From Polytrichum commune (taxonomy: Eukaryota > Streptophyta > Polytrichopsida > Polytrichales > Polytrichaceae): a DNA stretch of 64,000 nt. How positions within the stretch are numbered: the first letter of the stretch is position 1; the number at the start of each line of letters is the position of its first letter. The stretch lies in the NCBI GenBank assembly GCA_950295325.1, contig OX485803.1, positions 58,915,554 to 58,979,553 of the forward strand, given 5' to 3'. The notes under the pieces are model-generated. The model ran no database searches. It saw only the letters and a program-made list of their open reading frames with translations, and was not told the DNA's origin. Positions 1 to 64,000 of the stretch are shown here, one piece after another. A program made the position numbers and the translations under genes.

Positions 1-791
1 CGGGAAGCGGGAAATGGTGAGGAATGGAGTGGGAGTGGGAGTGGGAGGTGAATGGGTGTGATGGTGGGTTTGAGGATTGTGGTGTGTTGGTCATTGACGA
101 TGGTGTATGTGGCATCGCCGTGAGGTTCTGAGAGTTTTCAGCTGATCGTTGGGAATTAGTTTTCGTTTTGTTGTCGTTGGCACTTGTCACGGGGTTTTGC
201 CGTGGTTTCTAGTGTTGTGCGAACAGGGAGGGTTTGGGTGAGGTTTGTGGCTTCGAATGGGTTAGGGCATATGGGAGAGGCAGGGGTTTGGTATCCTCCT
301 GCTTCTGTTGTGTGTGGTTTGGTCGGTTTTGGTCAGTGCCACCATAACTCGGAATTTTTATGTTTGTTGAGGTTGAAATACATCGTATCGTGCCTCTGAT
401 GAGTTTTTGCTCTGGTCGATGATCGCGACATGTTTTTGATGTTGTAGTTCTTTCAAACTTCTCAGGCAGAGTGGGATAAGGAGAGCTTGTTGTTGTTGTT
501 GTCGTCGTCGTCGTCGTTGCTGCTGCTTCGGGGGGCGATTCTCGCGTGGCGTGTCCTTGCTCGTCTCGCTCGAATTGGAGTCCTGTTTCACACGATTTTT
601 CTGATTACCGTACTCCGCTTTTTAGAGGTTGCAGTTTCTTGTCCCATCAATGGTCTCGTTCTGTCTGGTATTGGTGTCATCGATGTTCCCTAACGAATAG
701 TTCATGAAAGCATAGGATGTCACTGATCAACATACAGAAATAATCAGGGTTTCTGGGGACAAGAGACCTTATCCACATTGTGGGAATGCAG
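1..791 (+). other. Probable 5' leader intron of gene A (upstream exon outside window)
   Basis: No coding sequence is supported here. Bases about 60-115 resemble the leader intron of gene B around 36840-36925: both carry a 'cattgacg' word followed by 'tgtggcatcgc', at a similar distance (about 600-680 bases) from the start codon. The stretch ends in 'tgcag' immediately before ATAAAATG, and gene B has 'tacag' before the same ATAAAATG, so both look like a 3' splice site five bases upstream of the start codon. By comparison with gene B, the donor and leader exon of gene A should lie at or just left of position 1. The intron is inferred; it rests on this comparison only. Confidence 0.5.
488..526 (+). 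repeat. Trinucleotide run (TTG)n(TCG)n(TGC)n
   Basis: Consecutive short runs of TTG, TCG and TGC lie in the probable leader intron of gene A. They open frames on both strands, but those frames have no family resemblance. Confidence 0.9.
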
Positions 792-796
792 ATAAA

Positions 797-3700
797 ATGC
801 CTAACCGCAGCCACAAGAAGCATGGGAGCAAGAAGCACCAGCCAGCGAGTCCAAGTTCTCGCCCGGATGTTGAGCTCACAGGAAGTGGTGACCTTGGGGG
901 TTTGGAGGATCTGAACAAGTCCGATCTTGATTCACCGACCCACGAAACGAATGGAGCTTTCAGAGATGGCTCTCTATCTCCTCGAGTCACCCCTCCTCGT
1001 GCATCAGGTGTGTGGGTGGTCTTTCACACGCCTTCAAATGTGGGCATGTGTGTCTATCTACACCTTTGTTAAGTGAGCTCCTCGTGAGACATATTTTATT
1101 GTCTTTCTTAATGGTTGAAGAAGTTGAGAACTCTCTGGGGTTAATTTGTAATCACGAAATGTCAACCATTCATCGTGACCACATGGAGATTACTAGGCCA
1201 TTGCATGCCATGAGCCAGGTCTCAAGCGTCCAGGCTTTTCCGGCTATCTCCTCATTTGCATTTCTTAATCTCTATCATTACCTCAATATGAATTGCCAGT
1301 TAAGATTCTACGTGGCACATTTTTTCAAGTGACACCTGTGGGTGGTGTTTTTCACGCCTTCAAATGTAGCCGTGTGTATTTATCTACACCGGTGGTTGAG
1401 CTCCTCTTGAGACATATCGTATTGTCTTTAACAACTTGGGATTCGCTTAGGTTAATTGTTCTTCAGAAAATGTTAACCCTTAAGCCACTAAGAGGCCCAG
1501 CCTGGGCCTCGTCAAGCACAAAAGCATGTATTTGAGCCACATACTTCCACTTTAGCCAATTGTGTCAAAAGTGACTCATCCTAAAATTATCCCACTCTTC
1601 AAGTGCAATTTACAAATCGGATGTATACCTTAACGATACTGAAGTTTTGGGCTCAAATACACAGCCTGGGTGACCTTGGATACAAATACATACTTCGTAT
1701 TTCGATTATCAATATCACAAATAAGTACTTCTAAGTATCTCCTTGACATAAGATAACATACTGAATAAAGTTTCAAACCATTAGAATAAGACTTGGTAGG
1801 GCTCGTAGAAATTATGTATATATGTCGTACATTGAGCCCTCGCATCTTTTAAGGGTTAATCGCTGATCATGACGCCATAGAAATTACTAGGCCCATTGCC
1901 TGCCATGAGTCAGGTCTCAAGAGCTCAGGCGTTTCTGGCTATCTTCTCATTTCCATATCTAAGTCCTGATCAGGACCTCAATGTAAATTCCCTCATGCGC
2001 TTCTACAGGGGCGACCTGGGAGACAGGTTGTGTAATCCTTAGCAGTGTCAGCAATTAGCATGTTCTTGAATAAATTCGAGAATGGTTTCCCTGTTATTGG
2101 TTAAAGAAGTATGATTATTGCAGACTTGGGAGGATATTTGCTTGTATCCTAAGATTCCACTACCTTGGTGGAGAGGAAATTGAACTATCTTGTTCAGTTT
2201 GCAAGGTTGGTAGTGTTGGCAGGTATGCCTATTGGAGAGAATTGTGCTTACGAGTGGTATTGCATTGCAGAGAAACTTTCAGCTTCACCTGGACGTAAAG
2301 GGTCAGGTGAATACATGGAGCCTCTGCACATGTCATCCTCCACCCCTGAGGATCCTAGAGTTGCAACTCTTCATGATTTGAATGATAAATTGGTGAGGCA
2401 AGTTTCAAGTCTGCGTACCGAAAAAGAGAACCTTAAATCACAGGTGGTGCAATTAGAGGGGGAGCTCACTGCTGTAAGCTACTCAACTTTCACTCGAGTA
2501 CATGATTTTTTGAATGGCTTGTTCGTATGGTATGCACTTTCAGAGAATTTAGAAGTGTCTAAATTCCATGAGTCATTTTTTTGTGTTCTCACAATAGGCT
2601 AGTGGGGACAAGATATGCATACCCTGTGGAACCAAGGAGATGCAAATTTGTTGTGCAGGCTAAAGATGCACATACGCAGATTCAGAGAGAGCTGGCCAAC
2701 CCTACCAGTGAAGTCATAAATGGGCATGGTTCAGAAGTAGAGTTTCTGGCATTGAAGGAGTTTGCTTCAACTGTCAGTAATGAGAAGGCTGCACTGGTTG
2801 AGGAGAGGAAGAGCCTAATTTCTGACAAAGCAAAGCTTGAAGATGTTGTGTTCAAGTCAAGGCAGCAACTTCAGGAGGCTGAGAGGTATGGAAAGGCTGC
2901 CAATGAAAGGTTGAGTAATCTGGAGAATGAGATTGAATTGCTCACAAGCAAGAACAAAGAGCTTGCTGATAAACAAATTGCAGAGGATGAATTTCTGTCC
3001 TTAAAGGACAAGTCCTCGAGACTTGGTCAGGAGAAATCTGCCTTAGTTGAAGAAAGAAACTCTCTTCTCTCAGACAAGACCAGTCTGGAGGATCTCTTGT
3101 CAAGGGCTGGAAAGGAGCGAGAGGAAGCAGAGAAATTCGCTGCAGCTGTCAAGGAAAGGGTGGAGACTCTGGAGAAAGAGGTAGAGTCTCTGACGAGTGA
3201 GAACAAAGAACTCACTAGTACTCAGATATCAGAAAAAGAATTTTTGTTGTTCAAGGAGAATGCGTCAAAGTTGAGCTTTGAGAAACAATCATGGATGAAA
3301 GAAAAAGAAGCACTCATGAAGGAGAAGATGAGCATGGAAGTGGAACTGAAAAAGTGCAAACAGGAGCTGGAGGGAGCTGAGCAGCATTATCATTCTGCTA
3401 AGAAGAGGGTGGAGAGCTTAGAGAAAGAGAATGATTCACTTTCAAGTGCAAATAAGGAACTGACGGAGTCGCAGATCTTGGAAGAAGAGTTTTCATCAGT
3501 AAAGGAAACTGCAGCAAGGCTGAGTTCTGAGAATGATACTTTGGTTGAGGAGAAGCAGTCTCTAGTTTCCAAGAATAGTGACTTGGAGACTGCTGTGGAG
3601 AAGTCCAGGCAGGAGGTTGAGGAAGCAGGGAAATTATATGTGGCTTCGAAAGAGAGAATGGAAAGTCTGAAGAAGGAGATGGAATCTTTGTCATCAAAGC

Positions 3701-5376
3701 TGATGCAAGAGAAGGCTAATCTGGAGAATGAGAAGAGCATTCTACTATCTGAGAAGGAGAAATTGGAAGAAGATGTGACCAAGTTGCGACAGGTAGTTGA
3801 GGAAGCTGAAAAGTCTGCCTCGAGTGCCCAAGAGAGAATGGCTGGATTGGAGAAAGAATTAGAGAGGATCAATGGGGATCTTTCAAGTGCCAAAAAGGTT
3901 GGTGGTCTCAAAGAGTTACAAATGCTTTTGAATTTTTCTGGACATATGCAGCATGAAGTTAACATCAAATACAGCCTATTTTACTTGTGCAGCAAATTTT
4001 GAATAAAACCCATGAAATGCATAAGGTAAAGTCTGGTAAGAGGCATGCTGTAAGAGACAGTGAGTATTCTAGAAAATATATCTTTACGTGATCCTGAAAT
4101 GAATGTGCACTAAGTGGTCATGATTGGTTATTGGGTCCAGTCAATTGAGGAGCTTGAGGCCGAGAAAGAGATGGCAAAGCAATCGAACACCAGATTAGAA
4201 GCTGCGTTGGCAGAGGAACACTCAATGAGAGAAGCATTGGTTGCTGAGAAGGAGGAACTCAACAATAAGTTCAGGGAGTTGCAGAATCACATATCAGTCA
4301 TGAAGGATGAACTGCATGTCTCGAAATTGGATGCAGTGAAGTTGGGTGAAACACTTGATAGTAAGAGTCGGGAATTTGATGCAACAGTGGAGTCTCACAA
4401 GAGCACATTTTCCAAATTGCAAGAGGAGCTAGATGTGGTGAACATCAGAGCTGCAGAGCTTGCCGAAAATCTTGAGAGAGAGATACAAGTGCGGGAGTTG
4501 ATAGAGGAGGAATCGGCTGAGAAGTTGGACAGCCTGGAGGTCACTATCATTGGATTACGAGATGAAGTAAAACGGGCAAGGAATGATACCGCTGGTGCTA
4601 CTGAAATGCTCGACACCAGGACCAGAGAATCCAGCAAGAAGATCAAGAAGCTTGAGGCCACTGTACAGAATTTACAAGATGAACTAAAACATGCAAGGAG
4701 TGACGCAATTGGTGCTTCTGAAATGCTCGAGACCAGGACCAGGGAATCCAACAAGAAGATCAAGGATCTTGAAGACACTGTACAGAACTTGCAAGATCAA
4801 CTAAAACATGCAAGGAGTGATGCATCCGGTGCGTCTGACATGCTTGAGACCAGGACGAGAGAATTCAGCGAGAAGATCAAGGAGCTTGAGGCAACTGTAC
4901 AGAACTTGCAAGATGAACTAATACATGCAAGGAATGATGCAACCGGTGCTTCTGAAATTCTCGAGACCAGGACCAGAGAATTCAACACACAGATCAAGGA
5001 TCTTGAGGCTACTGTACTGAGTTTGCAAGATGAATTAAAACATGCAAGGAGTGATGCAGCTCTTTCTTCTGAAATGCTCGAGAGGAGGACTAAGGAATTC
5101 AGCACACAGATCAAGGATCTTGAGGCCACTGTACAGAACTTGCAAAATAAGTTGAGAACAGCAACAAGCAAAGTGGATGAAGTGGAAGAGAAGTTGAGTA
5201 TTCAAACCAGAGAGTTTGCTGAAAAGACACAGGAACATGAAGCAGATCTGTTGAACTTGCAACGGGAGCTGGATGCTACAAAGTCCAGAGAAGCTGAAAT
5301 TTCCATGTCAAACTCAAAGTCAACTTATTCACAGTTAATTTTTAAATTCATCTCCAGTTGCTCCAACAACCCTTAA
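797..5376 (+). CDS. Gene A: long coiled-coil protein, diverged tandem copy of gene B without membrane anchor
   Basis: Four coding exons read together: 797-1007, 2271-2473, 2659-3897, 4141-5376 (962 residues, stop at 5374-5376). Every junction is GT-AG, and positions and phases (1, 0, 0) match gene B. The start was chosen because both copies have GATAAAATGCC with an Asn/His/Lys-rich N-terminus. Residues 1-70 are polar and low in complexity. Residues 71-138 hold a motif shared with B (LHDLNDKL, then SLRTE). Residues 139-551 are coiled coil in 83-residue repeats, and 697-930 are six 39-residue repeats. Similarity to B stops near residue 937; a 25-residue unrelated tail follows, and no membrane span is visible. 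Divergence from B is large (roughly 60% identity in exon 2 by eye), yet the frame is open throughout, which suggests selection. It is probably a cytosolic scaffold or tether-like protein. The exact function is not recognised, and the last exon could have been lost or could be spliced differently. Confidence 0.8.
1008..1432 (+). repeat. Local duplication inside intron 1 of gene A
   Basis: About 100 bases at 1008-1110 recur at 1333-1432: 'cacgccttcaaatgt', 'tatctacacc' and 'gagctcctc' occur in the same order. A following block at about 1150-1290 recurs at about 1865-1990 ('attactaggccc', 'gccatgag', 'caggtctcaag'). The intron was therefore lengthened by duplication and then by the insertion at 1477-1855. 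This explains why intron 1 is 1263 bases here and 764 bases in gene B. Confidence 0.7.
1477..1855. mobile_element. TTAA-flanked miniature element (possibly piggyBac-like) in intron 1 of gene A
   Basis: The ends are CCCTTAA... and ...TTAAGGG, and TTAA lies directly outside on both sides (1473-1476 and 1856-1859). The duplicated, uninterrupted intron block near 1160 shows the empty-site context ('aaatgtcaacc' running straight into 'attcatcgtgac'). A TTAA target duplication and termini starting with CCC are the known signature of piggyBac-type elements. The terminal repeat is only about 7-8 bases, so the family assignment is tentative. No coding capacity is visible. Confidence 0.45.
2734..3729 (+). 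repeat. 249-bp (83-residue) coding repeat, four units, gene A exon 3
   Basis: Units begin at 2734, 2983, 3232 and 3481, exactly 249 bases apart. Each encodes a module that opens with an acidic-F-x-x-(L/F/V)-K-(E/D) motif, continues with a VEE(R/K)xSL-like segment and ends with a NKEL segment. A degenerate fifth stretch runs to the exon end at 3897. Gene B has the same module order, so the repeat is older than the gene duplication. Confidence 0.9.
4576..5277 (+). repeat. 117-bp (39-residue) coding repeat, six units, gene A exon 4
   Basis: Units begin at 4576, 4693, 4810, 4927, 5044 and 5161, exactly 117 bases apart. Each starts with A(R/T)xD-like residues, then a MLxTRTRE-like core and LEATVQNLQDEL. 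The first five are very similar to one another, while the sixth matches the second unit of gene B. Gene B has two units here (40917-41150), so gene A gained about four. Thirty-nine residues equal four heptads plus one hendecad, so the hydrophobic stripe can continue across unit borders. Confidence 0.92.
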
Positions 5377-7233
5377 TCTGGCTTTAGGGGTTTGTGGGCA
5401 TAACAAGAAACGCATCTAGCGTTTACGTTTTTGACTTGTAATTAATAGAATTGCCAGTGGCTGAATCAAACTTGGCAACATAGAAACTATACTCAAGCCA
5501 TACTTATTCGTGCAATTTGGGCGAAGATCTTGTGATAAGCCATTGTTGAAAAGCTTGAATGTCAGTTTCCTAGCTAGAATCTTTTCCTTTCGTTATATAA
5601 ACTCTGTACAATGACTTTTGATATCAAGGGATGGAGGTAGCATTTGCATGGTTTCCACATCGACATCCATTTCCAAGTAAAGTTAGCAAGTTACAAAGTG
5701 AATGTCCAGGACTGCCACCTTAGCTTAGTGACATTGAACAACCCTACGTGGGCAAGACTGATGTAAAAACACTCTGTTAACAAGATTTGAGAGATGTGCT
5801 AGAGCTTTGTCAAGTGTATGAACCATCAATCATCTATTTGAGTTGTGCACAGTAAGTGGATATGAAGTTAAATTACCTTTGATGTGCACAGACTATGGAC
5901 ATTCCTCAAAAGGCTTCCATTCAAAACTGGAGATGTAATCTGGAAACCTCTGGTATAGAGCTGCCCTTCGCGAAGGTTGGACATTTACCTGTAACAATTC
6001 ACGTGCACACGAGGCTGGTGTTCTCTTCTACACTGCAATAAACGCAGCTGAGCAGGAATCCACAAACTAGCAAACTAACAAACTGTCAAACTTTTCATAT
6101 CGAGAAACATTCCAAGTAATGAGATCCACTTATAGGCAGGACCAAGTCGAGCCACCCTCTCTCTGGCCATGGCTCGTCATAGCAACCCCGCTTAACATGT
6201 CCGCAACGCTAACCCTAGATCGAGAACCTTGTAACGCATATAAGAGAAGACAAAAAAGAAAAAAGAAAAAAAATCGTTTTGATGCAATGATAGATTATAA
6301 TCCATTCGGTCGAAGTCCCTCAACACGTCCCTCAATCACCGATCCGTGGTCAATGCAAGCCAAGTAAACAGAACTTCACAGACACCTTCATTAGGTTTCG
6401 TGCATTTAGGGCAGAGTCGACCATCCAAATTGTCTGGCTCTCAAGGTGCCGGATCTTAGAGCCTGCATTGCACCTCATCTGCTATTACCTAAAAGAGACC
6501 TGGAGTAGGTACGGCAGCTCAAGCAGATGCCCTTTGAAAAAATCATGACACAAGACGTTGTAAGTTTGCATTTTCTGGAAGACACACATTGACTCATCTG
6601 TCTTGCTACCAGAGTGATCGATCCACAACCAGAAGGAAACCAAACCCAATCACAACCTCGAGGCCACAAGAAGATCCAGTGGGGATCAGGAACATGAGTC
6701 CCGGCTTGGAGTAAGCTTCGAGGCCAAAAGATCAGCCAATGTAACTTGCAGAGCTAAGGTTTTCTCCAAGTGTATGATTTTTTCGTAACTGGTTGTGAAA
6801 GGCCACACCATTTATCCAATTTCCTGAATCTAGTGTCCCACAAAATAAGTTGCACTCAAGGGGCACATCAGTATATGTATGTACGACACGTGAACGGAAG
6901 TGTAGACTCAGCTAAACCAAATGCTGACGCAACTTGGATGTGGAAATTTGAGGCCACCACCAACTTTCTGTACAAATTGTACGAGCTCGCAGTGATCACA
7001 AAGGCAGTAACTTTGTTGTTGTTGTTCCCGTACAGTCGTCTTGGAATTGTGTGCTTCGATGTTTTTTTATGGTTTTGGAAAAGGGGTTTCATCCGAGTCA
7101 GTTTAGTACGACTTGGGTAATTATTTTATGGCAGGCATGGGCCTGGCAGGTATGGAATATAGATCGGTAGTCTGGACAGAGTTGTCAGACCAGTTTCTCA
7201 AACACAGTCAGGGATCATCCAGGAATTGCGGAA
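5377..7233. other. Region after gene A; no gene or clear element seen
   Basis: I see only short unsupported frames. A TATATAAA-like word occurs near 5595 and an A-rich stretch near 6250-6275. The membrane-anchor exon of gene B (41801-42204) has no recognisable counterpart here. Part of this may be the 3' untranslated region of gene A. Confidence 0.5.
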
Positions 7234-7835
7234 CAGTGTCTGGGGAGGATTTTGGGCATAAGCGATCGAGAGCCTTGTGTTTCCAAGTCCAACCGGTTAC
7301 ATGTTGACATCTTTCGGTTCTCCTTCAATAATTTGAGGTATAATCTCCAAACTCCTTTTAAATGATCGGTAATTTTCCTAAAGTCTTGAACTTCAACCGG
7401 TTATCCTCAAACTCATCGGGTTCATATGGAACTACACTAAATATGAAATTTAGTGTCACCAAATTCTAATTGTTTTGCTCAATACTAATTGTAAACCACA
7501 GTATAGTACCACCAACACTTCATGTTCACCAAACATTATTTGTCATTCCTTGTAAAAACAATTTGGGGGATTATTGTTTCACGGTGTTCCAATGACCACC
7601 ACTTACCAAGTGACTTTTCATACAAATTTCAATCACCCATGACAAAATTTCATTACAAGTTGCTGACAAGAGAAGGTAGCATTTTGGGCAATAAATGAAC
7701 TCGTCAATCATCCATGAGAGTATTTGTTCACCTTTTCATAAGAAGTGTCATCTGAAAAGTTACCGTAGTCACATAAAATACCATATGACACTGACTGTCA
7801 TATTTAGTGTAGCTGTCCGTTCTCCCTGTTCATTG
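7234..7835 (+). mobile_element. hAT-type MITE, family C copy 1 (with a nested MITE)
   Basis: It starts with CAGTGTCTGGGGAGG, contains the family words 'tccaaccggttac' and 'gttgacatcttt', and is split at 7433-7811 by a TA-flanked MITE. After that MITE it resumes with 'gctgtccgttctccctg'. Imperfect 8-base flanks (ttgcggaa / ctgcagaa) are consistent with hAT. The boundaries are set by comparison with the clean copy at 25503-25728. Confidence 0.65.
7433..7811 (-). mobile_element. TA-flanked MITE, family E copy, nested in a hAT MITE
   Basis: Terminal repeats read TACACTAAATAT... and ...ATTTAGTGTA. The inner sequence matches, in reverse, the copies at 35156, 45571 and 55085 (for example 'caatactaattgtaaacc' and 'ttcatccattggcc'-type words). 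The host hAT family reads 'gcaactaac' when uninterrupted, so the duplicated target is TA, as in Tc1/mariner-type (Stowaway-like) elements. Confidence 0.75.
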
Positions 7836-7965
7836 CTGCAGAACTGTTGAGTTAAGTGCCCAGGCTTCTGATATTTGTAGGTCCAACTACATGGTGCTCT
7901 CCCATCTCAAAGATATCTGGCATGCAATTTTCCAGACCTCCATGGCACAAGTCTCTAACGAATAT

Positions 7966-7989
7966 GAGAGAGAGAGAGAGAGAGAGAGA
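7966..7989 (+). repeat. (GA)n microsatellite
   Basis: About 12 dinucleotide units are seen. Confidence 0.95.
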
Positions 7990-8074
7990 ATATGAGCGTA
8001 CCAGTGTTGGTCTGGCATTGTCTTCTTTTGTTTTACCATTCAGGTATCTGTAAAGAGGGTTTCGTGTTGTTTGA

Positions 8075-8428
8075 TACTAGTACTAGGTTTATGCTATTAA
8101 TTTGCAAAGGGCCTCACCTAGATGCCTAACGGTTTAGTAATGTCACGTCTGCTACTTGTCAACATGACACTATTTGTCATTCTAACTTTTTGAAATGCAA
8201 ACTATTTACATTAAAACATTGAGCGTAGCACATTGGGGTGTTTGAGATGATTAATTTTGTGCTACAAAAATGTACTATCAAACATGCAAATGACAAGTGT
8301 CATGTAGTTACACTAACGTTCAACTAATTGTTGGTTATTAGAGTGACCTAAGATAGGTCTCATAATTGTAGGGTGTGTGACACTATTGGTTAGGTGACAC
8401 TAAATACCATAAATAATGTAGTGTGTGG
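8075..8428 (-). mobile_element. TA/MITE family with GGTATTTAGTGTCA end, reverse copy
   Basis: In reverse it matches the full element at 44324-44922. The right end reads 'gtgacactaaataccataaa', and 'tttgcaaagggcctcac' corresponds to the segment near 44880. The left terminal repeat is too worn to place exactly. Confidence 0.6.
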
Positions 8429-8454
8429 ATATTTGATGGTATTCTTTTTGGGGG

Positions 8455-8705
8455 GGGGATATGTACCATTCAGGTCTATATACCGTGCAAACACCTTCAT
8501 GCTTAGGCAAACTCACCCTTGTATCAATATGATTTAAAATGGTAATTACAATATTTAAAGACTTTCTCACCTTGACATACCCCCAAAAATCGATTGTAAA
8601 TCACAATTGTCATACCCACATATAGGTTCTTTGATATTGTCAGTGGCGTTGATTATTGATACCATACATTCACTTATGTACCAAACCAATATTATCACGT
8701 ACCTC
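8455..8705 (+). repeat. Dispersed repeat, family I copy 1
   Basis: It matches 53475-53740: shared words include 'gtatcaatatgattt', 'tctcaccttga' and 'taggttctttgata'. No terminal repeats could be placed, and the type is unknown. Confidence 0.6.
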
Positions 8706-10159
8706 TCATCCATCCAACATAAAAACTTGGATCTCTATAGGTTTGTGATGGAGTCGTCTCAAATGACTTGTACTATCAACTAACAGTACTAACCTCCGGA
8801 CTACATACTATTCTAGGACTTTTATGTTGGATAAATGTGAGGTATGTTTGTACATGAGTTTGAATTCCATCACTCCCAAATACTCGTGTCCAAATTTGTA
8901 AAGGCTCGTATTTTTAGTATTCGATTCAATGCCCCAAGGGGGGGGGACTCTTCATTGGAAACCTAAATAACGTGCTTGATCATTATGAAATTAAACCCCC
9001 TATATATGAGAACTTTGTAGAGAAAAACAAATGTATACTTACTAATGGCATACTAGAAAATGGACTCATGCATTTATACTAAGCTTTTTAATTTAATGTG
9101 ATAAATACCTCCACTACATATACAAAATATAAATCATAAATTAAATAAGCCTTTAATACACATAAAATTCACTTTCACTTTCCACTGAGAAAGTCATTAA
9201 ATGCTTTTCATCCATTGCGCGTAACTCAACGATTGTATCAAACAAACAAAGACAAGAGCATAATAAGTTAGCCACAATCTAGAGAGAAAATATCAAGGAA
9301 TCCCATGAGTGCTCCAATAGCCTCTTGTATGTAAATTCTAAAAACCTAGAACCCAAATGAAAACCCTAACAAGAACACACGGTAGTCATTAAGGACTATG
9401 ACCATATGACAACAATAGATGAATGTGAATTGGATGAAACTAACACTTATATTCTCAAAAAAAATCTCTAAACTTTAGGGCCCCTTTTTGTACATCTACC
9501 TTTACTTGAAAAAAAATCCAATAGCCTTTAAAAAATGTACACACTAGAGAAATTTAATACCTCTCCCTTATCTACACTATGTATGCTAATGCCTCAGAGA
9601 GAAGAAACGTTGACCCTACGATCAGCGTGAAATGGGTTTAGGGGTTTAGGGGTTTAGTATGCTATTGCCTCAAATAATGCCCCTTCTTACACTCACATGA
9701 GTTTGCACATGGTATGAAGAGTCCACCCCCTGGGTTCAATGCCCACTCCAATAGCAACTTAATTTGTAAGTTGTGTAGCTCACAAAATAGCTATGTAACT
9801 ACAATACATTCTTGCAGATCCTTGGGTAGTCTAATTCAATTTGTGTTTGATCAACTTTGAAACTCCATTTCCCAACTAATTACAGCAATAAGGCATGAGC
9901 TTGCGACTATGATCAAGGTGAAGCATCCCTCGTTCACATTAACCCTGGAGGCTAGTGTCGTCTCTCTCTCTCCAAAAACAAGGCCATAATTCCATGCAAG
10001 TAATAACTCACATGCAAAACGCAAACTTGATGTTACCACAAACATACTATATTTGTCTAATATTGCTTTTGTTTCACACACCTCAGTGGGAGTGAACTTG
10101 AAATAATCAGCTGACTTGCGGCACGGGAGAGACACAGGCTTGTCTAAAGGGGTCACTAA
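8706..10159. other. Gap without a recognised gene
   Basis: AT-rich sequence with poly-G and poly-A runs. Only the telomere-like run at 9634 stands out. Short frames on both strands lack family resemblance. Confidence 0.5.
9634..9657 (+). repeat. Short interstitial telomere-like run (TTTAGGGG)
   Basis: Three consecutive TTTAGGGG-like units are present. The usual plant telomere unit is TTTAGGG; this run is one G longer per unit and very short. Confidence 0.7.
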
Positions 10160-10659
10160 GGGCCACTCTACACACAAGACTGAGAGCCCGTGACCATTAC
10201 ACTTCAAGCACTCTCATTGGTGGAAAAGGCGGAGCCGGTCCAAGTTCGCTACTTTACGCTTGAGGGACCAACGGAGTATGTGGCTGCAAGATGGATGTAA
10301 AGTCTACATGGATTCCTACATGGCATCGAATGGATCATGTTTCATGGTCACTTGGACTATTTTCAAAAAACCGCCTCTTGGAGGTAGGCCTAACACAAAA
10401 GCGGGAGACCATGGCACTCTGAGCACTCAAATTCCGTTGATTTATTTTATTTTATCATGTGTGAGGAACCCACATGAATATAAATTCATCGAAATAGCAG
10501 TTGGTTGAGGGCCTAGTCACGGATGACTTCACACTACACTTGAGGATCCGTGACCAGACTACATGCTTTTGGAGGTGTCTTGGGATGGCCTTAAGACACT
10601 CTCTTTTGGGCTCTCACAAGTTCATGGTCATGGTTGTTGGCTCGTGTGTGAAGTGGCCC
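10160..10659 (+). mobile_element. PIF/Harbinger-type MITE, GGGCCACTTCACAC family, copy 1
   Basis: The left end is GGGCCACTCTACACAC and the right end GTGTGTGAAGTGGCCC, flanked by TAA (10157-10159 and 10660-10662). A 3-base TAA/TTA duplication and GGGCC-type ends are characteristic of PIF/Harbinger. There is no transposase frame. A related copy lies in opposite orientation 225 bases downstream. Confidence 0.85.
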
Positions 10660-10884
10660 TAATGTATGTACAAACTACTATAGATTTTTGTGTTCAAAAT
10701 AAATACATAAAGCATGGTACATTCTAAAAGATATTGACCACTTCAGGGAGGGTGTTCGTGATAGGTGCTTCTACTTTACAGATAGCGTACTGGAGATATT
10801 TTGTTGAAATCGGCCAGTGAATGTTTTAGTATCAAACAAGTGAAGTGGCTTCTTCTAAACAAAATGCATAGCTCGTACACATCA

Positions 10885-11537
10885 GGGCCACTTCACACAT
10901 GAGCCAAGAGCCGTGACCATGAAATTGTGAGAGCCCAAAAGAAAGTGTTCCAAGGCCGTCCCAACACACCCCCAAAGTCCTGAAGTTTGGTCACGGGCCC
11001 TCAAGTGGAGTGTGAAGTCATATGTGGCCGCGCCCTCAACCATATGCTATTTCAATGAATGTCAATTCATGTGGGTCTTCACATATGATAAAATAGAATA
11101 AATCAACGGATGTGAGTGTTCAGAGTGCCATTGTCTTCCAGTTTTGTGTTAGGCCTATCTCCAAGAGGTGGTTTTAGAAAAGAGTCCAAGTGACCATGAA
11201 ACATGATCCATTCGATGCCATGTAGGAATCCATGTAGATTTTACATCCATCTTGCATGCACATACTCCGTTGGTCCCTCAAGCGTATTGTGAAGCGAACT
11301 TGGACCGGCTCCGCCTTTTCCACCAATGAGAGTGCTTGAAGTGCAATGGTCGCAGTCTCTCATGCCCCGATCACACCAAACTTTCCCTCTGGTTCCAAAT
11401 GTGAAATTGTTGGGGAGTATGTTCAAAAATAGATATTGGCGCACCATTTTTCACACTATTACAACTGAAGATGCCAACAAATGATGTCAAAATTGGCCGG
11501 TGTGATCAGCCCCTCAATCTCGTATGTGAAGTGGCCC
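10885..11537 (-). mobile_element. PIF/Harbinger-type MITE, GGGCCACTTCACAC family, copy 2 (inverted)
   Basis: The ends are GGGCCACTTCACACATG and TATGTGAAGTGGCCC, flanked by TCA on both sides (10882-10884 and 11538-11540). Its body is the reverse complement of copy 1; shared words include 'accaatgagagtgcttgaag' and 'gtaggaatccatgtaga'. It is longer because of a 140-base insertion at 11369-11508. Confidence 0.85.
11369..11508. mobile_element. Small TIR insertion nested in the inverted PIF MITE
   Basis: The ends are GATCACACC and GGTGTGATC(A), flanked by 'gcccc' on both sides (11364-11368 and 11509-11513). The segment is absent from copy 1 at the corresponding place. The superfamily is not assigned. 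Confidence 0.6.
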
Positions 11538-11540
11538 TCA

Positions 11541-13549
11541 TAATCTCGATGATCACACTTTACCTATACCGTTGTTATTTACTCTAGCCCTAAACATCTT
11601 CAAGGGTTTCTTTAGACGAAATGCATAGTTTGATACCCATTGATCACACTGATCCCACTATTTGTTTAGGTTAGCCCTAACATTGCCAAGGGTTTCTTAA
11701 CCCACAAGCGCCTAAGAGACATTTTATGGTCTCTCCTTCACCTTGGCAATCGGATTGGGGTTTTAAGGAATCTACACTAATACGTGCAATTAGGATGTCA
11801 TTGTGAGTATGTTGTCTCTTCACTCATGCAAATTATTTTGGATTTGAATTATAACACAAAAACCTTATAACTTTGTTTACTCGTTCTTTTCGCAATCGCA
11901 TTGACAAACAAAATTCATGTGATTTGTTACTATGGTAATAAGTATTCATGGGGCAACTTTATTGCACATATCAAGGTACATGATACATGTAACTTTTGAA
12001 GAGTGGTGTTTGTGGGAGGCAATTCTACCTTATGGATAATAAAGAATTATTTGCTCATATTGTTCTTGGGTACTAAGGAAACACTTACTTGTGAGCATTT
12101 TAAGATTATTTAAAAGAGTTTTTGGCTAGACATAGCACCTACATAATAAGTTAAAGGTAGAAAAACCCAATTCCGTTAGTGACCCGATTCCCGACACGTG
12201 CTTCCCCCCCCCAAAGTGGATAACTATGTACTTCAAGATGAACATTAAATGTATTATTTTAAGGACTAACAATGCACCAAGTTGGTTCAAGAAGACAAAT
12301 GTCAACGATTAATACTATTCGCTTTGCTTGGGGGTGGGGGACCACAGGGGGTGCACTCATTGTCAGGGCCAAGAACCACCTACGTGCATGACCATGAAAT
12401 TGATACCCTTGTTATGCAAGATTTTCACCGTTCAAAAAATGATACACGTAAAAATATGTAGCTAGGAAATTCCCTGAAATACATACATAAGTGAAAAATA
12501 AATGAAACATATAGACCCCAATCATATGTAAACACCAACAAATTCATGTGGAAAACATGGCTAAAATACCCTCACTATGACTTATTATTTATCATCGATG
12601 AAATCATTGAGTACTTCTTCATCCATTTGGATGGAACTCATACAAATGTGTTTCTACCATAGACGTCATTATAGCCAGTGCCGCATCAAACAAACTTGTT
12701 GGCAACAATATCATGCCAAATCCCCACCCAAAACCAACTCCTAAAAATCCATAATGCTTGCAAGGCTTATAATTTTATTTTATTTTTATTTTTATTTTTT
12801 AAAAACCACGATTCCAACCGAACCCTAAACCCAAACGCCAAAGAAGCAACCACAAGGATAACCACATACGAATTCCACCCCACTGCGAGTTCCACGATGA
12901 GAAACTTTTAGGGTTTCCAAATGGTGGTCTTTCTCCCTCTCGTCCTAAACCTTGAATTCCAAGGATGAATGTGGTTCACATATTGGATGAAATATTTATT
13001 TGGACCTCTTGTGGATTACCACTTCATTATAATTGACTATGCACCTAAAGGTAGACATACAACTAAATATTATATGAATAATAACCTAGTATATTTACAA
13101 AGCTGGAATAAAGAATACCCGTATCTTATGTATATTTGTAACCCCTACACACAATTAATACCCCTTTTGTGCACCCATGTGGGGTCATACCAACCACATT
13201 GAATGCACTCCCCATAAGGGGGACTATGTGACTAGAAAAGATTAAATGAGGTTAATGACTTTGAACTTTTATAGATTTTTTTTAAAGAAAATTGTGTCAT
13301 GGTAATGTCTTTAATTATGCCCATAACATGATCGCTAATCCAAATAAAAAACTAAAAAATGTGTTTGGCTAATTTCTTTAGGTTAAGTAAGAGACCGCAA
13401 TGCTCAAAGTGTCTGTGACAAGCACTCCTACCTTAGTGATTGGTAAGTTGGCAACGTGAGCCTCTCTCGTTAATTGTTGTCCCAATAGTTTTATCAAGGG
13501 ATATTTTCAAAAGGGATATTTCGAACATGGGGGACCTTTGCACATGAAT
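11541..13549. other. Gap without a recognised gene
   Basis: AT-rich sequence with homopolymer runs. A poly-T/A tract lies at 12770-12800. Frames here are short and resemble nothing I recognise. Confidence 0.5.
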
Positions 13550-16330
13550 CAAGGTCCTCGGGTGACAAATGTTGGAGGTGCATATAAAGAACGTCCACTC
13601 CTACTTATGGCAATATTTGTCTTCACAAATAATTGCAATAGCCAATCACAAAAAACATTCTACAAGGTTCTCCACCAATTGGATTTTGCACAAGGATTGC
13701 CCGCTTGATCCTAGTTTAGGGGACCTCTATAACGTGCGGTCAATGGCGGCTTCAATGGAGACTATCAATAAGGCAATAGATATACATAGTATTTCGACAA
13801 CCAATTAAGATTCCAAAATACCTTCTAAGTATCATATATTTTCAGTTTATTTCAAGAGATGTGGAATTTCATCCTTGAAAACAACAAAATAATTGGGATG
13901 AAATGTATGATAAAACTTATACTTTTGAAGCCAATGCTTCATAGAATTTGTTAGTCGAAGGAAGATGCATTGTTGCCATTCCTCATGCGATTATCTTTTA
14001 GCTCATAAATATTAATTTTAAAGAGAAAGAACAAGTATATGGGTTGTATATACTAGGATAGCTTGAGGCCAACCATTTGAGCATGGTGACTTTACAAGGG
14101 TTATGTCAAAGCAACTCACAACAAATGATTAGTCAAATTAGTCAAATTCTCATTTATTGATGACACTTCATAAACTGCGGGAGCCGAAGAATCTAGTATG
14201 GATAATCTTGTTAGGATTTTGTATAACTTTGGGCTTGCTTTTGGGCCGGAGATTAACTGGCATGAGAGTGTGGTGTACTAGTGCAGCCGAGGGACTCCGC
14301 TGGGATGGGTGGAGAGATATCAATGGATGTGGGCCACAAATGGAGACCTCTCAAAACTACTCGGCACCCCTTTTGACTTACATTTGGAGTTGCAAAATGT
14401 TGATCAATTTTTGTGGACATGGTCAAGGGCAAACTTAAGTATTGGAGTTCCACACACCTGTCACTATTGGGTTGGACTCTCATTGTGACTTGGGTTCTAA
14501 TGTCATTCTTTGGGTTTCGTCGTGGTATGAGCTAGATCCATGAAAGTTTTGGGAAAGATTAGGCTTTGTTGTGCAATGACATATGGTCCAGATATGAGAA
14601 CAAGGCCAAAGCACATGTGAGTTGGGATTACTTCCATGGAGGACAATATGAGAGTGCTCGTGAGTAAATGGATCATTCAAGCAATTTGTTTTGGTCAGTC
14701 AAATCTACAAGTTTTGCGGAGATATCAAATTTTACAGTTGCAACCTTCTTGCCATTGTTTTTGGGGCTCAAACAAAGGTGGGTCAAAAGTTTGGCACCTC
14801 ACCGCTCAGTTGTGGAAGGTGGTGGAGCAACAATTACTTTGCTCTCCCCGTCGGTTGCGGAGGACATTTTGCAACTTAACCTTTGGTGGAAGATTGGGTG
14901 CCGAAGTTTATATTATGGCATCACCATAGATAGGGCTTTTATTCTTTACTAAAAAAGATGATTGAGATACTTCAAATATATTTATAATCCGTGTTAGGAA
15001 TGATTTTTTGGAATGAAAGGAAACATGTTTTAAACTTTCCTTTGCTAAGGTCTATTATGATTAATGGGTCAAGTTGTTGGCACTCTATGGTTTTTCCATG
15101 AGAAGATGCTCATCCAACATGGTGCTCAACCCACATCATAGGAATGGTTTGGCTTGAACAAAAACCTCGAGGATGCACTTCTAGGATGGGTGGTTAGTGT
15201 CAAGTACCTTAAGGATTATAGTGTTTGGTCTAGTGCAATTTAGCACCAAGTTTATGGGTACATTCCCTAAGTCAAGTGTCGGGTTTCAATACTTTACTCT
15301 TACGGAGGTGAAACCAAATGCGAGGAACACAACATCACCCATAGCCTTCTCGTGTCGGATGTCTCGGGTCAGGGTGGACATACTTGCATGAGGGAGCGCC
15401 CTAACTCAACTCACTATTATCTTTGGAAAGTTGGATCAATTTTTCTTTGAACTTGCATGTTGATGATGATTGGATGTAACTCCTTTCATGACATATTATG
15501 CCAAGATTTGGATGAAATGGATTACTACTCAAAAGATTCTTAAGACGACGATTCCTTACAAACGGCGGAATGAAATTTCTCCATCCACCAATCCAAGGTA
15601 GAATATCATTTGGTACAAACACAAGACACATAAAGAGGCAACTTTCCTTTGGTCAGTTATGCACAAGGTAGTGGCAACGAATGAATGGTTGGCTAAATCT
15701 CAATGGATATTGACTACAGTTGTCCACACTATGGTTCACAATCAGTGGAGTCGGTGGAACACATATTCTTCAATTGCATGCTTGCTCAACAAGTTTGGCG
15801 CAATGCGGCCAACATCATATGGCAACTCTTTGCCAACAAGGTAACTTTGGCCCTCATAAATCTCTTTCAATGATGCAATGTCTCTTTGATCAACCCCTTA
15901 GCAAATCTTTAAAGCCTTTTCACCACATTTGGATTTTCTCAAGAAGTGGCCTTATGTGGGTTATATGGTGTCAACGAAATGATTTGGTTTTTAATGATCT
16001 TCAATGGCCAGTAGAGAAAACACATCAAGTTATGTGGGATTCCTTACTTGACTATGGTGGACTTTGAGTGGCAATGGACCCTCGCAAATTTGGAAAAAAA
16101 CGCCGGACGTGGCTCATCAAGATGTCCTTAATGAATTTGATTTGGTTTGGTGTGTCAGAGGTCTTATTGTTACTTGTAACAATTTAGTGGTTACTTGGAC
16201 ATTTAGGCCCCGGATGGGGATTATTTCTTGAAGTCCCCTTGGTTTACGTTGTTTTTGTCAAGGTGGTTGTATTTTCCCCTTGCAATTGAATTTGATCAAT
16301 TTGTGCCCAAACAATGTAAAAATTAAGGGT
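13550..16330 (+). pseudogene. Decayed plant L1-type LINE (ORF2 C-terminal half)
   Basis: Read in three frames, conserved ORF2 pieces appear in order. CPLDPSL (about 13695) resembles the RT QGCPLSPxLF region. LLGTPFDLHLE (about 14365) resembles the RT YLGxPFG region. KAKAHVSWDY (about 14610) precedes the segment ending in SKWIIQA. Then come LFLGLKQRW and EDILQLNLWW (14755-14890). Finally a zf-RVT-like module shows ATFLWSVMHKV (about 15640), VEHIFFNC (about 15750) and WCQRNDLVFNDLQWP (about 15975). Many frame changes and stops are present, so it is dead. The 5' half, with the endonuclease and early RT motifs, was not found and the copy is probably 5'-truncated. No clear poly-A tail or target duplication was placed, so both ends are approximate. 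Confidence 0.85.
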
Positions 16331-16977
16331 TATATGTATGTCGTAAACATGATATGGTGGTTGTTTCTGCCCTCTCTTCAACTCATCACCCCTTCCAAGA
16401 CCATCAAGGTTTGGGCATTGCTAGCATGTTACATGATGCATATGTGACATGCGTGCACATGATCCTTGACAATTGTCAGATTTTCATGTATACTATAGTT
16501 GGCAATTATAAAACGAGCAGTTATGGTAGACTCTAGACATTCAATATGTTCGGGTCAACTTTTGACTTCAAAAATTCAAAATAATTTTGATTTAAGGAAT
16601 AAAATTACAACAACAAAAATTACAACCATCATGATATCTATCTTCCTACATGAAAAAAATTGCACCACCTTAAACTTCTCCAAATTTGACGCAAAATCCC
16701 TTAAGCGATCGGTTATAGGCGCCTCCACTCTACATGCAAACACCTCCAATCCACTATTATATAGAAGCTAGTGGGTGAGCGGCCTATATGGAAACTTGGC
16801 GTTAGCATATCGATCAGATGTCTCACATCCTAGTAGAAGTTGGCTACTTGGAAAAACAAACCATTTAAGACCCATCTACGTTATATTATGTTGCCTTGCA
16901 AGTCATGCGGCAAAGCATTGAGATTGCAGTACCAAGTTCCAACTTCTATTGTTCTTTGCCTAAACAATGATTCAATT
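16331..16977. other. Gap without a recognised gene
   Basis: AT-rich sequence between the LINE and a hAT MITE. No domain or repeat was recognised. Confidence 0.4.
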
Positions 16978-17410
16978 TAGTATTTAGGGAGCTTTTTGGG
17001 ATAATCAGTTGAGATCCTAGTGTTTCCAAGTCCAACCGGTTCCACGTTGACATCTTTCAGTGTTTCTTTTATGACTTGAGATATGTTCTTTACATTCCTC
17101 TTACATGGTCGGTGATATTCCTGAAGTCTTGAACTCCAACCAATTATCTCTCATTACTCAACCAGTTCATCTATAACTACACTAGATATCATATTTAGTG
17201 TCACTTACTAATGGGAATTACACAACGCTATGTCTATTTAGTGGATATCTTCTATTTTACCAACAAATATTAAGTTGATTGTTTGGACACTATAAAACAC
17301 TAACAACTTTACAATTACATCAGCAAGTAAAAAGACAGGGCACTCTGGAACTCCAAATAGTAAGTGACACTAGATACCTTATTTAGTGTAACTGTCGGTG
17401 TTATGTGTTT
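16978..17410 (+). mobile_element. hAT-type MITE, family C copy 2 (with a nested MITE)
   Basis: The body shares 'tttccaagtccaaccggtt' with copy 1 and 'tcttgaac' and 'tggtcggtgat' with other copies. It is interrupted at 17178-17390 by a TA-flanked MITE and resumes with 'actgtcggtg'. No clean 8-base duplication is visible, so the ends are approximate. Confidence 0.6.
17178..17390. mobile_element. TA-flanked MITE, family F copy 1, nested in hAT MITE
   Basis: It is an almost perfect long inverted repeat. The left arm is TACACTAGATATCATATT and continues 'tagtgtcacttacta'; the right arm mirrors this and ends TTTAGTGTA. TA is duplicated in the host 'aactaac' context. Copies lie at 54608-54827 and 59581-59801. 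Confidence 0.8.
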
Positions 17411-17418
17411 GTTGTTTC

Positions 17419-18033
17419 CAGTGCTCAAAATTGAAGCCCTCATATGAATTTCATTTTGAAGGGCTCTGAAATTTCAGCATTGCAATTGAAGGGCATATCT
17501 AAATCTAGGACGTCAATGGACATTTTCAAAGAAACATAAAACTTGTATTAAAATTATGCAGGATTTGCATGGTACATGCTTCTAGTTGCACCGAAAGGAT
17601 TTGTATAAGCTGCACCAGATTGAATCAAAAGCTTGAGTGGTCCCAGATCACCAAAACTTTGAAGTTTAAGAGAAACTTAGAAAGTGTAAGCTACACCAGA
17701 CTAAATCATAAGCTTGATTGGACTAACTGATCGGAAGCTTCAAAGTTCAAACCACCGGAGCTTGGAAGCTGAATCATTCAAGAATCGGAATTCTCAAGTT
17801 TTGAACTAATTCCCATCTGGATCTGAGATCTGGAGCCCAAAGTTAGACAACTGGAGTTAAACAACTACTTGAGATGATGAAAAGTACTTGAAGGGTACTA
17901 TTTATCCAGCACTTCAAGTGACGGGAGCACTTAGACATGAGGATTATGTTTTGAAGGGTTGTTTTCCTTGAGGTATTTTTTGAAGTCCCAAAACCCATTT
18001 GAAGGGCACTGAAGACTTCAATTTTGAGCACTG
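17419..18033. mobile_element. Non-autonomous hAT element with perfect 8-bp target duplication
   Basis: Terminal repeats are CAGTGCTCAAAATTGAAG and CTTCAATTTTGAGCACTG, and the direct repeat GTTGTTTC lies on both sides (17411-17418 and 18034-18041). CAGTG-type ends with an 8-base duplication identify hAT. The inside repeats words such as 'gaagggc', 'ctacaccaga' and 'aaatcataagctt'. It has no transposase. The perfect duplication suggests a fairly recent insertion. Confidence 0.92.
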
Positions 18034-18041
18034 GTTGTTTC

Positions 18042-19089
18042 AGTTGGCAAGGAATTTTCGAATGCAATGAATGGCCGTGCTGTTGCAAATGCCGGTGCTG
18101 GTAAAAATATCTGAGGAATAAAATGCATGGGCCAGCAATCGATGCGACAAAAGCCAAAAAGCTCTCCAGTCCCCACAATTTTGCCTGGCTCAAAGTTAAT
18201 TTATCCAAGTCAAAAACTACATATTATATACAGAAGGGCGAAATGTTTCTATTCAATGGCTCCCGTAAAAGGTAAACTCAATTACCAAATTACCAAGCTC
18301 GTGAAAACATTTCAATAACATGTCTTCCTTCAAATCCTCTCATACAAATTCAATACAACTTGGAATATATAAATAACCAACGTCGGGCAATCCAACGTCT
18401 CAAGAATTCTCTTGGTGCATGGTGGGATATACTACATACCTTGCAGTGGGTGGGCTCTTGGGTTCCTACTTATCTAATTAGTTTTTTTCCCATCAAGTAA
18501 ATAGAAGATTTCATAGTGGGAGTCAAAACACCAACCACTCCATTTGGAATCGGGTTCCTCTCCACTATCACCCAGTAGTTTAGGGTCATCTCGGACCATA
18601 CAACTTGGACAAGAAACCACAGCCTATTTCCCAAGCTTTTATAGAGTTCTCTCACACTTGTAGAACCTTAGGGAGCCTAGACTTCGCTAGAGCATATGAA
18701 TGCATAAAATGCTTGCCTTCCCCAGTTTGTGGTCAATTCAATCTTCTTTGGTCGCACTATATCATAAGTAACATAACATTAGTCACCACACATCTTTAGT
18801 TGGGTGGACGACATAATCCTTGGGGTATAATCACAACATCTTGTAAATTTTTGCACTCCTTGCTATGAATGTCAGCCTAATGATGAAGGAAGACCTTGCT
18901 CTGTTGAGTTATGCTATGAAAACCATTATTGAAGTTTAAATCTTTTTTGAAACAATCTTTCCATATAATAGTTGGTGCTTATGCACATTTGATGTTCACA
19001 TCATCTACTGAGGGGGAGGGCAAACAAGGAAGGGGAGGGTCAAAACATTACTTAGTATACCACAAGATATTTGTTAGCACACTAACATA
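18042..19089. other. Gap without a recognised gene
   Basis: No domain-bearing frame and no terminal repeats were recognised. Confidence 0.45.
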
Positions 19090-19588
19090 ATGTGTCATGA
19101 TGTTACATTGATGCTTAAGTCGTTGACCATTATTGTAACTTGCCATATGCCTCATAATAGGGTAAGTGACATTATTATGCACGTGACACTAAATGTTATA
19201 ATCGGTATAGACAATTTAAGGATCTTTGAACCCCATGTAAGGGTTATGTTAGCTAAATTAGTATGCTCAATAATCTTACGATGTCTATGCTTAGGTTACA
19301 AAATGGTCAACTAGTTGACCCTAAGTGTAAACACATGACACTTGGCATTGGTTTGCTTGAAAATATCTTCCTCTAGCATACTAAAACATAAAACTAGCAT
19401 CTCGAGCATTCCAATGTGCTACACTAAAAAATGTAAATAGTTATGCGCTTAAAAAGATTTACCTATATTGACAAGTAGATTCATATTGATAATTAATAGA
19501 AGTGACACTACTAGGCCTCTAGGCATCTAGTTTAGACTATTCACCAATAATGCACGTGACACTAAATACCAGGAATGATGTAGTGAAC
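19090..19588. mobile_element. Rearranged copy of the GGTATTTAGTGTCA MITE family
   Basis: About 19140-19205 matches the left end of the 44324-44922 element in reverse ('aatagggtaagtgacattatta'-type words). From about 19255 to 19588 it matches the right half in forward orientation ('acatgacacttgg', 'ccaatgtgctacacta', 'gtgacactaaatacca'). Part of the copy has therefore been inverted. Confidence 0.6.
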
Positions 19589-20260
19589 TTAAATTGAGAT
19601 GAATCACCAACCAACCTACAAGAAATCAAATTTCCTTTTCACCCCCTTGGTAGGTGTTAGGAATCCAAACCACACTACGTGATTGCACTCAATGTGTAAG
19701 GTCCCTAGTTGGTCATTCTTGTAAGAAAGTATGCTTATGTGGTGCAAGTTGGAGGACATATTCCTACATCCATTGAACCTTCCTCAAGAGTGAAAAGTTG
19801 TTAATTCATGCCAACCTTCAAATGAGTCAACACCAAGTTTCATTTCTTGACAATTCAAGGACTTCACTAAAGGTTTTGGTGGACCATGTCTTTGATTCAC
19901 CCTTCACTCCAAGCTATGGTTTTTTTAATGGCAATTTGACTCTATAAATGGAGGAATTTATAAAGTCCATTATTGAGTCATTCATGAGCCTTGCCGTTAG
20001 AAGCAAAATCCATTAAAAACACAAATAGAGTTTGAGCCTCCAAACAATTGCTTTTGTTTTGTTTGTTTGTTTGTTTGTTACGTAGAGGGTTCTCTATTCC
20101 GACACAAAAATAATTATTTTCCCTTCAATTTTTACCACGTGTCATGCTCATATTCGCTAAGACCTACTTGATCCCGTGTGAAATTCACATTCTAGCACAT
20201 GTAAAGATGAAATAGAGAGCCCTCTATGGTATTTTTAGTTGTTGGTATTTTGAACAATGG
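19589..20260. other. Gap without a recognised gene
   Basis: Contains a (TTTG)n-like run near 20055-20078. Otherwise nothing was recognised. Confidence 0.45.
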
Positions 20261-20692
20261 CAATAGAGTTATCCGTAAAGTAAAGCAAATGGAATCATGG
20301 GTTTAGTCCCAAACCACGAGTTTATGAGAATTAACACAAACTCATATAAGTTTTCTTAATGCTTAGATAACCCTACACAAAGAGCGGTGTTGGGCTATTA
20401 AAAACCAACTTTCTAGCTTGTCCTACTAGGATGGATGGAGCAAGCTAGCCTTGCATAAGCTAATTTGGGATTTAGGACAACATGTCCCATGCGCATACCT
20501 TACTTTAGATCCTAAAACTATCTAAGAGTTTTTGAGATGGAAAAAGGACAAGGTCCCAAAATTTTCACCCTACTTTCAAAACATGCTCTGATACATGACG
20601 AGTTAACAAGCTCTTAATAGAATTTTCTCTCAAAGAAAGATCAAACCCATGGTTTTGTCCCTCTTTTGAAGGACTTTACAAATAACTCTATC
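20261..20692. mobile_element. TIR element, family D copy 1
   Basis: The left end is CAATAGAGTTATCCGTAAAG and the right end CTTTACAAATAACTCTAT, which are inverted repeats of about 19 bases. The body shares 'gcttgtcctactaggatgg', 'gctagccttgcata' and 'tcccaaaattttcaccc' with 46030-46686. There is no coding capacity, and the superfamily is not assigned. Confidence 0.75.
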
Positions 20693-21993
20693 GTTTTGTC
20701 ATTTTTGCAAGGCACGAGACTTAGTGCACGCCTTGATAACACTCAACAAATGTGTTTGGAGCATTAAGCGATTCTAAATTGTTGCAATTGATTGAATCAA
20801 ACATTTTCCGCATGATTGCCATTTGTCTCATTTGGGCCCAAAGGGCCCCAAAATCCATTTCAATACATTGTAAACTGAAACTTGTATATTCCATCAATTG
20901 CAAAGTGTCACAATTCCATTTGTGCCGCATTTAAGTGTGACATTCTCGTGTTTTCATGTTATCACGTGACCGAAACTCGTTTGCTACCTATTCACATTCA
21001 TCCATGCCCTCTTTACAAAACAACAAGACTTGTTGACATCACGACCACCCAAATTATTTTACCAAATCTACTTTAGTGATGTAAATTCTACAAAAACAAC
21101 AAATAGGATCTAACGAATTTAAATTGTTTGAGCACATTGCAATGCAACATGCTCCATTTCACTACATGGAGATTAGTACCAAAGAGTTTTGTGAAAACGT
21201 TGAAGTTTGTGAGTAATTGATTTTAATGATGCTTAGAGCGTGATTTAGTGTGGCTCAAGTCCCTTGTTCCCAAATCCATTTTTAAATGTGTTGCAATTGC
21301 TATATGGCAACATGATAATCTTAGTACCATTCACTGTAGGACACATGGTGTAAGGTAGATGATGCTACAACCAACATCCCACCCTAAATCAACACCCTAA
21401 AATCTGCACAATAAGTACATGTTGATTATGAGTATGCCCATCACCTTAACGTTAGACTTATATGTTGGTTTTGAGTCATCTACCAATACAAATTAAAACC
21501 CTAATAAGTATTGCATACGGAATTTAAACATTGCATACTCTGGTGTATTGGAGTCTCTTGTTAACTTGTTTAAAATCTTATTATTTGTATTAACGCTCAA
21601 CACCTAATGCAAGGGTTTTAGCACCATCTACCTTATATGAAGAGTGGCGCTTGCTCCCTTTATGCTCACACAAAAATGAGTAAAGGAGGACAAACGAACA
21701 TCTCACATCATTGTTTTCCACCAATGTTCCTTTTTCTTCTTCTTTTTTCTTCTTTTCTCGGAGAGGCACACTATCACACATGCATCAATACTAGGCCGAC
21801 AATTTAAAGGGTGTAAATACAAGCTTTCACAATCGGATTAAAGCATGTGGATTTGAGTAGTGGGTGGTTGGATGTGGATCTAAAAACCGACTCCTAATGA
21901 CACATGTTAAACAAAAACTTTGGATTGGGTGTTAAAAAAATTCTTAACCATCTCATACTCAATAGTCAACATAGTTGTGTGTGTGGGGAGACC
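20693..21993. other. Gap with dispersed repeat family J
   Basis: Bases about 21355-21625 match 51363-51780: shared words include 'tcaacacc', 'gtacatgttgat', 'gtcatctaccaatacaa' and 'gcaccatctacctta'. The rest holds no recognised gene. Confidence 0.5.
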
Positions 21994-23343
21994 TACCGTA
22001 CGTTAAGGGCAGCTTCGGCGCTCTCTTGCCGAATAATTATTAAAAGTAAAAAAACAGTGTTCGGCGGCAAAAAAAAAATTACTAAAAATTTCGGCATTTT
22101 AAATAGTTTAATAATGCAATTTCGGCATACATCCAAGAAGTTATTATCTAACAGTAAACAAGGATGTTTATTCACGATTTCACAATTTGTGTGAAGAGTT
22201 TTACAAAAGATATAAATCTTTCACGATTTTGTAAAGAGTTGAGAATGCTCTGTGCTTTATACAAGTAGAGTGGAGTTGTGTTCAACAATGCATATGGGAT
22301 ATGTAAAGTTTGAGGTGAAGCACCTAGTTAGACTTCATTTTTATAACACGCATAACTTTTGCATAGAGTCTTCAAATGACATAAAATTTGTTGGAGGTGA
22401 AAGATTACTTGATTTCTAAACTTTTCTTAGAGCAACAAAATTCCAAAAAAGTTGATCTTCTATGCACAAATGAGCTCCGAAAAACTGTTATGAACGCATT
22501 TTGATTTTTTGATTTTTACACGGCTGCAATGTTTTGTCCATATCTTTCGCATAAAGACTTATTTTGACACAAAACTTGTTGGAGGTGGAAGATTACTTGA
22601 TTTCTAAACTTTTCATAGAGCAACAAAATTCCAAAAAAGTTGATCTTCTATGCACAAATGAGCTCCGAAAAACTGTTATGAACGCATTTTAATTTTTTGA
22701 TCTTTACACGGCTGCAATGTTTTGTCCATATCTTTCGCATAAAGACTTATTTTGACACAAAACTTGTTGGAGGTGGAAGATTACTTGATTTCTAAACTTT
22801 TCATAGAGCAACAAAATTCCAAAAAAGTTGATCTTCTATGCACAAATGAGCTCCGAAAAACTGTTATGAACGCATTTTAATTTTTTGATCTTTACACAGC
22901 TGCAATGTTTTGTCCATATCTTTTGCATAAAGATTTATTTTGACACAAAACTTGTTGGGGGTGGAAGATTACTTGATTTCTCAACTTTTGTTAGTTGGAC
23001 AAAATTCTATAAAACTTCATCTTCTATGCTCAATTGGACTCCAAAAAATTGTGTACAACACATCTGAAAAGCCTCACTTAGAGTCTTGCTACTTCTTAAC
23101 CCATATTCTTTGTGGACTAGTGTAAGTGAGCTTGATTACAAAAGGAGCACCTTCTCTCCATCAGAATTCATATATGCTTCCAGTGTAAGTAAAATTCTAG
23201 TGAGAAGTAAAAATTTCTTACTTTTTGGCAATTTTGAAAATTAATTAATTTTATATTCGGCAAAAAATGTCAATAATTTTCCAAAATTTTCGGCGTCTAT
23301 TTTTAGAATTATTTTGTGCCGAAGCTGCCCTTAAAGTACGGTA
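21994..23343. mobile_element. 1.35-kb TIR element carrying a 188-bp tandem array
   Basis: Ends are inverted repeats: the left has CCGTAC then TTAAGGGCAGCTTCGGC, and the right mirrors this with GCCGAAGCTGCCCTTAA then GTACGG. Subterminal TTCGGC words recur on both sides (left near 22042, 22081 and 22125; right near 23254, 23290 and 23319), the kind of clustered motif that transposases bind. TA lies just outside both ends. There is no transposase, and the superfamily is uncertain (mariner-, CACTA- or MULE-like are all possible). Confidence 0.8.
22333..23084 (+). repeat. Tandem array, 188-bp unit, four copies
   Basis: The phrase 'ggctgcaatgttttgtcc' recurs from 22521, 22709 and 22897 (the last with one change), exactly 188 bases apart, and 'gattacttgatttct' recurs in every unit. 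The first unit (from 22333) and the last are more diverged than the middle two, which are nearly identical. The whole array sits inside the TIR element at 21994-23343. Confidence 0.92.
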
Positions 23344-23596
23344 TACAACCATTTGATGAGCTTGAGAATCTTCACTTTGATAACAAATAAGATACTCTTA
23401 ATTTGTAGGAGAACTCAAATGATCATGAGGAAAGTGACTACATACATGATTTGAATCAAAAATCGTCTCACACTAATTGCGTGTTTTGCATCCTCCAAGA
23501 AGTAGATGCAAAGCTGCGAGTGAAAATTTGAAGGGCCGCTTACTTCAAAAGAGCATTGGTGTCATTAAAAGAGGGGAGTAAGTACACCCAAAATGA

Positions 23597-23773
23597 TTTA
23601 CCATTTGGAGTTACATCTTGCTATTATTATTTTTACCACTAATATCATTTTTACCTTCAAAAACACAAACATTTAGTATGCACATACCAAGGATCATAAC
23701 ATAACTTATTTGAAAATGATACTCTTAGTAAAAAGTTGTAGCAATGTGTAACTCCAAACGATAAGCCACAACA
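23597..23773. mobile_element. Small inverted-repeat MITE, family H-like
   Basis: Arms are ATTTGGAGTTACATCTTGCTA and, mirrored, TAGCAATGTGTAACTCCAAA. Similar words occur at 33826-34052. The outer ends are worn. Confidence 0.55.
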
Positions 23774-24608
23774 CTATTATCTGTAAAGGGTGTACACCAT
23801 TTATGGTATTTAGTGTCACATGCGTAATAGAGTCACTTCTCTTATTTTAATCGTATCCTAGGTTACACTAATGACCAACAACTTCATCATTAAGCTTAGT
23901 GCCACCTTGTGACACTTGGTGTTCAAGTGCGCTTGCTAAAATCTTGGCATGAATATATTCAATAGTGTTATGAGGTGTATGGTTGTGTTACACAATGGTT
24001 TACAACTTGACACGGGTAGATCACTCCATTGTCAAGTTGAACACCATGTGCGACCAAAAAAAATCTTCTTTTGGTAAGTTGCACCACCAAAATGGGTCAA
24101 AATTTTATCAAAATTTTATCATGAGTAGATATACACAGTACCTATGACATAGTTAAAAGTGGTAACTAAATTTGATGATTTGTTTTTTTCATAAAACATA
24201 CCGTTTCTAACTAGAATGACACATAATTGAACTAAATTTTTTACTAAAAATAATAAAGATAACTAAAAATTTCAAAAAAATATACAAAAGATAATATCAA
24301 TGGTTATGTATATGTAGAAAAAATATCATAAATTTTAAAATTATATATGACATGTAATATAGGGATAGCAAACTTTGTCCGCACGTGGTGTCAACTTGAC
24401 AATGAAGTGACCTCCCCGTGCAACTTGACTAAAGTGTACACAAATGACACTTGACATTAGTATGCTCAATAATAACCTCCCTTTGCATACTAAAATGCAA
24501 AACTATCATCTCAAGTATCCCGATGTGCTATGCTAAATGTCATAATGTATATAATTGTTCACTTTAATAAGTTACATGTGTTGGTGAATGGTATCATAGT
24601 GACAATTA

Positions 24609-25092
24609 GGGCCACTTCACACTGGCCGAAGGTCGAGAGGCCATTGACTCCCACCAATCAAATTGCAAGAAACCAAGAATTCGGCCTCTCGACCCTTCAC
24701 ACTAGAGGCCAAAGTCCAAAGGTTGTCACGGTTTAAAATGCCTACATGGCAAAACTTTTTAACCAAGGCAACGGACTCTAGAAGGAACTTTGGGTCGGAC
24801 AGGAATGGAGACCCAAACTATGGTTGAGAGGCCATCATTTTTTTTTCATAGAGAATCAAACATTGACAAGATCTTGGCCGTTAGATTGGAGGGGTTGTTT
24901 TGGACAGGGAAGGAAGTGGGATCCTCCTTCTTCCTTTGGACTTTGGAGGCTTCACACTATGCCCAACGGAAAGGCTCCAAGTCCTATATTGTATTGACTA
25001 TTTTCAGCCCATTTCGTTGGACTCTCAGCAAAGTTTGGCCATTCAATCCCCCGACCTCTCGACTTGGACGGCCATGGTGTGAAGCGGTCCTT
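24609..25092. mobile_element. PIF/Harbinger-type MITE (GGGCCACTTCACAC ends), nested
   Basis: The left end is GGGCCACTTCACACTGGCC and the right end GGCCATGGTGTGAAGCGGTCC. TTA lies at 24606-24608 and at 25093-25095. Words such as 'ggtcgagaggcc' and 'cctctcgac' recur inside. It is inserted in the 23793-25944 element. Confidence 0.75.
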
Positions 25093-25095
25093 TTA

Positions 25096-25850
25096 TGCCC
25101 CCTCCCCACATGACTTTAGCTAAGCCTAAAAGTTGGTTATGAAAACACGGCCTTCACACCATCGACATTATCTAGTGCCGAGCCTAGTTGGCAAATGATG
25201 TGGCATGGTTTAAAAGTGGAGATTTTAAGCCTCAAGCACCGACCCTCCCATCGGTACCTAGACATGAGGCAAGAATGTAGGACCTTTAAAAGTGTCGCCT
25301 CCCGCCCTTGTGATTGGTTGCTTTTTAGTCTTAGCTATGAGGGCACGAGGAGCTCTTTTAACAAAAACCGATGATAAGATAGATGAGTAGTAAGGGATTT
25401 GGGGATGGGACAAAAACTATCCTACATTCATTGCTTGGTAGATAAAACCATGAACATGTGTGAAAGCTCCTTAACTAAAACCTACTCAAAAATCTCTGGA
25501 GCTATGTCCGGGAAGAACCGGCAGTTGGTTGCAAATGAACTGGTTGAGTTCGAGAACTAACCAGTTCAAGTTCAAGTCTTCATGAAATTTACCGATCATT
25601 TTAGAAGAATCTATAGAATATACCTCACATGAATAAAGCAAAACCGGAAGATGTCAACATGTAACCGGCTGGATTTAGAATCACTAGGATCTTGACCGAC
25701 TATGCCCAAAACACCTCCCGGGCACTGATCCGGAGCAAGTTCTTGTAGGTGCATTGGGATAGCCAGATGCCTCCCCTATAACCAAAGGAGCTTCACCTAA
25801 TTTTTAAGAAAGACTTTGGTTATTTGGTAAAGTCAGATGGGTAGGGGGCA
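25096..25850. mobile_element. TIR element, TGCCCCCTCCCCAC family, copy 1
   Basis: The left end is TGCCCCCTCCCCACATG and the right end mirrors it (GGGTAGGGGGCA). TTA flanks both sides (25093-25095 and 25851-25853), as for PIF/Harbinger-type elements. It is homologous to 61674-62203 along its whole length, but contains a 226-base hAT MITE at 25503-25728. Confidence 0.85.
25503..25728 (-). mobile_element. hAT-type MITE, family C copy 3
   Basis: This is the cleanest copy. Read on the minus strand it begins (T)CAGTGCCCGGGAGG and ends near CCCGGACATA. Flanks are TCTGGAGC (25495-25502) and TCCGGAGC (25729-25736), an 8-base duplication with one change. The empty site is visible in the related element at 61674-62203 ('aaatctccggagcaag'). 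The insertion is therefore directly demonstrated. Confidence 0.9.
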
Positions 25851-25944
25851 TTAGTGGACTTGACACTTTGAGCTAGCCATCTGAATTAACGTAGGCCCTT
25901 CTTCACAAATAATGTGCGTGACACTATATACCATAAACAGTGTA

Positions 25945-26936
25945 CTGATAAGTCTCTTGTGATTAGCAAGGTCATCCTCTAGAATCTCCACCAAACATTT
26001 GAAGATCGTATAATCGGTTAAGAAAATATGAGTCATCCAATCAGACGCTGGTTTCTTTTTAAGCACCTATTCTAAAGAAACTAAAGTAAACATAGAGGCC
26101 CCACTGACAACCCTAAAGTCGCTCAACAGCCAAAACCCATAAAGTCCCGCCTCCCCGTTTTCAAATCCGGACGAGCTCGGTAGCTTTACGACAAGTGTTG
26201 GATGAAACTTTGAATTGTTGTCCCCCAATGTTAGAATAATACATGTACATATGTATTGTTCTCCCATATGCAATGCATGTGGGCCCCATAGTCATGCACA
26301 TTAATCACCTCTATTGTATGACAAATTGGGTCTAAGTAAAATGTTGAGGTCGTAATATGGAGTTTTATTTATTTGCTATCATCATTACTCAACAATCTGG
26401 AATATCGTGTGTCACGATTCCTTCAAAATGTTTGCGCTAAAATGTGGAAAATAATCAAAAGGCGCCGTGTCGTGGTGGCTTTATATTTGGAACAGGTAGA
26501 GAGATGCTACAAGTTTTTTTTTTTTTGGTACATTTCTCATATGTTTCTGGTTGGTCAAAAACCTCCAATTCATTTATGATTTAAATAGCTCTCTGATTGT
26601 GCGCTCGTGTGTGTGTGTTTTAATAATTTATTTAAACCAAAGTTCAAACATAATAATCGCATTTACTAACAACTTGTTGCACAACTGTCAAACTCATAGC
26701 CGGGTCACACCGAACGGACCAACAACCCCCCCCCCCCAACCAATCCGCCCAATTCAGAACCTCCCATAGATGGGGGCGCCCAACCAGGGAGCATGGGACA
26801 AAGTCCCAAAATGCTCTGGCTGGTTGGTTGCAGGGGGGGACCAGCAACCGGTCCGCCCGCTCTGGTTGGACTTTAACACTAGAAAATTTGATGAACGGTG
26901 TTATATAAACCGAGTGTCGTAATATGGAGGGAAGAA
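25945..26936. other. Gap without a recognised gene
   Basis: Contains a poly-T run near 26513-26526, a poly-C run near 26726-26739 and short CCGG-rich words around 26760-26870. No gene is supported. Confidence 0.45.
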
Positions 26937-27060
26937 AAAAGAAAAAGAAGAAGAAGAACTCCGGTCTCCAGAGGAGGCCGGAGTGAATAAAGTGTATGTT
27001 CGTAGAACATCCTAGGCCATGCCTTACGGCAGTGGCGTTAGATGTAAAACTACTTCGCCC
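26937..27060 (-). mobile_element. Small non-LTR retroposon with (TTC)n tail, copy 1
   Basis: It is nearly identical to 32816-32937 ('cctaggccatgccttacggc', 'agtggcgttagatgtaaaac'). On the minus strand it ends in a (TTC)n-like tail. Similarity to the third copy (52395-52674) may extend to about 27120 on its 5' side. No target duplication was found. Confidence 0.7.
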
Positions 27061-27578
27061 TTTGCAAGACGTAGACACTATATTTAGTAACCAATATTAA
27101 ATTTCGGTAGCCAGTTATTGTGTATGTGCTTTGTGTGGGGTAGTTAATGGAGGGTGGACTTGTAATTGCATCTTCCGAAGGTAACAAATGATTGTGCTCC
27201 CAACAAAAGCAGCCTTTCCACAAACTATCTTACATGCCTGCCTCTCTATCTATCTATCGACGTAGGGAGGCAGGCAGGCATCCAATCCCAATTGCCAAGC
27301 CCAATCCGGAAAGGGTTTTGTGGCCCATTTTGTGACTTGGGTCCTTTCCTTTTGCGTTTCCTTTTCCCCCACCATCCCCTTGTGTTGTTTGTTTGTGAAC
27401 CCCCTGAACAGCAGCCCTATGATTGGCTGGGTCCCCCCCATTTATGACTAATCTCAACCCCTCCTGGGCTCCTCATTGGCAGTTGGAGAACAATCATCAG
27501 CTATTGCTCCAAACACCGCTCACCTTCCTTTTCTCCCAATTCCAAAAACCCAAAATGGCTACATTCATTGGAGTGGGG
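27061..27578. other. Gap; promoter-like words but no supported gene
   Basis: Two ATTGG (CCAAT-type) words lie near 27420-27480, and a (GGCA)n-like palindrome ('ggaggcaggcaggcat') near 27267. A start codon at 27555 runs directly into hAT MITE sequence, so no gene is called. Confidence 0.4.
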
Positions 27579-27634
27579 CAGTGGCTGGGAAGGAAGTTTT
27601 TGGGCATATTCGGTCACCATCCCAGTCATTCTAA

Positions 27635-28212
27635 GGGCCACTTCACACATGAGCCAAGAGCCATGACCTTGTAATGGTGAGGACCCTTGACTCTCATCCA
27701 AAGGCCGTACCATGGGTGTTGGGAAAGCCATTTTATGTAGTCTTTGGCCCTCAAGCATAGTGTGAAGTGAGAATGAACCATGTTGCGGGACCATTGCATA
27801 TTTTGTTGGCGGAAAAAGAGGGGAGGGTTTGGTTTAATATAATATGTCTCCAAGTTTATCAATTTAAGATAACTACTTGGTGGTGTTTGTCTGTCCTGGA
27901 ATCTGCCATGCAGTCTGTCCTGAAATCTGTCCTGCTGGAAAAAATATTAAAAAATTCATGGTCTCCCGAAATTTGCGTCAAGCCCACCTCTTGGAGGTGG
28001 GTCTGACGCAAATTCCGGTAGACCATGCTCCCTTATCCACAACTAGCCATGTAGGACTCCATGTAGACTTTTCATCCACGAACTTTTCTTTGGGCCTTTA
28101 GGCCTTCACCTCCTAGTGTGAAGTGAACTCGGACGGTCTCCACCTTTTCGACCAATGAGAGCTCTTACATTGCCATGGTCAAGGGCCTTCAGCCTTGTGT
28201 GTGAAGTGGCCC
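27635..28212 (+). mobile_element. PIF/Harbinger-type MITE, GGGCCACTTCACAC family, nested
   Basis: The ends are GGGCCACTTCACACATGAGC and TGTGTGAAGTGGCCC, flanked by TAA (27632-27634 and 28213-28215). It is related to the copies at 10160 and 10885. A strong central hairpin lies at 27957-28027. Confidence 0.9.
27957..28027. repeat. Central hairpin of the PIF MITE (about 34-bp arms)
   Basis: Left arm CATGGTCT...AATTTGCGTCA...CCCACCTC; the right arm is its near-perfect mirror, with a 3-base loop 'ttg'. Copy 1 (near 10370-10400) has only a shorter remnant ('cctcttggagg'). Confidence 0.85.
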
Positions 28213-28407
28213 TAAATCCAGCCGGTCGCTTACACGTTCACATCTTCCGGTATATTTTGCTATAGATTCCTTTAGAATGACCGGTGATTCTATCTCCGGA
28301 AGTCTCCAACTTCAACCGGTTATTTCTCAAACTCGACCGGTTCGTCTGCAACTAACCAACCGCCGGTTCGGTTCTCCCCGAGTAGTGGAGTGGTGGATAG
28401 TTCGGTC

Positions 28408-30450
28408 TAACCCTCATAATACAACACTCAAGAATATGACACCTTGATTATACAATGTGTTTGCTGTCGACCAAACTTTCTAGTGTTAATTTATCCCAAA
28501 ATTATAATTACAACGCTCGTAATGCGACTTTTTCTTTTTTAGGTCCGATTTGTCATGTAATAGAGGTGATTAATGTGTGTGCAAGTGGTGGGACCCACGT
28601 TGGGATCTACCTCGGGATCATGCGGTTCGTGGTGAATTTATCAATGGGTTTACTGAACTTAACTCAAGTTAACCATTTAATTTTTTGTTTCAAAGCAAAC
28701 ATTGCATTTTTTAAGTCTTTGGGTTTGGGTGGGGGTTGAAGGGTTTAGGGATTGTTGGATCTGCATATTAGACTTATGAAGTTGTTGATTTCTCTTCTTG
28801 GCTTGAAATCTGTTCTTGAATCTCACATCTCTTTAGATTGGAAATTTAAAGTCCTCGCCAACTGATACTCCTAGATTTGGCCATGCCACTTTGATTTCTT
28901 GGCTCCGGAGGTGATGATAATCTTGAGTGGCGAATGTTTGTCATTTTGGTTATAATTCCGACAACTTAAGTGTTGATGACCACGTCTTGCACACAATTTG
29001 GTAAGCACTGACCGACCTCCTCTGCATTGGTTATGACACCGGAAGATGTTTACAATATGAATGAGAATGGTTTGCTTTATCGTGCTCAACCAAACAAAAA
29101 ACTAAGCGCAAGGCAAATTTCGTGGGCGCAAAATTCAGAAGGACCGTCTCAACTCTTGGTCTTGTTGTAAACATGACAAGCACTAACAAGTTGAAGCATG
29201 CAATTATTTACAAATCTCTACGCCTAAAATGCTTTTGGAATGTGGTTGTCAACAAATTGTGTGTGGTGGTTTGCAAGCCAAATGTCCTAGATGACATCAG
29301 ATGTAACTAAGAGTTAAATGATGAGTCTCAATGTACATTTCAAATCTCAAAAGGAGAAGGTATTTCTAATTATGGACAAGTATGTGACTCATTCCCTTAA
29401 GCATGTTGGTTAGGGTGAATCATTTGGTTCTTCAACATTGTAGTTCAACAATATTATTATTGTTTTCTTACCACCTTATGTTACAGGTGTGGTACAACCC
29501 TTGGATCAAGGAATAATTGTTTCATTCGAAATTCAGTAAAAGAAAAAGCTTTTGGAATGTGTTTTCTCAATTTGATTCTTCTACTACTCACCATGACTTG
29601 AGGAAAATAATGCTTAATGTAAGGCATGCTATTATGTGGTGCTCTCAAGTGTGGAGAGAGAGATGAATCCCCAAATTTTACAAAAAAAACTAAAGAATGT
29701 CCAGGATCTTACCTACAAACTGGAGTACGGATTTTGTCATGGATGATGAATGTTAGAAATTGAGAATGAAAGAACCAACAAATGAATTGGCAAATTGCAA
29801 TTCCTCTTTGAAACTTGGAAGTGAAGAAATGCTTATTGAAGAATATGTGCAATTGGTAAGAGAGGAAATTGCTAATGTAAAGTACAACATGGTTGAATTG
29901 GTGGATTGGGCATGGGGATAGAAATCCATTGGGGTTTAGTTTTGAATAAAGAGCCAATGGAGGGGATTGATGTGGATGACTAGCCAACACCAATAGTCAA
30001 GCTTCCTCAAGCATGTGAGTATGCTTAATTACTATCAAATTTTGCCATGGAGCATCCTTCAAAGTTTTCAATTGTAGATGTGATGAAACATGCAATGTCT
30101 TTATGAATACATTAAACAAGATGTCAGTTTTTAACATCAACAAACATCATCATAAGACAATAGATTCTTACTTTCATAGTGTCTGATATGGTGAAGACAT
30201 CATCACGAGACAATATATTTTTTCTTAACTCTTTATTGTATGATGTTGTGAGCACAATTCTTTATTAAGGATGTTCTTTCATGCTTATGTATCTTCATTA
30301 TGTATACAAAATGATATTTTACATTGAAATAGGCCATTTTCTTATTAAAAAAACTCGATAATACGACATTTGAGACCAAAATGTCATATTATGCAAAATA
30401 CAATTTTTTTTTGTGTGACCAAACGTGTCATATTAATAGGGGAGAGCAAC
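28408..30450 (+). mobile_element. Decayed pogo/Tigger-type DNA transposon
   Basis: The coding relic at 29038-30185 identifies it. Possible worn terminal repeats are 'cataatacaacac...aatatgacacc' near 28410-28455 and, mirrored, 'aatacgacatttgagacc' to 'gtgtcatattaatag' near 30358-30440. The terminal repeats are weak, so the ends are approximate. Confidence 0.6.
29038..30185 (+). pseudogene. Tigger/pogo-like transposase relic (DDE_1 / CENP-B-related)
   Basis: Pieces in several frames align in order with DDE_1 transposases. EDVYNMNENGLLYRAQPNK (29038-29094) corresponds to the family motif FNxDETGLFxRxLPxKT; the first catalytic Asp reads Asn here. A segment with LGLVVNMTSTNKLKHAIIYK (29154-29213) follows, then LIMDKYVTHSLKHVG (about 29370-29412), and VVQPLDQGIIVSF (about 29488-29530), which is the family's diagnostic PLDQG block. 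The end NKHHHKTIDSYF (30140-30175) resembles the C-terminal tail. Multiple stops and frame changes mean it is dead. The N-terminal CENP-B helix-turn-helix region was not recognised. Confidence 0.85.
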
Positions 30451-30515
30451 ATTGTAGATTATTTTATCCAAATATGGACATGATCATCCATATTATATGA
30501 TTTGGGAGACATTTC

Positions 30516-30737
30516 TACATCAACTATCCTGATTAATGCGTGTTACTATTCCGAGTTACGTAGTGTTTTAACATCTTATTTAGAAGTTCATTTTCTTACT
30601 AATGAAAGTTCAATAGGTTGTTTGGACATTATAGAAACATGAATGACTTTGCTTGGTCAAATATTAGATTCTCATTAAATAGTTATAGCACTACGTAAAA
30701 CCAAATAGTAACATGAACTAATTGGGATAACCAATGT
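30516..30737. mobile_element. Inverted-repeat MITE, family G copy 1
   Basis: The left arm has 'gattaatgcgtgttactatt' and the right arm mirrors it ('aatagtaacatgaactaatt'). The middle shares 'gttcaataggttgttt' and 'atgactttgcttg' with 47243-47449. Confidence 0.7.
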
Positions 30738-31094
30738 CTTTCTATGACAATAAATACTCCAATTATGTTTTAAGATTTGCAATTTGGCCTTCTTTTAGTT
30801 CAAAAATCAAGGTTGCTTTGGACCTATTTGTAACACCTTTCAAAAAGATAGAGGAAAAATCAGAGTCGTGATCCACCCAAACTTGAGCCTTATACAATGT
30901 AGGAACTAAGGGCCGGTTTACACTACGGTGGAGAAGTCCACCGGTCATGAAAAAAATGGCGTTTCTCAATTGTGATTGGTCGAAAATGCAACTCTTGACC
31001 GGTGGGTGTTTACACTAGGTGAAGAAAACAATGGCGGTGAACTTTTCTCATGGATGATAAAATGACATGGCCGCCTACATGGCGGCACTTTTTG

Positions 31095-31177
31095 GAGTTG
31101 GGCTGCTCCGGAGGAGGAGTTCTTGTCCGGCCTCAAGAGGCCGGACAAGTTACTCCTCCTCCGGAGAAGCCCAACTC
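31095..31177. repeat. Near-perfect hairpin (about 38-bp arms)
   Basis: The left arm is GAGTTGGGCTGCTCCGGAGG followed by AGGAGTTCTTGTCCGGCCTC; the right arm mirrors it with one or two changes and almost no loop. It lies between the left terminal repeat and the (CT)n tract of the 30910-32256 element. Confidence 0.92.
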
Positions 31178-31258
31178 AATAAAAATTTAATTTTCAAAAA
31201 CAGATCTGGACCGTAGGTTTTAGATCTGGTTTTTTTCAAAACCTAAGGTGTTGGCAAG

Positions 31259-31259
<1 letters not shown>

Positions 31260-31329
<70 letters not shown>
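31260..31329 (+). repeat. (CT)n microsatellite
   Basis: About 35 uninterrupted dinucleotides lie directly upstream of the 31382 start codon, within the PIF-type element. Confidence 0.97.
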
Positions 31330-31333
<4 letters not shown>

Positions 31334-31381
31334 GTTGTAGTAGCTCCTTAGCGATTTTTTTTTGTGCAATTTTTTTTCGCA

Positions 31382-31741
31382 ATGGCTGGTTACTCACAAT
31401 TTCAGTTTGGTAGTAGCCAAGATGAGGATGACCTCATTGGTAGTGAGAATTATTACTCAAGGCAATTTCCAGGAAGTGCTTTTAGGGCTTATGTTCAACA
31501 CCCTTCTCCACTTGCAAGGAATTTGAGGGAAGAGTTTGAAGGAGGAAGAGAGATAGAGGAAGAGAATGATGTAGAAATTGTGGAACGGCCGATTGAGACC
31601 ACAAGGAAGAAGAGAGGTCCAATAGCAAAGAAGAAAGCTCCGGCCAAGAGGAGAGCCAAGAGGAGAAACGATAAAATACTTCAAAACCATAAAGATCATA
31701 AGAGAGCACAAAATCTCTCTTCTTCGATTATCCATGATTGA
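31382..31741 (+). CDS. Small basic-tailed ORF inside PIF-type element (possible ORF1 remnant)
   Basis: 119 residues. The start ATGGCTGG was chosen over the upstream ATG because it gives MAGYSQFQFGSSQ, a polar N-terminus. The middle is acidic (EEFEGGREIEEENDVE), followed by a basic block KKKAPAKRRAKRR and a short tail. PIF/Harbinger elements carry a second gene, ORF1, encoding a Myb/SANT-type DNA-binding protein. An acidic-then-basic N-terminal region would fit such a gene with its Myb domain deleted, but no Myb motif remains, so this is inference. An alternative is a captured host exon. It is probably not a functional host gene. Confidence 0.45.
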   Translation: MAGYSQFQFGSSQDEDDLIGSENYYSRQFPGSAFRAYVQHPSPLARNLREEFEGGREIEEENDVEIVERPIETTRKKRGPIAKKKAPAKRRAKRRNDKILQNHKDHKRAQNLSSSIIHD

Positions 31742-32256
31742 AGATCAAAGATAAGAAGAGAGAAATTGATGAGGATGATTAAGAGGAGAGCATGTCTTAA
31801 ATAATACCAAAGAGTAGTGCTTTGTCCAATGTGTATGGGTTTTCCCCTCTTCATTCTTAAACACCCAAGGAGACATTTATTTCCTACATGGGCCAAACTT
31901 GACAATTGGCAATTTGGCAATTTTCATTATCTTTTGAATAAAATTGAACATTATATTACACAATTCTTATGAACAAAATTCTTGTTGAAATCTTTTGATA
32001 CAATGTGAATGTAGAGAATTATGGTTTTTTATCACAAAAAATCTTCACCATTAGGTGAACTTCTCTTCACCGGTGGACTTCTCCGCTAAACTTCTCCTCT
32101 AAGTGTTTAGACTTCAACCGGTCAAGACTCCTTAAGAAATATTTTATTGCCTTTAATTCTTCTCCGGCACATCCACCATTTGCCTCATATAACCATGTCT
32201 TGGCCAAGCATTCTTGACCGACCGGAGGCCTTCTCCACCGTAGTGTAAACCGGCCC

Positions 32257-32745
32257 TAAGAGTTGAAGATCCCTTAAACTAGTCCTCACGTGTAAAAATA
32301 ATAGACTCTAGTTGGAGTTAGAGTCTTGTAGCCTTACATATAGTAGAGCCTAGTTATAATTAGAGATAGCAAAGGTAATTAATTAAATAGATACATGTTA
32401 TACACCCCGTCTTGTCATGTTGCACCCGTGTGTATGAAGTAATGTCCCATAGCATCCCCAAACCATCTGCTTAGCATGCTGACGTTGCCATTTTAGAACT
32501 TCGGAACAATGATTGCGTTGATGCCCATCCATCCTCACCGTAGGTTATCAAAATGTATATATGATGTGTGCAATTAAATTGCGTTGGTGAATAGGCTGCC
32601 TCTTTATCATGCAATTATCTTTATCCAAAACCGAATCACACAAAAAAAACTCATATACATTATTCATTCATCCGTAGAGCAACCACATTAAAAACCTAAT
32701 TCATGTATTTTGGTAACGAGGTAGTAAATACTAAAAATATTGTGG
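32257..32745. other. Gap without a recognised gene
   Basis: AT-rich sequence between the PIF-type element and a microsatellite. Nothing was recognised. Confidence 0.4.
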
Positions 32746-32746
32746 A

Positions 32747-32792
<46 letters not shown>
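32746..32792 (+). repeat. (AT)n(AC)n microsatellite
   Basis: A short AT run is followed by about 16 AC units, immediately left of the retroposon at 32816. Confidence 0.95.
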
Positions 32793-32796
<4 letters not shown>

Positions 32797-32815
32797 GTGG
32801 CGCAACCTCATTGCA

Positions 32816-32937
32816 AGAAGAAGAAGAACTCCGGTCTCCGGAGGAGGTCGGAGTGAATAAAGTGTCTGTTCGTAGAGCATCCTAGGCCATGCCTTACGGC
32901 AGTGGCGTTAGATGTAAAACTACTTCGCCCTTTGAAA
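32816..32937 (-). mobile_element. Small non-LTR retroposon with (TTC)n tail and perfect 20-bp target duplication
   Basis: The 20 bases at 32796-32815 are repeated exactly at 32938-32957 (they contain 'ggcgcaacctcattgc'). The 122 bases between them match 26937-27060 closely. On the minus strand the element ends in a (TTC)n tail adjacent to the duplication, the expected product of target-primed reverse transcription. It is either a SINE or a 5'-truncated LINE 3' end; no pol III box could be assigned with confidence. Confidence 0.92.
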
Positions 32938-33213
32938 TGTGGCGCAACCTCATTGCACATATTAGCGTAGATGTCTTGCTCTTTTGTCCAACCCTATTCA
33001 ATCTTACCTTTGGTAAAGTCACATTCCATTATATTCATTAATACACATGGATTAGTTTCTTTAGCTCATTCAATTCTATAATGAGCATCATCGACTTCAA
33101 ATTGAGGATATCTAATTGGGACAATTAGCCACAAACATACGAGGGAGAGGTTTTAAGAGACCATGTTTACCTGAATAGGGTTAATGAGGGCCCGATTGTG
33201 AGAGCAAGACATC

Positions 33214-33453
33214 TATGAGTGCGTTCACATAGGGTAATGGTCCAACACATCCCTTAAAACGAACCATAGTTTTGGATCTCTAGATTGGTTTCTTGAGTGA
33301 GGACCGCTGAGATTTGACATGACAATGGTGCTGCTATCAAACCACTTCAAGTTTTCATACCTTGAACCCGGACCCTAGTGTAACATTGCTTGGGTCAAAA
33401 GTTTGGCTGTTGAGTGATCTTAGTGTACGTTGGACCCTAGTGTAAGCTCACCC
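33214..33453. mobile_element. Probable small TIR element
   Basis: The left side reads 'gcgttcacatagggtaatgg' and the right side, mirrored, 'gagcttacactagggtcc', an imperfect inverted repeat of about 20 bases. The phrase 'gaccctagtgtaa' occurs twice in its right half. The target duplication is not clear. Confidence 0.5.
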
Positions 33454-33825
33454 TAACATAACATAGCCATGGCTGCAAGGGACTCATGAGGCTCGTGGTA
33501 AGAGATGTAGGACCCATCATGTGAGAATCAAGCAATTACCAAGTTCATCTGTGGCAATTTTCTAAGCACACATGCAAAAAATTCAATAGGAAATTAGCGT
33601 GAGCCACAATAGTTGGTGTTCTAAGGAAATGATGTGGGTGGCTATTTTCTTTGTGCTACTTTTTGATGACTGTAAGATGATTGTTTTATTTTATGTAAGG
33701 TGTTGGTCGGAAGTCCTCCTGAAGACTAAAAGGAAGACCCGGGTATTGGACACACGGTAATTCCACCTTGACTAGAAAATCATTGTGACCCATGTTAATT
33801 ATTTCCACACTAATTTCTCACCCAC

Positions 33826-34052
33826 ACTGCACCGTTTGTGGTATTTAGGGTCACTTACTATTTGGAGTTACATTGTGCTACAACTTTCTCATTATGGATA
33901 TCATCTTTTAAAACCCAAAAGGTCAAATTGGTTGTTTGGACACTATATAACAATCACATCTCTAGTTGGTAAAAATCTACATTATCAATGAAATGTTCTA
34001 GGGATGCGTAATTCTGAATATGAAGCGACAGTAAATACCATAAACGATGTAG
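33826..34052. mobile_element. Inverted-repeat MITE, family H
   Basis: The left end is CTGCACCGTTTGTGGTATTT and the right end mirrors it ('aaataccataaacgatgtag'). Inner words 'tttggagttacat' and 'ggttgtttggacactata' are shared with the TA-flanked families. Confidence 0.65.
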
Positions 34053-35155
34053 GAGCACTATTTAGTGTTCGTATTGAGATTTGACTTTCCAACTTTGGTC
34101 GGTTGGGTTAAGTGGGCCCATTTCCGGGATAATTGTATAAACAAATGTTGAAAAAAGGGCCCAAAGGAAAGTGTCGGAATTGGGAAGGAGCTCGAAACAC
34201 CATTTGTTGTTGACTCAATCAACTTGGATGAAAAAAAACTACATGAAGTGGGCACCCATAATCTCTCATCCGTATTGCTCGTCGTTAAATACTAGCGTTT
34301 CCAGACTTTCATCCATAATTTCCGGTTGAGTTAGGGGCTACATTTTAGTGCAACATTTTAGGGCCAGTTACTCTATCATGTGGAAATGAGCCGCCCTTTA
34401 TAAAACCCCATCACCTTCCGGTAACCTGTTACCAACACCCACTTAAAAGCTCATCCTATTTTGAGTGTCGATCATTTTTTTAAAATAAAAATAAAAATAA
34501 AATCATAAGTTAACATTAAATATCATCGATTTTCTAGTCAAGGTGTAGTAAATTATAATGTAAATAAGTTAACACTAAATATCATCCAATATAGATGGAT
34601 ACAATATCCGTGCATCACGGGTGGTCATGTGCTAAGTCATGGTTCAAGGGTTGGGCACATGGCTTGGGCTTCCATAGCTCCGGGCGGTCCTTGAAAGATA
34701 TGGAGTGAAACAATGTAAAGTAAAAAAATGAATGTGACAATGAAACTTTGGTAAAACTTTTGTACCATTGGGGAATACATGCAATGTGTTTATTATATTG
34801 GGGTAAACCATAATCTTGGGTTTATTGCATTATGTAATATGCACGGTGGCTTGCTTTGGTTGTAGCCACTTTGTTGTTGTTGTGTTGTACGGCTGCTCGC
34901 CCAACTGTCTTGCCTCCCCATTGGCTAAAAATAATTGCAGGGCAACAAAAGTTGAGCCATGTGCCCAACCCTTCGGTAATCAAAGACCTTCATCCCACAT
35001 GCTACAATCCACTTGTAGTAGTGAAAACATTGTAAACCGTATAAACTTTTAAATGTATAATTTCTAGTTAAATTGACACTGACTTTCACATTACTCAATA
35101 AAGTAGCCATGGTTATGTTGTTATTATGAACGTATGATACAAGCTTAATACAAGT
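34053..35155. other. Gap without a recognised gene
   Basis: Repeated word 'taacattaaatatcatc' / 'taacactaaatatcatc' near 34510 and 34568. No gene is supported. Confidence 0.4.
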
Positions 35156-35563
35156 GCTATGTTAAATATGATGTTTAGTGTCATGTGACATGTTATGTCA
35201 CAACGGTAACTTTTTTAGTGACACTTTCTATGAATAAGTTTACAAGTACTCTCATTCCAACTTATTTTCAGTTCATCCAAATGCCAATTATTGAGACAAA
35301 ATTGCATCTTAATAGATATATGATAAAATATTTTCGTGGATGATTGAAATTTGGATGAAAAATCACTTAGTAAGCGACAATACTTGCAACACTGTAACTC
35401 TATAATGCCCTTTTTAATTAATTAATCAATCAACATGTTTTTTTACAAGGAATGACAATTACTGTTAGGTTAACATCAGTATTGGTGACACTACACCGCG
35501 GTTTACAATTAGTGTTGAGCAAGACAATTAGAATCGATGACAGTAAATATCATATATAGTGTA
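35156..35563 (+). mobile_element. TA-flanked MITE, family E copy
   Basis: The left end 'aaatatgatgtttagtgtca' is worn; the right end reads 'cagtaaatatcatatatagt'. The body matches 45571-45947 and 55085-55452 ('ggatgattgaaatttggatg', 'ttgagcaagacaatta'). Confidence 0.7.
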
Positions 35564-36237
35564 GTTAGCAAGTGTTAGGCGAAGGAAAAAGAAGCACTTG
35601 ATCCTCTCACGTGGTCGAGCTACCCTACCTCCCTTCTCATATTCAACTTGAGAAGTTCATTTTTCTAACATCCTAGTCTTCGTGAAGATGATCGACAATC
35701 CATGGCAATTGCTTTGCAATCACAATAAATTGCTTTAAGTGATATACTACACGAAAGTGGGGATGATTTCAAGTTTTCTTGGCCCTTATGGGTTGAACTA
35801 CACACGTGTTATAGTGACAATTACAAAAGGAAGCAAGGCTTTGTGACAGGTGCAAATCTCAACCATGTTTCCTCCCCCCCAGATCGAGCTATTTGCTCGA
35901 TCATTTCGATGCATGAACTTGACCTCAGTTTTACCTTACCCCCAAACGCCATTTCACACGCACTAACTACACCTTTCACACCTTATACTGCGATCCACTA
36001 TCAAATTTACATACTGCACTAATTTTGGTCGATGTAACTTTCCTTGAGTCACGTTGACATATGTCCAAACTAGAAATATGGAATCAATGAAATTTTTATG
36101 CATTAATGCAAATTGAAATGTATAGTATCAATATTATACCAAAATATCAACGTTTTGTTAACATTTTACCATTTTAAGGTAATATGTAAGTCTTATGAAT
36201 TCATCATTTTATAAGCCACCCTGGTTTTCAAGCCACA
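35564..36237. other. Gap upstream of gene B
   Basis: No element or gene was recognised. The sequence becomes less AT-rich toward 36300. Confidence 0.4.
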
Positions 36238-36769
36238 CATAATAAAGAGACACTGGACCACAATCTAGAACCCTAATTTAACCCATTGTAACTGTGGGTG
36301 ATAACCTATCACTCCTGAAACAGGACCGAAATAAGCTGCGCTTCGAAACGGTGATGTGCGAGAACGCCGTTATGAAAAGGCGAGGGTCGGAGGGCGAATG
36401 AATGAACCACCACAACATTCATCGAACATAATATCATCCATCGCTACAGTGTCGTCTCTCTCCTTGAGCCTGGCCTCCAAACAAAGAACGCAAATGCGAG
36501 ATTTCTCCTTCTTCGTCCCTCGCCGGTCCCCCCTCCGGTTTGCTCCTCGCCCTTCGTGGTTTGGCCGCCGGACACCACCGCAGGCGCGTCCCTCACTTCG
36601 CAAGCTTTCTATCGGCGTGTCACTTGAACCCTAAGACGTCCTCTAACCTCCTGGAGCTTCATTCGCAAACGCAGGAGCTACCTACGGTTGCTTGAGGAGG
36701 AGAAGGAGGAGGGAGAAAAAGAGCTAAGTTACTAGTCCAAGGGCAAACGAGCTCGGGTCTGCGTGTGCG
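36238..36769 (+). promoter_or_regulatory. Probable promoter and 5' leader exon of gene B
   Basis: Composition shifts to GC-rich with TC-rich stretches (near 36452 and 36497), typical of plant leaders. A candidate splice donor GTGCG|GTACGT lies at 36769/36770. Telo-box-like AACCCTAA words occur at about 36269 and 36627. An ATAATAAA word near 36238 is the only TATA-like candidate. The transcription start cannot be fixed from sequence; a 92-residue frame here (36356-36634) looks like leader, not protein. Confidence 0.4.
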
Positions 36770-37520
36770 GTACGTTATCAAATCTTTGACAACTTCTTGT
36801 TTTTCGTGCGTGTGTGCGTGCCTGGTCCGGTCAGAAGGTGTTGTGGTGTGCTGTTGAATAGGTCTGGGAGTTGAAATGACGCTTATTTTGGAGTTGTGCG
36901 CATTGACGTTGTGTGTGGCATCGCGTTGCGCACTTGTATTTGAGCTGGAGGTCATCGTCCCGTTCATTTCCTTCCTTCTTTCCTTCCTCTGTGGTTTTGT
37001 ATTGTATTGTATTGCAAAAATTGCTTCAAGTGAGGGCCAAGTGTTGTAACTTAGCTACAATGCCTTGGGGCAGATGTAAGCCTCCGCACTGCCTCGTGGC
37101 TTTGCTACTTGTTTGACAGCGATTCTTAAACTCGCCATTTGTTCTCAATCTTGAGATTGTGGCTGATATTTCCCCTTGTGATATGCATCATCATCGTGCT
37201 GTTCATGTGAGTGCGGGTCACTGGAGTCTACTCCTCTGGCCCTCCTCTCTACGTCTTCGTTGTGAGGACTCCGGAAATTCTAGTGGGAGGGAGAGAGACA
37301 GAGAGAGCGAGGAAGAGAGTATTAGAGAGAGAGAGTGGTATGGAGACCTGCTGCTTGGTGATTGCTGCGAAGTGCTGTCGGTGCGTAGTGTGTCTCTTGG
37401 GTCGGAGCTCTTGGCCTGAATTCCCTTGCTTTGTGTGATTTGGAGTTGGAGTTGGAGTTGGAGTTTTCATGTCCTTTTGGGACCAGTCTCAATATCTCAT
37501 GCACATTGTAAAATGTACAG
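36770..37520 (+). other. Probable leader intron of gene B
   Basis: It begins GTACGT and ends TACAG, five bases before the start codon. It contains (TTCC)n-like and GA-rich tracts and a fourfold GGAGTT repeat (37440-37464). Gene A has a corresponding 3' splice site and a related segment, supporting a shared leader intron. Confidence 0.5.
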
Positions 37521-37525
37521 ATAAA

Positions 37526-40500
37526 ATGCCTGGCCACAACAATCACAAGAAGAACCATGGGAACAAGAAGAGCCATTCTGTGAGCCCGAACAATCAACCC
37601 CGGATGACACCGACCGAGCACCCGGATGATTCTGGCAATGGTGAGCTTGTGCTGGAGAATTCGCAGAAGCCCGAGCTCGATATTGCATCTCAAGAAACAA
37701 GCGGAGTCACCAGAGATGGCTCGCTATCTCCACAAGTTATGTCCCCACGTGCTGCAGGTTTGTTTGGTGTTTACCTGACGCGTTCAAATGTTAGGTCGTC
37801 TTGTCAGAGAGGCTTTATTAATAAAGTAGCTTGTATTTGTTTTCATTTTTGTAAGAATTTCTGCAATAGCCATGCTGGTCGAGTCTGTATGAGTTGCTTT
37901 GTTGAGTCTAGCGTGTTTGAATTTGAGATGTTTGTTAATTGGCAGATGCATTGTGTTAACTAAATTCAATTTCTTATTAATGATAGGTTTTTCATTTTGT
38001 GGTCTTTTAAACTTAGCAAGTTCAAATGTAGGTTATCTTGTCAGAGAGTAACTATATCTATGTGAAGTAGCTTTGTTTTGTTTTGATTTTTGTAAGAATT
38101 TGTGCAATAGCAATGCTGATCGTGTCTTTATGAGTTGCTTGTTGAGTAAAGTGTTGAAATTGAGATGTTTGTTGATGGGCAGATGCATTGTGTTAATTAC
38201 ATTCAATTATCTTATCAATAATAGCGATTCTCGCTTTTTGACCTGTCACTTCATATATTTCTTTGACAGATTGTTTTCAGGTAGACATGAATTAGTTGGC
38301 CCTTCATTCACTTGGAATTGTTATTTTTAATCCTTGTCCATGCTTGGACACAGAATGACTGTTGCAGACCTGGAGAGACACAGAGGTGTTTTTTATGTTG
38401 TGGACTCCTTAAACTAGATGGTGTCTAGATTTAATCCTAAGGTGCTATCTACGAAGTTAGACAGTGTTTGCATTGCTCATGTGCAAGAAAGTTTTGCTCA
38501 GAAATGATTTTTGCAATGCAGAGAAACCTCCTGCTTCTCCTAAACACAAAGGGACAAAGGATCGAGTGGATGCTCCGCTAAAAGCAGCATCCCCCACTGA
38601 AGATTCGAGGGTTACTGTTCTTCATGATCTGAACGATAAGTTATTGAAGGAAGTGGCAAGCCTGCGCACAGAGAGAGAAAAACTTACATCAAAGGTTGCA
38701 CAATTGGAGGGGGATCTGACTACTGTAAGATAACACAGCGTGACCTCCATATATGATCTATCGTGTTGTTGATAATCTCCATTCCATATACAGAAGATGT
38801 TTTGTTTCTTGTACTTACCGAAGCTACATCATGCCACCTTTATTGTGTGCAGACCTTGAATGTGCTGGAACATTAGTTTAACTTTTCTGGAGGATGTGAA
38901 TATTCCAAAGCTGTAAAGGACGTGAACGGTCAAATAAGGAACCATCCAGGATTCAGTTGATGCATTTTTAAGTGTCTTGACCTACATAGATTCTTACTCG
39001 AGTTTGCCTTTCATGGCCCATTCTCAATCTGTATTACAGGCCAATGAGACCAGTGAAGATATTCCTAGCCTTGAAGAAGAAAACATTTCAGCAGAAGAGT
39101 TCCTGGCCTTAAAGGAAACTGCTGTTATTGCTAGTAATGAAAAGGCTGCACTGGTCGAGGAGAAGGCAAAGCTTGAAGATGCCATTTCTAAGTCAAGGCA
39201 GGAACTTGAGGAAGCCGAGAAGAGTGCATTGACTGCGCATGAAAAGGTGAGTAACCTGGAGAAAGAGATTGAGTTGCTCAGAACCAAGAACAGAGAGCTT
39301 GCTGACACTCAAATCTCGGAAGATGCCTTTCTGACTTTGAAGGACAACTCCTCAAGGCTGAGTGAGGAGAATTCTGCTCTAGTTGAAGAAAAGAATTCTC
39401 TTCTCTCAGAGAATCACAGTCTGGAGGATCGCTTGTCAAAGACTCAAAGGGAGCTTGACGAAGCTGAGAAATTTGCTGCAGATGTGAAGGAAAGGATGGA
39501 GACTCTGGAGAAAGAGGTTGGAACTCTGACGAGTGAGAACAAAAAATTAATTGATACTCAGATATCAGAAGAAGAATTTTCAGTATTGAAGGAGAATGCA
39601 TCAAAGTTGAGCTCTGAGAAAGAAGCATTGATGGAAGAAAAAGAATCACTCATGAAGGAGAAGATGAGCATAGAAGATGAATTGAAAAAGTCAAGGCAGG
39701 AGTTGGAGGGAGCTGAACAGCATTTCAATTCTGCTAAGGAGAGGGTGGAAAGTCTAGAGAAAGAGATTGAGTTGCTTTCAAGTGCAAACAAAGAGCTGGT
39801 TGAGGCGCAGATCTCAGAAGAGGAGTTTTCATCAGTGAAGGAAACTGCAGCAAGGTTGAGTTCCGAGAATGCTATCTTAGTTGAGGAGAAGCAGTCTCTA
39901 GTCTCCAAGAATGGTGACTTGGAGAATGCTGTGGAGAAGTCCAGGCAGGAGGTCGAGGAAGCAGAGAAATTATTTTTGGAAAGAATGGAAAGTCTGAAGA
40001 AGGAGATGGAATCTTCGTCATCAAAGCTGACGCAAGAGAAGGTTAGTTTGGAGGAGGAGAGGAACCTTCTCCTTTCTGAGAAGGAGAAATTGGAAGTTGC
40101 TGTGACCAAGCTGAGACAGGTAGTTGAAGAATCTGAAGAGTCTGCTGCAGCTGCTCAAGAGAGGATGGTTGGATTGGAGAAAGAATTAGAAAGAATTGAT
40201 GGGGATCTTTCAAGTGCTAAAAAGGTTGGTGGTTTTGATTGAGTTACAGAATGTGTTGGGTTTTATGTGTACATACTCAGTATCTAGCTGATAGCAATGG
40301 AAATACGTAACTTCAGTGAACATTTTCTTGCTGACTTTCATTAGTAAATGCCCTTGTCTCATTGTCTGATTAATAAGGCCTGATATGTGTAAGGAGCTTT
40401 TCAAGTGCCATGCTGAAAGACAGTTTAATTTTTTCTCTTAGTTTTGAAATGGCTGTGAATTAACTGGTTGTGAGTTGTTGTTTTCAACAGTCCATTGAGG

Positions 40501-42204
40501 AGCTTGAGGCTGAGAAAGAAATGTTGAACAGCAGATTGGAAGCTGCATTCACAAGCGAACATTCATTGAGAAAGTCATTAGTGACTGAGAAGGAGGAATA
40601 CAGTAATAAATTGCAGGAATTGGAGAACAGTGTATCAGGTTTGAAAGAGGAGTTACATTTCTCCAAATCAAAAGCAGTTGAGGTTGGTGAGACTCTTGAT
40701 AGAAAGGATCGGGAACTCAGTTCAACTGTGGAGTCTCACAAGAGCCTAGTTTCAGAATTGCAAGAGGAGTTAGGTTTGGTGAATAGCAGAGCCTCTGAGC
40801 TTGCCAAGGATCTGGAGAGGGAGAAAACAGATAGGGGAGTGACCGAAAAGGAATATGTTGAGAAGCTGAAGTGCCTGGAAGGCACTCTCATTGCATTGCA
40901 AGATGAACTAAGAGAGGCGAGGGGTGAAGCGGCTGGTGCTTCTGAGACTCTAGATTCTAGAACTAGAGAATCTAGTGAGAAGGTGAAGGAGCTTGAGGGG
41001 ACTGTACTACATCTGCAAGATGAGTTGAGTGTTGCAAGGAGTAAAGTTGTGGAAGTTGAAGAGATTGTGAGCACCCAGACTCGAGAGTTTGATGAGAAGT
41101 CTCAGAGTAATCAGACAACTGTGTTGAGTTTGCAAAATGAGCTGGATGCTGCACAGTCGAGAGCAGCTGAGGCCATTGAGAGATTACAGGAAGAGAAAGA
41201 AATCTTGCTTCGGCAGGTGAAGGAGCTCGTTGAGAAAGTGGAAAGATTGGAGAGCATGGTCTCAGGATTGGGAAATGAGTTACAAGCTATAAAAAGTGAG
41301 TCAGCAGAGGCTGCACAAAGATTTGAGAAGGAGAAAGAAGGTACTGTCCTCTGTGGTTATATCTTATTTTCATTTGTACACTGTGCTGAGAGCTGATGGA
41401 CACATGTAAGATAGGATGACCCTTTACTATAATGATCACCCTCACAATCTTAGCATCTGCTAGGACATGTTGGATTGTTTTGTCAATGTCCAGGCCATCT
41501 GTGAGTAGAGGTTGTAGGATATTGTGGTTTTTTCCTTCCTTCAATGTGGCTTGGCTTTGCCAGACTTTTCATGTATCTTGTGGATAATTGAACTGGTGGC
41601 TTACATATCATGTTTACAATAAACTATGCATTTGGTTCTCTTTCAAACAGGTTTCTGAGGTCAGTCGCAAATGAAAGGAAGTTGAAGTACCTGGGACTAA
41701 AAATGGTTTTTTTTGGCAAAGTTAAGTAGTTCATGTGAGGATTTTGCTTTCAATAACAAAGAATTTGTCTAAATTTGGTTCATGGAAATTATGTTTGCAG
41801 ATTTGTGCAATCAGATCACAGCTACAAACAGAGAGAAGGAAACTCTTGAGCTGGATCTCACGTCTGCAAGATCATTGGTTCAGAGCTTGCAAGATACAGT
41901 CTCAAGCTCAAAGACTAGCTGTGAGGAACTGCTGACCCAAATAGAAGAATTACAAACTAAAAAGGGCAGTTCAGAGCTGAATGAGTGGCAGTCTCAAGTC
42001 AAGAACCTTGAGACTACCCTGGAGAATGCGAAATCTGAAAGTGAAAAAAAGGCCAAGGATTTGTCCAGAGAGTTGGAGCTAGCAAGAGTCTCATCAGAAA
42101 AGAAGACTGAGATAGCACGATACATTGTGCCAGCTGCAACTGCAACTGGGGCGTTGGCTGCGGCAGGTGTGATGTATATTATCAAGTCAGTCAGCCGCCG
42201 GTAA
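37526..42204 (+). CDS. Gene B: tail-anchored long coiled-coil protein
   Basis: Five coding exons: 37526-37757, 38522-38724, 39040-40224, 40491-41340, 41801-42204 (2874 bases, 957 residues). All introns are GT-AG and every join keeps the frame. Residues 1-77 are polar, rich in Asn/His/Lys then Ser/Pro (TRDGSLSP). Residues 78-145 hold LHDLNDKLLKEVASLRTE. Residues 146-540 are coiled coil in 83-residue repeats; 683-760 are two 39-residue repeats. Residues 931-951 form one hydrophobic span (rich in Ala, Gly, Ile, Val), followed by KSVSRR. A lone C-terminal span with a short basic tail is the layout of tail-anchored proteins of peroxisomes, mitochondria or ER. Plant peroxisomal and mitochondrial division factors (PMD1/PMD2) share this layout, but sequence-level homology is not shown here, so no symbol is given. 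It likely acts as a membrane-bound tether or scaffold. Confidence 0.88.
39094..40065 (+). repeat. 83-residue coding repeats in gene B exon 3
   Basis: Units start at 39094, 39319, 39568 and 39817. The last three are spaced 249 bases; the first is 225 bases, lacking 8 residues in the region that reads VEERKSLISDK in gene A. Module order equals that of gene A. Confidence 0.88.
40917..41150 (+). repeat. Two 39-residue repeats in gene B exon 4
   Basis: Units start at 40917 and 41034, 117 bases apart. The first resembles units 1-5 of gene A and the second resembles gene A's unit 6, so the two-unit state looks ancestral. Confidence 0.88.
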
Positions 42205-44323
42205 TACAAGACTCTTTTGAAGAAGTTTGTTTTTTTCCTGGTGGATTCTAGATGCAAAAATCAGTTCGCCTTGAGATCAATCCAAGTCATTCATCAATCC
42301 TTGTTCTATTTAAGAGCCAGGTTCTTGAGTAGCTGGTTGATGGAATCTCTCTTTAAAAGCTCCAATGGTAACATGATTCTTTTTTGGCTTTCACAGCTCA
42401 AAGCTTGCAGTTTACTGCTGATGCTTTTGGAGAGGGTTACTACATCAGTAACAAGATTATCCTACACATGTATACTGGAAGCAAGAAAAAACATTTTTGC
42501 AGGATGAGGGTTTGAGACAGAAGGAAACGGAGCACTGACGAAAGAGAAACTTAGATGATGTTTGTAAGGTCGTTTGTTGAGGGTTGTAGAGGTCACTATT
42601 GAGAGTGCTGACAAAGCTTATGGATCTTTTACTCTGTACTCAACTGATTCTTATTGGAACTGAAACATGATTCAGCCAGGCGACAAGTTCGTCCAGCAGC
42701 GACGGCTATGGAGGCCGATGACAGGAGTGGATGATATTCCCCAGAGTGCTTGTGTCTAGTAGGGTGATTCCTGTTTTATTATAGATGACTCCAGACCTCA
42801 TTTATACGAAGTCAATGAGGGGCCAACCCATGTTGACTACCTCTACAATTTTTTATGAAAGGGAGTTGATGTAGTGTCTTTCAAATAGACTGCTACCCTG
42901 CCTTGATATGAGGTATTGTTATTTTCAATACATTGAGGTCACATGAAACCTCCCGGTTTTGTCACTGTTTTTCAAGTTGCGGTACATATTTAATAGTCCT
43001 TTATTTTTTTATTGGTCTCTTATAACTTGCAAAAGGAAGTGCTGGTTTTAGGGAGTTTCAGGATGTTTCAGTAGCAGGAAAGTTTTTGGACCCTGATGTT
43101 CTGAACCTCGAATCAGGACTCAGATCTCAGCCTCAACTTTAGTGGGCTAGGGGCAATGAAGCGCACATTCACCTGCCCATTACTCGTATGGATGTACTAT
43201 ATTCATGTAAAGTGGAAATTTACCATAATTTTCCAGTCATCATATGCCAAATGGTTCTGTAAGCCAACTGGTCCTTACCTACTACTAATAAGGTACAGGA
43301 TCACGAATTTTTAGGACAATGGTGAACCATTTATGTGATTGATCTCACCCACTCTTGTTATAAAAATGTCTACAGAACTTACTTGCTTCAGGTATTGCTA
43401 TGAGTGTTTTAACTGTCTCTGAACACATAAATGAATGCTACATTTTGATGAATAGGTTCCAATTGTGATTTCCAGCCATAAAGCATACATCTTCTGCCCA
43501 CTCCAATGTTGGTGAAAGTAGACCTAATCACATTTAAAGGAAAAAATGCTTGATAGAAATTGACCTATTTTTCCTTTCTGGTTTGCAATCCAGGGCAATC
43601 TTTATGGAGGAAAGCTGATGTGCTCATATGCATGACAACGGCGGGGGACTGCATCATTGAAAGCAGCAAATCGCAGATTGTGGGACCATATTCTTCTCTT
43701 TAACTTATCTCTTGTTGTGGGAAGTGGTTGACTCGGTCACCCGCAGCTCTGGGAGAAGAGAGTGTCAACATGCCCACTTCCTTGAATGATTTGCGCTGTC
43801 GTACTGTGACAATTTTTTTTAGTAGTTCAGCAATCTAGAGGATATAACAAAGGCTACTCCTTCACTGACTGCCCCAGACAAAGCATCTCAGTATATTGGA
43901 TTTGTTTAAGAACAGATGGGGGAAAAGCACTCTCTGTACACTTCCAGTTATTTTTCTTTAATATGTCTACTCATAGACTCAAAACTTAGGAGAGCCCTGG
44001 CAAATCTGTGATTCTGCATTCCAAATCGCAGAGTCTACCAAGGTTGGTCACATTGTATACAAAATGCATGCAATGAATTGTTGAGTTATGAATGTTAATT
44101 TTTGGATGTGTTTCTCTTCCGCGTGAAGAGAGTATCTGTTATGATAACGAAGATATGCTCTTATGGTAGGTCAGGGTCTTTCAATAGACCTTCTAAACAA
44201 CTATACTACAAAATTGATTTTGTTTCCTGAAAGTGGTTTGGAGGCTTGTTCTAGGAATGAATATCAAAGACAGGATACCATTGTGAAGGGGACATTGTAA
44301 TAGGTGCTCAATGGCTTACGTAT
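42205..44323 (+). other. 3' flank of gene B; no second gene seen
   Basis: The first several hundred bases probably form the 3' untranslated region. The sequence is less AT-rich than the surrounding repeats and holds no family-like frame. No canonical AATAAA was found close to the stop, so the end of the transcript is not placed. Confidence 0.4.
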
Positions 44324-44922
44324 GCTACTGCACCATTTATGGTAGTTAGTGTCATATGTGTAATAATGTCACTTACCCTATTTTGAGGCATATATGCTAG
44401 GTTACACTAACAATCAACAACTTCACCATCAGTGTCACCTCATGACACTTGGTGCTCAAGTGCGCTTATTAATATTTTGGCATGAGCATGTCCGATAGTG
44501 TTGTGAGGTGCATGTCTTTGTTACATGAAGTTGACCAAAAGTGCACACAAATGACAGTTTGCATTAGTATGCTCAAGGATACCTTCCTCTTGCATATTAA
44601 AATGTACCACATGACACTTGACTTTAGTATTCTCAAAAACATCTTCCTCTTGCACACTAAAATGTAGCACATGACACTTGCCATTAGATGCTCCATAATA
44701 TCTTCCACTTGCATACTAAAATACAAAATTACCATCTCAAGTATCCCAATGTGCTACACTAAATGTCATAATTTACACAAATTTTCACTCTAAAAAGTTG
44801 CTAAAGTTGATGAATAGCATCGATTGGCAATTAGCAACTGCGTCACTTTGAGACCTCTAGGCATTTAGTTTAGGTTCTTTGCAAATCGTGTTCATGACAC
44901 TAAATACCATAAATTGTGTAGC
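44324..44922 (+). mobile_element. Reference copy of the GGTATTTAGTGTCA MITE family
   Basis: The left end is GCTACTGCACCATTTATGGT and continues 'agttagtgtca'; the right end is its mirror, 'gacactaaataccataaatt' then 'gtgtagc'. This is the most complete uninterrupted copy; others are at 8075-8428, 19090-19588 and 23793-25944. It has no coding capacity. Confidence 0.8.
44535..44720 (+). repeat. About 60-bp tandem repeat inside the MITE
   Basis: 'acatgacacttg' recurs at about 44609 and 44669, and 'atcttcctcttgca' at the same spacing. About three units are present. The copy near 24430 has fewer units. Confidence 0.75.
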
Positions 44923-45570
44923 ATGACTGAAGATAGAAACCATTTTTGCATCTTTCTTCTTGATCATCACGAAAATATTCATGAACCTCTATTTAGATGT
45001 CTTAACATTGAATCCACATAGATTGTATCACATGAATCTACAACTTTGAATGAATCCTTACAAAACATAGCGTTGAAATTTTAATCTATTGTTTCTAGGT
45101 TTCATTGTTTCAACACTCAAATAGGTTGAAATATGAGTTGAATCAACGTTAAATTGAACTATTATCTTTGTAGATGTTGAACTAATAGCACTGGAAGATA
45201 TTAAACTCTAAAGAATACGTATCACCATGGACTAAACATTAAATGTTGGTCGCTTGCATTTTGAGATATTGATGATCAATATTTCAATACCAAGTAAGTA
45301 ATGCCTAAATTTCGTAACAATTTTTTGTTCTATTTCACAGAGAAGGCCATGGTCTAGGAGGGCCAACCAACCTTGACATCATGACTCTAAGTTCCTACTT
45401 TAAAAAAAAATTGAGCTACCTTGTGACCTTTATGTAGACTCAAACCTTTTGATGGGCATGGCTAGATTTCTCACTCTTTGACATGGGGCCCGTTGCCCCA
45501 CCAACCTTATCAAGGTAAGAGAAGTCTAAGAAACTTATCCCTCACATGTTTGTGGTTAATCCATCCCAAC
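44923..45570. other. Gap without a recognised gene
   Basis: AT-rich. Nothing was recognised. Confidence 0.4.
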
Positions 45571-45947
45571 TACACTAAAAATGGTATTTAGTGTCATATG
45601 GTATTTTATGTCACCTCGGTAATTTTTTGGATGACACTTCTTATGAATAAGTAAACGAATATTGTCATGGATGATGGACGAGTTCATCCATTGGCCAAAA
45701 CCCTACCTTCTCTTGTCAGCAATTCGTGATGGAATTTTGTCACGGATGATTGAAATTTGGATGAAAATCCACTTGGTAAGTGACAATAATCGCAACACTT
45801 CAAACCTATAATTCCCCCAAAAAAATTACAAGCAAAGACAAATAATATTGGGTTAGCATTTAGTGTTGGTGATACTACACTGCGGTTTAGGATCAGTATT
45901 GAGCAAGACAATTAGGATTGGTGACACTAAATATTATATTTAGTGTA
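45571..45947 (+). mobile_element. TA-flanked MITE, family E copy
   Basis: Ends are TACACTAAAAATGGTATTTA and TATTATATTTAGTGTA. The body contains 'gagttcatccattggcc' and 'ccttctcttgtcagcaa', shared with 55085-55452 and, in reverse, 7433-7811. Confidence 0.82.
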
Positions 45948-46029
45948 GATTCTACATGAGTAATCAAGGTCACTCATTATGATTTTGGAGTCCAATCACA
46001 GGCTAAAGAAAATATTCAACTTTGTGTTA

Positions 46030-46686
46030 CAATAGACTTATTCGTAAAGTAAGGCAGAAGAAACCACGAGTTTAGTTCCAAACCTTGAGTTCATGAGAAT
46101 TAACACAAAGTCACCCAAGTTTTCTCACTACTAAATTTATCATAGAAAAAGAGCGGTGGCATTCCAACTTTTTGGCTTGTCCTACTAGGATGGGTAGGCC
46201 AAGCTAGCCTTGCATAGGTTGAATTGGGATCTAGGATAGCACATCCCATATGCATACCCTATTTTAGATCCTAAAATTCTCTCAAAGTGTGATAGGTGGA
46301 AAGAGAAAGTCCCAAAATTTTCACCCAACTTTCAAAATAGGCTCCCAACAAGCTAACAAGCTCTCGGTAGAAAATTTCCTCAAAGAAAGATCAGACCCAC
46401 TAATAGACGGGGAAAGAACGAGTCGCTAGGTATAGATGAACTAGCCGAGTTTGAGAAATAACCGGTTGAAGTTCAAGACACCGGGAAAATAACTGGTCAT
46501 TTTTAGAGGAATCTATGGAATACACCTCAAATTTCGTGTAGGAAAACCAAAAGATCATAATATGTAACCAGTTAGACTCGAAAACACTAAAATTTCAGTT
46601 GTTTATGCCCAACAACCTCCTCGGACATTGTTTAAACCCACGGTTTCGTCCCTCTTTGAAGAACTTTATGGATAAGATAACTCTAA
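46030..46686. mobile_element. TIR element, family D copy 2 (with nested hAT MITE)
   Basis: The left end is CAATAGACTTATTCGTAAAG and the right end 'actttatggataagataact'. It matches 20261-20692 over its length apart from an inserted 233-base hAT MITE. Confidence 0.75.
46401..46633 (-). mobile_element. hAT-type MITE, family C copy 5, nested in family D
   Basis: Flanks AGACCCAC (46393-46400) and AAACCCAC (46634-46641) match at 7 of 8 bases. The family D copy at 20261-20692 reads straight through ('gatcaaacccatggttttg'), which shows the empty site. The body shares 'aaccggttgaagttcaag' with the family. Confidence 0.82.
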
Positions 46687-47242
46687 TATAATTGACTGCG
46701 TTCCACCTTAGGTGAGATTGGTGGGGGCCCAACTCCAAAAGCAAGACATCTATCCTTAGCCCCTTGAAATGCATTTGGATAGGGTTGCCTACTTGGCAAG
46801 ATGTGGTGACGACTCAAGTGCGGGGAATCATCACCATCTTCCAAAAACTAGTCTACTTTAAAGCAAGGCCCTCGCACATTTGTCCACTTATTCCGCACTA
46901 GCATTCCCCACCCCACCATCGGGAATAACTTTGGGTTTTTCACCACCCATCCAATTAATGCCGCCAAATGAACGACAATCCAAACTACGTAGGAGGCATG
47001 CAACCGCATTGAAGGATGCACCCCAACCTACACTTATGTGGTTGTTGTTCGGTTCATATTTCATGCTCTTCAACTTCTACCGGTTAGATTTACACAACCG
47101 CACTTGCATGAGCAAATCTACGATCAAGCATCAGCAGAGGTTAGATTGAGAATTGGACCTTCCATGATTTAGTTACAATTCTTGGAAGTGCATGCTTCTT
47201 GATTCTTTAATTGGAAACATAGGTCATCCCGATTGTGTTTAC

Positions 47243-47449
47243 TACATTGATTATCCCAATTAGTGTGTGTGTGTTACTATATCGGAGTTACGAAGTGCAG
47301 TATTGGTTTACTTAGGAGTTCAATAGGTTGTTCGGATATTATTGAACACAAATGACTTTGCTTGATAAAATGTTGCATTCTCATTTAGTAATTAGAGCAT
47401 TGCACAACTCTGAATAGTGCCAAGTAGTAATTGGGATAGTGAATGTGTT
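47243..47449. mobile_element. Inverted-repeat MITE, family G copy 2
   Basis: Shares 'gttcaataggttgtt' and 'atgactttgcttg' with 30516-30737. Arms are 'gattatcccaattagtg' and, mirrored, 'agtaattgggatagt'. Confidence 0.7.
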
Positions 47450-48891
47450 GAGTGTGGAGTAGTTAGTAACATTTAAAAAAAAAAAATCAGACCAATCTCT
47501 TTTAAACATGTGTCTTCATGGTGTTTGGTCTTTGATCTTAGCGAACCACACACCAATCAAATATGGGTGTCCGTATACGAAAAAGTAACCTATTCACACA
47601 TGCATGCCTTTTGCAAATGAGTCTTTCTTCATTTACTTCCCCATGTTTGTCGACTTAATAAGTATTTGACTGAACAAAGATTTGCAGTAACTGGGTCATA
47701 TGAAGTGATTTAACATATCTTGTGGTGAAGTAAATGAAGAGTCTCCCATCAACGTGCATTAAAATAGAGGACAAGAAGTGCAACTTTCGTTTCCTAACAC
47801 CATTGGTTGGGGGTGAAGTAAAAATATGTTCCCCTATAGGTTTATTGTGTGATTCATACTAAATTAATCTCAATAGACTAGTTTGGGGTCTTTGATCCTA
47901 ATTTAGGTGTTAGAAGCATATGTAAACAATAATTAATGGGCTTTACATAGGAATCAACGTTTTAACATGTCCGAATGCTAGGTGATGTGAACTTGTACTT
48001 GTTAGGGCTAGACACCCACCTCTTAGAGTTGGGCCCCCACCAACATATTACCCAAGGTGAAAATGTAGCCAAATTTTATAATATAGCATGTGTTATTCTT
48101 TTTATAATTGATTTGACCCTGGAATTAGCATTAAGGCATCTTTGATTACTCTAGAGGGACCGACAAGTTGAGACGAATTATTCACATATCTACAGGGATT
48201 AGGATTGTACTATATTTTGTTTATCTTAACAATAGTGGTGGGGTATCTAGCCATGGCTGGAAGTGTAGAGTTCATAATTAACCCCATATTTATATTGGAA
48301 GTCAATAGGACTAGGGATGAGATTGCACAAGCATAAACACATACACAAAGGCATATGAACAATGCTTGGAGTGAGATGGGTCTCATGCTCTCTTTGCTTT
48401 GCCTTTTATTGCTTTCCTTTCTTTCTTTGGTTCATACAAACAATATGGGATAACTCGAATCCCTCTTCGGACTGGCGTTATGGCCTTATTCTCACCTTAT
48501 TGTTTCTCATGCCTCTTTCATTACATTTCGATCGACTACGAGCAATCTAATGCTCTACCTTCTATAATTTACGCCTTGCTATGGATGATGCCATACAACC
48601 GCCTGCACTACAACGGTCGACATACGCCAAGGACCCCAACCATGTGGGCTCAGAGGTTATAACATTGTGAACTTCATATAAACTTTCACACTCCAATGAA
48701 GAATGTGGATTGCTTTTTCCATATGATTTAACACCTAAATCGTGATCAAACTCCACCAACACTCCATTGACACATTTGGGTCTCCAAACTTGTCGAACCA
48801 CAACTTGTTGCCATGGATATGCAATGGCCCCCTTACACTAATGAAGGAACACGTTGGACTAGAAAGATCTCATATTTAAGTAAAATTGGAC
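47450..48891. other. Gap without a recognised gene
   Basis: Short frames only (longest 87 residues), without family resemblance. Confidence 0.4.
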
Positions 48892-48894
48892 TAA

Positions 48895-49169
48895 GGGTTG
48901 GTTCACACGGGGTTAAGTCCCAACATGGAGGCAAAGTCCCAACTTCTAAGCCTCAAGTAATCACTAAAACATGGTTAAGTATTATAAGAGTCGGATCTCA
49001 ATTATTTTATGCAAAAATATTTGTAGGACTTGGGTTGAAAGTTGGGTCTAGCTTTTTGCTCAACCCAACTTACAACACAAGTCCCAAGCCTCACCTCAGA
49101 AAGTGTTGCCATGTAGGCATCCATGTCATAGTTGGGACTTATAACTTGGGACCCCGTGTGAACTAGCTC
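48895..49169. mobile_element. PIF/Harbinger-type MITE, GGGTTGGTTCACACGGGG family
   Basis: Ends are GGGTTGGTTCACACGGGGT and ACCCCGTGTGAACTAGCTC, with TAA on both sides (48892-48894 and 49170-49172). The word 'aagtcccaac' recurs inside. Confidence 0.85.
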
Positions 49170-49172
49170 TAA

Positions 49173-49380
49173 AGGTTGGTTCGCACGGGGTCCCAAGTCC
49201 CACCCATCTCAATAAGTCCCAACTTGAAGGTAAAGTCCCAAATTCTGAGCCTCGAGAGGCCATTACAATATAATTTACATGGAACTTAGGACTTGCCCGT
49301 GTGAAGTGCAAAGTTCCATGTACAAGTCCCAAGTCCCATTTCCAATGTAAAGTCCCAAGGGATCTCTTGAGTACTTTTAT
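49173..49380. mobile_element. Second, partial element with the same terminal repeat
   Basis: It begins 'ggttggttcgcacggggtcc' directly after the previous element's target duplication and repeats 'aagtcccaa' several times. No matching right end was found, so it may be the left end of the Harbinger transposon that follows. Confidence 0.55.
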
Positions 49381-49429
49381 CACCATGGAAGTATGCGCTA
49401 ACCTTCTTTACAAATTTTATAACCATAGA

Positions 49430-50290
49430 TGAAGAAGACATCGCATTCTTGTTTTTTTGCTCTCTTCATGGATATGAAACATGTGATTGTTGCATCATTG
49501 GCATTTACAAAATGTTATGTATGAACAAATGTTTAACTGGTGTTGATGGTTGTTTTCATTCTTGAAGGAGGTTAATGAACACTCTAAGGTCTTTATGGAA
49601 ATACAAGAGGGTAGGTGGATATGTAGAACATAATGTTTTGAGTTAATTTTTGGAGAATATATTCAAGAAGATTATGCAAGTGAATCTCCTCACATTTAAA
49701 TATTCATGCATAATTGTAGGCATATTTTGGAAAAAATGATACAAATATGAAAAAATATTTTCCCTTAGATACTAGAATTGCTTTGACATTAGCACGATTA
49801 GAATGTGACAATACTTTCATTATATGTGCTGATATATATGGGATTGCAGGTATTTGGCATGTGACCTCATATTATTGTAACAAAGGATTTTATACAACAA
49901 GGGATTGTAGATGCACAATGCAAGTTGTGGAATTATGATTTTGGGTGGCCATATACAAGATTGGGCATTATTTCAAACCATAATTTGAAAAGAATGCCAT
50001 GAAAGGAGTATTTCTACCTTATAAGTTCATTGCTGATGCAACTTATTCTATGCGTCCCTGGTTCACTCACCTTTCAAAGGTGAGATCAAATGCCTCTCAA
50101 GTGAGAATGTGCACGGAAACTTCATTCAATCAAGCACATATATGGCGGTTGAACAAACATTTTGGCACATTGGAGGGGAGTTGAAGAATATTACCGAAAA
50201 GAGTCAACATACCTTTACAACATGATCCTGAGATTGTTGTTGCTTACATCTCTCTTCATAATATGTGCATATGTCAAGTTGACCTAGCAA
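49430..50290 (+). pseudogene. Decayed Harbinger/PIF transposase relic
   Basis: Pieces match the DDE_4 (Harbinger) transposase order. FPLDTRIALTLARLECDNTF and CADIYGIAG (about 49762-49850) correspond to the N-terminal helix-turn-helix block. SYYCNKGFYTT follows almost directly, so a large middle segment with the first catalytic Asp is missing. YKFIADATYSMRPW (about 50020-50063) corresponds to the block around the second catalytic Asp (GDxAYPLxPW). NFIQSST and AVEQTFWH-like text (50123-50165) correspond to the block with the catalytic Glu, and LQHDPEIVVAYISLHNMCI-like text (50213-50275) matches the C-terminal block LRHVPxxVxACxxLHNxCI. Several frame changes are present, so it is inactive. Confidence 0.85.
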
Positions 50291-51362
50291 ATACGGTCTG
50301 ATTGACTTCAAATTCTCACATAAAGAATGTATGGTAGTCTAGTTCATAATCTCTATATAGTTGAATTTGAAGGAAACAAAGTATGTTTGCTACATGACAT
50401 AAATTTTCAACATTGGTGCTAGAGGTGCATGAAAATGAGATGTAAAGGCTTGAGCGCTTAGGGGTTAAGTTGGGTAATAAAAGATTTATGGGTAATTTCT
50501 TGAATGCATGCCATGAGGATCAAAGGTGGTATGGTGTTCCATCCTAATTGTTGTGAATGAGGAATGAGAATGTCATATTTTGTATGTTTATGGGCAATGA
50601 TCGCAAATGGGAAACAATCATTCCAATGAGTGAAATTGATGAATTGGATAGTGAGGTGCGGGGACGGGGAGAACATGGGCTTTAACATAGGATATTTTCA
50701 TTAGGCGTAGAGGATATCTTGGCATAGGTGAACTATAAAATTGCATTTGGGATGGTAGCATGGAGGACCCAGGATGGCATGATGTTTTCAGTTAGTTTGT
50801 TGTCCTAAATTCCTATGTGGACCAAAGTAAAATGTCAAGTGGATGGGTGGGCAAAGAGTGTTTTGGCAATGGTGTGAACAACTTTGCTATGCCTATTGGT
50901 TCAAAGAATATTGATGCGTTTATTAGTGTAGTGTGCGAGAAGGTGGCGACAATTTTTGAATCCGTTGAGGTGGAACAAGTTGCATAAAGGAGAAAATTGT
51001 GTCTCAAAGATTTTGTTTGTTTGTGGAAGTTACCCATATATTGTCTGGTGCATAATTTGAGTGTCAAAGGTTTGTTTTGGAGGTCCAAAAGAGGTTACAT
51101 CATTTTAGGTGGATGTCATCATTAGTGAGCCATCTTTTGACGCATGGATACGTAAGAGTAGTGTATGAGGCGGTGGCATTGATATGTTCTGTTCCTATAT
51201 ATCTTTTTAAGTTTCCAATGAAGCCGTCATGTTGAGTGGATGTAGGTACGCTAGCTGGCCAATAGGATAGTCGATGGCCAATGTGATGGAAAGGAACAAG
51301 TGAAACTGAGTGCTTACATTTCCAATACGTTAAAGGCCTTCTTGTGGGCATCAAAACAAAGA
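50291..51362. other. Unresolved stretch downstream of the Harbinger relic
   Basis: Frames on both strands are broken. Short tryptophan-containing fragments near 50520-50680 hint at an old coding element, but no family could be assigned. No mirror of the 49173 terminal repeat was seen. Confidence 0.3.
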
Positions 51363-51780
51363 GTGCTAATAAAGGGTGCTAACATCAACACCCCACCCAA
51401 CACCAACACCCTCACTTCTTACACAATGTGTACATGTTGATCTAAGAATGTCCTCCACCTAAACATCAAGTTCCCCTTCTTAACTATGGGTCATCTACCA
51501 ATACAACTTTGAACTCTAATAACTTTTGCATAAACAATACTCTACATACTATGGATGTGTCAGTATCCCCTCTCTACTGCTAACAAGAATAACCTAAAAC
51601 GTATTAATATGATACTAGGATACATGCTGGGACGAACCGACCCGTACACTGGTTCCTTGAAGGCAAGGGTTTAAGCATCCAACAAGGAATGAGCGTATGG
51701 GTTAGTTCACCCAAATCCTAGTATACATGTGCAGTGCTTAAAATTACACTTCCTAGTGCCATCTACCTTAGTAGCAACTT
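51363..51780 (+). repeat. Dispersed repeat, family J copy 2
   Basis: Matches about 21355-21625. It contains an extra segment of about 140 bases (about 51600-51740), bounded by 'ctaggatacatg' and 'cctagtatacatg', that is absent from the other copy. Confidence 0.55.
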
Positions 51781-52394
51781 TCATGTCGATAAGTATTAAT
51801 TGGAGCAACAGTTTTTTTTGTTTTTTAACTGTACTTTCACGTGAAAGGTGTGCACACGTGGCTGCTTATGCTTCTGGAAACTTCTCCCACTTGAATATAT
51901 TTTTTGGAGATTGACAGTGAGCATTCAAACAGGTCACATGTGAGCACGGGGGTAGTAGTAGAAGACATGCCTAATTTGGTTACATTTCACGTTAGTTGAA
52001 CACCTATAGTTGAGTGGGATGTGGTTAAGTGCGGCTCCAAGAACGGATGCCAAAAAGACACGTGTTCAAAAGGGGTTGGTCTGTGTGCTCAAAATCGTGA
52101 GAACCATTCTAAGTTCAATAGTGAACTTAATTGGGGATAATGAACACGAAAATCTTCACTTTTGATAATTGAATAGAAAAAAAAGTCATGTGAGCTCCAA
52201 AAATGGTGGTGAAAGTGGCTATGGCCTTGATCTAGATTTGCTAACCATCTTGTGTTGATCGCACATCCATATCCTAGGAGAAGTGGGCAAGTTGGGAATT
52301 GTAACGACTTGAGAACTATCTACAAGAGTCAAACGTGCTTTGAACACTTTGGCGAGCTCGTGACTCACCCAGTAATGTAGTGTCACTTAAGTTA
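51781..52394. other. Gap without a recognised gene
   Basis: A CACGTG word occurs near 51855. Otherwise nothing was recognised. Confidence 0.4.
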
Positions 52395-52674
52395 CAATAA
52401 GTTTTTTCTATAAATAAATAAATAAAATTCACTACACCTCACCCTCTAAGTGGTGGTACTACGTTATCGGATGATTTCTACTAATGACGGTTACATGCTA
52501 CCAGTTGTTGTTAATGGCTATTAGTTATTAAATGTAATGTCTACTCCCTGCAAGGGGTGCGGTAGTTCCACATCCAACCTCATTGTCCTTAGGGCGTGGC
52601 CAAGGATGTTTTACGAACAAACACTCTATTGACTCTGGAAACCGATCTTCTTCTTCTTCTTCTTCTTCTTCTCA
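52395..52674 (+). mobile_element. Non-LTR retroposon with (TTC)n tail, longest copy
   Basis: The 12 bases TCACTTAAGTTA at 52383-52394 recur at 52675-52686. The 280 bases between them end in a (TTC)n tail. The 3' half is homologous to the 122-base copies ('tgttcgtaaaacatccttgg' against 'tgttcgtagaacatcctagg' in the mirrored reading), and the middle ('atgtctactccctgcaagggg') resembles the flank at 27060-27120. Confidence 0.8.
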
Positions 52675-52686
52675 TCACTTAAGTTA

Positions 52687-53474
52687 TGCTATGCCTGAGA
52701 ATGTGCCTCTTGTGCTGCCAACTGGCATCCGATTTATATCACTTATAAAATGAATGCTTGGGAATGACGTAGTTGAGTAAATGAGTGCCAAGTATCATTC
52801 AAGAAGGGGTGTTGTGAAGAGGTGGAGCTGCCACGTGTTGTTGCTATTACCATAACTAATGTCCGAGTCACTTTCAATGCACAAAAGTTCCAAAGTTCCA
52901 AAGTGCTACAGTAGTAGTAGAGACGACGGTGAAGAAGTGCACCATTCGGTTGAGAATTTCAACGCAAGACATGGTTCTTTGAGGCCATGGTTGGTATGGC
53001 AGGCAACATAAATAATAATCATAATTTGTACGTCTCAAGTTGGAGTTTTTCGGAGGTCAAGTTTCTTGTCTGAGGGTTTGAGGTTGCCCAAGAAACTTAA
53101 CATCCGTAGAACTCTCGTAGCAACAATGTGTTGCCATGTTGGCAGCCATGTCATTTTTCATCCATGCTTGAAGTTCTCCACCGGAAAAGTCTTGGATGTT
53201 GTGTAGATCCCAGCCAGTGAAGACCCCATTTGTAGCCAATCATAGTGCTCCGTTCACTAAAACTGTTGACTGGTGCACTTCTGCATTGTAATTTAAACCA
53301 ACCCTCACTCAAACCGAGTGTAAGATAGATGAGCATGATATGATTACGTTTAGGAAGTTTTGTAAAGTGTTGGTGCGCTATCTCCTATTTGAATACCATT
53401 GGGGTATTTATATCAAGGTTTTCATAGTTTTTAGATACAAGTAGGGGTATGGGTATTTGACAATTTTTTTGTTC
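52687..53474. other. Gap without a recognised gene
   Basis: A CCACGTG word near 52832 is the only regulatory-type match. No gene is supported. Confidence 0.4.
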
Positions 53475-53740
53475 TCGAGATTATTTGGGTAAATATACCA
53501 TGCAAAAATGTTCGCGCTTGGATCAAATCGCCATAGTATCAATATGATTTTAAATGGTAATGACCCTAATAACAACTTGGGTATACAAAGATTCTCTCAC
53601 CTTGATGTACCCACCAAACATCAACATTTGACTAGTACTACAATTTGATACCCATGGGTAGGTTCTTTGATACCATTATTGATATTAATTATTAGTTTTA
53701 TGCATTCGCCTATATGCAAAACCAACATTGGTTTGAGATC
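53475..53740 (+). repeat. Dispersed repeat, family I copy 2
   Basis: Partner of 8455-8705: 'agtatcaatatgatttta', 'tctctcaccttgatgtaccc' and 'gtaggttctttgatac' correspond. Confidence 0.6.
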
Positions 53741-54158
53741 TTCTCATGCAAAACAAATTTAGGAAAAGAAACCCATTTGATGAAGCGGAGGAAATTTTGT
53801 ACAATTTAATGCCATATGGATGAGATTAAACAATTAAACTCCTAAACTTTGTGACAAATCTTCAAATTGCATAATACATGCAATTTTTAAAGTGTTGAGC
53901 ATTGACTTTTTGACTATCACAACCAACGAGTTATCATATTGATCCTTATAACTATATATTTGTTTATTTTAGGAGGATAGTGAACCTTTTCGAACCTAAA
54001 AGTAGGTGTTTGGATAAGGATGGTGTTTGAACAAGACTTATGTACCTTGTACGAAATATATGAGTAGTGGAGTTCATTTGGCCCAACACAATATTCCTAG
54101 AGCTCATTCATGTTGGGAAAAACTATGTTACATTGCGGACTTCATGTGGTCTTACATG

Positions 54159-54960
54159 CTACACTGATTATCCCATTTAGTGCGTGTTACTATTCGGAAC
54201 TCCTTAGTGTAGTGTTATAACTACACTAAATATACCAATTAGTGAGTGTGGGAAAAGAGTGAATTTGATACTAGATTCTTTTACGCCATGAATTTGTGCC
54301 ACCAAATGATTTAGGGAGCATTGTTCATCTTGGCACTTGGCACTATTCACTTAAAATACTGCCACTTGGCATTATTTGTCAAAGTACCAACATTTAGCAC
54401 TATTCAGTGACAAGCATGTGGCATGCACTAATCACAAGCACAAACTAATTTTCCTGAAATCTATGGAAAATGAGCATAAAATCTACTGTATTCATGAATT
54501 AGTGTCACTCAATAGCAACTTCAACACTCGGTAATTTTAAGATTTGGCTAGATTGTGTGTGTGACTTGAATTAATACCACTGTCAGCAATTGGTATATTT
54601 AGTATAGTACACATGTATTGTATTTAGTGTCACTTACTAGATGGAATTGCACAATGCTATATTTATTTATTGTTTATCTCACATTTTACCAACAAATGTC
54701 AAATAAATTGTTTGGACATTATAAAACATTAACAACTTTACTTGGTAATAAAGTACATCAATAGTACAAATATATATCATTGTGGAACTCCACATAGTAA
54801 GTGACACTAAATATGATATTTAGTGTAGTGAATGAGAATGTAATATATTTTACCAAGAAAAATGATTTCAGTTTTGTTAGTAAAAAGTGAACTCCCGAGA
54901 AAGATGTTTTCGCATTGTGTAGTTCCAAATAGTAACATGCACAAAATGGGATAATTCTAA
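54159..54960. mobile_element. Family G MITE copy split by other insertions
   Basis: The left arm 'ctgattatcccatttagtgc' is at 54163-54182. The mirrored right arm 'aaatagtaacatgcacaaaa' then 'tgggataatt' is at 54928-54957. The interior includes a family F MITE (54608-54827) and other TA-family fragments. Confidence 0.6.
54608..54827. mobile_element. TA-flanked MITE, family F copy 2
   Basis: Right end TGATATTTAGTGTA. Inner arms 'tagtgtcacttacta' and, mirrored, 'tagtaagtgacacta'. Closely matches 17178-17390 and 59581-59801. Confidence 0.8.
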
Positions 54961-55084
54961 CCACATAATGAAGTTTTAAGTCAGTAAATGGTTTTATCAT
55001 CTATGAAGATCCTAGAATTTGAGTTATATACATTCATAGAATTCAAAGTCATCTCTATAATGGAAGAGTTCCAGCATTAAGACC

Positions 55085-55452
55085 TACACTAAATATTATA
55101 TTTTAGTGTCATATGGTATTTTATGTCACTATGGTAACTTTGGGATGATACTTCTTATGGATTAGTGAACAAATATTGTCATGAATGATGAATGAGTTCA
55201 TCCATTGGCCAAATACCTACCTTCTCTTGTCAGCAACTTGTGATGAAATATTGTCATTGATGATTGAAAATTGGATGAAAAATCACATGGTAAGTGATGG
55301 TTATTGCAACATTGTAATCTATAATCCCCCAAAATTTCTACAAGAAATGAAAAATAATGTTGGGTTATCATTTAGTGTTGGTGACACTATACCACAATTT
55401 AAAATTAGTATTGAGCAAGACAATGGTGACGTTAAATTTCATGTTTAGTGTA
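55085..55452 (+). mobile_element. TA-flanked MITE, family E copy
   Basis: The ends are TACACTAAATATTATATTTT and 'aaatttcatgtttagtgta'. The body is collinear with 45571-45947. Confidence 0.82.
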
Positions 55453-58400
55453 GTTATTCCCACAATATTGTCACAATTTAATTATACTTAGATAGTCTCT
55501 GAAGTTGGATGATAGAAGTTTCTATCTAATGAAAAAGAATGCACTAAACATCCACTAAATACCTAACATATGTAGCTCTAAACAAAAGGAATCTAGACCA
55601 CCTGAAAAAGAAAAAACACAGACACACACACAAAACGAGCCAATGCCCCCCCCCCCCCCCTCCTTCCCCCCTCAAAAAAAGTTCAAATATTTGCCCTTGT
55701 AACTTAGGACCTCTCTTCAACTCCTAAATACTAGAGCGGATGTTTTTATCCATGTAGTTATGTTTGCCCAACATTACCAGTGTACACATTTGCATTATAA
55801 TCTTATTGTTTTGAACACATTAATGACTAAAAAATTGAGTCAACGATCCTAACTACATAAAAATATCCTCTATACAATCAAATCCATCATAAGAGTTGTT
55901 GATTTTCCTTCATAAGTTGTTGAACTGGATTGAACTAAGGAGAAGACATTACACCTTATATTGTCCGAATGGGACCCACATGAGCAATCTAAGACTAACA
56001 AACTCTCCTTCACGTTAGTGCAAAACAATGATGCTAGTTTTTCTTTTGTATCTCTATATAAAAGAGCGCATTCAAATACTTATAAGGTAAGGACAAATTT
56101 GGGAAAAAACCGAATCCTCCATAATGATTGTATCATAGAAACTACATATTAGCCATCCAATTATACCATAAGAATCACATATTTGCAAACCCGAGCCAAA
56201 CATATTACCGAGAACTCCCATATGAGAAATCACCATCACCGGAATGATAATCTTTGACGACCCTCTCTAAAATGAAATATGAAAATATTATGCTTGGAAT
56301 GTGTGTATTCCACATAACATTACTAAGCTTTATCCATTGATGATTTAGAAATTCATCCATGTAGGGCCATCTCACCATCAAAAATTAGAGAACATATTTT
56401 TCATAGCTTCATAAGATCACTCAACGACCATGACATGCTTTGTGGGCGCAACAAATAGTCCAAAAACAATGCTTGCATTCCCCCTCCCACCAACTTGAAT
56501 TTGGGTTCTTGGTGAGTCACGATTAACATGTGTACATTTCCTTGTAATAGAAAGCGAACCAGAAGTTCCAAGTAAGCATACTATTCGTGAAAACGCCACA
56601 TGGCATGTAAAAAAGTCATATATGTCATTTTCTTGAATCCGAGGAAGGCCAACTTGGATTGGTCTTTGGAGGCAGCTTTTGCCAACTACCAAGGTTTTGC
56701 CAACTATAGTTTTTTTTCAAAGTTCAAGTGCATTTCACAAGACTAGAAACCGAGTTAGCTTGGAAATAGACATCATATGTGAATGTGATGTTGTCACAAA
56801 TACTATGCTGATAAGTAACGTTATACTTTAAACTTGAACACCTTTGTATCAAATTCGAGTATATTATGTGCAGTTGTATAGAAAACAAGAAAAGTTTGCT
56901 ACGAAGTTCAATGATGTTGGAATTTGTGTGCATTTCTTCCATCCCCAATCTATTCCATGAAATAGAATAGAGACAAGCTTCTATCCATATGCCACATGAA
57001 GGTTTTCCTTTTGGTTTGTATCTCATGTTTTTCTCCCCAGTAACATGCCATTGTCAAATATCTTTTGGACAGTTGTCAAAACAAATCTTTTAGTTATAGG
57101 GATTGCTTCCTCTAACAACAATGTTTAGAAACCATGAATATCAGATATTGAGTACTTAATGACCCACATGCTACACTAATAATTTATGAAGTTTGCATGA
57201 GATTGTTTTCTCTCTATTACTAGAAATATGGCTTGGTTCTTGTGGATATTACATGGAATCACATGGCTGCCATCTACAAAATCTGCCTCAAAATGTTTCA
57301 ATTTTTCATTTTGAACCTAAATGGTGATTTTCCATTGATACATCCATCACCTCACAGTTATTAACACGAGCACATGCACCAATGAACCCCCATACAACAC
57401 AATCCCGCCATGGATCTTAGAGTGCAATTGCAATACCACATGGTGTAAACAAATTGCTAGGCTCGACAAGACATTGTGTGTGTATATCTATATATATAAT
57501 GAAGCAAATCAACCTCTTAACCCCCTCACAGACACTAACAATTTAATCACTAGATCTCACTTGCACCATAAGATGCATACAATTAGTACATAGACTTAGT
57601 CTAGGTCCTAATAAAACCAAAGGTGGATTGTAAACCCCAGTTATAACTATCACCACCACATAGATTAGAGGGCCATACACAACCAAAACTTCACAAAACT
57701 AAAAGAAGACTACGTTCTTCCTCATTTGTCAGATAATCATTGAAGACAATGCATCAAGTAGCAATAAAATACCTCACATATCTCATACGAAAAAAGAAAA
57801 AAAATTAGACAACAAACAAAGACAAGTGACCCCACCTATGACACTTAAACCACCCCTTTCCTCACTCTTATATCAAATGTTTAATTACCCAAGTTTTGAT
57901 CTTCAAAGCTCCAAGATTTTGCACACCTTCGTACTTTTGAATTTGAAACGAACTATTGACAAACCAAGGTCATTGCTACAATAGCACCTTGAGCCCTCTA
58001 GAATAATACTTGGGCTACTATAGGTGTCATGTGCACCTACAATGGATGAAGTCACATGGCTTGTTAAACTTGGCCTCTCATGTACCATAAATGAATGAAG
58101 GTGCAAATTTGAGTTTTGGAGTGTGGGTTTAGTAGGGAGTGTCTTTGACAACTTGGGGAGTTTATTTCAATTACCCAACAACTCAATCTTGAAGGAGATG
58201 GTGGTCATTGTCATTCATAACATTATTTAGTCATGTGAGTCAGTTTCACTAACCATGGGATAAAGCAACTATATTGCATGAGGCCTCCAAACAAAGTAAT
58301 AACATTTTGGATCTTATTGTTCATACATTTAAGCTAGTACTTGAAAATTTGGGTGGAGTTATATCCCAACACTATTCATAAGGAGCAATGTTCACCCCAA

Positions 58401-59580
58401 CATTATTTATTGAAAATATTGGCACTATTCACAATATTTTTATATTAATCATACCGGCACTATCCACTATCCATACCAGTGTCAATTTATTCTGAGTATC
58501 TAAATTTCTTCACATGAAGGTAAGACGTTGGAGGCCCATGTTGGATGTTAAATATAGAAATGGACCTCAACCATACAGGTGAAATAATATCATGTTCTGA
58601 CCATGATTATTGGTTCATTTGTTAGTACTTAGGTATAATCCACCTATTCGCAAGCTCAACCAAATTGCACATATAAGTGTTCAACGTATTCCTTTGGTAA
58701 GGTGACCTCACATAAGTGCAAACTCGATTTCATGAAGGTTCTAAGGTAGTTCATGAACCTTCAAGCCAATTTTACTAAGTGGTCTACCAATTTCGTGAAC
58801 TCTCTAAATTAGTTCATGATTCTTCTAAACCTACTTGACATGTGGCACATCTCAATTTCACGATAGTGGACCTTTACCTTTGGCAACTTCATGAATCTTC
58901 TAAACCAATTTCGTATATCTTTCACACTCTATGGTATTCATTTTTTCAACTTCTTGCTCCACCTCCTCATTTCACATTCTTTGCCTTCTCATTGTTCATT
59001 GGTTGTGTTTACATGGAAGTTTCTAGACTTGACTTTGATTTTTCTTTGGTCTTTCATTGTAATATCTCAAAATTGGAAGCAAGCAGTGCCAATTCTTCTA
59101 TGCTCTTTGATTACCAAGCAAGCATCACTACAAACGTAGTCCAAGGTTGGATAATAGAGGTCCATCAGAATTTTGGTACAACTAGTTGTGGGGAGTGATT
59201 AAAAGAATCTTATACATGATGTACTATTCTTTATTAATAAAGTTCCTCATACAACTCATGGAGTTAATTTTGTGACGTTGTGAAGATTGTGTAACACTCT
59301 TTGTGATTAATGATGGTTGGCTGGATGAGACAATTTAAAAGCCACGCCGACAACCAAAATTTGTAAGTGGAGTTGAAAGTGCCTACAACAAGACAATATA
59401 TATTAACCTCACTTTCCTCTTGACACACCCTTCAAGCAATGTTTTGATCCATCACAATGCCATTGTTTATCCCCTAGGATGCCACTCTTTGTAAGATAGT
59501 AAGAACCACATGCAAAATAGTATAGTGTGAAATAAAGTCTAGAGTAAAAATCATAAAACAATTAACATAATGCAGGACAC
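55453..59580. other. Long gap without a recognised gene or clear element
   Basis: A poly-C run lies near 55646-55661, and a short TA-rich run near 57484-57498. Frames are short (longest 118 residues, 58842-59198) and lack family resemblance. 'ttcatgaa...cttctaaacc' words repeat near 58810-58910. Confidence 0.45.
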
Positions 59581-59801
59581 TACACTAAATATAATATTTA
59601 GTGTCACTTACTCTTTGGATTTACACATTGCTATATCTTCTTACCATTAATGCAATTTTTTACCAATTAAAGTTATTTATGTTCTATAATGTCTAAACTA
59701 CAAATTCAACAGTTGTTAGCAAAATATGAGATATACAATAAATAGATATAGCATTGCGTAATTCCAAATAGTAAGTGGCACTAAATATCATATTTAGTGT
59801 A
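59581..59801. mobile_element. TA-flanked MITE, family F copy 3
   Basis: Ends TACACTAAATATAATATTTA and its mirror TAAATATCATATTTAGTGTA. The inner arms match 17178-17390 and 54608-54827. Confidence 0.85.
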
Positions 59802-61670
59802 GTAACATGTTTGAGAATATATGAGATGTACGTGCATCAAAAGATAAACAACGGGGGTTGGGGGGCAACTCATTTGTAGGGATGTGAATCATGTATGATA
59901 AAAGGGTATTCTCAAACGGGTGAGGGGGGGGGTATGAAGTAACATGCATATTCATGGGATATACATATAACCAAAATTTAAGTATATTAGAACAAACCAC
60001 TAGTTTAAAAATGCTAAGGGATGTGCACTTATGGGGACAAAACATCAAACGACAATAACAAAAGCAAAAACATAACAACCAGAACCTCAAATGTTTGTAT
60101 TTCATGTTCGCCAACCACCATATTTGTGTAGTTTGCAATCTAGTGTACATCATACCGACAGTTGGAATTGTCCAAATTCATACATAAATCCAAATACACT
60201 TATCTCCTAGTTCTACATGCAAGTCAAATAAGGTGTGAATCGCGTCAAAAAACACAAAAAACCCTCATTTCATCATGTGATTGGTTGGAACGTCACACAT
60301 AACAACATTTTAGGTAGATATTCGCCCAATTAGACTTGAACCTACTACATTGATGTTTTTTTTGCCACCAACACGATGGTGCATTTATCATCACCAACTA
60401 AGGTAGAAATACCATAACTTGTTAACCACCCTCTAGCCGTGCACTAGACCGCCGTCATAATGGCGAAGTGCCATTTCTAAAACCAATCATGGCTCGGCGG
60501 CAACTTCAATGCGTGTACATTTAGTGTAGCCAATGAGAGTCGAGTGTTAATGTACTCATGAGGACACTGATTTAGGCGATGGTCTGTATGGAAATGTGGA
60601 TTACCGTGCTCAGTGTAGGGAGAATCTAGTGAACGAGTAGGGGTTTGGACAACTTTCCACTTTGAAAAATTGTAGCATTTTTTTTTATTATAGGGCAAGA
60701 AAATATGAAACAACTTGCATTCTTCATGAACCCTTTCTGTCTATCTTGGAAAATCATCTCATGATTGTCGTAGCAAAAGTTAAAAACATTGTTAGCTATT
60801 CAAGAGCATGCTCGCAGCAGTTTACAAGAGAAGATAATAACTTGTTTTCACGAAACAGTTTGTAACGAATTTCACTTTTCTAAATTGCGAAAACATCAGT
60901 CGAAACTAGTTCAACAAAGCATGGTATTATTGAAATATGGGGTTCTGAAATGAACAATTTTGCACAAAGATGACTGACCAGATCTCCAATGCGAATCACC
61001 TTATTCTCATGGGCTATGGTATTTCTACCTTACCAAAGAGTGATTTCTCATGGACATAGACGGATATTCTCGGAAACGTTGCCACGCGGCATCTTACATT
61101 GCTTGAAACCAGTAGAAGCCCATGTGGACATCAGTTTGGCATCGGAACGGATGGACCAGAAAGCACCTCATGTAGGCTTATAATCATGCATCCGGATGTG
61201 CATATACATATATAAGAAGAATGAAATATATGTAAAGTATGATACAAGTCAACAGTGCCAAGTGTCGATTGAGCTCTATGCCGGCTGTAAAAAACACCAC
61301 ATAAAGGCTCAGCGGTGGTACGTACGGGGGCTTCTATCAGGCTCCATCATCAGCTCCACTGAGCTTGCTTTTTGCGACTTACGCAATGCTTGCTAGCAGG
61401 AAGTTGGAAGTATATATGTAGCTAGTGAAGGAGTTGGGGAGATTGAACATGAGTACCTTCTTATGTATGTATACCTCACCTCTTGTGTGGCAGGTCATGA
61501 AGGAGGAAAGGGGATCGTGCCACTTGGATAGTCCCACGTGGCGGCTATGGTGTTTTGTTTTCTATGCTGAGTTGGTGGCCCCACAGCCGCCAATGATATC
61601 ATGGGCAAACATTCATATTATGACTCAGCCCGTTTTTGCATAACTGGATTCGGACAACTAGCTTAATTAT
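59802..61670. other. Gap; G-box-bearing GC-richer patch but no supported gene
   Basis: A CCCACGTGGCGG word (CACGTG at 61535-61540, an ABRE/G-box core) lies in a less AT-rich patch at about 61000-61640. No coding frame with family resemblance follows it before the element at 61674. It may be a detached promoter-like fragment. Confidence 0.35.
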
Positions 61671-61673
61671 TTA

Positions 61674-62203
61674 TGCCCCCTCCCCACTTGAGACTTTAGC
61701 TAATAAGACTAAAAGTTGGTTCTAGCAACCCGGCCTTCACACCACCCTCAACATTATCTAGTGCCCAGCCTAATTGGCAAATGATGTGGCGTGGCTGAAA
61801 AGTGGAGGTTTTAAGCCTCAAGCACCGACCCTTCCATCGGTACCTAGACATGAGGCAAGAATGTAAGGTCCTTAAAAGTGTTGCCACCTGTCCTTGTGAT
61901 TGGTTGCTTTTTAGTCTTAGCTATGAGGGCACGAGGAGCTTCATTAACAAAAACCGATGGTAAGATAGGTGAGTAGTAAGGCATTTGGGGGTGGGACAAA
62001 AACTACCCCAACATTCATTGCTTGGTAGATGAAGCAATGAACATGTGTGAAAGGTACTTAACTAAAACCTACTTGAAAATCTCCGGAGCAAGTTCTTGTA
62101 GGTGCATTGGGATAGCTGGATGCCTCCGCTATATCCAAGGGAGCTTTACCCGGTCTTTAGAAAAGACTTTGGTTATTTGGTAAAGCCAGGTGGGGAGGGG
62201 GCA
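61674..62203. mobile_element. TIR element, TGCCCCCTCCCCAC family, copy 2 (uninterrupted)
   Basis: Ends TGCCCCCTCCCCAC and, mirrored, GTGGGGAGGGGGCA. TTA on both sides (61671-61673 and 62204-62206). It serves as the empty-site reference for the hAT insertion in copy 1 (25096-25850). Confidence 0.9.
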
Positions 62204-64000
62204 TTAGAAGGGCACAAGGTGAGCGGCCCTTAATAAACGGACACTTTGTGTGCCATGGTGACCCATTTTCTCGTAGGATATGAAGCAAGGCGGTGAGTGT
62301 CGGATGATTAGCAACTCCAAATCATGTCCACAACCACTTTCGTTGTGCTTTTGGGAGCTTGTGTGAGTGTCTTATTCATTGTCGGAATCATTGGTTTCTT
62401 TCTTGTTTATTTATGATATAGATCTCCCGGGTTATGTTGACTATTGAATTCAAGATGGTCAACAAAGTTTGAGCACATTGTCCAATCTTTTTTTGAACAC
62501 ATGGTTTCGTGTGTCCATTCTCAGATTCACACCCAACCCTAAACCACTCAAATACATGTGTTCGTTTAAGATGAGGCATTGAATTAGGCACATTGATGTT
62601 ACTGGATAATCGATGAGGAAAGTGGTGAGGGCTCTTTGCATAACGTTTTGTGAAGATAAAAGACGATTCTTCTCTTTTTGCTTGTATTGTCACCATGTGC
62701 CATTTTGAAGGTGTCAATGATACATAACAATGATGTCATCGTGATGAAAGCCGGGCCCTCCAAGCTTCCATCATCATCTATCTTATCTTACTTCTCTTCA
62801 TCGGTCTTGTCTTTTTCTTCATGTCATAAGTAGGATGCTCTTACTTTGAAGCATCCCCAACCGCCTCGGTGGTGCACTCCATACAAAAACTTGTGATTTT
62901 TTAATGTTCTTCGAAATTTGTGAGTTATCTAAGAGAATCCACACATTTGGCATTTGCCCGTGAATGAAGCATGACCCATGTAACGACCCACCGTACAAGA
63001 TCTTTATGAAGAGGAATACTTTGAAGAGAGTGCGTTATGGAATTTAAAGGCATAGGCTCTCGAGCCCTTGTGCAAGCGCCCTTGAATACCATAAAGCTTT
63101 CCCTCATGGCAACCCCCTCTGCATATAAGCTTTTGGTTAATTGTAAGATTTGGTAGTTCAACAAAAAACAAGTTTGCAATTTACTTGGGCAACTCTTTAT
63201 ATTTTAAACTCGAACGTGGGAATGGCTTTGTATAGAACCCAAGACATTGTTAGGATGCAATATCTATTTTGACGTTGAGTTGTGGACTCAAGATCTAGTG
63301 CACATCAGAGAAGTATCATAGGATTGTTCAATAGGCGATTTGTGTTCACTTCCGATAAATAACCTGACAAAGATTTAGTTTGGCTGGACAAAGATTCATG
63401 CCCTAATTCTTTTGGCACCCGTAGGTACGATCTACTAGGCCCACATAATAGGGCAGAGGCCTTGAGCAATGTTATGATGCATGTCTAGGATGATTGTTCA
63501 CAATGAATTATTTCTAACAAGAGACCAACTCTTGTCAATTACTCAAGGTACAAGTGAGTCACTAATGTTTCAAAGAAATTAAGATGGAGTAGATGGCCAA
63601 TACTACAACTTCTATTTCAATTAGCTTGGATAATATTCAAGTAGTGCGCACACTGGTCATGTATAGGACGGAGCACACTAATTTGGGAGTAACTTGGAAT
63701 AAGTCATTCTAAAGTTGACATCTTCACTGATTCTTGTATGTGAGCACAAAATTATTTTTAGGGAATAGGTACTCCAAAGTCAACATTATTAAACCATGAA
63801 TATGTATAGGGTTGAGGCATCTATAATTGATCAAAACAGAGAATTTGCATGTGTTCAAGAGGAATAATAGTGAGGAATTATTTTTCTTGCACAGAGAAAA
63901 CAAATTTTGAGGAGAATGCAATTAGTAAAATTCTAAAAAAACCATCAATATGGGAATTGCTACAAATGTTGAAGTGTATAATTTAGGGTTACACCACATA
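62204..64000. other. Gap without a recognised gene
   Basis: A 109-residue frame on the minus strand (62388-62717) has no family resemblance. No terminal repeats were placed. Confidence 0.4.

Follow-up and report, generated by a model that had tools for sequence, protein, structure and literature searches.

Loss of the membrane segment from one of two duplicated genes is a familiar result, and pairs of an anchored and a soluble paralog are known generally. The closest described systems come from Arabidopsis. For PICC and PICL, GFP fusions without the C-terminal fragment are reported to be diffuse in the cytoplasm (PMC3581476). For PMD1 and PMD2, reports describe a short dibasic tail that directs the proteins to mitochondria, with -SKLR in PMD1, and a PMD2 construct that ends in SRRE after replacement of its final residue (PMC4154396, PMC13421887). 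Among the published features of dibasic-type tail-anchored proteins in the outer membrane of plant mitochondria are a moderately hydrophobic span of less than 21 residues and a dibasic pair in a tail of 3-8 residues, often with a serine before it; this rule was derived in Arabidopsis and tobacco cells (PMC4154396) and may not be that of Polytrichum commune. A further study reports that a positive tail can also direct proteins to plastids, and that some proteins are dually targeted, with peroxisomes as an additional destination (PMC8644595).

Here, we describe two genes, A and B, in a stretch of 64,000 nucleotides of P. commune DNA, which is referred to as the window. No title among the literature matches listed concerned this gene pair. 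The reading we prefer, with about even confidence, is that B is an organelle-surface rod and that A is a soluble duplicate able to pair with itself and probably with B. The exons of both genes were re-derived from the sequence. A has four coding exons (797-5376, 962 aa) and B has five (37526-42204, 957 aa), both on the + strand. The phases match in the four shared exons, the length of exon 3 is divisible by three in either gene, and all seven inferred introns are of the GT-AG type. Translation of the joined exons gives a single stop, the final codon, in A and likewise in B. The features, in window coordinates, are as follows.

797..1007, + strand: gene A exon 1, 211 nt, phase 1, start codon 797-799
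2271..2473, + strand: gene A exon 2, 203 nt, equal in length to exon 2 of B
2659..3897, + strand: gene A exon 3, coiled-coil rod with repeats of about 83 residues (249 nt), 1239 nt
4141..5376, + strand: gene A exon 4 through the stop; homology to B ends at 5298
4558..5142, + strand: tandem array of five 117-nt (39-residue) copies; B has the same unit once
5299..5376, + strand: run-on after the homology break, 25 codons unrelated to B, then the stop
37526..37757, + strand: gene B exon 1, 232 nt, phase 1
38522..38724, + strand: gene B exon 2, 203 nt
39040..40224, + strand: gene B exon 3, rod, 1185 nt
40491..41340, + strand: gene B exon 4, rod built of 39-residue units
40899..41015, + strand: sole copy in B of the unit repeated five times in A
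41801..42204, + strand: gene B exon 5, end of the rod, membrane span and KSVSRR tail; counterpart in A not found
42124..42201, + strand: predicted membrane span of B (residues ~932-951) and tail (952-957), from hydropathy and codon arithmetic from the stop at 42202-42204; start approximate

Directly before the start codon of A, CAG/ATAAAATG resembles by eye the acceptor of a 5'UTR intron, and the same holds for B; such an acceptor may thus precede both start codons. The first intron of each gene carries an internal duplication of its own, 1172-1297 / 1866-1992 in A (80% identical) and 37782-37986 / 38020-38224 in B (83% identical), with a spacing unlike that in A.

Database searches with B placed it in no known family. 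For B and for B exon 5, all Pfam matches were under the curated cut-offs, the best being Filament with E values of 0.0037 and 0.00039, respectively, and a PDB search with B exon 5 alone gave a best E of 0.093. Rfam returned no match at the gathering threshold and ARAGORN, run with the bacterial code, none either. After removal of starts at 2401-5399 and 38901-41399, the window contains 137 frames of at least 70 codons. All of these were put to Pfam except the ten overlapping or near B exons 1, 2 and 5; the remaining 127 yielded six weak families with one member each, the best being Anoctamin (E 0.00022), and a rescan of ten of the 127 gave no match at E 0.01.

The earlier note, made from the same DNA, had proposed that A and B are duplicates, and the four shared exons with matching phases and 66% protein identity over 756 aligned codons bear this out. 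BLAST joins the two genes in one DNA match of 2015 columns with 75% identity (E given as 0.0). Over the 756 codons the DNA is 76% identical, with dS 0.68 and dN 0.21, and the differences at codon positions 1, 2 and 3 number 162, 136 and 241. This total leaves out A units 1-4 (156 codons with no partner in B), gap columns, the last 25 codons of A and B past residue 767. In exons 1-2 the protein identity is 50%; pS in the exons is 0.45. A global alignment of exon 4 (overall dN/dS 0.36) was dropped, as it mispaired the repeat units, and unit-wise pairing was used instead. We take the duplication itself as certain from these comparisons. It is also old, as the introns of A and B give only short weak matches; the same is found for the upstream stretches, and the flanks (5299-7228 against 41172-44500) gave no blastn match at E up to 1. 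Exon 3 (2659-3897 vs 39040-40224) has a dS of 0.47, as compared to 0.92-1.04 in exons 1-2 and in either part of exon 4; an earlier episode of gene conversion between the two genes might account for the lower value.

A dN/dS near 1, combined with no expression of A, had been named beforehand as a finding that would speak against use of both proteins. The ratio between A and B is 0.30 (bootstrap 0.24-0.37, 756 codons; segments 0.26-0.36). Together with the value of 0.44 for adjacent repeat units found only in A, this points to purifying selection as the reason why both frames have stayed open despite their divergence. When neutral change was simulated, 4.3% of random substitutions in A created a stop, and of 300 runs with 120 neutral substitutions spread over the 2811 nt of A that are homologous to B, only 0.3% remained free of stops. 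The stops alone bound neutral change in A at about 69 substitutions (95%), or 2.5%, as compared to the A/B dS of 0.68. Because stops would quickly appear under drift, the sequence indicates that A either is still a coding gene or ceased to be one only very recently.

Several other repeats occur in the window. A mobile element of about 545 bp is present at 25092-25854 and 61670-62207, with inverted ends TATGCCCCCTCCCCAC and 88% identity between the copies; the first copy contains an insertion of about 226 bp of another element with a site duplication of about 8 bp, and the second represents the empty site. The offset between the copies is near that of the genes (36.35-36.58 kb), and a 36-kb segmental duplication was considered. 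It was rejected because the repeat ends in sharp inverted repeats and is 88% identical, compared to the pS of 0.45 in the exons; we read it as a mobile element and the offset as coincidence. A further element of about 385 bp has four copies (7422-7815, 35163-35567, 45567-45959 and 55084-55456) with inverted ends of about 27 bp and 69-82% identity. A long inverted repeat (10181-10677 / 10869-11362) has arms of about 500 bases, 87% identical, with about 190 bases between them, and a 188-bp unit forms a tandem array of 3.6 copies with 94% matches at 22377-23052.

The end of A was located as had been proposed, near 5298 within exon 4: the BLAST match ends at 5297 and the last homologous codon, the thirteenth of unit 6, at 5298. 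From starting points in 5377-7228, a stop is reached after 20.7 codons on average, and in 30% of cases the run is at least 24 codons long. The 25 extra codons of A are therefore of ordinary run-on length, as non-coding DNA gives. A single-sequence fold of 4933-5373 (mean pLDDT 94.8) gives one helix with the extra tail within it, so that the tail would not plainly be disordered scrap; the fold tells little beyond helix. B extends 190 residues past the break (768-957), over the remainder of exon 4 and exon 5. A splice from exon 4 of A to a downstream anchor exon, which the earlier note had named as evidence against its proposal, was checked in part, and no recognisable B exon 5 is present in the 31 kb past A: within 5377-36500, tblastn gave no match below E 0.015 and blastn none below 1.5. 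The sensitivity of this search was gauged with neutrally evolved copies of exon 5, planted in 5377-36500 (n=25 per distance) and sought with both programs. The two programs combined recovered 25/25 at distances of 0.2, 0.35 and 0.5, 6/25 at 0.7 and 0/25 at 1.0. At the three shorter distances tblastn alone found 25, 23 and 19 of 25, and blastn alone 25, 25 and 24. A conserved exon 5 near A is excluded; a relic left by some very old event and decayed since could still have been missed.

Most simply, the break would stem from a tandem duplication that ended inside exon 4, or from a later deletion. With its right end inside exon 4, such a duplication would leave an upstream copy truncated from birth and a complete downstream copy in the same orientation, which is the arrangement of A and B. 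Truncation by the duplication breakpoint needs one event, a later deletion two.

Exon 4 of either gene is a run of 39-residue units, a feature overlooked previously. The shared repeat order claimed for the pair holds up to unit 0 of this exon; beyond it the order differs, as A has five copies of the unit and B one. Units 0-4 of A are five copies of B unit 0, and A units 5-6 pair with B units 1-2. The five copies share 79-86% DNA identity among themselves and 67-73% with the copy in B. Because they are closer to each other than to that of B, expansion or homogenisation of the unit in A, by this comparison, is later than the split of A and B. Between adjacent A-only copies dN/dS is 0.44 (bootstrap 0.26-0.67). 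Taken pair by pair, the five copies give values of 0.27 to 0.92, the highest being that of A0/A3. These values provide moderate evidence that A itself was constrained, with a signal that is not borrowed from B. This constraint could date from before the truncation.

The last point touches the main rival reading, according to which A lost its 3' end not long ago and is turning into a pseudogene; the frame would have been kept as long as that end was present, and the gene would have no function now. An abrupt break after 13 codons of a unit and a run-on of unremarkable length would fit such recent decay, and dN/dS is an average over the whole history of the gene. A recent deletion would also be compatible with the missing exon 5, but if a simple insertion had recently cut off the 3' end, exon 5 should still be recognisable somewhere between the two genes, which it was not in the search of 5377-36500. 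Moreover, there is no stop or frameshift in 2811 nt, which holds neutral change to at most about 69 substitutions (2.5%). Overall, we consider recent decay of A unlikely, though it deserves to be kept in mind.

In the preferred reading, the rods of A and B are able to pair. The hydrophobic heptad signal (period 3.5) has a z of 20.0 in the A rod and 18.3 in the B rod, and is lacking over residues 1-140 (z 0.2 for A and 0.7 for B). In exon 3 and early exon 4, positions a, d, e and g are 75-76% identical between A and B as compared to 62-64% for b, c and f (p 0.0004-0.007 over six overlapping register settings), where the p-values are optimistic, as the grouping was picked after exon 3 had shown high e and g and the data were reused. 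When a and d were taken by themselves, their conservation in exon 3 did not exceed that of the remaining positions (87/114 vs 203/277, p 0.61). The retention of the a/d/e/g interface suggests that A and B probably both still form coiled coils and makes their pairing over exons 3 and early 4 plausible. Alternatively, A could serve a separate function as a scaffold in the cytosol and have ceased to pair with B. The five-fold expansion of the unit sets the rods out of step past unit 0, and the protein identity of just 50% in exons 1-2 would agree with this, but the preferential retention of a, d, e and g in exon 3 and early exon 4, a grouping chosen after the first test, argues against it, and we judge such a loss of pairing rather improbable.

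Past unit 0, the rod comprises 208 residues in A (730-937) and 216 in B (716-931). There is a small chance that A, truncated at birth or later, rebuilt its rod through the five 39-residue units, with selection retaining the rod length while the anchor was given up. A would then be a soluble partner of matching length, able to compete with the anchored organelle rods or to cross-link them. It is very doubtful that the actual transcript of A bypasses the run-on and joins exon 4 to a remote exon with a different end, perhaps another anchor. In its favour, the inferred donors in A and B are lax (e.g. GTTGGT, GTACTG) and would permit weak GT sites at 5173 or 5334. Against it, no GTAAG- or GTGAG-type donor occurs from 5143 to the stop, B exon 5 is not recognisable in 5377-36500, and the 127 window frames gave only the six weak one-member Pfam families, although a short unrelated exon could escape these searches.

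With regard to the membrane anchor, the claim that B has one and A has none agrees with the Kyte-Doolittle hydropathy of 19-residue windows. The best window of B scores 1.61 (residue 933) and is followed by KSVSRR; the best of A reaches 0.63 anywhere and 0.17 within the last 32 residues. The span of B comprises 20 residues with a mean hydropathy of 1.76, i.e. it is moderately hydrophobic. It thus agrees with the dibasic type of mitochondrial outer-membrane protein in being single, C-terminal, shorter than 21 residues and of moderate hydrophobicity. The tail, KSVSRR, has the length of 3-8 residues, the two basic residues with no E after them, and the serine ahead of the basic pair as in the published plant signal. 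The single-sequence fold of B exon 5 (mean pLDDT 66.6) gives little beyond helix. B would accordingly sit at the surface of an organelle. The mitochondrial outer membrane is the likeliest location, and peroxisomes may be a further one. A PMD-like location would not reveal its function, since mitochondria in pmd1/2 double mutants are described as wild-type-like (PMC13421887).

Taken together, B would begin with about 140 residues that include prolines and lack a heptad signal, continue as a cytosol-facing rod of about 770 residues, and end in a single membrane span whose short dibasic tail takes the protein to an organelle surface. The product of A, with the N-terminus and rod but no anchor, would be cytosolic, and its soluble rod could pair with itself and probably with that of B, for which it would supply an unanchored partner. 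That A is soluble, B organelle-anchored and pairing likely is suggested by the retained interface positions, the tail signal of B, the lack of a span in A and the analogy to PICC and PICL. Regulation or tethering by this pair, as envisaged in the earlier note, is a guess. If both products are made, nature provides one rod in an anchored and an unanchored form, a compact experiment on the role of the anchor in long rod proteins, and the expansion of tandem units beside a truncation is relevant to whether selection acts on rod length as such. If they are not, the pair shows a fate common among duplicated genes.

When compared with the known systems, the pair resembles PICC and PICL in that the rod is expanded in one paralog and removal of the C-terminal fragment there is reported to make the protein cytosolic (PMC3581476). 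B shares with them a long coiled coil (heptad z 18.3) and a C-terminal tail anchor. A C-terminal fragment of 31 residues is conserved in PICC and PICL. In contrast to A and B, PICC and PICL both carry the anchor, are located at the ER and have orthologs reported only from vascular plants (PMC3581476). To PMD1 and PMD2, B is similar in being tail-anchored with a short dibasic tail. These two proteins are shorter than B. They differ as well in their homologs, which are reported primarily from rosids (PMC13421887). A and B are assigned to neither the PICC/PICL nor the PMD family, with which they were compared by description. Set against anchored and soluble paralog pairs in general, the pair is distinguished in that the unanchored A also carries a five-fold expanded 39-residue unit.
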